A stretch of DNA of 38,885 bases from an uncultured Acetobacteraceae bacterium. Its GTDB lineage: Bacteria; Pseudomonadota; Alphaproteobacteria; Acetobacterales; Acetobacteraceae. The notes beneath the pieces were generated by a model. It was given only the letters and a program-made list of their open reading frames with translations, ran no database searches and was not told where the DNA came from. Shown piece after piece: positions 1-38,885 of the stretch (positions are counted from its first letter, which is position 1; each line of letters starts with the position of its first letter). The DNA is taken from positions 1 to 38,885 of the forward strand of contig CAIXEA010000188.1 in NCBI GenBank assembly GCA_903918315.1, given 5' to 3'. Both the position numbers and the translations under genes were made by a program.

Positions 1-78
1 ATGACTGTGTCATGCATGTGGTTTGGACTCCTTATTGAAGGCGTTGGTGTTCATTCCCGCCACGGCCCCCTCCCCCGC

Positions 79-156
79 GTCATCCCCGGGCTTGTCCCGG
101 GGACCAAGGTTTCCGCCTTTGCCGCGATTGGTCCCCGGGACAAGCCCGGGGATGAC
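79..156. repeat. Perfect 29-bp inverted repeat (REP-like palindrome)
   Basis: The left arm (79-107) and right arm (128-156) are exact reverse complements of 29 bp, separated by a 20-bp spacer. The arm core reads CCCGGGCTTGTCCCGGGG. It lies downstream of the minus-strand dioxygenase gene that ends at 200, so it could act as a transcript-end hairpin, but there is no T-run. A related but different core (GCCCGGCTTGTCC) occurs near the right end of the window. This is typical of dispersed extragenic palindromes in alphaproteobacteria; the family assignment is inference. Confidence 0.85.
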
Positions 157-199
157 GGCAAAAGGGAGACGCTTGGGGAAGGTGCGGGAGGAAGATTCA

Positions 200-1060
200 T
201 CACATCGGGACAGTGCCCCGCAAACAGGTCCGGTGCAGCACCCGCGGGTATCGCGCCGCGTCGAAATTCGGGTCCGCGCGGTGCAGCAGGCAGCGGTTGT
301 CCCACATCAGCACATCGCCCATCCGCCAGTGATGGCGGTAGGTGAATTGTTCCTGTGTCGCGAAGGCCTCCAGCGCCTCGATCCGCGCCCGCCCTTCGCC
401 GATCGGCAGGCCATCGATATGCGAGCAATGATCGCCCATGAACAGCGATTTGCGGCCGGAGTCCGGATGCGTGCGCACCAGGGGATGCGATGTCGGGGGC
501 GCGTCGGCGGCTTCCTCGGCGGACATGACCCGGCCGCGATTTTCGCGCGACAATTCCCAGCTATGGACCACGCGCACGCCATCGAGGGCGCGCTTCTCCG
601 CATCCGCGAGCGCCTCATACCCCGCGATCATATTGGCGAAGACGGTATCACCGCCGTTCGGCGGCATGGTCACGGCGTGCAGGATGGTCGCCAGCGACGG
701 CTCCGGCCGGAACGACTTGTCGGAGTGCCAGCCGGTTGATTTCACCGTGCCGCTGGGCTTGTCGGCGTCGTTGAGATTATGCACCACATGCACCAGCGGA
801 TTGATCTTGCCGCGATTGCGCAACGTGTGCCGCTCCAGCGTGCCGAATTGCAGGCTGAAGGTGACCTGTTCATCCTGATCCAGGTGCTGATCGCGGAAGC
901 AGAGGACATGATAGCGCACGAAGGCGTCGTAGACGGCCAGTTTGGTGGCGGCATCCAGCGGTTGACGCAGATCGAGACCGATCACCTCCGCTCCGAAGCG
1001 CGGGGATAGCGGATTGACCTGAAACGTCGCGGTGGGACGGCTTGCGAGGGTCGCGGACAT
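200..1060 (-). CDS. TauD/TfdA-family Fe(II)/2-oxoglutarate dioxygenase
   Basis: This 286-residue protein belongs to the taurine/2,4-D dioxygenase family, whose members couple decarboxylation of 2-oxoglutarate to oxidation of a small, usually acidic, substrate in the cytoplasm. The iron site is visible: the HxD pair is H112-x-D114 in TGWHSDKSF and the distal histidine is H260 in CLLHRAD. The 2-oxoglutarate-binding arginine is probably R277 in RVLHRT. The length fits the family (about 280-300). The reading frame is open upstream to 1177, but the ATG at 1060 is preferred because AGAGAGG lies about 9 nt upstream and the protein then begins with the usual N-terminal strand. It is divergent from the GlcG-like gene, with 143 bp between them. 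The substrate is unknown; taurine, alkylsulfonate or aryloxyalkanoate are all possible. Confidence 0.9.
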   Translation of the reverse strand: MSATLASRPTATFQVNPLSPRFGAEVIGLDLRQPLDAATKLAVYDAFVRYHVLCFRDQHLDQDEQVTFSLQFGTLERHTLRNRGKINPLVHVVHNLNDADKPSGTVKSTGWHSDKSFRPEPSLATILHAVTMPPNGGDTVFANMIAGYEALADAEKRALDGVRVVHSWELSRENRGRVMSAEEAADAPPTSHPLVRTHPDSGRKSLFMGDHCSHIDGLPIGEGRARIEALEAFATQEQFTYRHHWRMGDVLMWDNRCLLHRADPNFDAARYPRVLHRTCLRGTVPM

Positions 1061-1203
1061 GGGGCCAGCCTCTCTTGGATCGCCAGTTTCCTGGTCTTGC
1101 ATCGGATGGTAGCGCACTCTGGGCAAAACCGGGCAGACTGTCGAGGGTCGCGCCCAAGCGCCGGCCATTGACGACAATTCAAATCCACAGGGAAGTCCAC
1201 ACG

Positions 1204-1761
1204 ATGATCAGAAAAAGCCTTGTCCTCTCGGCTATGACCGCGCTTCTGACGATGCCCGCCGCCCATGCTCAGGCACCGGCCGCCACGCCCGCACCCGCCG
1301 CGGCTCCCGCACCGGCCCCCGTACCCGAAGTCATGCCATTCGACATTCCCTACGGCACGCCCATCGGCCTCGATCAGGCGCATAAGGCCCTGACCGCGGC
1401 GGCGGCGGAAGCGAAGAAGCACAACTGGAAAATGTCGATCTCGGTCGTCGATCCCGCCGGCAATCTGGTGGCGCATGCGACGATGGATGGCACCCAATAT
1501 GCCTCGATCGCGATCTCGCAGGCGAAGGCGCGGACCGCCGCGCTGTTCCGCCGCCCCAGCAAGGTTTTCGCTGATGGGATCAACAGCAACTCCCCCGCCA
1601 CGCTCAGCCTGCTGGCGCTGAACCAGGGCGCGGCATCGGAGGGCGGCTTCCCGATCGTCATCGATGGCAAGCTCATCGGCGCCATCGGCGCCAGCGGCGG
1701 GATCGCCACCCAGGATGGTGTCACCGCGAAGGCCGGGCTCGAAGCACTCGGTATGAAGTAA
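1204..1761 (+). CDS. Exported GlcG/HbpS-family (heme-degrading-like) protein
   Basis: A 185-residue protein with an N-terminal signal peptide (about residues 1-22, ending AHAQ) and an Ala/Pro-rich linker to about residue 45. A GlcG/HbpS domain fills the rest: SISVVDPAGNLVAH, an alanine-rich helix with SQAKARTAALFRRP, and the glycine-rich end GKLIGAIGASGG. Family members are small periplasmic or extracellular proteins linked to heme binding or to glycolate and propanediol loci; no catalytic role is proven for most. The start at 1204 places the signal peptide at the N-terminus and has GGGAAG about 8 nt upstream. A weak inverted repeat (1791-1818) follows it, before gpmI. Confidence 0.8.
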   Translation: MIRKSLVLSAMTALLTMPAAHAQAPAATPAPAAAPAPAPVPEVMPFDIPYGTPIGLDQAHKALTAAAAEAKKHNWKMSISVVDPAGNLVAHATMDGTQYASIAISQAKARTAALFRRPSKVFADGINSNSPATLSLLALNQGAASEGGFPIVIDGKLIGAIGASGGIATQDGVTAKAGLEALGMK

Positions 1762-1790
1762 GTCCCGCTCTGCCTGACTTGTAACCGGCG

Positions 1791-1818
1791 GTCCCGGGCG
1801 CTACGTGGTGCCTGGGAC
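1791..1818 (+). repeat. Imperfect hairpin between glcG-like gene and gpmI
   Basis: The 9-nt arms GTCCCGGGC (1791-1799) and GCCTGGGAC (1810-1818) pair with one mismatch around a 10-nt loop. It may attenuate readthrough into gpmI or be a decayed copy of the GTCCCGGG-type palindrome seen at 79-156. There is no T-run, so terminator function is uncertain. Confidence 0.4.
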
Positions 1819-1853
1819 AAACCCGGATAAGCATCGATCAGGAGCGTGCGGTT

Positions 1854-3401
1854 ATGACGGAACAGACGACCCGGCCGGTGATGCTGGTCATCCTGGATGG
1901 GTTCGGCTGGCGGGAGGAAACCGCCGATAACGCGGTGCGCCTGGCGAAAACCCCCCATTTTACCCGGCTGTGGAACGCCTGCCCGCATGCGCTGCTGGAT
2001 ACGTCCGGGCGCGACGTTGGCCTTCCCACCGGCCAGATGGGCAATTCCGAGGTCGGGCACCTCAATATCGGCGCCGGCCGGGTGGTCACCCAGGAGCTGG
2101 TGCGAATCGGGGACGCGGTGGACGATGGCTCCATCGCCAAAGAGCCGGCTTTCACCGATCTGGTGGCGAAACTGCGCGCCAGCGGCGGCACCTGCCATCT
2201 GATGGGGCTGGTGTCCCCCGGTGGTGTGCATTCGCATCAGGACCACGCCGCCGCGCTGGCGCATTTCCTGCGCGATGCCGGCGTGAAGGTGGTCGTGCAT
2301 GCGTTCACCGACGGGCGCGATACGCCCCCGCAATCGGCCGGGGACGACCTCGCCCGGCTGAGTGAAGCGCTGCCGGGCGATGTCCCCATCGCCACGGTCA
2401 CCGGGCGCTACTTCGCGCTGGACCGCGACAAGCGCTGGGACCGGGTCAGCCAGGCTTACGGCGTGATCGCCAATGCCGAGGGCCCACGCTTCCCGGATGC
2501 CCAATCCGTCATCCAGGCCGCTTACGCCGCGGGCAAGTTCGACGAATTCGTGCCGGCATCCGTCGTCGGCGAGTACCAGGGCATGAAGGACGGCGACGGC
2601 ATCCTGTGTTTCAACTTCCGCGCCGACCGGGTGCGGGAAATCCTGGCGGCGTTCGTGGACCCGACCTTCGATGGGTTCCCGCTGCCTCGCCCGATCAAGC
2701 TGGCCCCGGCTGTTGGGATGACGCGGTATTCCGACGCGCTGGCCCCTTTCCTCGGGGTGCTGTTCACGCCGGAGCCCATGGATCACGTCCTGGGCCAGGT
2801 CGTGGCCGATGCCGGGCGGACCCAGCTGCGCATGGCGGAGACCGAAAAATTCCCGCATGTGACCTATTTCCTCAATGCCGGGCGGGAAAAGCCTTATGCG
2901 GGGGAAGAGCGGATCATGGTCCCCTCCCCCAAGGTCGCGACCTATGACCTGCAGCCGGAAATGTCCGCCGCTGAGCTGACCGACCGCGCGGTGGAGGCGA
3001 TTGATTCCCGCAAATTCGACCTCATCGTGCTGAATTTCGCCAATCCCGACATGGTCGGTCATACCGGCAGCCTGCCGGCGGCGATCAAGGCGGTGGAGAC
3101 GGTGGATACCGGCCTCGGCCGCATCGCCGCCGCGATTGCCGCGCAAGGCGGGGCGATGCTGGTGACCGCGGATCACGGCAATTGCGAGATGATGCGCGAT
3201 CCCGACACCGGCGGGCCGCACACGTCCCACACCACCAATCCGGTGCCGGTCTTCCTGATGGGGGGCGGGGTGGCGGCGATCCGGCATGGGCGCCTGGCCG
3301 ATCTGGCGCCGACTTTGCTGTCGCTGATGGGCCTGCCGCAACCGCGGGAGATGACCGGCCGCTCTCTGACGCTGCACGATGCGGCGCGCGCGGCGGAGTA
3401 G
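1854..3401 (+). CDS. gpmI: 2,3-bisphosphoglycerate-independent phosphoglycerate mutase
   Basis: A 515-residue cytoplasmic glycolytic/gluconeogenic enzyme that interconverts 3- and 2-phosphoglycerate through a phosphoserine intermediate and two Mn ions. The N-terminal metal-binding motif is LVILDGFGWR with D15. The catalytic serine is S65 in GQMGNSEVGHLNIG. The substrate-binding DGRDTPP and the C-terminal metal motif TADHGNCEMM are both present. Length matches the family (about 510). The start has AGGAG about 10 nt upstream. The 3' end overlaps the next gene by 23 nt in a different frame, so the two are probably co-transcribed. This gpmI-envC-ctpA order recurs in alphaproteobacteria. Confidence 0.98.
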   Translation: MTEQTTRPVMLVILDGFGWREETADNAVRLAKTPHFTRLWNACPHALLDTSGRDVGLPTGQMGNSEVGHLNIGAGRVVTQELVRIGDAVDDGSIAKEPAFTDLVAKLRASGGTCHLMGLVSPGGVHSHQDHAAALAHFLRDAGVKVVVHAFTDGRDTPPQSAGDDLARLSEALPGDVPIATVTGRYFALDRDKRWDRVSQAYGVIANAEGPRFPDAQSVIQAAYAAGKFDEFVPASVVGEYQGMKDGDGILCFNFRADRVREILAAFVDPTFDGFPLPRPIKLAPAVGMTRYSDALAPFLGVLFTPEPMDHVLGQVVADAGRTQLRMAETEKFPHVTYFLNAGREKPYAGEERIMVPSPKVATYDLQPEMSAAELTDRAVEAIDSRKFDLIVLNFANPDMVGHTGSLPAAIKAVETVDTGLGRIAAAIAAQGGAMLVTADHGNCEMMRDPDTGGPHTSHTTNPVPVFLMGGGVAAIRHGRLADLAPTLLSLMGLPQPREMTGRSLTLHDAARAAE

Positions 3402-4617
3402 CCTGCACGCACTGCTGTTGCTGCTGCCCTCGGTTGGGTTCGCGCAACCGGCGACGCCGGCCGTGCGGGACGTACAAGCCGCTGAGCGCGCCCGTTCGGC
3501 GGATCTGGCGGCGCAGAAGGATGCCGCGGACCGGGCCTTGAAGGCGGGGGCGGAGGAGCGGCGCCTCGCCGACGAGCGGATCGCGGCCGCGGAGCAGTTG
3601 CGCGCGCTGGAAAGCGCGACCGCCGAAGCAGCGGCCCGCATGGACAGTCTGGCCACGCAGCGGCGCGCCGCGGCCGCGAAGCTGGCCCGGCAGGCGGAAA
3701 CCATGCAGCCCCTTCTGCCGTTGATTCAGCGTTTATCGCTCTATCCGGCCGAGACCTTGATGGCGATCCCGGAATCACCCGAAGATCGTCTGCGGGGTGT
3801 GCTGGTCCTGCAAAGCCTGGCGCGCCAGTTGGAAGCGGAGGCCGGAACCCTGCGCCGCGATCAGGCCGCGCTCGATCGTGCCGTCACGGCGGAGGCCGCG
3901 GAGGCCCCCCGCCTTCTGGCCGCGCGCGCGGCGCAGGCCGAGCGGGCGGCCGCGCTGGATGCCCTGTTGACGACGACCCAGGCGCAACGCCACCGCGCTG
4001 AAACCGAAGCCGAGGCCGCCGCACGCCGGGCCGCGACGGAAGCGGCGCGCGCCGATACCCTCCGCGCCGCGCTGGCGGCACTGGAAGCGCAACGCAAGGC
4101 CGAGGAGGCCGCGGCCCACGAAGAGGCGGTTCGGGCGGAGCGGCAGAAACATGCGGCGGAAGCCGAGGCCGCCCGGCAGCGGGAAGCAGCCCTGGCGCGC
4201 CCCATCGGCAGTCTGACCGGGGCGCAGCAAGGCCGCGGCCAGCTCACGACGCCGGTCACGGGCGGGATCTCCCGGGGCTTTGGCGCGCCGACGGAAGCGG
4301 GTCCCGCGACGGGCGTGTCGTACCAGCCGCCCCCTGCCGCGCGTGTCGTCGCCCCATGCGGCGGACGGGTCGCGTTCGCCGACAGGTTTCGCAGCTATGG
4401 CCAGCTGATCATCATCGACTGCGGTGGCGGCTACCATGCCGTTCTGTCAGGGCTGGATCGGCTCGACGCCCGCATTGGCCAAACCCCCCGGGCCGGCGAG
4501 CCCGTCGGTACCATGCCGGACTGGGAGCCCGGCTCGACCACACGGCGGCCGACGCTGTATTTGGAACTTCGCCATGATGGCCAACCGGTCAATCCAGCGT
4601 CCTGGCTGAAAAGCTGA
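3379..4617 (+). CDS. EnvC-like murein hydrolase activator (degenerate LytM/M23)
   Basis: A 412-residue periplasmic protein. Residues 1-22 form a signal peptide ending SVGFA. Residues about 27-265 are an Ala/Glu/Arg-rich coiled coil. Residues about 285-405 are an M23/LytM domain (GRVAFADRFRSYGQLIIIDC). The zinc-ligand histidines of active M23 peptidases are not evident: the usual LHFE-like HxH strand reads LYLELRHDG. It therefore resembles EnvC-type proteins, which activate cell-division amidases rather than cleave peptidoglycan themselves. The ATG at 3379 lies inside gpmI; starting there gives a proper signal peptide. It precedes ctpA and the deacetylase gene, an envelope-remodelling set. Confidence 0.88.
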   Translation: MRRARRSSLHALLLLLPSVGFAQPATPAVRDVQAAERARSADLAAQKDAADRALKAGAEERRLADERIAAAEQLRALESATAEAAARMDSLATQRRAAAAKLARQAETMQPLLPLIQRLSLYPAETLMAIPESPEDRLRGVLVLQSLARQLEAEAGTLRRDQAALDRAVTAEAAEAPRLLAARAAQAERAAALDALLTTTQAQRHRAETEAEAAARRAATEAARADTLRAALAALEAQRKAEEAAAHEEAVRAERQKHAAEAEAARQREAALARPIGSLTGAQQGRGQLTTPVTGGISRGFGAPTEAGPATGVSYQPPPAARVVAPCGGRVAFADRFRSYGQLIIIDCGGGYHAVLSGLDRLDARIGQTPRAGEPVGTMPDWEPGSTTRRPTLYLELRHDGQPVNPASWLKS

Positions 4618-4762
4618 CGAGCCGATCACATTAACCTTACCAAAAGGACACTGGACCCTGGCGCGGTGGACGGGTTCATAGTGTAGGATGGTCGCGCCCG
4701 CGTTGGGCGAACTGAGTGGATGTGCGCTCGCCCCGATCAGGCAGCGGCAGAAGGATTAAGAC

Positions 4763-6142
4763 ATGGATTTCCGCCAGCGGCGCCTTCGCGGCGCCCTGTT
4801 GCTCGGTACCGCCTTCGTGGCAGGCATCGCCGTCGCCCCCGCGTCCGGTCTGCTGGGCCATGCGTTGGCTCAAAAAGCCGGCAATGCCGAGATGTACCAG
4901 CTGCTCAAAGAATTCAGTGACGTCGTCGAACGGGTGCGGGCCGACTACGTCGAACCGCCGAAGGACCGCGAACTGGTCGAGAACGCCATCAATGGCATGC
5001 TGACCGGGCTGGATGCCCATAGCTCCTACATGAACGCCAAGGCGTTCAAGGACATGCAGATCCAGACCAAGGGTGAGTTCGGCGGCCTCGGGATCGAGGT
5101 CACGCAGGATAGTGGCTTCATCAAGGTCGTGTCCCCGATCGATGACACCCCCGCCTTCCGGGCCGGGATCAAGCCGGGCGATCTGATCACGGCGCTGGAT
5201 GGCAAAACGGTGCAGGGCCTGTCGTTGAACGACGCGGTCGACAAGATGCGCGGCCCGCCCAACGCGAAGATCACGCTGACCATCAAGCGCCAGGGGGTCG
5301 ACAAGCCCCTCGAAGTGCCGCTGATCCGTGAGACCATCCATATCAAGGTCGTGAAGTCCCGCCTGGAGGATGACAATGTCGGGTATGTGCGCCTGTCGCA
5401 GTTCACCGAACAGGCAGACCCCAGCCTGCGGGATGCGATCAAGTCGCTGAAAGATAAATCGGGGGGCAAGCTCAAGGCCCTGATCCTGGATTTGCGCAAC
5501 AACCCGGGCGGCCTGTTGGACCAGGCGGTGGCGGTTTCGTCCGACTTCATTGAACAAGGCGAAGTCGTGTCCACCCGCGCCCGCCATGCCGAGGAAAGCA
5601 ACCGCTGGAACGCGCGGGGCGAGGATGTGCTGAAGGGTCTGCCCCTGGTGGTGCTGATCAATGGTGGGTCCGCGTCAGCGTCGGAAATCGTCGCGGGCGC
5701 GCTTCAGGATCGCCGGCGCGCGGTCTTGCTGGGAACCAAAAGCTTCGGCAAAGGCTCGGTGCAGACGGTGATCCCCCTGCCCGGCAATGGCGCGATGCGC
5801 CTGACCACGGCACGCTATTACACCCCGTCCGGCCGATCGATCCAGGCGCTGGGCATCGAACCCGATGTGAATGTGGCTGAATCCAACGAGGACCGTCCCA
5901 GCTTTGGCGGGGACCGGGAAGCCGATCTGAATCGGATCATCACCAACCAGGGCGGCACGGCGGCGGATACGATCGCGCCGCGCGACGACCTGCCGCCCAT
6001 CGTGTCGGAAATCCCGAAGAAGCCGCCGGAAGGCTTCCCCAAATACGACCCCGCGAAGCCGTCCGAGACGGATTTCCAACTGCAACAGGGCCTGGTCCTG
6101 GCCAAAGCGATGGCCGCGCGCAAAAGCGCGTCGGCCCGCTGA
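4763..6142 (+). CDS. ctpA: S41-family C-terminal processing peptidase (CtpA)
   Basis: A 459-residue serine protease exported by an N-terminal signal or anchor segment (about residues 8-36). The order is N-terminal helical region, PDZ domain (about 95-180, with FGGLGIEV and AGIKPGDLI), then the S41 catalytic domain. The Ser/Lys dyad is predicted as S305 in GGSASASEIVAG and K330 in TKSFGKGSVQT, 25 residues apart as in the family. It cuts C-termini of periplasmic proteins and often processes peptidoglycan hydrolases, which fits the EnvC-like gene upstream. The ATG follows AAGGATTAAGAC. The 145-bp gap upstream could carry its own promoter, but no convincing boxes were seen. Confidence 0.95.
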   Translation: MDFRQRRLRGALLLGTAFVAGIAVAPASGLLGHALAQKAGNAEMYQLLKEFSDVVERVRADYVEPPKDRELVENAINGMLTGLDAHSSYMNAKAFKDMQIQTKGEFGGLGIEVTQDSGFIKVVSPIDDTPAFRAGIKPGDLITALDGKTVQGLSLNDAVDKMRGPPNAKITLTIKRQGVDKPLEVPLIRETIHIKVVKSRLEDDNVGYVRLSQFTEQADPSLRDAIKSLKDKSGGKLKALILDLRNNPGGLLDQAVAVSSDFIEQGEVVSTRARHAEESNRWNARGEDVLKGLPLVVLINGGSASASEIVAGALQDRRRAVLLGTKSFGKGSVQTVIPLPGNGAMRLTTARYYTPSGRSIQALGIEPDVNVAESNEDRPSFGGDREADLNRIITNQGGTAADTIAPRDDLPPIVSEIPKKPPEGFPKYDPAKPSETDFQLQQGLVLAKAMAARKSASAR

Positions 6143-6159
6143 CGCTGACATGACCCGGC

Positions 6160-7263
6160 ATGCGTGGGTTTAAGGCGATCTTTGCGGGTTGGCGCGGCCT
6201 CGGACTGTTCTGGGCCGCGCTGATCACGCTTTGCATCGCGGGCGCCCTTACCGTGCAAGGGCTGGGGCCGCCGGCCGGTTTTCGGACCAGCACCGCCGCG
6301 GCGCCAGACCAGCCTGCCGACACCGGCCCGATGCAGGCCCCGGCTGCCCCGCAAATGCCGGTGTCAGAGCCGGGGGCGGCCGCCAAACGCGCGGAGCCCG
6401 CCGCACCGCCCCCCGAACGACCAGGCCGTGATACGCCCGGGCCGGTCAACGATCCTGACCCCGCGCTGCTGGAGCCCCTACCGGGATCCACGACGGAAAC
6501 CCTGCCACGCATGGCGCCGGACGGTCGCAAGTCCATGAATGTCTATGCGGCCGGGTTCGACCCCACCAATCTGCGGCCGAGGGTCGCGGTGCTGATGGCC
6601 AGCTTCGGCCAGATACCGCTCGACACCAAACGCGCGATCACCGATCTGCCGGCCGGCGTCAGCTTCGCGGTTTCCCCCTATTCCCATAATCTGGACGCCC
6701 TGCTCACGAGCGCCCGCCTTCAGGGGCATGAGTATTTCCTGTCATTGCCGATGGAGCCAACCGGTTTCCCGAATACCGATCCGGGGCCGCGTGCGCTTTT
6801 GACCAACCTCTCCCCCGCCCAGAACTTACCCCGGCTGCAATGGATCCTGTCCCGGTTGAACGGGTATGTCGGCACCGCCGCGGTCCTGGGGTCCATGCGG
6901 GGCGAGCGTTTCATCGACCAGCCGGAGCAACTCCTGCCTGTCCTGCGTGAGTTGGGGCAGCGTGGGCTGCCCTATATCGATCCGCGTCCGGGGGCAGGCC
7001 CGCTGCCGGGTACCTGGACCCGCTCGATCGATATCGTGATCGATGAGCCCGCGACAGCGACCGACATCGAGGCCCGACTCGCCAGCCTGGAAGCCCTGGC
7101 CCGCGATCGCGGTGCGGCACTCGGCCTGGTGACGGCCCCGCGCCCGGTCGCGATCGAGCGGCTGATCGCATGGACCAACGGGCTGGCGAACCGGGGCATC
7201 GCGTTGGCACCGGTCAGCGCGCTGCTGAACCCGCCGGCCCGTGGCACGGAGACCGCCCGATGA
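6160..7263 (+). CDS. Divergent polysaccharide deacetylase family protein (YibQ/DUF610)
   Basis: A 367-residue protein with one N-terminal membrane segment (about residues 13-35), a long Pro/Ala-rich periplasmic linker to about residue 125, and a divergent polysaccharide deacetylase fold. Recognisable family blocks are RPRVAVLMASFGQ, the GVSFAVSPYSHNLD strand, HEYFLSLPMEP and the LGSMRGERF segment. Its biochemical role is not established; the family commonly sits in the envC-ctpA operon, consistent with an envelope function. It starts 17 bp after ctpA and its TGA overlaps the rppH start (ATGA), indicating translational coupling. Confidence 0.85.
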   Translation: MRGFKAIFAGWRGLGLFWAALITLCIAGALTVQGLGPPAGFRTSTAAAPDQPADTGPMQAPAAPQMPVSEPGAAAKRAEPAAPPPERPGRDTPGPVNDPDPALLEPLPGSTTETLPRMAPDGRKSMNVYAAGFDPTNLRPRVAVLMASFGQIPLDTKRAITDLPAGVSFAVSPYSHNLDALLTSARLQGHEYFLSLPMEPTGFPNTDPGPRALLTNLSPAQNLPRLQWILSRLNGYVGTAAVLGSMRGERFIDQPEQLLPVLRELGQRGLPYIDPRPGAGPLPGTWTRSIDIVIDEPATATDIEARLASLEALARDRGAALGLVTAPRPVAIERLIAWTNGLANRGIALAPVSALLNPPARGTETAR

Positions 7264-7760
7264 CCACCCTGCCCTATCGCCCCAATGTCGGGGCCGTGCT
7301 GTTCAACCGCGATGGCCTGATCTTCGTCGCGCGGCGCGCCCATTTTCCCAATGCGGAAGGCCCCGCCGGCGGCTGGCAACTGCCCCAGGGCGGCATCGAT
7401 GACGACGAAGACCCGCGCACCGCCGTCCTGCGCGAGTTGGAGGAAGAAATCGGCACCGGCCGGGCCGAGATCATCGGCGAGCACCCCGACTGGCTGACAT
7501 ACGATCTGCCCGACCACCTCATCGGCGTGGCGCTGCATGGGCGGTACCGCGGGCAACGCCAACGCTGGTACGCATTGCGCTTCACGGGGGAGGACAGCGA
7601 TATTCGACTCGATCTCGACCCACATCCGGAATTCGACGCCTGGCGCTGGGTCGCGCTGGATAGGCTTCCGGCATTGGCGGTGGACTTCAAGCGCCCGATC
7701 TATGAGGTCCTGACACGGTCTTTCGCACCCTTTGCCGCCGGCCAGGGCGCGTTAGGCTGA
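7260..7760 (+). CDS. rppH: RNA pyrophosphohydrolase (Nudix)
   Basis: A 166-residue Nudix hydrolase that removes pyrophosphate from 5' ends of mRNA, starting decay, or acts on diadenosine polyphosphates. The Nudix box is intact from G44 to G65, with the REL-EEE-IG core. The N-terminal YRPNVGAVLFN, the GGWQLPQGG motif and the YDLPDHL segment are characteristic of RppH. The ATG at 7260 overlaps the stop of the deacetylase gene by ATGA; the open frame upstream is inside that gene and was not used. Confidence 0.95.
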   Translation: MTTLPYRPNVGAVLFNRDGLIFVARRAHFPNAEGPAGGWQLPQGGIDDDEDPRTAVLRELEEEIGTGRAEIIGEHPDWLTYDLPDHLIGVALHGRYRGQRQRWYALRFTGEDSDIRLDLDPHPEFDAWRWVALDRLPALAVDFKRPIYEVLTRSFAPFAAGQGALG

Positions 7761-7848
7761 TCGGGTAAAATCAATGGGCGGTTGACGCCTCGGCGCTTCC
7801 CGCCATACCTGCGGGCCTGCACATTCGCAGACCATTCGGGAGACTATC

Positions 7849-8514
7849 ATGGGCACGACCATTCAATTGACGGCAGCTGATGGCCATCGTTTCGCGGCCT
7901 ATGTCGCCGGCCCGGCGGATGCCAAGGCTGGCATCGTCGTGGTGCAGGAGATTTTCGGCGTCAACCACCACATCCGCGATATGGCTGACCGCTTCGCGGC
8001 CCTGGGCTACGCGGTCGTGGCGCCGGCTTTGTTCGATCGCACGGAACGCAACGTCGAGCTCGGCTACACCGCCGATGACATCGCCAAGGGCCGCGACACC
8101 CGCATGAAGCTGAGCGACCCGCAGGTCATGGCCGACATCGAAGCCGCCGCCGCGCATATGGCCGGCAAGAAGCTGGGCATCGTGGGTTACTGCTTCGGCG
8201 GCACCGTGGCCTGGTGGGGTTCGACCCGCAGCACCAGCTTCGCCGCGGCGTCCTGCTGGTATGGCGGCGGCATCGCCGGCACCAAGGACGAGCGCCCCCA
8301 TTGCGCGGTGCAAATGCATTTTGGCGAAAAGGATGCATCGATCCCGATGACCGACGTGGACGCCATCCGCGCGGCGCAGCCGGCGGTGGACGCCTATGTC
8401 TACATGGGTGCGCAGCATGGCTTTGGCTGCGATGAGCGCGGCAGCTTCAGCGCCCCGGACTATGAACTGGCGCAAACCCGCACGATCGAATTCTTCGCGA
8501 AAACCCTGGGCTGA
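7849..8514 (+). CDS. Dienelactone hydrolase family protein
   Basis: A 221-residue cytoplasmic alpha/beta hydrolase of the dienelactone hydrolase type. The Cys-Asp-His triad is C115 in GYCFGGTVAWWG, D162 in GEKDASIP and H190 in GAQHGFGCDERGSF. E34 in VVQEIFGVN is the conserved glutamate of the family. Classical members open 4-carboxymethylene-butenolide in chlorocatechol breakdown, but many homologues have other ester or lactone substrates, and no chlorocatechol genes are adjacent. The start has GGGAG 6 nt upstream. A 9-bp hairpin lies 10 nt after the stop. Confidence 0.92.
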   Translation: MGTTIQLTAADGHRFAAYVAGPADAKAGIVVVQEIFGVNHHIRDMADRFAALGYAVVAPALFDRTERNVELGYTADDIAKGRDTRMKLSDPQVMADIEAAAAHMAGKKLGIVGYCFGGTVAWWGSTRSTSFAAASCWYGGGIAGTKDERPHCAVQMHFGEKDASIPMTDVDAIRAAQPAVDAYVYMGAQHGFGCDERGSFSAPDYELAQTRTIEFFAKTLG

Positions 8515-8524
8515 TCGGCAACAG

Positions 8525-8545
8525 GCCGGAGACATCGTCTCCGGC
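8525..8545 (+). terminator. Hairpin after the dienelactone hydrolase gene
   Basis: GCCGGAGAC (8525-8533) pairs perfectly with GTCTCCGGC (8537-8545) around a 3-nt loop, starting 10 nt after the hydrolase stop. It is GC-rich and well placed, but only a short pyrimidine stretch follows instead of a T-run, so it may be a weak intrinsic terminator or an mRNA-stabilising hairpin. Confidence 0.6.
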
Positions 8546-8559
8546 TGACCGGCCTTCCA

Positions 8560-8597
8560 GAGCCTGTCCGGTGCACAAAGGTGCACCGGACAGGCTC
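8560..8597. terminator. Perfect 17-bp hairpin between convergent genes
   Basis: GAGCCTGTCCGGTGCAC (8560-8576) and GTGCACCGGACAGGCTC (8581-8597) are exact reverse complements with a 4-nt AAAG loop. It lies between the convergent dienelactone hydrolase and O-antigen-ligase-like genes and probably serves as a bidirectional transcript end. It runs directly into the 62-bp tandem repeat. Confidence 0.7.
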
Positions 8598-8723
8598 TAA
8601 ACGATTGTTTAATCGCGTGATTCACGGCTCCGGTGATTCCACCTCCGCCGATCACGCTCTAAATGATTGTTTAATCGCGTGATTCACGGCTCCGGTGATT
8701 CCACCTCCGCCGATCACGCTCTA
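8594..8723. repeat. 62-bp tandem duplication (two copies plus 6 bp) carrying a structured element
   Basis: Copy 1 (8594-8655) and copy 2 (8656-8717) differ at a single base (C/T at the ninth position), and a third copy is started (GCTCTA, 8718-8723). Each unit holds a 43-nt imperfect palindrome (8615-8657 and 8677-8719) with stem GCGTGAT/ATCACGC, a TCA bulge, stem CGGC/GCCG and an inner GGTG/CACC hairpin. Copies of the same element with different stem sequences occur at 26580-26607 and 28188-28230. The last base triplet of the array is also the TAG stop of the minus-strand gene. Confidence 0.9.
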
Positions 8724-10067
8724 TCGTTTTCGCCAATCCGCGGGGATCGCCGCGGCCGCGGGCAGACCGGTTGCCATGGATCGGAAATAGGGTCTCTTGG
8801 CGTTCTTCAGCGCCTCCACCCGTCGGACATATTCAGAGAGACTGACCGACATCGCAATGATGTACCAGACCATTGGTACGAACGCGATGCCGACGAACGC
8901 GCCGGCTGTCAGGAAGACCATGATCGCGCTCTGAATCGCATTCGCCAGATCGCTGCACCACAGCATGTTGGGAATGGCTTTCGTGACCCGTTCCACCGTG
9001 CGCATCTTCAGGATAACCAGCAGCATACAGCCATGGTACATGGCTAATCCCGGCCAACCGAGCTCCCCCAGGACTTCGAAATGGCTGCTGTGAAACGCCC
9101 GTCCAAACTGGATGGTCCCGTCGGTCAGTTCGATATGGTTGACGAGGAAGGAATTGAACGAACCGCCGAACGGGTGCGTCAAAGCGAAATCCAGGGTCCA
9201 CCGCCACACGGCCAACCGAATCATGGCTGAGGAATCGCTCTGATAATCACCGACCGTCTACATCCGTTGCAGATAGCTGGCCGATGTCATGTACAAGACG
9301 ACCGTTGCCATGACCAAGAGCACAAAGCCCAAGGCCGCTTTGTGCTTCGACTTGGCGAACATGAAGAGTCCAAGGGTTACCAGTCCGATCAATGCACTCC
9401 GCTCAAACGTGCCCAAAGCCGTGACCAGAGCCAGACCCGCCAGCACCAGGAATCCCGGCGTCGTGAACTTGGTTTTCGGCAATAGCGTATTGTGCTTGGC
9501 CAAAAACAGCGCGAGTGGCACGGCCATCAGACAAACCGTCGAGAGCTGCCCCCCTTCACCAAGACCCGAGTTTCCGTTGACCAAACCGAGGTTAACGCCA
9601 TACCCGCCCCCGGAGATCAGGGTTTTCAGCCCGAACGGCACGAAGTTGGCAGCGAGGGAGACGACATAGATTTGCACGAAGGACTCGATTTGCACCTTCG
9701 AGCGTATCACCCAGGGCAGAAATGCCGCGAATGCCATCGCCTTGAATGCCCAATCCCATTTGGCCCAGGCGGAGGTCGGGGAAACGGCCCATATCAGCGT
9801 GAGCGACGCCCAAATCGCAATCAGTATCTGAAGCAGATTGACGCTTGTCAGGTTCGGACGATCACGGTGGTCCTGCAGGACATAGAAGATGACCGCGGCC
9901 GCCCCCATGATTAAGGCGACGGGTGCGTCATTCAGGATGATGAAGGCAATATATTGCGGCTGGAACAGGTCGACCCAGACATAGCCAAGCGCCAGGATAA
10001 ACGGGGCCGAAAGCCCACATGCCAGGAAAAACAGGTAGATCGCTGTCAGCCATAGGCTACGTAGCAC
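8721..10067 (-). pseudogene. O-antigen ligase / exosortase-type O-glycosylation ligase, cut by an in-frame TAG
   Basis: Translated as one frame this is about 448 residues of a polytopic membrane protein resembling the Wzy_C/O-antigen ligase superfamily, particularly the putative O-glycosylation ligases found beside exosortase/PEP-CTERM loci. The N-terminal part (269 residues) has eight or more hydrophobic segments and the FERSALIGL motif. The C-terminal part contains SDSSAMIRLAVWRW, a periplasmic loop with HSSHFEVLGELGWPG, and further membrane segments. The two parts are in the same frame and separated only by TAG at 9258-9260, after LQRM and before TVGDYQ. No frameshift is needed. The GTG start at 10067 has AGGA 9 nt upstream. 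By eye, the gene is less GC-rich than its neighbours, which may indicate transfer. It may be a recent pseudogene or a sequencing error. Confidence 0.8.
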
Positions 10068-10096
10068 GATAAGGCATCCTGCTGCTGGTCAATCCA

Positions 10097-10291
10097 TCAA
10101 CCCCGCCGGTTCCGCCAGGGAACGGCGCTCACCTGTGGTGCAGACCGGGGGTTCGAGTCCGGTCTCGGCTGTTTGGTCTCAGCCGTCGCGCCTGGTTCGA
10201 ACCAGGGGGCGGTTCGATCCAAATACAGGGCCCGGATCAGCACGAGGCTGATCACGATGGAGCTGAACATGATCCCAAAAAGATCGAGCAT
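10097..10291 (-). CDS. Small putative membrane protein
   Basis: A 64-residue reading frame, not recognised. Residues about 5-23 (GIMFSSIVISLVLIRAL) form a hydrophobic helix followed by YLDRTAPWFEP and a polar, Pro/Arg-rich tail of doubtful significance. It lies between mtnP (106 bp downstream of its stop) and the O-antigen-ligase-like gene (29 bp upstream of it) on the same strand. No clear ribosome-binding site precedes the ATG, and the frame stays open upstream without an ATG, so the start is uncertain. It could be a real single-pass protein or a remnant. Confidence 0.35.
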   Translation of the reverse strand: MLDLFGIMFSSIVISLVLIRALYLDRTAPWFEPGATAETKQPRPDSNPRSAPQVSAVPWRNRRG

Positions 10292-10397
10292 GGCCGCATA
10301 GCCCCATTGTTCGCCGGCCAGCCTGGCCGGGATCAGAGTGTGCCGACTGAATAGACCGGTCTGGCCGCGATGTCGTGACCTTCTTGCCCCAGCCGCT

Positions 10398-11276
10398 TTA
10401 CAAAGCGCCCAGAAGCCGCCCGGCCACGGCGTCCAACCGCGCCACCAGGTTCGGGTCGCGCTTATCCGGGGCCGTGATCAGAGCGTTATCCAAGGCCCGG
10501 TCACAGCCGCATCGGCAGTGCGTCCGGGGCCCGCCCAGGGGCGCAATCACCTCACCCACCAGCGCACGCGCTTTGTCCGCATTTTCCAATAGGACTTTGA
10601 CCACCGCCTCGACCGTCACATGGTCGTGGTCAGGATGCCAGCAATCGAAATCGGTCACCATCGCGACGGTGGCGTAGCAAAGCTCGGCTTCCCGTGCGAG
10701 CTTGGCCTCTGGCATGTTGGTCATGCCGATGACGCTGCATCCCCAGGACCGGTATAGCTCGCTCTCGGCCTTGGTGGAGAATTGCGGGCCCTCCATGACC
10801 ATGTAGGTGCCGCCGCGGGTAACCGGCAAATCCAGCGCGCGTGCGGCTGTCTCCAGCACGTCACCGAGCCGGTTGCAAACCGGATGTGCCATGGAAACAT
10901 GCGCGACCAGGCCGTCGCCGAAGAAGCTTTTTTCGCGGGCGAAGCTGCGGTCGATGAACTGATCCACCACCACGAAATGCCCGGGCGGCAGTTCGGCCTT
11001 CAGGCTGCCGACGGCGGAGAGGGAGATCACATCCGTGACCCCCGACCGCTTCAGCGCATCGATATTCGCGCGATAGTTCAGATGCGTCGGCGAGGTTGGG
11101 TGCCCGCGGCCATGCCGGGGGAGGAACACACATTGGACGCCCGACAGGCGGCCGAACAGCAACTGATCCGACGGTTCCCCCCAGGGGGTCGCGACCCGCC
11201 GCCATTCTTTATCCTCAAGCCCACCGATATCGTACAGGCCGGAGCCGCCGATGATTCCAACGACTGCTTCGGCCAT
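10398..11276 (-). CDS. mtnP: S-methyl-5'-thioadenosine phosphorylase
   Basis: A 292-residue cytoplasmic enzyme that splits methylthioadenosine with phosphate into adenine and methylthioribose-1-phosphate, recycling the by-product of polyamine and homoserine-lactone synthesis. Phosphate-binding motifs are GGSGLY (10-15) and RHGRGH (54-59). Substrate motifs are MEGPQFSTKAE (161-171), MTNMPEA (185-191) and DFDCW (209-213). The length matches the family. It begins 13 bp after the cytochrome b/c1 gene with AAAAGG upstream, so it is probably the distal gene of the petA-fbcH transcript; there is no obvious functional link to respiration. Confidence 0.95.
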   Translation of the reverse strand: MAEAVVGIIGGSGLYDIGGLEDKEWRRVATPWGEPSDQLLFGRLSGVQCVFLPRHGRGHPTSPTHLNYRANIDALKRSGVTDVISLSAVGSLKAELPPGHFVVVDQFIDRSFAREKSFFGDGLVAHVSMAHPVCNRLGDVLETAARALDLPVTRGGTYMVMEGPQFSTKAESELYRSWGCSVIGMTNMPEAKLAREAELCYATVAMVTDFDCWHPDHDHVTVEAVVKVLLENADKARALVGEVIAPLGGPRTHCRCGCDRALDNALITAPDKRDPNLVARLDAVAGRLLGAL

Positions 11277-11289
11277 GTCTCGATACCTT

Positions 11290-13278
11290 TTAGTGGACGG
11301 CAGCCCAGATTTTACGCTTCAGGGCGTAGGTCACGCAGGCCATGAAGCCGAGATACAGGATGACACGGATGCCAAGCTGCTTGCGTTCGGTCTGCTCCGG
11401 ATTGGCAGCCCAGGACAAGAAGGTCACGACATCCCGCGCTTCCTGGTCCAGCGTGTTGGGCGTGCCGTCGGCGTAGGTCACCTGCCCATCCCGCAGCGGT
11501 TGCGGCATGGCGATCTGGTGGCCCGGGAAGTATTTATTGTAGTTCATCCCGTCCTGCATCTTCATCGTCGACGGCGCGTCCGCATACCCCGTCAGGATGG
11601 CATAGACATGGTTCGCGCCATCTTCGCGGGCATTCACCATCAGCGACAGGTCGGGCGGCAGAGCGCCGTTGTTCCGCGCCCGCGCCTGCTTGTCGTTGGC
11701 GAAGGGGGAGCGGAACTGATCAGCCGGTGTGCCGGGCCCTTCCTTGGCCTCACCTTCGTCATTCGTGCCCTGCGGCACGGTGACGGCCGCGGCGATCGCC
11801 TTGATCTGCCCCGGTTCCACACCGATCCCGGCGAGGTCACGGTAATGCAGATACTTCATGGAGTGGCAGTTCGCGCAGACTTCGGAATAGATCTGGAAGC
11901 CGCGCTGGGCGGAGGCCAGGTCAACCGTACCGAACACCCCCGCGAAGCTCCATTTCTGGGCCGGCAGCACGATCTCTTCCTCGGCATGCGCCGGGGACAG
12001 GGATTGCACGCCAAGCAAGGCAGCGACGATCGCGGCGACCGCGACCGAGCGTGCGAGAGCGGCCCGCACAACCGGGTTGCTGATGCTCTCCGGCAGCGGC
12101 AGCGGACGCTCCAGCTTCCCGAGGATCGGCAGCACAACCAGCAGATGGGCGAAGTAGTAGAAGGCGAACAGGCGGCTGAGGATCACCCAGATGCCTTCAG
12201 GCTTGTGCGCGCCGCAGATGCCGAGGCCGACGAAGGTCGCGCACCAGACGAACACCAGGATCCGGAAGATCGGGCGGAAGCGGGCACTGCGGACCTTGGA
12301 CGTATCCAGCCACGGCAGCGCCAGGAGCAGCAGGATGGAGGCGAACATCATGCACACGCCGAGCAGCTTGTTCGGCACCGAGCGCAGGATACCGTAGTAC
12401 GGCAGGAAGTACCACTCCGGCACGATGTCGGCGGGGGTCTGCAGCGGGTTGGCCGGGATGAAGTTGTTGGCATCCCCCAGCAGGTTCGGCGCGAAGCACA
12501 CGAAGCCGGCCCAGATCATCAGGAAGACGCACATCCCGACGCTGTCCTTGATCGTGTAGAACGGGTGGAACGGCACCGTGTCCTGCGGCGACTTCACATC
12601 GATACCCAGCGGGTTGTTGGACCCGGTAATGTGCAGCGCGGCGACGTGCAGGAACACCACACCGACCAGCACGAACGGCATCAGATAATGCAGCGCGAAG
12701 AAGCGGTTGAGCGTGGGATTGTCCACACTGAAGCCACCCCAGAGCAAGGTCACGATCTTCGGCCCGACGACGGGGAAGGCCGAGAACAGGTTGGTGATGA
12801 CGGTCGCGCCCCAATAGGACATCTGACCCCAGGGCAGCACGTAGCCCATGAACGCGGTGGCCATCATCAGCAGCAGGATGATCACACCCAGCATCCACAG
12901 CAGTTCCCGCGGGGCCTTGTAGGACCCGTAATAGAGGCCGCGGAAAATATGGATGTAGGTCACCATGAAGAACATGGACGCACCATTCTGGTGCACGTAG
13001 CGGATCAGCCAGCCAAAGTTGACATCGCGCATGATGTGCTGGACGGAGCCGAAGGCCAGCTCGGTATTGGGCTGGTAGTTCATCGCCAGAAAGATGCCGG
13101 TGACGATCATGAGCACCAGGGTGACCATGGCCAACGCGCCAAAATTCCAGAAATAGTTGAAGTTCTTCGGAGTCGGGAAAACCCCGTACTCCTTCTGCAT
13201 CATCGTGAAGATGGGCAGACGGGAATCAACCCAGTTGATCACGGGGTTGGCGAATTCGCTTTTGTGCAGGCCGGCCAT
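11290..13278 (-). CDS. fbcH: Cytochrome b/c1 fusion protein of the bc1 complex
   Basis: A single 662-residue frame encodes cytochrome b (about 1-395) joined to cytochrome c1 (about 433-662). Heme b ligand pairs are H96/H110 and H197/H211, each 14 residues apart, and the quinol-site motif is PEWYFLPYY. The junction (about 400-432) is a typical signal peptide ending SPAHA before EEE, predicting cleavage after A432. Cytochrome c1 has heme motif C468-A-N-C471-H472, probable Met ligand in AMPQPL, and a C-terminal membrane anchor. Fused precursors cleaved by signal peptidase are known from Bradyrhizobium fbcH. The start ATG at 13278 has AGGGAA upstream. It lies 32 bp downstream of petA, in the usual order. 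Confidence 0.95.
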
Positions 13279-13310
13279 ATCGGGTTCCCTTGGGGCGCGC
13301 AGCGGCTGGA

Positions 13311-13874
13311 TCAGCCGATCTTGATCTTGCTGTCGGATTCGAAAGCGTAGGGCGGTACGGCGAGATTCGTCGGCGCCGGCCCTTTGCGGATACGACCGGA
13401 GGTATCGTACTGGCTGCCGTGGCAGGGGCAGAACCATCCGCCCCACTCACCGCGCACGTCGGTCGCTTTGTTACCCAGCGGAATGCAGCCGAGATGGGTG
13501 CAGATGCCGATGAGCACCATCCAGGTTTCATGACCAGGCTTGGTGCGGGCGGCGTCGCTTTGCGGGTCGTTCAACTCGCTCGGCTTGGCATCCTGCGCGG
13601 CTTTCACCTCTTCCGGGGTGCGGTGGCGCACGAAAATCGGCTTACCCTGCCAAGAGACCACGATGCCCTGGCCAGCGGCGATCGGCGCCAGATCAACTTC
13701 CACCGAAGACAGTGCGAGCACGTCTTTGGCTGGGTTCATCGAGCTGACCAGCGGCCAGGCAATGCCGGCGCCTAGCAGCGCGGCGCTGGCGCCAGCAAGC
13801 AATTCGAGCATGTCGCGCTTGCTGGGGTCCGCGGGGTGACCATGGGTATCGGTGCTGGCGGTCGAATGTGCCAT
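13311..13874 (-). CDS. petA: Ubiquinol-cytochrome c reductase Rieske iron-sulfur subunit
   Basis: A 187-residue [2Fe-2S] subunit of the bc1 complex that passes electrons from ubiquinol to cytochrome c1. Cluster ligands are C125-T-H127-L-G-C130 and C149-P-C151-H152-G-S. A membrane anchor spans about residues 23-45. The preceding twin-arginine-type motif reads SKRDMLELL, with Lys-Arg (K19-R20) instead of Arg-Arg, a variant tolerated in some Tat substrates. It is the first gene of the petA-fbcH-mtnP operon. The promoter must lie in the 234-bp divergent region shared with hemF, which contains a 7-bp hairpin at 13890-13906 in the presumed leader. Confidence 0.97.
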
Positions 13875-14108
13875 CTTCCCCTCTTGCTCCGCCCGGTCGC
13901 CGGGCGGTCCTGTCCAGTTTGGGCCAGACGCGACACGCGGCTAGCCCCGGGCAGACCGGTTGGCCGGCCCGCGAATGAAAAAACGTGAACCGGATCACCC
14001 GGCCCGTGGTTGGGCATGTTCTAAAGCGCGCAAGCGCCCCTCGCAACACACCACTCCCACTCACGATCAACGTGGGGTACCCTGCCTTAGCCCTTGGAAC
14101 AAGTCTCT

Positions 14109-15008
14109 ATGTCCACCAAATCATCCGAATCTCACGTACCCGTGCCGCATGTGGCGCTTAAAGATCATGCGCGTGCCTGGTTTGAGGCCTTGCGCGACCG
14201 GTTATGCGCCGCGTTTGAGGCCATTGAGGATGCGCAAACCGGGGAAGCCGCGCCGGCGGGACGCTTCGAGCGCTCCGCCTGGCAACGCCCAACCGAGGAC
14301 GGCAGCGATGGCGGCGGCGGAGTCATGAGCGTGATGCGGGGCCGGGTCTTCGAAAAGGTGGGGGTCAATGTCTCCACCGTGCAAGGCACATTCAGCCCCG
14401 AATTTCGGGCCCAGATCCCCGGCGCGGCGGAGGACCCGCGATTCTGGGCGAGCGGCATCAGCCTGGTGGCGCATATGCGCAGCCCACGCGTGCCGGCGGC
14501 GCATTTCAACACCCGCATGCTGGTGACCACACAGGGTTGGTTCGGCGGCGGCGGCGACCTGACACCGATGCGACTCGATGCACCGGAGTCGGTGGAAGAC
14601 GCCGCCCGCTTCCACGCCGCGTTCAAGGACGCCTGTGACGCGCATGATCCGTCGTACTACCCGGACTTCAAAGCCTGGTGCGACCGCTATTTCTTCCTGC
14701 CCCATCGCAATGAACCACGCGGCCTGGGCGGCATTTTCTTCGATCGCCTCGACACCGGGGACGTGGACAAGGATTTCGCCTTCGTCCGCGACGTGGGGGA
14801 GGCTTTTTTGAACGCCTATCCCGCCATCATCCGCCGCCGCATGGCCGAACCATGGACGGCCGAGGAACGCGAGCACCAGTTGATCCGGCGCGGGCGATAC
14901 GTGGAATTCAACCTCATCCACGACCGCGGCACGCTGTTCGGGCTGAAGACCGGGGGCAATGTGGAGGCGATTCTCATGAGCCTGCCGCCGGAGGTGAAAT
15001 GGGCCTGA
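14109..15008 (+). CDS. hemF: Oxygen-dependent coproporphyrinogen III oxidase
   Basis: A 299-residue cytoplasmic heme-biosynthesis enzyme that uses O2 to convert coproporphyrinogen III to protoporphyrinogen IX. Family signatures are [20 protein letters not shown], the GGGGDLTPM motif, DYYFLPHR-like [20 protein letters not shown] and [20 protein letters not shown] near the C-terminus. A TTG five codons upstream is in frame, but the ATG at 14109 is preferred. It is divergent from the bc1 operon, so both respiration and heme supply could be regulated from the same intergenic region. An intrinsic terminator follows. Confidence 0.97.
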
Positions 15009-15013
15009 AAGCC

Positions 15014-15036
15014 CGGCTGTTTGTTCGGCCGTTTTT
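15014..15036 (+). terminator. Intrinsic terminator after hemF
   Basis: CGGCTG (15014-15019) pairs with CGGCCG (15026-15031), with one G-U wobble, around a 6-nt loop, and five T residues follow directly (15032-15036). It begins 6 nt after the hemF stop, so hemF is probably monocistronic. Confidence 0.75.
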
Positions 15037-15112
15037 ATTGCCAATCGACAAACCACCTGCGTAAATTTCTCGACCGCCGGGGATAGCCGGCGGTGAACAG
15101 GGGCGTAACGCG

Positions 15113-15859
15113 GTGAAAGCTCTCCTCTTTTGTATGGCATTATTGGCCGCGCCGCTCTCCGCGCTGGCATCGCCGTCCGGAGCACTGACCCATGTCGTTA
15201 TCGATAATACCGGTTGCCCGCTCCTGGGGCCCAGCACCCTCACCTGCATGGTTGGGAATGGCAGCGCCACGCTGAACGACCCCGGCCATTCCTTTGCCTC
15301 CGCCCAGGCCGATCTGGCGGCGGGTTCGCTGGCGATCGCGACCGCGACGGATTCGCTGTTCGGACATTACGCCTCAGCGCTTGCCGAAATCTGGGACACC
15401 TTCGCGTTTTCCGGTGTCACCGCGGGCGAGAAGGCAACTGTGACCATATCCGGGACCGCCGCCGTCGCCGGCTCCTACGCTCTGCAGTATTTCGCGGATC
15501 TGGTGCCGGCGGGGAACATCTCCGCGCCGAATGGCGGCAATGGGGAGCTTGTGACGCTGCTCGCCAATGGCGCCTGGAGTATTTCCATGCAATTCCCGAT
15601 CGCCAACGGCACGCTCGATAACGGGGCCTATACGCTGAACGCTGGCCTGTATGGCACGAGCGACCTCTGCGGCAATGATGGTTGCCCGGGAAGCATCGCG
15701 GCCGCGGCGACGGTCACATTCACGCTTCCCACGGATGTGACCCTGACCAGCGATCAAGGTTTTGGCACGGCCGCGCCGGAACCGGGCGCGTTGGCCTTAG
15801 GGGCCCTGCCGCTGCTGCTGGTGTTCCAACGGCGTCGGCCCCGGCTTATCCGCCGGTAA
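15113..15859 (+). CDS. Exported protein with PEP-CTERM-type sorting signal
   Basis: A 248-residue secreted protein. Residues 1-19 are a signal peptide ending ALA. The body is rich in Ala, Gly, Ser and Thr with beta-strand character and contains two cysteine-rich spots ([17 protein letters not shown]). The C-terminus has the tripartite sorting signal: P222-E223-P224, a hydrophobic stretch ([14 protein letters not shown]) and an arginine-rich tail ([10 protein letters not shown]). Such tails are recognised by exosortases, which anchor or release proteins during exopolysaccharide formation. No exosortase is in this window. The start is GTG with only a weak GGGG upstream. It converges with moaA and overlaps its end by 14 nt. 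Confidence 0.75.
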
Positions 15860-16844
15860 CGCTCATGTGCCGGGCCACCGCCGGCTTGTCGTGGCGGCGG
15901 TCGATGATGAAATCATGGCCTTTGGGTTTGCGGGCAATCGCCTCGCGGATCGCCGCGTCCAGCCCGTCATCGCTGATACCCTCCCGCAGCAGACCGCGGA
16001 AATCGGCCGCGTCGTCCTGACCGAGACACATATAAAGGGTACCGGTGCAGGTCAGCCGCACGCGGTTGCAGCTTTCGCAGAAATTATGGGTCATCGGGGT
16101 GATGAACCCGACCCGTCGCCCGGTTTCCTTGACGGTGAAATAGCGGGCGGGGCCGCCGGTCTGGTAGTCGGTATCCTCCAGCGTCCAGCGCTTGCGTAAC
16201 CGCCCGCGCACGATCGACAGCGGCAGGTACTGGTCGGTGCGGTCGCCGCTGATATCACCCATCGGCATCGTCTCGATCAGACAGAGGTCGAAACCGTGCT
16301 CACCGCACCAGGCGAGCATGCCGTCGAAATCGTCCTCGTTCACGCCCTTCATCGCCACGGCGTTGATTTTGACGGCGAGCCCGGCGGCCTTGGCGGCGAA
16401 AATGCCGTCCAGCGTCGGCTCGATCTTGCCCCAGCGGGTCAGGTCGTTGAATTTCACGGGGTCGAGCGTATCGAGGGACACATTCACCCGCCGCACGCCC
16501 GCGGCGAAGAGCGTTGCCGCGTGCTTGCTGAGCTGGGTGCCATTGGTCGTGACGGTGAGTTCCCGCAGCCCCTGCCCTGGCTCGGCGCCAATCCGCGCGC
16601 CCAGCTTGCCGAAGAGCTGCATGATATCGCGGCGGACCAGGGGCTCACCGCCGGTGATGCGGATTTTCGTTGTGCCCAACCGGATGAACGCGGCGCAAAG
16701 CCGATCCAGTTCCTCAAGCGTGAGCAGGTCACGCTTGGGCAGGAAGGTCATATCCTCCGCCATGCAATAGACACAGCGAAGGTCACAGCGGTCCGTGACC
16801 GAAACGCGGAGGTAGGTGATGGCGCGGCCGAATGGGTCGATCAT
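15846..16844 (-). CDS. moaA: GTP 3',8-cyclase (molybdenum cofactor biosynthesis protein A)
   Basis: A 332-residue radical SAM enzyme that rearranges GTP to 3',8-cyclo-GTP, the first step of molybdopterin synthesis. The radical SAM cluster is C20-x3-C24-x2-C27 in [12 protein letters not shown]. The second C-terminal cluster is C256-x2-C259-x13-C273. The SAM motif ITGGEPL is present, and the protein ends with the conserved Gly-Gly that enters the active site. No other mo genes are nearby. The 168-bp region upstream, shared with chpT, shows no molybdenum-cofactor riboswitch that could be recognised by eye. Confidence 0.97.
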
Positions 16845-17012
16845 AACTGTCTTCTACTCCAGGTCCCCATCATGTGCGCCATCCCTTCCGGGGTTCAAGG
16901 GCATCACAAGCACCGCTGATCTGCATCACAATACCGGGATCACTCGCAATTCGGATACAGATCGCTATGGTGCCGCGGGTCTGGGATCAGCCCCCCATCG
17001 AATGAGGCGAAG

Positions 17013-17645
17013 ATGGTAGACATCGCCGAAAGCCTGCGCCTGGCCGAGCAGCTGTCAGCCCGTCTCTGCCACGAGCTGAGCGGCCCGATCGGGTCCCTGC
17101 ATCAGGTCCTGGCGCTGCTTCAGGCGGACCCGGCCAACCCGGATGCACTGGCACTCGCCCAAACGGCATCCGCGGATCTGGTGGCCCGCTTGCGGTTGCT
17201 GCGCGCGGCATGGGGACCAGAATCAGACCCTTTGGACGGTTCGGCGCTCGTCACCCTGGCCGCCGGTCTGCGCAACGCCGGGCGGGTGAGCCTTGACCTC
17301 TCCGGTCTGGCGGCGGGGACGCGCTTCCCCCCCACGACGGCCCGGGTGGTGTTGAATATTCTGCTGCTGGCCGCCGAGAGCTTGCCCACCGGCGGCTGGA
17401 TCGGGTTCAGCGGCGATGCATCGGACCTTTTTATCGGTATCGACGGACCCGGCGCGGCCTGGCCGAAGGGGCTGGCACTCTGCGCGGCCGAACCGCATGC
17501 TGTCCTGGAGGCCGCGACCAGCAGCCAGACGCTGCAACTGCCGCTCACCGCCTTGTTGGCAAAGGGTTGCGGCTTGCGCCTGTCGCTTCTGATGGGGGCG
17601 ACAGCGGGAGGGCCGGCGCCGTTGCGTCTTTCCAGCGCCAAATAA
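17013..17645 (+). CDS. ChpT-like histidine phosphotransferase
   Basis: A 210-residue protein with the ChpT-type dimeric histidine-phosphotransferase fold: an N-terminal helical hairpin carrying the phospho-acceptor H20 in ARLCHELSGPIGSLHQ, then a degenerate HATPase-like domain without clear ATP-binding boxes. In Caulobacter, ChpT passes phosphate from CckA to CtrA and CpdR. Here it lies 94 bp upstream of cheA on the same strand, so co-expression with the chemotaxis operon is possible. The ATG at 17013 follows GAGGCGA. Identification as the true ChpT rather than a paralogue is inference. Confidence 0.85.
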   Translation: MVDIAESLRLAEQLSARLCHELSGPIGSLHQVLALLQADPANPDALALAQTASADLVARLRLLRAAWGPESDPLDGSALVTLAAGLRNAGRVSLDLSGLAAGTRFPPTTARVVLNILLLAAESLPTGGWIGFSGDASDLFIGIDGPGAAWPKGLALCAAEPHAVLEAATSSQTLQLPLTALLAKGCGLRLSLLMGATAGGPAPLRLSSAK

Positions 17646-17739
17646 ATACCACGGTACCCCGTTCTGTTTACGCTTTCTTCATATTTTGAATCGCACAATG
17701 CGGGACCGCCACGAGGCAGCCCCCGCATAAGGCGTCATT

Positions 17740-20271
17740 ATGGACGATCTGCTTGTCGATTTCCTGACCGAGACCAATGAGAGCCTGGCGGAGCTTGATG
17801 TCGCGCTGGTGACACTCGAACGCACGCCGGACGACGAGAGCACGCTCTCGTTCATCTTCAGGCTGGTTCATACGATCAAAGGCACCTGCGGGTTCCTGGG
17901 GCTGCCGCGGCTGGAACGCGTGGCCCATGCCGGGGAGAATGTGCTCGGCAAGATCCGCGACAAAGCCTTGGTCGTGACGCCCGATATCGTGAGCCAGATC
18001 CTGATGGCCCTTGACCGCATCAAGACCATCGTGGGGCACCTGGGTTCGGCTGGCACGGAACCAGCGGGGGACGACGCGGACCTGATCGCATTGCTGAACG
18101 CCACCGCCACTGGCGTCCCTTCTGGCGTCCCTTCTGGCATCCCTTCTGGCCAGCACGCGGAGCCTGAGCGGATCGAAGACCGTGCGACGCCGCAAACGGC
18201 GGCTGACCCTCCCTCGGCATCGAACGCCGTCCAGACCATCCGCGTCACCGTCGATGTGCTGGAAGATTTGATGACCCTGGTGAGCGAGCTCGTATTGACC
18301 CGCAATCAGTTGTTGCAGCTCGCCCGTACTCAGGAAAACAGCGCGTTCGCGGTCCCGCTGCAGCGGCTGTCGCATATCACGTCCGACCTGCAGGAAGGGG
18401 TGATGAAGACCCGGATGCAGCCGATTGGGAACGCCTGGAACAAGCTGCCCCGCCTGGTGCGGGATCTATCGCACGAGATGGGCAAGAAGATCGAGCTCGT
18501 GATGCTCGGGGCCGAGACCGAGCTGGATCGCCAGGTCCTGGAACTGATCAAGGACCCGCTGACGCATATGGTGCGTAACAGCGGCGACCACGGACTGGAA
18601 ACACCGGCGGAACGCCGCGCGGCGGGCAAGCCGGAGACGGGGCGGGTCACGCTGACCGCCCTGCATGAGGGCGGGTATATCATTATCGAAATCGCCGATG
18701 ACGGGCGCGGCCTGGCGGTTGATCGGATCCGCGCCAAGGCGGTGAGCAACGGTCTCGCGACCGAGGCTGAGCTGGCGGGAATGACGGACGAGCAAATTCT
18801 GCGGTTCATTTTCCGGGCTGGTTTTTCCACCGCCAGCACCATCACCGCCGTTTCCGGCCGCGGGGTCGGGATGGATGTCGTCAAAACCAATATCGAGAAA
18901 ATCGGTGGCACGATCGATCTGAAGAACCGTCCGGGGCATGGCACCACCTTCACCATCAAGATCCCCCTCACACTCGCCATCGTATCGGCTTTGATCGTTG
19001 AGGCCGGGGGGGAGCGGTTCGCCATCCCGCAACTGAGCGTTGTCGAGCTGGTGCGCGCGCAGCGGGATGCCGACGGGCTTTCGGAAAGCGTCATCGAACG
19101 GATCAACGGCACGCCGGTGCTGCGGCTGCGCAACCGCCTGTTGCCGCTGGTCGGACTGTCCGACCTGCTGGCACTGGGCAAATCGGCGAGCAGCGATCTC
19201 GGTACCACGATCGTCGTTGCCCAGGTCGGATCAAACCTGCTGGGCATCATCGTCGACCGGGTCTTCGATACCGAGGAAATCGTCGTCAAACCGGTGGCAC
19301 CCATTCTGCGCCATGTCACGATGTTCAGCGGCAACACGATCCTGGGTGATGGGTCGGTCATCATGATCCTCGACCCCAACGGCATCGCCCGCGCAACCGG
19401 GGTCGGGGCCGGCGGTGAAAGCAGACCAGGCGCCGCTGCTCCGGCCGAAACCGTACAATCGGAGGACAAAACCACCGTGCTCCTGTTCCGTGCCAATGCC
19501 GGGCAGAAGATGGCGGTGCCGCTCGGCCTGGTCGCACGGCTGGAGGACATTCCCCGCGACCGCATCGAAACCTCCTGCGGCACACCCGTGACACAATATC
19601 GCGGTCGGCTGATGCCGCTGGTGCCGATCTCGGGTGTGTACGATGCGACACTGGCCTGCCAGCCGGTGCTGGTCTTCGCTGACCGCGACCGGACGATGGG
19701 TTTGATGGTCGACGCGATCACGGATGTCGTGGACGACCGCCTGGTGATCGAACTCTCCGCCGCGCAGCCGGGTCTGTTGGGCAGCGCGGTCATCCGCGGC
19801 GAAGCAACGGATGTGATCGACACCGGCTACTGGCTGACCCAGGCCGCGCGGGACTGGTTCGACGGCGCCGCCCTTCCCGGTGAGAGCGTGCGGGTTCGGC
19901 GCCTGCTCATCGTCGATGACAACGCCTTCTTCCGGCAGCTGCTGGTGCCGACATTGTCGGCCGCGGGCTACCACGTCACCGCCGCTGCCAGCGCGGCGGA
20001 CGCGTTGCAGATGCGGGACGCTGGGGCGCTGTTCGACGCCATCATCTCCGATATCGACATGCCTGACATGGACGGGCTGAGCTTTGCCCGGGCGGTCCGC
20101 GCGAGTGGCCCGTGGGCGAGATTGCCGATGGTTGCCTTAACCGCGCGCGCCGAACCGCTGGATATCGAACGGGGACACGAAGCCGGATTCACGGAGTACG
20201 TCACCAAATCCCGCCGTGACGCGCTGGTGAGCGCGCTGCGCGCCTGCCTGACAGAACGCGTCGCAGCCTGA
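17740..20271 (+). CDS. cheA: Hybrid chemotaxis histidine kinase CheA with C-terminal receiver domain
   Basis: An 843-residue cytoplasmic kinase. Domain order: HPt (about 1-105, phospho-acceptor H44 in LVHTIKGTCGFLG); a low-complexity linker (about 110-165) with GVPSGVPSGIPSG; dimerisation helices (about 165-230); HATPase (about 235-415, with VRNSGDHGLE, EIADDGRGL and GRGVGMDVV); a CheW-like domain (about 415-545); a second CheW-like region (about 575-695); and a receiver domain (about 700-843) with the acceptor aspartate in ISDIDMPDMDG. No P2 CheY-binding domain is evident. The fused receiver could be a phosphate sink or intramolecular regulator. It starts the cheA-W-Y-B-R operon. Confidence 0.95.
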   Translation: MDDLLVDFLTETNESLAELDVALVTLERTPDDESTLSFIFRLVHTIKGTCGFLGLPRLERVAHAGENVLGKIRDKALVVTPDIVSQILMALDRIKTIVGHLGSAGTEPAGDDADLIALLNATATGVPSGVPSGIPSGQHAEPERIEDRATPQTAADPPSASNAVQTIRVTVDVLEDLMTLVSELVLTRNQLLQLARTQENSAFAVPLQRLSHITSDLQEGVMKTRMQPIGNAWNKLPRLVRDLSHEMGKKIELVMLGAETELDRQVLELIKDPLTHMVRNSGDHGLETPAERRAAGKPETGRVTLTALHEGGYIIIEIADDGRGLAVDRIRAKAVSNGLATEAELAGMTDEQILRFIFRAGFSTASTITAVSGRGVGMDVVKTNIEKIGGTIDLKNRPGHGTTFTIKIPLTLAIVSALIVEAGGERFAIPQLSVVELVRAQRDADGLSESVIERINGTPVLRLRNRLLPLVGLSDLLALGKSASSDLGTTIVVAQVGSNLLGIIVDRVFDTEEIVVKPVAPILRHVTMFSGNTILGDGSVIMILDPNGIARATGVGAGGESRPGAAAPAETVQSEDKTTVLLFRANAGQKMAVPLGLVARLEDIPRDRIETSCGTPVTQYRGRLMPLVPISGVYDATLACQPVLVFADRDRTMGLMVDAITDVVDDRLVIELSAAQPGLLGSAVIRGEATDVIDTGYWLTQAARDWFDGAALPGESVRVRRLLIVDDNAFFRQLLVPTLSAAGYHVTAAASAADALQMRDAGALFDAIISDIDMPDMDGLSFARAVRASGPWARLPMVALTARAEPLDIERGHEAGFTEYVTKSRRDALVSALRACLTERVAA
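18112..18150 (+). repeat. Three 12-bp tandem repeats in the cheA linker
   Basis: GGCGTCCCTTCT is repeated at 18112-18123, 18124-18135 and, with one change (GGCATCCCTTCT), 18136-18147, followed by GGC. It encodes G-V-P-S, G-V-P-S, G-I-P-S in the linker after the HPt domain. Because the unit is 12 bp, copy-number slippage would change linker length without breaking the frame. Confidence 0.9.
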
Positions 20272-20282
20272 GGAGCCTCGCT

Positions 20283-20756
20283 ATGCCATCCGATGTCCTG
20301 GAGCGCCCCGCGGTCGATACGGCCGATGACCGGGTGTTCGTCATGCTTACTGTCGCCGAACAGATTTGCGGCGTTCCGGTTGAAACCGTGCGCGACATCC
20401 TGGGGGAGCAGGTGATCACCCGCATTCCCCTCGCACCGGCGGAAATTGCGGGCAGCCTCAATTTACGGGGCCGGATCGTGACCGCCGTAGACCTGCGCCG
20501 GCGCCTGCGTCTGCCACCGGCCCCCGAAGGAACCAAGCCGATGTCCGTCGTGGCTGAACATGGCGGCGAATTATATGCGCTGCTGGTCGATCAGGTCTCG
20601 GAAGTCCTCAGCCTCCGGTCCGATGCCTTTGAGCATAACCCGGCAACCCTGGAACCGGCCTGGGCGGCGTTCAGCTAAGGCATCTACCGCTTGGAAGATC
20701 GGCTGCTGGTGGTGCTGGACGTCAGCAAACTCCTGGCCTTGTCGGGGGAGGGTTGA
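20283..20756 (+). pseudogene. cheW: CheW adaptor, interrupted by an in-frame TAA
   Basis: CheW couples chemoreceptors to CheA. The frame starts at ATG 20283 with GAGGAG 7 nt upstream and gives 131 residues ending EPAWAAFS, followed by TAA at 20676-20678. Beyond the stop the same frame continues for 25 more codons as GIYRLEDRLLVVLDVSKLLA and a few residues, to TGA at 20754. That is the normal C-terminal strand pair of CheW, so a full protein would be about 157 residues. A single A-to-T change in a Lys codon would create this stop. Loss of the last strands probably weakens the second SH3-like subdomain. It could be a true nonsense mutation or a sequencing error. Confidence 0.85.
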
Positions 20757-20761
20757 TCGGC

Positions 20762-21127
20762 ATGGCCGGAACTTGCCTCGTCGTTGATGACAGCCGGGTC
20801 GTGCGTAAGGTCGCCCGCCGCATTCTGGAAGCGCATGGCTTCGCGGTGACGGAGGCGGAGGATGGGCAGCGGGCGCTCGAGGCCTGCCGTCTCGCGCTGC
20901 CCGACTGCGTGTTACTGGACTGGAACATGCCGGTGATGGACGGGATCACATTTCTTCGCCATTTGCGTCAGGAATTCGGTCCCACTGACCCCCCCGTGGT
21001 TTTCTGTACCACGGAAAATGACCTGTCGCATATCGAACAGGCCATCGCCGCCGGCGCCCAGGAATACATCATGAAACCCTTCGATGATGAGATCCTGTCC
21101 GGCAAGCTCAACCAGGTGGGATTGTGA
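20762..21127 (+). CDS. cheY: Chemotaxis response regulator CheY
   Basis: A 121-residue single-domain receiver. The acidic pocket is D9-D10, the acceptor aspartate D53 in LLDWNMPVMDG, the switch threonine T83 and the lysine K105 in MKPFD. It probably carries the CheA signal to the flagellar motor. The ATG at 20762 is preferred over an upstream TTG; GGGGAGGG lies about 9 nt upstream, inside the interrupted end of cheW. Its stop overlaps the cheB start. Confidence 0.95.
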   Translation: MAGTCLVVDDSRVVRKVARRILEAHGFAVTEAEDGQRALEACRLALPDCVLLDWNMPVMDGITFLRHLRQEFGPTDPPVVFCTTENDLSHIEQAIAAGAQEYIMKPFDDEILSGKLNQVGL

Positions 21128-22176
21128 GTACAACACTGGCGCCAGCCCGCGTGATGGTCTGCGATGATTCGGCCGTCATTCGGGGTGCCATCACGCGGAT
21201 GCTGGAAGCTGACCCGGGGGTCCGGGTGGTCGCTAAAGCCGCCAATGGGCAACAGGCGGTCGAGGCCTTGCAGCGCATGGCCATCGATGTCGTCGTTCTG
21301 GACATCGAAATGCCGGTGATGGACGGCATGCAGGCGCTGCCCTTGCTCCTTCGGACCGACCCGGGATTGAAGGTCGTCATGGCGTCGACCCTGACCACAC
21401 GGGGGGCCGAAATTGCCTTACGCGCCTTGCGTTTAGGGGCAGCGGACTATCTGCCGAAACCGTCGTCCACCGGCCTGACACCGGATGACCGATTCCAACG
21501 CGAATTGCTGGAGAAGGTGAAAGGTCTCGCCCGCCAGCGCCGGCGGGGACCGCGGCCCACCGCCACAGTCCCCTTACGCCCGGTTTCCCTGTTGCCGGCG
21601 CGATTGCTGGCGATCGGAAGTTCCACGGGCGGGCCCCAGGCCTTGTTTACTTTGGTGCAAGGACTTGGCCGGCAGATCGACGTCCCTGTTGTTTTGACCC
21701 AACATATGCCGCCGACATTCACGCCGATCCTGGCAGACCACATCAACCGGCTGGACGGGCTGGGATGCGCGGAAGCCAAGGATGGTGAACCGCTGCTCAA
21801 AGGCCGAATCTACCTGGCCCCCGGTGATCGGCATCTGATGGTCGAGGGCAGGCCTGGCGCGCTCCGTGCGCGGCTGACCATGGACCCGCCAGAGAATTTC
21901 TGCCGGCCTTCGGTCGATCCGATGCTGCGCAGCGCCACGTCCGCCTGCGAGGGGCGGGTGCTGGTCGCGATGCTGACGGGGATGGGCCATGATGGTCTGG
22001 CGGGCACAAGGCAGGTGGTTGACGCCGGCGGCACCGCGATCGCGCAGGATGAGGCGACCAGCGTGGTCTGGGGCATGCCCGGTGCCATCGCCCAGGCCGG
22101 CTTATGTCACGCTGTGCTGCCGCTGCCGGCGCTGGCGGGTAAACTGCGCGAGATGCTGAGAGGGACGCGGGCATGA
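21124..22176 (+). CDS. cheB: Chemotaxis-specific protein-glutamate methylesterase/deamidase CheB
   Basis: A 350-residue adaptation enzyme with an N-terminal receiver (D14-D15, acceptor D60 in VLDIEMPVMDG, K in LPKPSS) and a C-terminal methylesterase domain. The catalytic residues are visible: serine in AIGSSTGGPQAL, histidine in TQHMPPTF and aspartate in GMGHDGLAG. It removes methyl groups from chemoreceptors when phosphorylated by CheA. The start is a GTG that overlaps the cheY stop (GTGA), and its own stop overlaps cheR (ATGA), a tightly coupled set. Confidence 0.97.
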   Translation: MSTTLAPARVMVCDDSAVIRGAITRMLEADPGVRVVAKAANGQQAVEALQRMAIDVVVLDIEMPVMDGMQALPLLLRTDPGLKVVMASTLTTRGAEIALRALRLGAADYLPKPSSTGLTPDDRFQRELLEKVKGLARQRRRGPRPTATVPLRPVSLLPARLLAIGSSTGGPQALFTLVQGLGRQIDVPVVLTQHMPPTFTPILADHINRLDGLGCAEAKDGEPLLKGRIYLAPGDRHLMVEGRPGALRARLTMDPPENFCRPSVDPMLRSATSACEGRVLVAMLTGMGHDGLAGTRQVVDAGGTAIAQDEATSVVWGMPGAIAQAGLCHAVLPLPALAGKLREMLRGTRA

Positions 22177-23000
22177 CGCCGGCAACATTTTCGGCTTTTG
22201 CCGCGCTGCTGAAATCTCGCTCCGGGCTCGTGATCGGTCCGGACAAAACCTATCTGCTGGAAACACGTCTCGCGCCGCTGCTCAAACGCGAAAAACTACC
22301 GGATCTCGCCGCATTGGCTGATGCCATTAACAAACCCGGAGCCGACGCATTGGCCCGGGAGATCACAGAGGCGATGACCACCAACGAAAGCTTCTTCTTT
22401 CGGGACGACAAGCCGTTCATTCATTTTCGCACGCACGCGCTGCCGCGCCTCCTCGCGGCCCGCCCGGCTGGTACGCCCTTGCGCCTTTGGTCTGCCGCGG
22501 CGTCGTCGGGACAGGAAGCCTATTCCCTGGCCATGATCCTCGCTGACAGTAAAGCGATGCTCGGCGGGCGCCCGGTCGAAATCATCGGCACCGACATCGC
22601 ACGCGACCAGCTTAACCGCGCCCGGGACGGGCTCTACACCCAGTTCGAGGTGCAGCGTGGCCTGCCGGTGCAGATGCTTGTGAAGTATTTTCGCAAGGAA
22701 GATGCCAACTGGCGGATATCGGAGTCCATCCGCTCCATGGTCCGGTTCAAGGAGTTCAATCTCCTCAACGACCCTCGGGTGCTGGGCCGGTTCGATGTCG
22801 TATTTTGCAGAAATGTCCTGATCTATTTCGATCCATCGACCAAGAACCGCGTGTTGAACGGGATCGCGGCCCAGATGCCGGCGGATGGCGCGCTGTATCT
22901 TGGCGGCGCGGAAACGGTTCTGGGAATCACTGACCGCTTCGCCCCCATGCCGGGGGAGCGTGGCGTGTATACCCCCATAAAAACCCGCGTGGCCGCATGA
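22173..23000 (+). CDS. cheR: Chemotaxis protein methyltransferase CheR
   Basis: A 275-residue SAM-dependent glutamate methyltransferase acting on chemoreceptors. The N-terminal helical domain (about 1-75) is followed by the Rossmann-like domain: ITEAMTTNESFFFRD, LRLWSAAASSGQEAYSLAM (SAM site), IIGTDIARDQLNRAR and FDVVFCRNVLIYFD. Length fits the family. It is the last gene of the che operon; no chemoreceptor gene is in the window. Confidence 0.97.
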   Translation: MTPATFSAFAALLKSRSGLVIGPDKTYLLETRLAPLLKREKLPDLAALADAINKPGADALAREITEAMTTNESFFFRDDKPFIHFRTHALPRLLAARPAGTPLRLWSAAASSGQEAYSLAMILADSKAMLGGRPVEIIGTDIARDQLNRARDGLYTQFEVQRGLPVQMLVKYFRKEDANWRISESIRSMVRFKEFNLLNDPRVLGRFDVVFCRNVLIYFDPSTKNRVLNGIAAQMPADGALYLGGAETVLGITDRFAPMPGERGVYTPIKTRVAA

Positions 23001-23055
23001 TGGGTTTTGCCATTTCGCCTGCCTTATGGCAGGTGTGGTCACAAAGGGGTGCCCC

Positions 23056-23319
23056 ATGCACAAATTGCACATCACTCTCCCAGACACATTGAAACTGTTC
23101 ATGGATGAGCAAATCGCCAAAGGGCGTTATGGTGATTACACGGACTATATATGCGACCTTATTCGGGCGGATGAAGAACGTCTCGCCGACTTACAGCGGG
23201 ACGCGCTTGCCGCCGAAGCCCCGCCCGATGACCGCAGCCCCACGGTACTCGGGGACTGGCGGGCCATCCGGCAGGAAGCCGTGGCGCAGGCGAAACGGGC
23301 CCGTGACGCTCGCGATTGA
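23056..23319 (+). CDS. ParD-like antitoxin, without adjacent toxin
   Basis: An 87-residue protein beginning with a ribbon-helix-helix motif (MHKLHITLPDTLKLFMDEQI, then GRYGDYTDYICDLIRADEERL) and an acidic C-terminal region, as in ParD/CC2985-type antitoxins that bind DNA and neutralise ParE toxins. The ATG at 23056 is preferred over one at 23026 because AAGGGG lies 7 nt upstream and the protein then starts at the first beta strand. No parE follows: the next gene is on the opposite strand, with only 6 bp between stops. It may be an orphan antitoxin or a stand-alone repressor. Confidence 0.75.
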   Translation: MHKLHITLPDTLKLFMDEQIAKGRYGDYTDYICDLIRADEERLADLQRDALAAEAPPDDRSPTVLGDWRAIRQEAVAQAKRARDARD

Positions 23320-23325
23320 AGACGT

Positions 23326-24450
23326 TCAGCTAAATCCGCCGCGGGCCGCCACCGGCCACAGGCACTCAACCCGCCCGGCACGAACCCCCACATACCAATC
23401 GAAGCGATCCACGGTGGGATCGCAATGCCCAGGCACCAGACGCAATTTTTCACCCAGTTTGGGTGCCACCGTCTCACTGCCGACATCCAGTTTGCCATGT
23501 TCGTCGGACGCGCTGACGTAGTGCACATCCGGCCGCTGCCAGACCGTTGGCATCCCAGAGTCGATCGATACGGCCTTGTGTCCGGCATCCAGCACGGCAA
23601 CGCCTGGCCGTGACGCGCTCATGACAGTGGACAATACGAACAACGCGTGACGGAACGTGCTCACGGGGGCGCCGCTCTCATCGAGATTGCGGGCATAATC
23701 GGCATCCATGAAAATATAGCTGCCGGCTTGCATCTCGGTATAAACGCCGGATGCGGCCTCAATTTGGAAGGAACCGGTCCCGGCGCCGCCAATGATGGGG
23801 CATTCCAGGCCTTGCTGGCGCAACTGCTCCTGGGTGCGGCGCGACGCATCGATCGCGGCGCCGATCAAAGCCCGGCGTTCGGTGATTGTGCGCTTGTGCT
23901 GCGCGCTGCCCTGATAGGCTTGCAACCCGCCGAAGGTCAGATGCTTCTGATCCGCGATGCGTTGGGCCAAGGCCACGGCCTCTGGGCCGGCCGCCACGCC
24001 GGCCCGTCCGGCGCCGACATCGATCTCCACCAGGACCGACATGCGCACATCCGCGTCCGCGGCCGCTGCTTCGATGGCCTCGATCTGCGCCGCATCGTCC
24101 ACGCAGACCGCCACTTTCGCGATACGCGCCAGGGCGCAAAGCCGCGCGAGTTTGGCCGGACCCACGACCTCATTGCTGACCAGGATGTCGTTGATTCCAC
24201 CCCAGGCGAGGATTTCGGCCTCCCCCACCTTCTGCACACACTGCCCGATCGCGCCGCGTGCCATCTGCAATCGGGCAATGACCGGGGATTTATGGGTTTT
24301 GGCATGCGCCCGCAGCTTCACCCCGGTCGGCCGCAACAAAGCCGCCATATGATCGAGGTTATACTCAAAGGCGTCGAGGTCGATGATCAACGCGGGGGTG
24401 TCGATCTCGTCTTCACGCATACCAGGCTGGGCGGGCGGTGACTGCAACAT
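23326..24450 (-). CDS. D-threonine aldolase-like PLP enzyme (DSD1 family)
   Basis: A 374-residue fold-type III PLP enzyme of the D-threonine / 3-hydroxy-D-aspartate aldolase and D-serine dehydratase group. The N-terminal alanine-racemase-like barrel starts IDTPALIIDLDAFEYN. The PLP lysine is probably K51 in RAHAKTHKSP. IGGAGTGSF is the phosphate-binding loop region. The C-terminal metal-site motif is PGHCDPTVDRFD. Members cleave D-3-hydroxy amino acids to glycine and an aldehyde, or deaminate them. The ATG at 24450 has AAGGAT about 8 nt upstream. It is divergent from the Old Yellow Enzyme gene with 91 bp between. The exact substrate is unknown. Confidence 0.88.
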   Translation of the reverse strand: MLQSPPAQPGMREDEIDTPALIIDLDAFEYNLDHMAALLRPTGVKLRAHAKTHKSPVIARLQMARGAIGQCVQKVGEAEILAWGGINDILVSNEVVGPAKLARLCALARIAKVAVCVDDAAQIEAIEAAAADADVRMSVLVEIDVGAGRAGVAAGPEAVALAQRIADQKHLTFGGLQAYQGSAQHKRTITERRALIGAAIDASRRTQEQLRQQGLECPIIGGAGTGSFQIEAASGVYTEMQAGSYIFMDADYARNLDESGAPVSTFRHALFVLSTVMSASRPGVAVLDAGHKAVSIDSGMPTVWQRPDVHYVSASDEHGKLDVGSETVAPKLGEKLRLVPGHCDPTVDRFDWYVGVRAGRVECLWPVAARGGFS

Positions 24451-24541
24451 GGGTCGATCCTTCGTAATCTCTCCGCCCCAGTAGCCGAACGCGACGAAGC
24501 GGGGTAGGGAGCGATCAAACAATGCCTCGGAGGGCCGCCGC

Positions 24542-25711
24542 GTGTCCAAACCCAAACTGTTCCAGCCGCTGACCATCCGCGGCGTGACCTTGAAGAACCG
24601 CATCGTGCTGGCGCCGATGCACCAATATGCGTCCAATCAGGGCTTCGCCACGGATTGGCATCTGATGAACGCCGGAAAGTTCGCCGCCGGCGGCTGCGGG
24701 CTGGTGATGGTCGAGTCCACGAAGGTCGAGCGGCGGGGCTGCGGCACTGTCGGCGATCTCGGCCTGTGGAAGGATGAATTCATCCCCGGCCTGAAGCGCA
24801 TCACCGACTTCATCAAAGCGCAAGGCGCCGTCTCCGCCATCCAGATCGGGCATTCCGGGCGCAAGGCCCGCCTGACCCGGCCCTGGGAAGGCCAGCAGCC
24901 GCAAACCCCGGATCATCCGGAGATGTTCGACTGGGACGGCTGGGAACTGGTTGCCCCCAGCGCCATCGCGCATAGCGACCGCATGCCGACGCCACGCGCG
25001 TTCTCCCGCGATGAGATCCCGGAGGTCGTGGCCCATTGGGGTGAGGCCGCGGCGCGCGCCAACAAGGCCGGGTTTGAGATCCTGGAAATCCATGGCGCGC
25101 ATGGCTACCTGGTGCACCAGTTCCTCTCCCCGGTCTCGAACCGGCGCAATGACGAATATGGCGGCTCGGACGCCAACCGGATGCGGTTCGCGCTGGAAGT
25201 GGCGGAGTGCGTGCGCGCCAACTGGCCGGACGAAAAGCCGCTGTTCATGCGCCTGTCCTGTGAGGACGACGCCGGCTGGGGGCCGGAACAGAGCGTGGCG
25301 CTGTCGAAGGAGCTGAAGCTACGCGGGATCGACGTGATTGATTGCTCGTCGGGCGGAATGCTGGAACGCTCGCCCATGGACGGCGTGCGGTCGCAGAAAT
25401 ACGGCTATCAGGTGCCCTATGCCGAGCAGATCCGGGCTGAGGCGGAGATGATGACCATGGCGGTCGGGCATATCGTCCATGCGGATCAGGCGGAGGCCAT
25501 CCTGCAGGAGGGCAAGGCCGATCTGATCGCGATCGCGCGCGAGCTCCTTTACAATCCGAACTGGGCAATGGATGCGGCGCAGAAGTTGGGGGCAGATCCG
25601 GACTTCACCCAGGTGCCCCCGGCTTACGCGTATTGGCTGGGAAAGCGGGCGAAGTCCAAGTTCGAGGGCGTGCCGTCCACATTCCGGCAGGGAATGCTGG
25701 CCGCCGAATAA
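24542..25711 (+). CDS. NADH:flavin oxidoreductase, Old Yellow Enzyme family
   Basis: A 389-residue FMN-dependent TIM-barrel oxidoreductase. Motifs are LKNRIVLAPMHQYAS at the N-terminus, QIGHSGRKA around H104, HGAHGYL (184-190) leading to NRRNDEYGGS, and the C-terminal ARELLYNPNW segment. Family members reduce activated C=C bonds of enones, or open or demethylate other substrates. The start is GTG at 24542 with GGAGGG about 7 nt upstream. A strong hairpin follows the stop. With the SDR and hydroxyacid dehydrogenase downstream it suggests saturation and oxidation steps on a cyclic or unsaturated acid, which is inference. Confidence 0.92.
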   Translation: MSKPKLFQPLTIRGVTLKNRIVLAPMHQYASNQGFATDWHLMNAGKFAAGGCGLVMVESTKVERRGCGTVGDLGLWKDEFIPGLKRITDFIKAQGAVSAIQIGHSGRKARLTRPWEGQQPQTPDHPEMFDWDGWELVAPSAIAHSDRMPTPRAFSRDEIPEVVAHWGEAAARANKAGFEILEIHGAHGYLVHQFLSPVSNRRNDEYGGSDANRMRFALEVAECVRANWPDEKPLFMRLSCEDDAGWGPEQSVALSKELKLRGIDVIDCSSGGMLERSPMDGVRSQKYGYQVPYAEQIRAEAEMMTMAVGHIVHADQAEAILQEGKADLIAIARELLYNPNWAMDAAQKLGADPDFTQVPPAYAYWLGKRAKSKFEGVPSTFRQGMLAAE

Positions 25712-25726
25712 GGACCAGAGACCAGA

Positions 25727-25752
25727 AAGCCCCGCGGCGATTAGCGGGGCTT
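25727..25752 (+). terminator. Hairpin after the Old Yellow Enzyme gene
   Basis: AAGCCCCGC (25727-25735) pairs perfectly with GCGGGGCTT (25744-25752) across an 8-nt loop, 15 nt after the stop. There are only two T residues at the 3' side as part of the stem, but placement and GC content fit an intrinsic terminator. The SDR gene 57 bp further on may thus need its own promoter. Confidence 0.7.
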
Positions 25753-25809
25753 GCTCTGCCCTGGGCAAGGCCGTTGAATATCCCGACGTCCAACCATAAG
25801 GAAACGTCC

Positions 25810-26568
25810 ATGCCGCAACTCGCGGGGAAAATCGCCTGGGTCACCGGTGCCGGCAGCGGCATTGGAGAGGCGGCGGCTTTGGCGCTGGCCGCCGAGGGCG
25901 CGACCGTCATCCTGACCGGCCGCACGCCCGAGAAGCTGGACAATGTCGCGCGCCGGATCAATCAGACCGGCACCGCGCATGTCGCACCCGCTGATCTGAC
26001 CGATAAGGCGCAGGTGGCGGCGGTCGGGCGCTTTATAAAAGAGAGGTTCAACCGCCTCGATATCCTGGTCAACAACGCCGGGGTGAACATTGTCGACCGC
26101 CACTGGGACAAACTGACCCCCGATGGCATTGACACGCTGATCCAGGGCAATCTGGTGGGCGCGCTCTATTGCGTGACCGTCGCCCTCCCTTTCATGCGGG
26201 CGCAGCAGGATGGATTGATCATCCACACGGCATCGATGGCCGGGCGCTTTATTGGCGGGGTGAGCGGCCCGATCTATGTCACCGCGAAGCATGGCATCGT
26301 GGCGATGAGCCATGGATTGAACATGCAGGAATGCATCAACGGCATCCGTTCCACGGTGTTCCTGCCGGGGGAAGTCGCGACGCCGATCCTGGATAAGCGG
26401 CCGAATCCGGTGCCGCCGGAGGTGCGGGCGCGGATGGTGCAGCCGGCCGATTGTGGCGACCTGATCCGCTACATCGCCTGCCTGCCCAAGCATGTCGTGA
26501 TGAACGAGGTGCATCTGGCCCCGACGCATAATCGCGGCTATGTCGCCAGCCTGACACGCACGCTCTAA
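25810..26568 (+). CDS. Short-chain dehydrogenase/reductase
   Basis: A 252-residue classical SDR. The nucleotide-binding motif is TGAGSGIG (12-19) with R38 nearby suggesting NADP(H) preference, NNAG at 88-91, and the catalytic S142, Y156 and K160 in YVTAK. The open frame extends upstream to 25633, but the ATG at 25810 has AAGGAAA 6 nt upstream and starts with the first beta strand. The substrate is a hydroxy or keto compound that cannot be specified. The stop lies next to a compact copy of the structured repeat. Confidence 0.92.
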   Translation: MPQLAGKIAWVTGAGSGIGEAAALALAAEGATVILTGRTPEKLDNVARRINQTGTAHVAPADLTDKAQVAAVGRFIKERFNRLDILVNNAGVNIVDRHWDKLTPDGIDTLIQGNLVGALYCVTVALPFMRAQQDGLIIHTASMAGRFIGGVSGPIYVTAKHGIVAMSHGLNMQECINGIRSTVFLPGEVATPILDKRPNPVPPEVRARMVQPADCGDLIRYIACLPKHVVMNEVHLAPTHNRGYVASLTRTL

Positions 26569-26579
26569 ATTTTTTGATC

Positions 26580-26607
26580 GCGGGATTCAGACCTCCGGTC
26601 ATCCCGC
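26580..26607. repeat. Compact copy of the structured repeat
   Basis: Stem GCGGGAT/ATCCCGC (26580-26586 and 26601-26607), 3-nt bulge TCA, stem GACC/GGTC and a TCC loop. It is identical to the copy at 28188-28230 (read on the minus strand) over flanks of 19 and 17 bases, except that 15 bp between two ACCT direct repeats are missing. It fills the gap between the SDR stop and the next gene's AAGGA ribosome-binding site. Confidence 0.85.
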
Positions 26608-26624
26608 TTTAAGGACAACGGATC

Positions 26625-27605
26625 ATGGCCACCAACAAACGCAAGGTGATGCTGCCCCACGTGATGGGCAAGCAAGGTGTTGATATCATCCGCGCCCGTG
26701 ATGATATCGAGCTGGTGATGTATCCCGCCGGCATCGCGCAAGCCGATCTGCTGCCGCAACTGGCGGATTGCGCGGGAATCGCACTGTCGGCGACGCCGTA
26801 CAAGCAGACGGAGATGGACGCCTCCCCCGCGATGCAGGTCGTGGCGCGGATTGGCGTGGGCTTCGATGCGGTCGAGGTCCCAGCTTTGACGGCGCGCGGG
26901 GTGCCGCTGATGGTGGTTGGCATCGCCAACTCGACCTCCGTCGCCGAACAGGCATTCCACATGATGATCGCGCTGGCCAAACGCAACCATCAGATGGACG
27001 CGCTGGTGAAGGGCGGCAAATGGAATGATCGCCACCTGTCGCTGCCCATGGAAATCTCCGGCAAGACCGTGCTGATCGTCGGTTTCGGCCGCATCGGCAC
27101 CCGCACCGCGCCGCGTTGTGCCGCCTTCGACATGAACGTGCTGATCTACGATCCCTATGTCGATCCAGCCAAGATCAGCAATGCCGGCTTCACCCAGGTC
27201 ACCGACCTGGACGCTGTGCTGCCAGGCGTGGATTTCCTGTGCATCCATTGCCCGAAGAACCCGGAAACCGTGGGCCTGTTCGACGCCCGCCGCCTGGGGC
27301 TGCTGAAAAAGGGCGCCTTCGTGGTCAGCACGGCCCGCGGCGGCATCATCGCGGAAGCGCCATTGTATGACGCGCTGACCTCCGGCCACATCGCCGGCGC
27401 TGGTCTGGATGTGTTCGAATCAGAACCGACGCCGAACGATAACCGGCTGCTGACGCTGGAGAATGTGATCGCCTCCCCGCATATGGCGGGTATCACGACG
27501 GAAGCGGTGGCGGCGATGGCGGTGATGACGGCGCGCAATATTCTCAGTGTGCTGGACGGCACCCCGATGAAGGAAAACGCGGTCAACCCCGAAGTATTCG
27601 GATAA
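26625..27605 (+). CDS. D-isomer-specific 2-hydroxyacid dehydrogenase
   Basis: A 326-residue NAD-dependent dehydrogenase that interconverts 2-keto and D-2-hydroxy acids. The dinucleotide motif is GFGRIG (153-158), and the catalytic Arg-Glu-His set is R238 in STARGG, E267 in FESEP and H286 in SPHMAG. It is related to phosphoglycerate dehydrogenase-like enzymes but lacks a C-terminal ACT domain. AAGGA is about 9 nt before the ATG, directly after the structured repeat. It ends 5 bp before the AhpD-like gene, so the two are likely co-translated. Confidence 0.93.
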   Translation: MATNKRKVMLPHVMGKQGVDIIRARDDIELVMYPAGIAQADLLPQLADCAGIALSATPYKQTEMDASPAMQVVARIGVGFDAVEVPALTARGVPLMVVGIANSTSVAEQAFHMMIALAKRNHQMDALVKGGKWNDRHLSLPMEISGKTVLIVGFGRIGTRTAPRCAAFDMNVLIYDPYVDPAKISNAGFTQVTDLDAVLPGVDFLCIHCPKNPETVGLFDARRLGLLKKGAFVVSTARGGIIAEAPLYDALTSGHIAGAGLDVFESEPTPNDNRLLTLENVIASPHMAGITTEAVAAMAVMTARNILSVLDGTPMKENAVNPEVFG

Positions 27606-27610
27606 AGACG

Positions 27611-28186
27611 ATGCCCCAGCCGGACCATATCTCAAAGCTTGGCGTCCCCGATGCGGCGACGCTGGATGAGGACCTCCAGATCCTCTGGCGGAAATGCGTG
27701 GAAAAGCTGGGCTTCGTGCCGCATGTTTTCAGCACCTACAGCCTGAAGCCGCAACGGTTGCGGAATTTCATGGCGATGTACAACGACATCATGCTCTCCC
27801 CCTCCGGCCTGTCGAAGCTGGAGCGGGAGATGGTCGCGGTGGTCGTTTCCTCGGCCAATCGTTGCTATTATTGCCTGGTCGCGCATGGCGCGGCGGTGCG
27901 GCAATTATCCGGCGATCCGGAACTCGGTGAGATGATGGCGTTGAATTACCGGGTCGCGGCCCTGGATGCGCGGCAGCGGGCGATGCTGGACTACGCCTGG
28001 AAGCTGACGGCAACGCCGCACGATATCGGCGATGCCGATCGCGAGGGGTTGCGGGCTGTCGGGCTCAGCAATGAGGATCTGTTCGACCTGACCGAAACGG
28101 TGGCGTTCTTTAATTTATCGAACCGGATGGCGCATGGGTCGGATATGATGCCGAACCGGGAATATCACCGCGCCGTTCGAGCCTAA
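27611..28186 (+). CDS. AhpD/carboxymuconolactone decarboxylase-like peroxidase-related protein
   Basis: A 191-residue all-helical protein of the AhpD-like superfamily. The redox or proton-relay motif is C85-Y-Y-C88-L-V-A-H92, preceded by LEREMVAVVVSSANR. Some members are alkylhydroperoxidases and others carboxymuconolactone decarboxylases; the CxxC-x3-H motif favours the peroxidase-related branch. It follows the hydroxyacid dehydrogenase by 5 bp. Its TAA stop merges into the structured repeat at 28188-28230. Confidence 0.85.
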   Translation: MPQPDHISKLGVPDAATLDEDLQILWRKCVEKLGFVPHVFSTYSLKPQRLRNFMAMYNDIMLSPSGLSKLEREMVAVVVSSANRCYYCLVAHGAAVRQLSGDPELGEMMALNYRVAALDARQRAMLDYAWKLTATPHDIGDADREGLRAVGLSNEDLFDLTETVAFFNLSNRMAHGSDMMPNREYHRAVRA

Positions 28187-28187
28187 A

Positions 28188-28230
28188 GCGGGATGACCGG
28201 AGGTGGAATCACCGAAGGTCTGAATCCCGC
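28188..28230. repeat. Structured repeat between convergent genes
   Basis: On the minus strand this reads stem GCGGGAT, bulge TCA, stem GACC, inner hairpin GGTG-ATTC-CACC, then GGTC and ATCCCGC. It is 43 nt, the same length as each tandem copy at 8615-8657 and 8677-8719. It lies between the AhpD-like gene and the convergent dioxygenase beta-subunit gene, so it may end transcripts from both sides. Confidence 0.9.
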
Positions 28231-28244
28231 GATCAGGCAAGAGG

Positions 28245-28721
28245 TTACAGCGGGATCGCCACCAGCGTATCGAAGCGCGGGCTGTCGCAGATCACGACGC
28301 GTTCGGCGAAGCGCAATGCGCCGGTTTCATCCGGACGCAGCAGATCCTGATAACGCCCCGCCGCGAACAGCGTCATTTGCCCGTCGCGCATGGTGCGCAC
28401 CACCAGGAACGGCGCTTCGGCCCGAATGCCGTCCGCGTCTTCATTCAGGATCGAGGCCATGCCGATGACGTGCCGGTAGGCATGGGTCTCGAAGATATTG
28501 GCGCGGCGGATGGCGGCGACGCGGTCCTCGAGCATGCCGCGGGAGTCCGCGTAGATGATGCCGGCCAGGCGCCCGCGGCGGACGTTTTCGGCGGTGGTGA
28601 TTTTGTACAGGCAATCGGCGTGGAAAAATCCTGGCCAGTCTTCGAGACGATCGCCGTCGATGGTGGCGGCGTAGGCGGTGTTCAATGCCGAGACCTGATA
28701 CAGCGTATCCATTCCGGGCAT
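28245..28721 (-). CDS. Aromatic ring-hydroxylating dioxygenase, beta subunit
   Basis: A 158-residue protein of the SnoaL/NTF2-like fold typical of small beta subunits of Rieske oxygenases: YAATIDGDRLEDWPGFFHADCLYKI-type opening, the RRANIFETHAYRHVIG segment and a C-terminal strand pair (FAERVVICDSPRFDTLVAIPL region). It has no metal site of its own and stabilises the alpha3beta3 hexamer. It starts 2 bp after the alpha-subunit stop. An alternative in-frame ATG three codons later (28712) is possible. Confidence 0.88.
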   Translation of the reverse strand: MPGMDTLYQVSALNTAYAATIDGDRLEDWPGFFHADCLYKITTAENVRRGRLAGIIYADSRGMLEDRVAAIRRANIFETHAYRHVIGMASILNEDADGIRAEAPFLVVRTMRDGQMTLFAAGRYQDLLRPDETGALRFAERVVICDSPRFDTLVAIPL

Positions 28722-28723
28722 GA

Positions 28724-29965
28724 TCAGATCTCCATCAACCGGCGGTAATTCTTCCAGAAGCCGCGGACGGAGGCCTCGGTGGCGCGGGTATTCTGCGATT
28801 CTGATTCGTAACCGCCCATTTCCACGATCGCGATCTCATCCGATGCCGCCGCCACACCGCGCTGCACGAAGTTACCGATACAGCCGTCTTCCATGGACAC
28901 ATAGCCGGCCGGTCCGGCGAGATTGGCCTGTTTCAGCCGCATCTTTCGCATCTCCGGCGTGTCGTCGGCGAAGCCGACGAAGGTCCAGTGCAGGTCCATG
29001 CCATCCACGCCGCGCGGCACCGTCTGGCGGACGGCGAGCGAGTTGTATAGCTGTTGCAACATCGTTCCAGGAAACAACGCCACGTTCTGCAACTGGATAT
29101 CGTCCCCGAATTCCGGGTTCGAGGCGAGGAAACTGTCGTCGCGCAGCAGAAATTCCTCATTGTCGGAGCGGATGCCCTGATCCTTGTACACCGACTGGGT
29201 TTCGATGCCTTTGCCAATCGTGGCCGAGGCATGATGCGCCCCGTCCGGGCTGATCGTGACGCCCCCGGCCTGATCGAAGCGGGTGATCTTGAAGGTGGTG
29301 AAAAACAGATGCAGCAAGGACGCGTGATAGGTGTCGCGGATATTCTCGGCATACATCTTCCAGTTATTCGGCAGATGCTGCGTGAAGCGGCCGATGACCT
29401 CCAGCTTACGATTGAAGACCCGCTTGATCTTGGCAACGATGGGCGGCGAAAGGAACGCCTCCAGCGTCGGCGCCGCGGGATCGAGGGTGCCGAACACCAG
29501 CCCGCCGATACTGTCCACCCGCAGCTTGCGCGGGCCGTGCTGACGCAGGTCAAATTCCGCGGGCATGCCCCCCTTGCCGCCGACACCGCGCTGGAAGGCG
29601 ACCGAGCAGAGGTTGCCTTGCAGATCGTAGCGCCAGGCGTGGTAGGCGCAGGTGAAGTCCTTGGTATTGCCGTCGTCGTTGAAGGCAATCAGGGCCCCGC
29701 GATGGGCGCAGCGGTTTTCGAACCCATGCAGGGCGCCGGCCTCCCCCCGCACGACGACGACAGGCATATCGCCGATGAAGGTGGTGCGGTAGTCACCATG
29801 GTTCTCGATATCGACATCCAGACAGAGGAAATGCCAGACCGGACCTTCGAAGATGCGCTTCTGCTCGGCGCGCAGAACCGCGGGGTCCTGATACACCCAG
29901 AACGGCACCCGGCTGATGCCGGCGGGCCAATGATGGGTGTTAAGGATCGTGGCACCATCGTCCAT
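28724..29965 (-). CDS. Aromatic ring-hydroxylating dioxygenase, Rieske-type alpha subunit
   Basis: A 413-residue catalytic subunit. The Rieske [2Fe-2S] site is C86-x-H88 and C106-x2-H109. The mononuclear iron site includes D211 (bridging) and ligands H214 and H219 in NIRDTYHASLLH. The catalytic domain resembles the benzoate/anthranilate/salicylate oxygenase group, but the substrate cannot be assigned. The open frame extends to a TTG at 30034; the ATG at 29965 with GGAGG about 7 nt upstream is preferred. The paired beta subunit follows. No ferredoxin or ferredoxin reductase gene is nearby, so electrons must come from elsewhere. Confidence 0.93.
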   Translation of the reverse strand: MDDGATILNTHHWPAGISRVPFWVYQDPAVLRAEQKRIFEGPVWHFLCLDVDIENHGDYRTTFIGDMPVVVVRGEAGALHGFENRCAHRGALIAFNDDGNTKDFTCAYHAWRYDLQGNLCSVAFQRGVGGKGGMPAEFDLRQHGPRKLRVDSIGGLVFGTLDPAAPTLEAFLSPPIVAKIKRVFNRKLEVIGRFTQHLPNNWKMYAENIRDTYHASLLHLFFTTFKITRFDQAGGVTISPDGAHHASATIGKGIETQSVYKDQGIRSDNEEFLLRDDSFLASNPEFGDDIQLQNVALFPGTMLQQLYNSLAVRQTVPRGVDGMDLHWTFVGFADDTPEMRKMRLKQANLAGPAGYVSMEDGCIGNFVQRGVAAASDEIAIVEMGGYESESQNTRATEASVRGFWKNYRRLMEI

Positions 29966-30035
29966 GAGGAGGCCTCCGCTGGCTGTTTCATCCCATTTCG
30001 CAAGACGATAGGCGCGCGTTGGTCCGATCGGCAAG

Positions 30036-30509
30036 CTATCCGGCCGCGCTCCGGCATTTGATCATGCGCAGCGGCGTGTAGATCAGCGCGATCGTGCCGT
30101 CCTGCTTCACCACATTATTACGGGTGCGCACCAGCCCGCGGCCGGGGCGGTTTTTGGACAGCCGCGCCTCGATCACCTCGCACTCGACATGAATGGTGTC
30201 GCCGGCGAAGACGGGGGCTTTCACGTCCAGTTCCATGTTCAGGAAGGCGAAGCCGGTGTGTTGCATGGTGGCTTGCACCAGCAGCCCTTCGGCGAAGCAA
30301 TAGCCCAACGCACCGGGAGCGATGCGCTGCTTGATGTCGGATTCCTCTTTGAGGAATTCGATGTTGGTGAACAGCACCTCGACCATGCCGGTGGCGTTGA
30401 CGAAGTTGGTGATGTCGGCCTCGGTCACCGTGCGGCCGATGGTTTTGAATTGGCGGCCGATTGGCAGGTCTTCGTAGAACAGGCCCAGTCCGACGGTTTC
30501 CATCTGCAT
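30036..30509 (-). CDS. MaoC-like (hot-dog fold) dehydratase
   Basis: A 157-residue hot-dog-fold protein of the MaoC/R-specific enoyl-CoA hydratase group. The family opening LFYEDLPIGRQFKTIGRTVTEADI is followed by FVNATGMVEV and the PGALGYCFAEGLL helix, and then the paired strands. It could hydrate an enoyl-CoA or act on a related thioester. Two nearby ATGs are possible; the second (30503) has the better spacing from AGGGAG. It lies 70 bp upstream of the dioxygenase alpha subunit on the same strand, so it is likely in the same operon. Confidence 0.85.
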   Translation of the reverse strand: MQMETVGLGLFYEDLPIGRQFKTIGRTVTEADITNFVNATGMVEVLFTNIEFLKEESDIKQRIAPGALGYCFAEGLLVQATMQHTGFAFLNMELDVKAPVFAGDTIHVECEVIEARLSKNRPGRGLVRTRNNVVKQDGTIALIYTPLRMIKCRSAAG

Positions 30510-30515
30510 TTCTCC

Positions 30516-30911
30516 CTATGGCTTGGCGTCAATGTCCTGCTTGACCACGGTGAAATGCAAGCCGCAGGCGCCGTTGGTGATGTCGCCCTCCATCCGCTTG
30601 CCGGCACGCTTGCCAATCAGGCTGATGTCCGGGCCCTCCCCATGGATGGTGCCATCGGGGTCGATCCTGGCGTCGAGCCAGGTCTTTCCATCCCAGCGGT
30701 ATTGGAAATGCCCTTCCAACACCCGCAGCGTCACAAGGCCCGGATGCGGGCAACTCCGGCTTTCCGCCTGAAACCGGGTGGACGAGCCGCGCCAGGTCCC
30801 GGTCGTGGATTCTTCACGCGGTACCGCCGGTTGCGACGGCGGTGCGCTGCCACCGCAGGCGGCGAGCAGCACCGGCAAGGCTGCGAGCAGTGTCAGACGA
30901 ATCGCTGTCAT
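30516..30911 (-). CDS. Small lipoprotein of unknown function
   Basis: A 131-residue protein with a lipoprotein signal: hydrophobic residues 6-16, lipobox LLAAC with lipidated C19, then a Ser/Pro-rich linker. The mature part has PDGTIHGEGPDISLIGKRAGKRMEGDI, resembling the repetitive strand patterns of small periplasmic beta proteins, and a single Cys pair (SCPHPG, ACGLHF). Not recognised further. The ATG at 30911 has AGGAG 5 nt upstream. It is 6 bp upstream of the MaoC-like gene and divergent from the MFS carrier with 163 bp between. Confidence 0.75.
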   Translation of the reverse strand: MTAIRLTLLAALPVLLAACGGSAPPSQPAVPREESTTGTWRGSSTRFQAESRSCPHPGLVTLRVLEGHFQYRWDGKTWLDARIDPDGTIHGEGPDISLIGKRAGKRMEGDITNGACGLHFTVVKQDIDAKP

Positions 30912-31074
30912 AGGGCTCCTGCGGGGATAGCGGCATTTATGCGCCGTCATGGGTCCCGGCGCCGGTTTTGGCAACCGGACGGGATTTCCCGCTGCGCCGG
31001 ACTGACGTAGAAGACAAGCGCAACAACAAACGACGCGATGGGGTCCAAGTACCCCACATGAGGGGAAGACATCC

Positions 31075-32469
31075 ATGTTCCGCCGGCTCGACGACGCGAA
31101 GTCGCTGACAATCAACCAGTTCAAGATCATCGCCGCCGCGATTATCGGCGATATGCTGGAATTCTTCGACTACTACCTGATCGCCTTCGTGCTGGCCTTC
31201 ATCGTCAAGCCCTGGCACCTGACCTTCATGGAATCGGCGACGATCCTGCTGTCGTCGGGCGTGGGCGCGATTCTGGGCGCCGCCATCTGGGGCCGCATCG
31301 CCGACGTCTACGGGCGGCGCAAGGTGTTCATCCTGACGGTGCTGAACTTCTCCATCGCCAGCGGCCTGCTGGCCTTCACCCCCGATAATGGCTGGGTCTA
31401 TCTCTCGGTGATGCGCTTCTTCGTCGGCTTCGGTGTCGGCGGGCTGTATTGCGTCGACCTGCCGCTGGTGCAGGAATTCGTCCCGGCCCGCATGCGCGGC
31501 TTCATCGGCGGGCTGGTGACGGTGTTCATCCCGCTCGGGGTCATGATCTCCTCCGCGCTGGCCGCTTTCGTCACCGATTCCATCGGCTGGCGCGGCCTGT
31601 TCGTGGTTGGCCTGCTGCCGGCCGCCTTCACCCTTCTGGTCCGCGCCTGGGTGCCGGAATCCCCGCATTGGCTCATGAGCCAGGGGCGCAAGGAGGAGGC
31701 CCGTAAATCCCTCGCCTGGGCGCTGCGCATCAAGCCGGAGAGCCTGCCGCTCCCCGATCATGCCCCAAGGCAGGAGGTCGCGCCCTGGTCGGAGCTGTTC
31801 AAATACCCGAAAAGCCTCGCCGTTTCCTGGATGGCGAGCATCGGCGCGCAGACCGCGTCCTATGGCATCGGCCTCTGGGCGCCGACATTGTTTGTGTTGC
31901 AGCTGAACTGCACCCCGGCGCAGGCGGCCTATCTGTTCCTCTGGGTGAAGCTGGCAGGGATCGCCGGGCGGGTGTCCTTCGCCTTCTTCTCCGATTTCCT
32001 GGGGCGGCGTCGTTCCGGGATGCTCTGCGGCTTCGGCGGCACCGCCGCCATCATTGCCGCCGGTCTCCTGCACAACGAAATGATCGGCACCGTCTCGGTC
32101 TTCTGGGTGCTCATCATCATCGCCGACTTCTTCTATGATGGCGGCTTCGCGGTCATCGGCCCCTATCTGGCGGAGGTGTGGCCCACCCGCTTGCGCACCA
32201 CCGGCATGGGGGCCGCTTATGGCTTCGGCGGCATTGGCAAGATCATCGGCCCCCTCGGCCTGGCGCTGATCGTCGGCGCGTCCGACGTGGTCACGCCCAA
32301 GGCGACGCTGGACGCGATCGTGCCGTCCTTCATGTATTTCGCGGCCTGGATGGGTATCTGCGGCTGCGCCTTCCTGTTCTTTGGCTTCGAAACCGGCCGC
32401 CAGTCGATCTCCGCCATCGACAGTGAGCTGGAAGAAGCCACACCAGCCGCCGCGGGGACCCAATCATGA
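31075..32469 (+). CDS. MFS transporter, metabolite or aromatic acid:H+ symporter type
   Basis: A 464-residue inner-membrane carrier with 12 predicted helices. The cytoplasmic loop 2-3 signature reads GRIADVYGRRKVFI, and the second-half equivalent reads FFSDFLGRRRSGM. PESPHWLMSQGRKEEA is the sugar/metabolite-symporter-like motif after helix 6. FFDYYLIAFVLAFI in helix 1 resembles carriers for carboxylated substrates. It probably imports the acid degraded by the neighbouring oxygenases. GGGGAAG lies before the ATG. Its stop overlaps the monooxygenase start (ATGA). Confidence 0.9.
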   Translation: MFRRLDDAKSLTINQFKIIAAAIIGDMLEFFDYYLIAFVLAFIVKPWHLTFMESATILLSSGVGAILGAAIWGRIADVYGRRKVFILTVLNFSIASGLLAFTPDNGWVYLSVMRFFVGFGVGGLYCVDLPLVQEFVPARMRGFIGGLVTVFIPLGVMISSALAAFVTDSIGWRGLFVVGLLPAAFTLLVRAWVPESPHWLMSQGRKEEARKSLAWALRIKPESLPLPDHAPRQEVAPWSELFKYPKSLAVSWMASIGAQTASYGIGLWAPTLFVLQLNCTPAQAAYLFLWVKLAGIAGRVSFAFFSDFLGRRRSGMLCGFGGTAAIIAAGLLHNEMIGTVSVFWVLIIIADFFYDGGFAVIGPYLAEVWPTRLRTTGMGAAYGFGGIGKIIGPLGLALIVGASDVVTPKATLDAIVPSFMYFAAWMGICGCAFLFFGFETGRQSISAIDSELEEATPAAAGTQS

Positions 32470-33602
32470 GCACAGCCGCCGACCAGATCGCCAAAGCCCG
32501 TGCCTTGGCGCCGATGATCCGGGAGGATGGGCCCGAGATCAACCGCATCCGCAAGCTCACCCCGCGCCTGTCGGATGCGCTGAAAGACGGGCTGTTCTTC
32601 CGGATGCTACAGCCGGGCTTCCTCGGTGGCATGGAATTGAAGCCATCGGACTTCGCCCAGGTGACGGAAACCCTGGCCTCGATGGATGCTTCTGTCGGCT
32701 GGGTGACCTGCCAGAGCAATGGCTGCTCGATGACCTCGGCCTATATGGACCGCAAAGTCGCGTTCGAAATGTTTGGCCCGCGCGACGGCATCCTCGCCTG
32801 GGGTCCGCAATGGGGCGGCACCGCGACCGCGGTCCGGGTCGAGGGCGGCTACAAGCTGAACGGCACCTGGCGCTTCGCCTCCGGCAGCCAGAACGCCACC
32901 TGGATGGGCGCGCATATCGTGGTCAGCGAAACCAGGGAACTGCGCACCTTCCTGTTCCCGCAAGCCAGCGTCGAAATGCAGGACATCTGGCACACTGTTG
33001 GTCTGCGTGGCACCGCCAGCAACCAATATGTCGCCAAAGACCTGTTCGTGCCGGAAGAACGGGCGCTGTATCGCGACGACCCGCGCCATCGGCGGGAGGA
33101 CGGGCTGCTCTATCGCTTCACCAGTGGCCAACTCTACTCCGCCGGTTTCGCCGGTGTCGGCCTCGGGATCGCGCGCGGCATCATGGCCGATTTCCTGAAC
33201 CTGCCCGCCAACAAGGTCGCCCGCGGTGCCGGCAAGACCATGCGGGAAAACAACGTCATCCAGTCCCAATACGCGCAGTGTGAGGCGAAATTCCGCTCCG
33301 CCCGCTACATGCTGCACAACACGTTGAATGAGGCGTGTCAGTATGTCGAAGCGCATGGCGACATGACGCTGGAGCACAAGGCCCTGATCCGCCTCGCCTC
33401 GACCTGGGCGATCCAGAATGCGCGTGATGTGGTAAACACCCTCTATCACGCCGCCGGCTCGGTCGCGATTTTCGAGGAACACCCGTTCGAACGCCGCCTG
33501 CGCGACATGCACACCGTTGCGCAGCAGTCGCAGGGACGGCAGATTCACTATGAGACCGTCGGCCAGCTCATGCTCGGTCTGCCGGCCGAAAACGCCTTCT
33601 GA
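32466..33602 (+). CDS. Flavin-dependent monooxygenase, acyl-CoA dehydrogenase fold (HsaA/HpaH-like)
   Basis: A 378-residue protein of the group D flavin monooxygenases, the oxygenase component of two-component systems. Markers are the N-terminal helical domain (GLFFRMLQPGFLGGMELKP), ASMDASVGWVTC, the beta-domain strand LNGTWRFASGSQNATWMG and the type-2 C-terminal helix HPFERRLRDMHTVAQQSQGR. Members hydroxylate phenols or indoles, or oxidise C-S bonds, using reduced FMN or FAD from a separate reductase, which is not found in this window. It is translationally coupled to the MFS carrier and followed 14 bp later by the VOC gene. Confidence 0.88.
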   Translation: MSTAADQIAKARALAPMIREDGPEINRIRKLTPRLSDALKDGLFFRMLQPGFLGGMELKPSDFAQVTETLASMDASVGWVTCQSNGCSMTSAYMDRKVAFEMFGPRDGILAWGPQWGGTATAVRVEGGYKLNGTWRFASGSQNATWMGAHIVVSETRELRTFLFPQASVEMQDIWHTVGLRGTASNQYVAKDLFVPEERALYRDDPRHRREDGLLYRFTSGQLYSAGFAGVGLGIARGIMADFLNLPANKVARGAGKTMRENNVIQSQYAQCEAKFRSARYMLHNTLNEACQYVEAHGDMTLEHKALIRLASTWAIQNARDVVNTLYHAAGSVAIFEEHPFERRLRDMHTVAQQSQGRQIHYETVGQLMLGLPAENAF

Positions 33603-33616
33603 ACAGGAGATCATCC

Positions 33617-34033
33617 ATGCCCGCCATGTCTCTGAACCACTACACGATCCAGGCCCGCAACCTGGAAGCGACCAAGAATTTCTATTGCGACATCGTGGGC
33701 CTGACCGTCGGCGACCGCCCGCCGCTGAGCTTCGATGGCTACTGGCTGTATTGCGGCGGGATCCCGACCGTGCATCTGCTGGGGTATCAGGCCACGGCGA
33801 AGCTGATCTCCGACGGGCCGTCCTACCCGGCCGGCACCGGCCGCCTGGACCATATCGCGTTCTCCTGCGAGGGCCTCGCGGATATGCGCGCCAACCTGGA
33901 GCGGCGTGGGATCAAATATGAGGAACGGGTGCTGCCGCGCATGAACATGACGCAGCTCTTTTACCTCGATCCCGATGGTATCGCGGTGGAGTGCAACTTC
34001 CCGCCGCACGAGACCGTCGCCAAGACCGCCTGA
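33617..34033 (+). CDS. VOC-superfamily metalloenzyme (glyoxalase/extradiol dioxygenase fold)
   Basis: A 138-residue single vicinal-oxygen-chelate domain with two beta-alpha-beta-beta-beta modules. Probable metal ligands are H8 (LNHYTI), H79 (RLDHIAF) and E125 (AVECNF). Family reactions include ring cleavage, epimerisation and glutathione-lyase chemistry. Placed directly after the flavin monooxygenase, it may act on the hydroxylated product, for example as a small extradiol dioxygenase or an isomerase; this is inference from context. Confidence 0.85.
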   Translation: MPAMSLNHYTIQARNLEATKNFYCDIVGLTVGDRPPLSFDGYWLYCGGIPTVHLLGYQATAKLISDGPSYPAGTGRLDHIAFSCEGLADMRANLERRGIKYEERVLPRMNMTQLFYLDPDGIAVECNFPPHETVAKTA

Positions 34034-34043
34034 GGCCGCGATC

Positions 34044-34538
34044 ATGCAAGCCATCGTGCGGCCCAATGGCCAGCTGATTCTCCGAGGAGAGATTTTCCGC
34101 TGCGCCATCGGGGCCCGCGGTGTGCTGCGGCACAAGGAAGAAGGCGATGAGGCGACCCCGCTCGGCCTCTTGCCGCTGCGCCGGGTGCTGTACCGAGCCG
34201 ACCGGGTGCCCCCGCCGAACTGCGCGGTACCGTTGGAGCCGATCGGCCAGGAGGACGGGTGGTGCGATGACCCGAACCACCGCGACTACAACAGGATGAT
34301 CCGCCTGCCGCATGATGGGCGGCATGAGGAACTGTGGCGGAAGGACGGGGTCTACGACATCATCGGCGTGCTGGGATGGAACGACGCACCGATCGAACGC
34401 CGCCGCGGTTCGGCGATTTTCCTGCATGTCGCGCGGCCGGACTTCGCCCCGACGCAAGGATGTGTGGCCCTGGCGCTGCGGGATTTGCAGCGGGTGCTGG
34501 CGGCGGGCGTGACGGAACTGCTGGTAACCGGGGAATAG
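34044..34538 (+). CDS. L,D-transpeptidase (YkuD) catalytic domain protein
   Basis: A 164-residue YkuD-type protein without an obvious signal peptide. The motif region reads AIFLHVARPDFAPTQGCVAL, with H128 and the nucleophile C140. The family usually has SHGC, here TQGC. GDEATPLGLLPLRRVLYR matches the typical N-terminal strand. Related proteins are often annotated as hypothetical L,D-transpeptidase domain proteins whose substrate is not proven. It starts 10 bp after the VOC gene stop, but functionally looks unrelated to catabolism. It converges with the small membrane protein, 16 bp apart. Confidence 0.82.
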   Translation: MQAIVRPNGQLILRGEIFRCAIGARGVLRHKEEGDEATPLGLLPLRRVLYRADRVPPPNCAVPLEPIGQEDGWCDDPNHRDYNRMIRLPHDGRHEELWRKDGVYDIIGVLGWNDAPIERRRGSAIFLHVARPDFAPTQGCVALALRDLQRVLAAGVTELLVTGE

Positions 34539-34554
34539 GCCGTCGCCAACAGCC

Positions 34555-34812
34555 TCACCGCGGCAGCAGCATATCCGTGATCAGCCGCACCAGCTCAACA
34601 TAGCTCCGCAACAGCAGTCCCACGAACCCGCCAACCGCCAAGCCGGCCGGCAGCCATCCCCAGCCCAGCCCGGCCACGGCGCAGCCGAGACCCGCCAGGA
34701 CGATCCCGGCGCCGCTGGCCAGCGCCAGGGCATTGCCGTGCTTCACGAGCAGGCGGACGACCGGATAGGCTTTGTCGGGGTCGGGCAGAGCCTCGTAATG
34801 ATCGCCGGGCAT
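34555..34812 (-). CDS. Small conserved-looking membrane protein
   Basis: An 85-residue protein, not recognised. A polar N-terminus (PGDHYEALPDPDKAYPVVRLL) is followed by two hydrophobic segments (about 27-48 and 52-69, both Gly/Ala/Leu-rich) and a short charged end, suggesting a helical-hairpin inner-membrane protein. It starts 3 bp after the gene for the 170-residue protein and is probably the last gene of the flavoprotein operon. It may be an accessory membrane subunit. Confidence 0.6.
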   Translation of the reverse strand: MPGDHYEALPDPDKAYPVVRLLVKHGNALALASGAGIVLAGLGCAVAGLGWGWLPAGLAVGGFVGLLLRSYVELVRLITDMLLPR

Positions 34813-34815
34813 GGG

Positions 34816-35328
34816 TTAAGCGGCCTCGACCAGACGCGGGGTCAGCGGTTTGCAGACGCGCACCCCTTTGCGCCCGATCAAGGGCATCGCATCGGCGATC
34901 TCGGCGACGAATCCGATGGCGCGGCGTTCAGAGCTTTGGTCCAGCCCCACCGAGCGCATCCACCGCAGGGGCAGATCGCTGGCATCGGCGCCCTCTTCGA
35001 CCACGATCAACGCGCCCGCCATGGGAACGTCCGGCGTTGCGTCCACGCTGTCGAACACGTTGCGATACCAATTGTTCATCAGGTGCTGCCACTCCCCCGT
35101 GCCGCCGGGGCCGGCTTTGGCGCGGTAGGCATCACTGGTGAAGACCTCGGGCCCATCGACCTGATGCAAGGCGACGAAGGGGGATGCTGACTCGCTGAGC
35201 GATTCGAACCGTTGGGTGGCGCGGATACCGGGGATCGAGATCAGCTTGTGCATGTGGGACAGATACCAGGCGTCCCATTCGACCCGCCGATGCGTGGCGA
35301 TCAGACCCATTTCGACCATGTAGATCAT
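34816..35328 (-). CDS. Unknown 170-residue protein coupled to the flavoprotein
   Basis: No family was recognised with confidence. The pattern WDAWYLSHMHKLISIPGIRATQRF followed by PFVALHQVDGPEVFTSDAYR resembles EthD-like dimeric alpha/beta-barrel proteins, which act on polyketide or hydrocarbon-derived compounds. ATG 35328 overlaps the stop of the flavoprotein gene (ATGA), and a GTG four codons upstream is possible but has no usable spacing. Close coupling to the flavoprotein suggests a shared substrate. Confidence 0.65.
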   Translation of the reverse strand: MIYMVEMGLIATHRRVEWDAWYLSHMHKLISIPGIRATQRFESLSESASPFVALHQVDGPEVFTSDAYRAKAGPGGTGEWQHLMNNWYRNVFDSVDATPDVPMAGALIVVEEGADASDLPLRWMRSVGLDQSSERRAIGFVAEIADAMPLIGRKGVRVCKPLTPRLVEAA

Positions 35329-36740
35329 TTTTTTGCCCACTCTCCGATGGCGCTTGCCGCGTGCTCCGCGGCGCGGAAGCCCAGTAGCGCCGATTTTGCC
35401 AGCCCGCCAATGTAGCCGATAGCCGGACCGCCCTCGATTCCGCCTGTCGCCGCCCCGGCGGCATACAGGCCCGGCACCGGCGCGCCATCGGCCGTCAAAG
35501 CGCGCGCGTCGGAATCCACGCGAATGCCGCCCATTGTATAGGTGATCCCCGCGCAGGCCGGGATGGCCAGGAAGGGCCCTTGCGCGATGGGCATCGGCTT
35601 GAACCGGTCGGTTGCGCGCGGTGGTGTCAGGCTATCGAAGGCGCCGGAGGCACAGGCGGCGTTATAGGCGGCGACCGTTGCCTCCAACCCATCCGGATCG
35701 AGCTTCGCCAGCACCGCCAGTTCGCGCAGGGTCTTGGCGCGCAGGATGGTGCCCCCTGCCCGCTCCAGCGCCGGGTTGGCGGGAATGCGGGCGGAGCGGC
35801 CCGGGCCCTCCCAGATCGGGGTGTCGAGGATGAGTGTGGCGCAGAGCGGATCGTCGTTGCGGGCGATCTGGTTGGCCATATTCACGCCACCCAGACCTTC
35901 GTTCACGAAGCGTTGGCCGGCGTGATTGACCACGATGCCGGCGGTGGCCATGCCGTCGAGCTCCGGATAGGGCCAGACCCGGTCGTTGGTCATGGAATCG
36001 CGCGAGAGCAGATGGCCATAGAACGTGTCCAGGCCGGTTAGGGACGCACCGGCTTCCACCGCCATGCGCATGCCATCGCCCATGCCGGTGGCGGCGCCGC
36101 GCTGCTTCACGGCTTCGGGGTGGGCCATGATCTTCTCGCGGATCAGGTCGATATTGGCCTGGAAGCCGCCATCGGCGATGACCACGGCGGCGCCGGTGAA
36201 GCGCCGGCCATCAGTGGCCTCGACCCCGGTCACACGGCCGTTGTCCTGGATCAGGCGCGCGGCGGTGACACCCAGATGCAGCTTGCCGCCGCGTTTGATC
36301 AGCTGATCGGTCAGAGTGCGCAGCATCACGTCGGGCCCGCGGCCCTTCCAGTCCATGCCCGCCACCAGCGCGCGCGGCGGCGCCATGGTCCAGGCGAGGT
36401 AGGACAGCGTGCCGGAGCGGATGAACCGGATCCCCTGCGCCCGCAGCCAGTCGATGACCTTGCCCGTTTCCTTCACCAGCAAATCGGCCAGCGCCGGATC
36501 GGTGAAGCCTTTGGTGTTGCGGGCGATCCCGGCCTCGATATTGGCGGCGGGTTCTTTCGGGTCGACATAGCCGACATGGACGATGCCGCCGGACCAGCGG
36601 GTGTTGCATTTGTAGTCCGGGGTCTCGCCCTTTTCGAGCACCGCGACCCGCAGACCACGCTCCGCGGCGCGGGTGGCTGTGACAATGCCGGCAATGCCGC
36701 CGCCGACGACGATCAGGTCGTGGTTATCGGATGTGTTCAT
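35325..36740 (-). CDS. FAD-dependent oxidoreductase, fumarate reductase/ketosteroid dehydrogenase type
   Basis: A 471-residue flavoprotein with an N-terminal FAD motif (LIVVGGGIAGIVTATRAAERG, GxGxxG at 13-18), the substrate-capping domain in the middle (about 230-345) and the C-terminal FAD motif GLYAAGAATGGIEGG. It resembles the group containing fumarate reductase flavoprotein, tricarballylate dehydrogenase and 3-ketosteroid dehydrogenases, which introduce or reduce C=C bonds next to carboxyl or keto groups. It is upstream of, and coupled to, the 170-residue protein; the OFA carrier gene lies 75 bp upstream on the same strand. Confidence 0.88.
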   Translation of the reverse strand: MNTSDNHDLIVVGGGIAGIVTATRAAERGLRVAVLEKGETPDYKCNTRWSGGIVHVGYVDPKEPAANIEAGIARNTKGFTDPALADLLVKETGKVIDWLRAQGIRFIRSGTLSYLAWTMAPPRALVAGMDWKGRGPDVMLRTLTDQLIKRGGKLHLGVTAARLIQDNGRVTGVEATDGRRFTGAAVVIADGGFQANIDLIREKIMAHPEAVKQRGAATGMGDGMRMAVEAGASLTGLDTFYGHLLSRDSMTNDRVWPYPELDGMATAGIVVNHAGQRFVNEGLGGVNMANQIARNDDPLCATLILDTPIWEGPGRSARIPANPALERAGGTILRAKTLRELAVLAKLDPDGLEATVAAYNAACASGAFDSLTPPRATDRFKPMPIAQGPFLAIPACAGITYTMGGIRVDSDARALTADGAPVPGLYAAGAATGGIEGGPAIGYIGGLAKSALLGFRAAEHAASAIGEWAKK

Positions 36741-36815
36741 GCGCGTCAGTTCCTCCCCCGCCTTTATGCCGGGATTGAGTGGCTGGCGCTATCCACACGC
36801 GCGCGTTGCCGGCTG

Positions 36816-38063
36816 TTACGCCGGACGCGCCAAGTACCGAAACCGCATCGGTTTTAACACCGCGATTGCAAGGACCGCGGTCAGGATATCCGCCGTGATC
36901 GCCACCCCGAACACCGGGGTCCAGCTGCCCGTCGCCTCGTGCAACAGGCTCGCCATCGGGCCACCGAAAATGGCGCCGATACCCTGTGCCATATAGAGGC
37001 AACCATAATTGCGGGTGGCGTTTTTGACCCCGAACGTGTCGGTCAAAGTGGACGGAAACAGCGAGAAAATCTCGCCCCAGCCGAAGAACACCACGCCGGA
37101 CAGCAGGACAAACAACACGGGATTATCGTGGGTCGCCAGCCACAGCGCCATGGCCACCCCCTCCAGCGCGAAGGCGATGGCCATCGTGTTTTCCCGCCCG
37201 ATCCGGTCCGATACGAAGCCGAAGAACGGCCGGGTCAACCCGTTGGTGAAGCGATCGATCGTCAGGGCCAGCGGCAAGGCGGCAAAGCCCCAAACCACGG
37301 CTTTGGTGATCCCGAACGCCCCGGCGAAGGCGGCCATCTGGGAGGTCACCATCAGCCCCGATGTCGACATCATCGTCATCATCACGAACATGAGCCAGAA
37401 AATCGGGGTTTTCAGCATCGCCGCGGTTTCCGCCCCGGCACCGCTGGCCGCCGACTCCGCTGCCGCCGGTGCGGATTTGAGGCCGAGCGCCGCGAGCAAT
37501 CCGACCACCGCGAAAATCGCCCCGAATTTCAGCAACGTGCCTTGGAAACCGGCAGCGGCGATACTGTCCGCGATGGGGAAGGTGGTCACGATCGCCCCCA
37601 TCCCATAGCCGGCCGCCACCACACCGGCGGCGAAGCCCCGCCTGTCAGGGAACCAGCCCACCATCTGGCCGACGACCCCGATATAAACGATGCCGGTGCC
37701 AAGCCCGCCGAACAGGCCATAGGTCAGATACAGGCCCGTCAACGACGATACCTGCGAGGCCAGGACCCAGGACAGGCCGCTCAGCACCGCACCCACCGAA
37801 ATCAACCGGCGCGGACCAAATTTCTGCACCAAACTGCCCTGGAACGGGGAAAAGAAGGTCTGCAAGACGATCAGCAGCGAAAACGTGACCTGCAGCGCCG
37901 CCGGGCTGGCGCCATAGGCCGCTGCCATTGGCTTGGTGAACAGGGTCCACACATATTGCGGCGAGGAAATCGCCATCATGCAGATCAACCCGAGCAGCAG
38001 CTGCAACCAGCGGGTCGAAGGGGCGGTCACGGGCACGGCGAGGCTGGAGACAGTGGCGGACAT
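36816..38063 (-). CDS. MFS transporter, oxalate/formate antiporter (OFA) family
   Basis: A 415-residue 12-helix carrier. OFA hallmarks include QYVWTLFTKPMAAAYGASPAALQ near the N-terminus, the loop 2-3 motif GSLVQKFGPRRLI, and the GGLGTGIVYIGVVGQMVGWFPDRRG segment of helices 4-5. Characterised members exchange small carboxylates such as oxalate and formate. Here it heads a minus-strand set with the fumarate-reductase-type flavoprotein, so a dicarboxylate or related acid is a reasonable but unproven substrate. Confidence 0.9.
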   Translation of the reverse strand: MSATVSSLAVPVTAPSTRWLQLLLGLICMMAISSPQYVWTLFTKPMAAAYGASPAALQVTFSLLIVLQTFFSPFQGSLVQKFGPRRLISVGAVLSGLSWVLASQVSSLTGLYLTYGLFGGLGTGIVYIGVVGQMVGWFPDRRGFAAGVVAAGYGMGAIVTTFPIADSIAAAGFQGTLLKFGAIFAVVGLLAALGLKSAPAAAESAASGAGAETAAMLKTPIFWLMFVMMTMMSTSGLMVTSQMAAFAGAFGITKAVVWGFAALPLALTIDRFTNGLTRPFFGFVSDRIGRENTMAIAFALEGVAMALWLATHDNPVLFVLLSGVVFFGWGEIFSLFPSTLTDTFGVKNATRNYGCLYMAQGIGAIFGGPMASLLHEATGSWTPVFGVAITADILTAVLAIAVLKPMRFRYLARPA

Positions 38064-38132
38064 AGGCAGGCTCCTGTCGAGTGGGATGATCTCAATCAGA
38101 GCACTGCAAGACCGGGGCCATAGACCCGACTC

Positions 38133-38543
38133 TTACCTCGCCGGCAAAACGGCGCGTCCGGCGACCCGCGCCTGCCACACCGCCAGCAGCGGCGTGACCA
38201 CGAGTTCCATGACCAAAGCCAGCTGCATCGGCAATGAGGGCGGCCCGGCCAGCAAGACCCCCAGCAAGCGCGCCAGCCCGCCAACGACGACGATTGCCGC
38301 CAGCACACGGAACAGCCCGGGGCCTTTCTCGATGGCCGGAACGCGACTCCAGAACACGAGGCCAATCCCCAGGAGCAACCCGGACAAATAGCGCAGGTGG
38401 CTGTCCAGGTCGTGCGCCGTCGCCGCCGCCCCGGGCATCATCGCAACCCCGAGCAACACCCCCGCGGCCCCGGCGGAGACAGGCACCAAGCCGGCGATCG
38501 CAACAGCACCCTGCAGAAGCCGGCGTTCTGTTGCGTAACGCAT
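38133..38543 (-). CDS. DUF4345-like small membrane protein
   Basis: A 136-residue protein with four predicted helices. The pattern DSHLRYLSGLLLGIGLVFWSRVP and ARLLGVLLAGPPSL resembles DUF4345 membrane proteins of unknown function. The ATG at 38543 is preferred over the adjacent TTG. It sits 69 bp upstream of the OFA carrier on the same strand and may be the first gene of that unit. The DNA upstream (38544-38885) is repetitive and noncoding. Confidence 0.7.
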   Translation of the reverse strand: MRYATERRLLQGAVAIAGLVPVSAGAAGVLLGVAMMPGAAATAHDLDSHLRYLSGLLLGIGLVFWSRVPAIEKGPGLFRVLAAIVVVGGLARLLGVLLAGPPSLPMQLALVMELVVTPLLAVWQARVAGRAVLPAR

Positions 38544-38787
38544 CAAAATCCCGCCAGGCTACAGCACGCCGCTGCGACGGGCCAGGCCCTGCCGCATTCA
38601 CAGATCGCCGAAACGAATGTGCGCGATCCCGCCTCAATCGTCATGGCCCGGCTTGTCCCTACCGCGTTCACAGATCGCGGAAACGAAAATTTGGCAGGTG
38701 AGGACAACGGTATTTTCTCCCCGACATGGCCCGGCTTGTCCGGGCCAACGGCACCCGCACGGTGCCGCGAGCGGTGGCCCGGACAAG
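38544..38787. other. Noncoding repeat mosaic
   Basis: No supportable gene. It holds a 27-bp direct repeat (38591-38617 and 38661-38687; 24 of 27 identical, core TTCACAGATCGC), a 17-bp exact direct repeat CATGGCCCGGCTTGTCC (38642-38658 and 38725-38741), and an inverted repeat CTTGTCCGGGCCA / TGGCCCGGACAAG (38735-38747 and 38775-38787). The last is a REP-like palindrome whose right arm is cut short exactly at 38787. Confidence 0.8.
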
Positions 38788-38885
38788 TGTTTAGACCGGG
38801 GACAGTCCTGACAGGTGTTCGGAGACCTTCCTGACGGTTGCTTTTTTCGTTTTCTGATCGCGGAGGTCGACCTCCGCGATCAGAA
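38788..38885. mobile_element. Possible left end of an insertion sequence
   Basis: At 38788 the REP palindrome arm stops: the mirror of its left arm would continue CCGGGCCATG, but the sequence switches to TGTTTAGACCGGGGAC. A 5'-TGT start with a GGGGAC inner motif looks like terminal inverted repeats of IS481-type elements. The remaining 98 bp hold a T-rich stretch and a perfect 34-bp palindrome, but no transposase sequence is reached before the window ends. The assignment is inference. Confidence 0.35.
38852..38885. repeat. Perfect 34-bp palindrome at the window edge
   Basis: The 17-nt arm TTCTGATCGCGGAGGTC (38852-38868) is followed directly by its exact reverse complement (38869-38885), with no loop. 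A run of six T lies just upstream. It may be an operator, a transcript-end hairpin or part of a mobile element. It may extend beyond the window. Confidence 0.9.

Follow-up and report, generated by a model that had tools for sequence, protein, structure and literature searches.

Short bulged palindromes at gene ends of an Acetobacteraceae genome are probably IS630-mobilised MITEs with a CIR-like anatomy

Several small repeat elements of other bacteria can be compared with the repeats analysed here. RUP of Streptococcus pneumoniae is described as a 107-bp intergenic unit that targets TA, is over-represented between convergent genes and has ends like those of IS630-family insertion sequences (an IS630-Spn1-related MITE; PMC2229807, PMC3049150). 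The CcrM-associated CIR repeats of Caulobacter and Brucella, which are alphaproteobacterial and intergenic, are described in a 2007 review as two hairpin arms plus a linker, about 110 bp in all, with GANTC at the terminal loop and TA at the termini; the account given there leaves their mobility mechanism open and names no IS relative (PMC2229807). BOX elements of S. pneumoniae are reported to make up the extreme 3' end, stop codon included, of 36 annotated genes (PMC3049150), and REPs are described as short high-copy palindromes, of which the CGTC type predominates in Alphaproteobacteria (PMC3733652).

Here, we analysed a window of 38,885 nucleotides (the whole stretch of DNA under study) from an uncultured Acetobacteraceae bacterium, in which an earlier note had described four copies of a 43-nt structured repeat. 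With a probability of roughly 85% we regard the family as an IS630-mobilised MITE with CIR-like anatomy, which an IS630 transposase would move; the elements are tiny transposons without genes, and for their enzyme they most likely rely on an insertion sequence of the IS630 type. The family is short, non-coding, multicopy and dispersed, as a MITE should be. One of the two readings offered earlier, a non-autonomous mobile palindrome, is well supported because the elements have IS630-type ends, a TA/YTAR target, empty sites and a patchy distribution. As far as RUP is described in the reports cited above, the family resembles it in size (104 versus 107 bp), intergenic position, TA target, IS630 ends and bias towards convergent genes. 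However, RUP is described there as a simple unit, whereas the present elements have two palindromic arms, of which one contains a near-constant TCA bulge, and their variation is deep and compensated; unlike RUP, many ends also coincide with stop codons. The stop-codon seating is common to BOX, which differs in its ISSpn2-like ends, sequence and architecture in the account available (PMC3049150).

Read directly from the sequence, the window copies lie at 8615-8657, 8677-8719, 26580-26607 and, on the minus strand, 28188-28230. All four have a 7-bp stem, a TCA bulge and a 4-bp stem in common, and three of them carry the inner hairpin GGTGATTCCACC. Between the 8.6- and 28.2-kb copies the 43-nt arm shows nine differences; eight make up four compensated pairs, and the ninth is in a loop. 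Copies, architecture and compensated pairs are present as first described, and so is the 43-nt arm, but the element is larger than this: the hairpin is a single arm of a unit that in its full A-type form measures 104 bp from TA to TA. The basic unit is a bulged palindrome of about 50 bp, whose right half resembles an IS630 terminal inverted repeat and whose left half is the bulged reverse complement of the right one; the A subfamily represents a 104-bp two-arm form made of palindrome, linker and bulged palindrome. The 8.6-kb locus carries a near-perfect palindrome (8559-8598) in addition to two tandem bulged arms. The features of the three loci are as follows, R1 being the covariance model used in the searches:

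8558-8599, plus strand: left arm of the A-type element, a near-perfect palindrome (fold and family line-up) with an 18-bp stem, 8559-8576 pairing with 8581-8598; in place of the starting TA there is CA, and the right TA is 8598-8599.
8600-8614, plus strand: linker AACGATTGTTTAATC (sequence and family line-up).
8615-8661, plus strand: right (bulged) arm of the A subfamily, copy 1, with end TCTA (R1 match 8611-8661, E 3.8e-17).
8662-8723, plus strand: tandem 62-bp repeat of linker and right arm (R1 match 8673-8723; start-to-start spacing 62); a predicted minus-strand gene (8721-9215) has its TAG stop codon in the closing CTA, 8721-8723.
26566-26611, plus strand: B-subfamily single-arm element without inner hairpin (R1 match 26576-26611; empty site in relatives); its TAs are 26566-26567, within the TAA stop codon of gene 25774-26568, and 26610-26611.
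28184-28247, minus strand: B-subfamily single-arm element (R1 match 28184-28234 on the minus strand; gene calls; fold); the TAA stop codons of gene 27611-28186 and of the minus-strand gene 28245-28712 contain TA 28184-28185 and TA 28246-28247, respectively.

Gene calls from a codon-usage predictor built for this analysis place two of the loci between predicted convergent genes and one between co-directional genes, which confirms the gene context described earlier. The 26.58-kb copy, which has no inner hairpin, has similar short forms at C22:88321 and C119:32877 and looks as expected if a full copy had undergone a deletion between its two CTCCGGT direct repeats.

In the genome as a whole, a 22-base pattern with up to two mismatches gave 124 matches compared to none for the reversed pattern, so that the repeat family is far beyond chance. 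A covariance-model search of genome and relatives, as suggested by the earlier note, was made with R1. In the genome itself it found at least 147 copies at E<=0.01 among 150 candidates scored (the 147 matches fall into 120 clusters), and 21 of 32 relatives of the same genus had matches, ranging from 3 to at least 100 in each. In a draw of 150 genomes from the order the family was found in 13 of 41 genera; the copy counts at all three levels are lower bounds. When R1 was run with stricter filters on 24 genomes from other families of the class, no match was obtained, and the presence of the family is lineage-specific. The family also includes tandem arrays with periods of 55 or 62 bp, which are unaccounted for by simple TA insertion.

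The link to IS630 comes from the element ends. Among the relatives, three IS630-type insertion sequences with TA-flanked ends starting with TAGAGC were found (L226, L227 and L230), each with Y before and R after. L226, 1060 bp long, is located in the closest relative (G026), and its frames match DDE_3 (8.3e-33) and HTH_28. DDE_3 was matched in 30 of 33 genomes of the genus, 28 of them above the cut-off, and the TAGAGC end, a criterion of this analysis, was seen in only three of the 30 IS630 loci examined. The DDE_3 search of the assembly under study gave 0 matches and no IS630 transposase is assembled there; an IS end is found at three contig starts, i.e., at contig breaks, and matches the right end of L226 with 81% over 108 nt (E 6.6e-28). 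As controls for the element ends, 44,967 TA-starting sites from 1.58 Mb around the copies were used; each element end was compared with six IS ends, and control sites were counted only for the IS end that matched it best. The best IS-end match was 20/22 for C-right and 18/22 for C-left, reached by 0 control sites in both cases, 17/22 for A-right (1 control site), 16/22 for D-right (5) and 15/22 for B-right, A-left2 and D-left (10-12). Several subtypes have IS630-like ends, and match quality is uneven, as three of ten element ends, A-left1 and both B-left, reach 12-13/22 and are not distinctive (166-436 control sites). Elements and insertion sequences also share the register of a GANTC at positions 23-27, which is present in the A-right and B-right element ends and in four TAGAGC IS ends, those lying closest to where the transposase begins (own genome, G026, G022 and G010), and not in the three far IS ends. 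According to the proposed mechanism, the transposase would bind the element ends, excise or copy the element and insert it at TA.

The flanks fit such a target. All 20 full A elements, each of 104 bp, are preceded by Y at the left TA, and 19 of the 20 are followed by R at the right TA; in the background YTAR makes up 6.5% of TA sites, a value that includes sites made by elements, and six matches without TA at both ends were dropped. At the 26.58-kb locus an empty site with TA at both ends (26566-26611) was found at base level in G001 and G026, which gives one empty/filled pair. This is the only locus with such a base-level empty site, as most other alignments are too diverged. R1 gave no match at this site in 27 relatives, 16 of which are collinear on both flanks. 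The whole 8.6-kb array, whose own left TA is mutated, is missing in G026, and the 28.2-kb site of the same genome holds a different subtype of element. At C62:28180 the element start coincides with a stop codon found in G001 and G009. One comparison of the relatives' loci took in 55 loci, one listing of stretches comprised 80 of 103, and a screen with G001 stretches returned few orthologous sites.

The copies are enriched at gene ends. Between convergent genes lie 58 of 97 classifiable clusters, compared to 142 of 872 gaps (p 4e-26), and between divergent genes only two of the 97; 18 edge and 5 intragenic clusters of the 120 were left out of this classification. Of 82 copies with a convergent gene at most 60 nt away, 39 provide that gene with a TAG or TAA stop codon, and among the 40 genes that end at the terminal position one has TGA. 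The elements start with TA-G and end with C-TA, and an insertion at the TA within a TAG or TAA codon would therefore re-create a stop codon on each side, so that it should be tolerated, most of all between convergent genes. This gives the enrichment at gene ends a simple reason, namely a YTAR target that overlaps stop codons, ends that restore them and tolerance at these positions.

A conserved regulatory RNA selected at each locus, i.e., a bidirectional terminator or mRNA 3'-end stabiliser that forms an RNA hairpin between convergent genes, would also fit the enrichment between convergent genes and the strong folds (six stretches, z -3.65 to -10.3). Pairing in the family is likewise high. In one comparison 96.6% of cells are paired and 10 of 15 pairs show two-sided changes, and on four measures none of 500 shuffles was as high (9 of 500 on the fifth); for 79 named copies 95.9% are paired compared to 82.2% after shuffling, with a maximum of 84% among 300 shuffles. 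In the B subfamily the unpaired columns also differ more than the paired ones (0.129 vs 0.039 overall). However, the stem compensation described earlier is a feature of differences between subfamilies, where it is strong, whereas differences within them are mostly uncompensated: 61 pairs are broken, 28 changed on one side and only 2 compensated, in a count made after setting aside 24 distant copies and 2 that lack a full 51-nt stretch. Recent mutations, counted as singleton variants per column, fall on paired and unpaired columns about equally in the A subfamily (0.63 vs 0.62), and in B they are somewhat fewer in the paired ones (0.73 vs 1.00). Inside the elements at the three window loci no terminator-like site (hairpin followed by a T run) was found and an intrinsic terminator there was rejected; the one terminator consensus match, 26662-26639 on the minus strand, lies outside the element in the downstream gene. 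The 8.6- and 26.58-kb copies are absent from the relatives examined. This absence, together with the mostly uncompensated loss of pairing in young copies, speaks against a function for the host in termination or mRNA stability, and stop-codon seating and YTAR flanks are accounted for by insertion. The new terminator or mRNA-stability element proposed as the other earlier reading thus finds no backing, and we consider a regulatory RNA very unlikely. Known Rfam RNAs (0 window matches above gathering score) and tRNA or tmRNA were rejected as well.

For the IS630-mobilised MITE, the compensated stem changes mark founder subfamilies whose terminal repeats differ and are carried as palindromes. A conserved structure does exist, but it seems to belong to the mobile lineages rather than to each locus. 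Pairing might be maintained because mobility is selected for, or because palindromes are corrected from a template, which is retained here as a possible source of the compensation; single inserted copies would decay afterwards. Among 34 distinct left arms (44 in total) 9 compensated pairs were counted, including arms that may share descent, compared to about 0.8 expected from independent hits, and 43 were broken. A family of genomic repeats can thus show strong compensation in its stems without this implying a host RNA function.

The bulge is well conserved, with unpaired TCA in 41 of 42 relatives' copies and GATTCA in 35 of the 42. This constancy would suit movement of the palindrome in single-stranded form by a transposase of the Y1 (IS200-like) type that recognises hairpin and bulge, and the family is reminiscent of REPs as they are described (PMC3733652) in its bulged palindrome, its position at gene ends and its many copies. 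However, no GTAG or CGTC tag was seen at the ends of the lined-up copies, the flanks are YTAR with IS630-type ends, and the Y1_Tnp search (PF01797) gave 0 matches in the assembly under study, while it was positive in 5 of 14 control genomes. The REP/RAYT candidate was rejected, and we give it hardly any credence.

The A-type element agrees with the CIR anatomy in its two inverted-repeat arms plus linker, its length (104 versus about 110 bp) and TA termini, a likeness that is based on the published description (PMC2229807) and not on CIR sequences. The copies could descend from CIR repeats kept for control of CcrM methylation at GANTC, their mobility being incidental; GANTC is found at the bulge in 122 of the genome's 145 copies, and 104 of the 145 have it in the inner loop. 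Such a descent appears highly improbable to us: GANTC is present in the inner hairpin of only 23 of the 42 copies from relatives, R1 with stricter filters is without a match in the 24 genomes from other families of the class, and a CIR-like anatomy is compatible with an IS630 MITE. In contrast to the published account of CIR, which names no IS relative, several ends here match IS630.

The IS630-mobilised MITE family would in turn offer an IS630-type transposase for the two-arm GANTC repeats of Alphaproteobacteria. That these repeats, here and by extension in Caulobacter, are IS630-derived, with movement tied to CcrM methylation and folded arms, is a speculative proposal that we consider rather unlikely. 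Hemimethylated GANTC after replication could then permit expression of the transposase or cleavage of the ends, as is the case for Dam sites in IS10/Tn5. The transposase or a host factor might read the bulged hairpin, and pairing would be kept by co-evolution with the transposase; seated in stop codons, the family would act as a mobile stop codon that restores itself. The GANTC shared by the transposase-side IS ends and the A-right and B-right element ends is in keeping with this proposal.

The bulged hairpin was found, by direct reading of the sequence, at all four positions of the earlier note and with the architecture described there:

8615-8657, forward strand: copy in the 8.6-kb array
8677-8719, forward strand: second copy in the 8.6-kb array
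26580-26607, forward strand: copy missing the inner hairpin that two CTCCGGT direct repeats otherwise enclose
28188-28230, minus strand: the 28.2-kb copy

All six stretches that were folded are stable, with z from -3.65 to -4.6 for single arms and of -10.3 and -9.7, one per strand, for the 105-nt element at 8.6 kb. A degenerate 22-base pattern has 124 matches in the 5.04-Mb genome of the same assembly (own genome) and 0 for the reversed control. R1, a covariance model of 51 positions and 15 pairs built on the arm, was used for the own-genome search that had been proposed and found at least 147 copies in all at E ≤ 0.01 (a lower bound; 150 candidates were scored). The bulged-arm family is real, large and structurally conserved. 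The window contig is number 188 of 241. Of the 147 copies, 20 are no more than 150 bp from the end of a contig, against an expectation of about 1: element arrays break the assembly, and copy numbers are underestimated. The own-genome contigs with copies near their ends are:

5, 19, 23, 31, 52, 67, 83, 112, 134, 166, 192, 197, 215, 241

When the copies were lined up with their flanks, the 43-nt hairpin turned out to be one arm of a bigger unit. Full elements of the A subfamily are exactly 104 bp long in all 20 script-matched cases and consist of:

left palindrome: TAGAGC[A/C]TGTCCGGTGC...GCACCGGACA[T/G]GCTCTA
linker, after the left palindrome: for example ACCGATTGTTTG
bulged arm, after the linker: GCGTGAT-TCA-CGGC...GCCG-ATCACGC, then TCTA

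B-type copies, with stems GACC/GGTC and GGGAT/ATCCC, are frequently a single arm. Some start directly at TAGAGCGGGAT (contig 156, position 3992), so that a lone arm can be a TA-started palindrome. The C and D types have the stems CGTTT/AAACG and CGCC/GGCG. Among 26 same-strand neighbours at most 130 bp apart, the spacing is 55 bp in 10 and 62 bp in 8; these are head-to-tail arrays.

The family is best read as IS630-mobilised MITEs with a CIR-like anatomy and seated in stop codons. An IS end at the start of contig 208 (C208) was found at three own-genome contig starts; its interior is unassembled, and the IS630-family transposase domain DDE_3 has no match in the own genome. Among 33 congeneric genomes, 30 have a DDE_3 match (28 above the cut-off), and three of 30 fetched loci, L226 (1060 bp, from relative G026), L227 and L230, have TA-flanked ends starting with TAGAGC. 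The own IS end is 81% identical to the right end of L226 over 108 nt (E 6.6e-28), and the L226 frames match DDE_3 (8.3e-33) and HTH_28 (1.5e-6). In all three loci the transposase is split over two overlapping frames, an HTH part and a DDE part, which suggests programmed frameshifting.

Each element end was compared over 22 positions with the best of six IS ends, using 44,967 TA sites as control. C-right (20/22) and C-left (18/22) were equalled by none of these sites, A-right (17/22) by one and D-right (16/22) by five. B-right, A-left2 and D-left reached 15/22 each, equalled by 10-12 sites, and A-left1 and the two B-left ends are, with 12-13/22 and 166-436 equal sites, not distinctive. GANTC, with a background frequency of 1.8 per kb, lies at position 23-27 of A-right, B-right and the four transposase-start-side TAGAGC IS ends (own C208, L226, L227 and L230); it is absent from the first 40 bases of all three far IS ends. 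Through its place in the transposase-side end, expression of the transposase might be coupled to CcrM methylation. The unpaired TCA of the right-arm bulge, R1 columns 12-14, does not vary in 41 of 42 copies from relatives, despite varying stems. Read with the GAT before it, this TCA gives GATTC, a further GANTC site that 122 of 145 own copies have kept intact.

IS630/Tc1-type elements target TA and duplicate it on insertion; in one set of in vitro ISY100 products, 34 of 39 showed this (both from the accessible part of PMC2170065). In all 20 full elements a pyrimidine (C or T) precedes the left TA, and in 19 a purine (A or G) follows the right TA; YTAR accounts for 6.5% of TA sites. From 120 copy clusters, 18 touching a sequence edge and 5 inside genes were set aside. 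The remaining 97 lie between convergent (58), co-directional (37) or divergent (2) genes, against 142, 518 and 212 in 872 background intergenic gaps no shorter than 20 nt (convergent excess, Fisher p 4e-26, element-bearing gaps removed from the background). For 82 copies the right end has an opposite-strand gene end no more than 60 nt away, and in 40 of them that gene stops exactly at the terminal position, with 35 TAG, 4 TAA and 1 TGA; predicted genes overall use TGA 793, TAG 280 and TAA 277 times. A second match that demanded a TA on either side kept 15 elements and dropped 6. Of these 15, 12 are seated in a stop codon by one end or both, compared with a rough background of 22% of non-coding YTAR sites being stop codons, which includes sites made by the elements themselves. 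In the window, both ends of the 28.2-kb element, one of the 26.58-kb element and one of the 8.6-kb array lie in stop codons.

Gene-end sites and compensated stems had led the earlier note to propose a terminator or mRNA-stability element besides a mobile palindrome. Compensation stood across relatives. In 42 copies (40 distinct) from 21 relatives, fitted to R1, standard pairs fill 96.6% of pair cells and 10 of 15 pairs show two-sided changes; the covariation score of 0.398 versus 0.141 was reached by 0 of 500 shuffles, and the number of further pair types by 9 of 500. A second, ungapped set not fitted to the model (79 distinct copies among 80 listed loci of named alphaproteobacteria) is, among the matches listed, 95.9% paired versus 82.2% in 300 shuffles (maximum 84%), a set largely fixed by the search pattern and informative mainly at pairs 5-8, 15-17 and 24-31. 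Pairs switch freely in it, with GC/CG at 43/34 for pair 15-40. Inside the own genome, differences are mostly uncompensated: 89 distinct copies show, against the A and B consensus, 61 broken, 28 one-sided but paired and only 2 compensated pairs. In the 34 distinct left arms, 43 pairs are broken and 13 one-sided; 9 are compensated, against about 0.8 expected from independent hits. Singleton variants per column are 0.63 paired and 0.62 unpaired in A, and somewhat rarer in paired columns of B (0.73 versus 1.00). When all differences are counted, paired columns have fewer than unpaired ones (A 0.030 versus 0.047; B 0.039 versus 0.129). We read this as structure being kept by the spreading lineages while copies decay once inserted; the overall B difference is the part that fits decay after insertion least. 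A host RNA function for the repeats is not supported.

R1 matches occur in 21 of 32 congeners and are absent from 11; under stricter filters there was also no match in 26 genomes of other genera, 2 from the same family and 24 from the class. Of 150 genomes drawn evenly from the order, 32 have the repeats, spread over 13 of 41 genera, and every matching genome belongs to the same taxonomic family; named carriers among the matches listed are Acidisphaera, Roseococcus, Roseomonas, Rhodovarius and Rubritepida. In the 26 relatives read (11 collinear on both flanks) the 8.6-kb element is absent from the stretch downstream of the orthologue, and R1 gives no match there; in G026, the closest relative by sequence identities, only a short distance without any array separates the two genes. 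At the 26.58-kb site R1 matches nothing in 27 relatives (16 collinear on both flanks); G001 and G026 locate this insertion within a stop codon, and the window copy is TA-flanked on both sides. The 28.2-kb site is occupied in G026 by a different, oppositely oriented subtype and in G014 by a third, weak one. The orthologous sites of the own copies C62:28180 and C93:1623 hold other, unrelated-looking sequence in L296 (G009:C89) and L294 (G026:C243); in L296 the upstream gene's stop codon is exactly where this sequence starts. Several element families may repeatedly use gene ends as landing places.

Among known systems, RUP is closest in mechanism (IS630-Spn1 ends, TA, convergent enrichment) and CIR in anatomy, the accessible part of PMC2229807 leaving CIR mobility open. 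BOX supplies some genes with their stop codon (PMC3049150, accessible part). The literature searched, mostly outside subscription journals and partly accessible, held no account of the two-arm family or of any IS630 MITE in Acetobacteraceae. REP and RAYT are disfavoured by the tag and transposase evidence. At 78-157 the window has a perfect 30-bp inverted pair beginning CGTCATCCCCGGG, which resembles a head-to-head CGTC-tagged REP dimer (compare the accessible part of PMC3733652); this repeat family is separate from the bulged-arm family.
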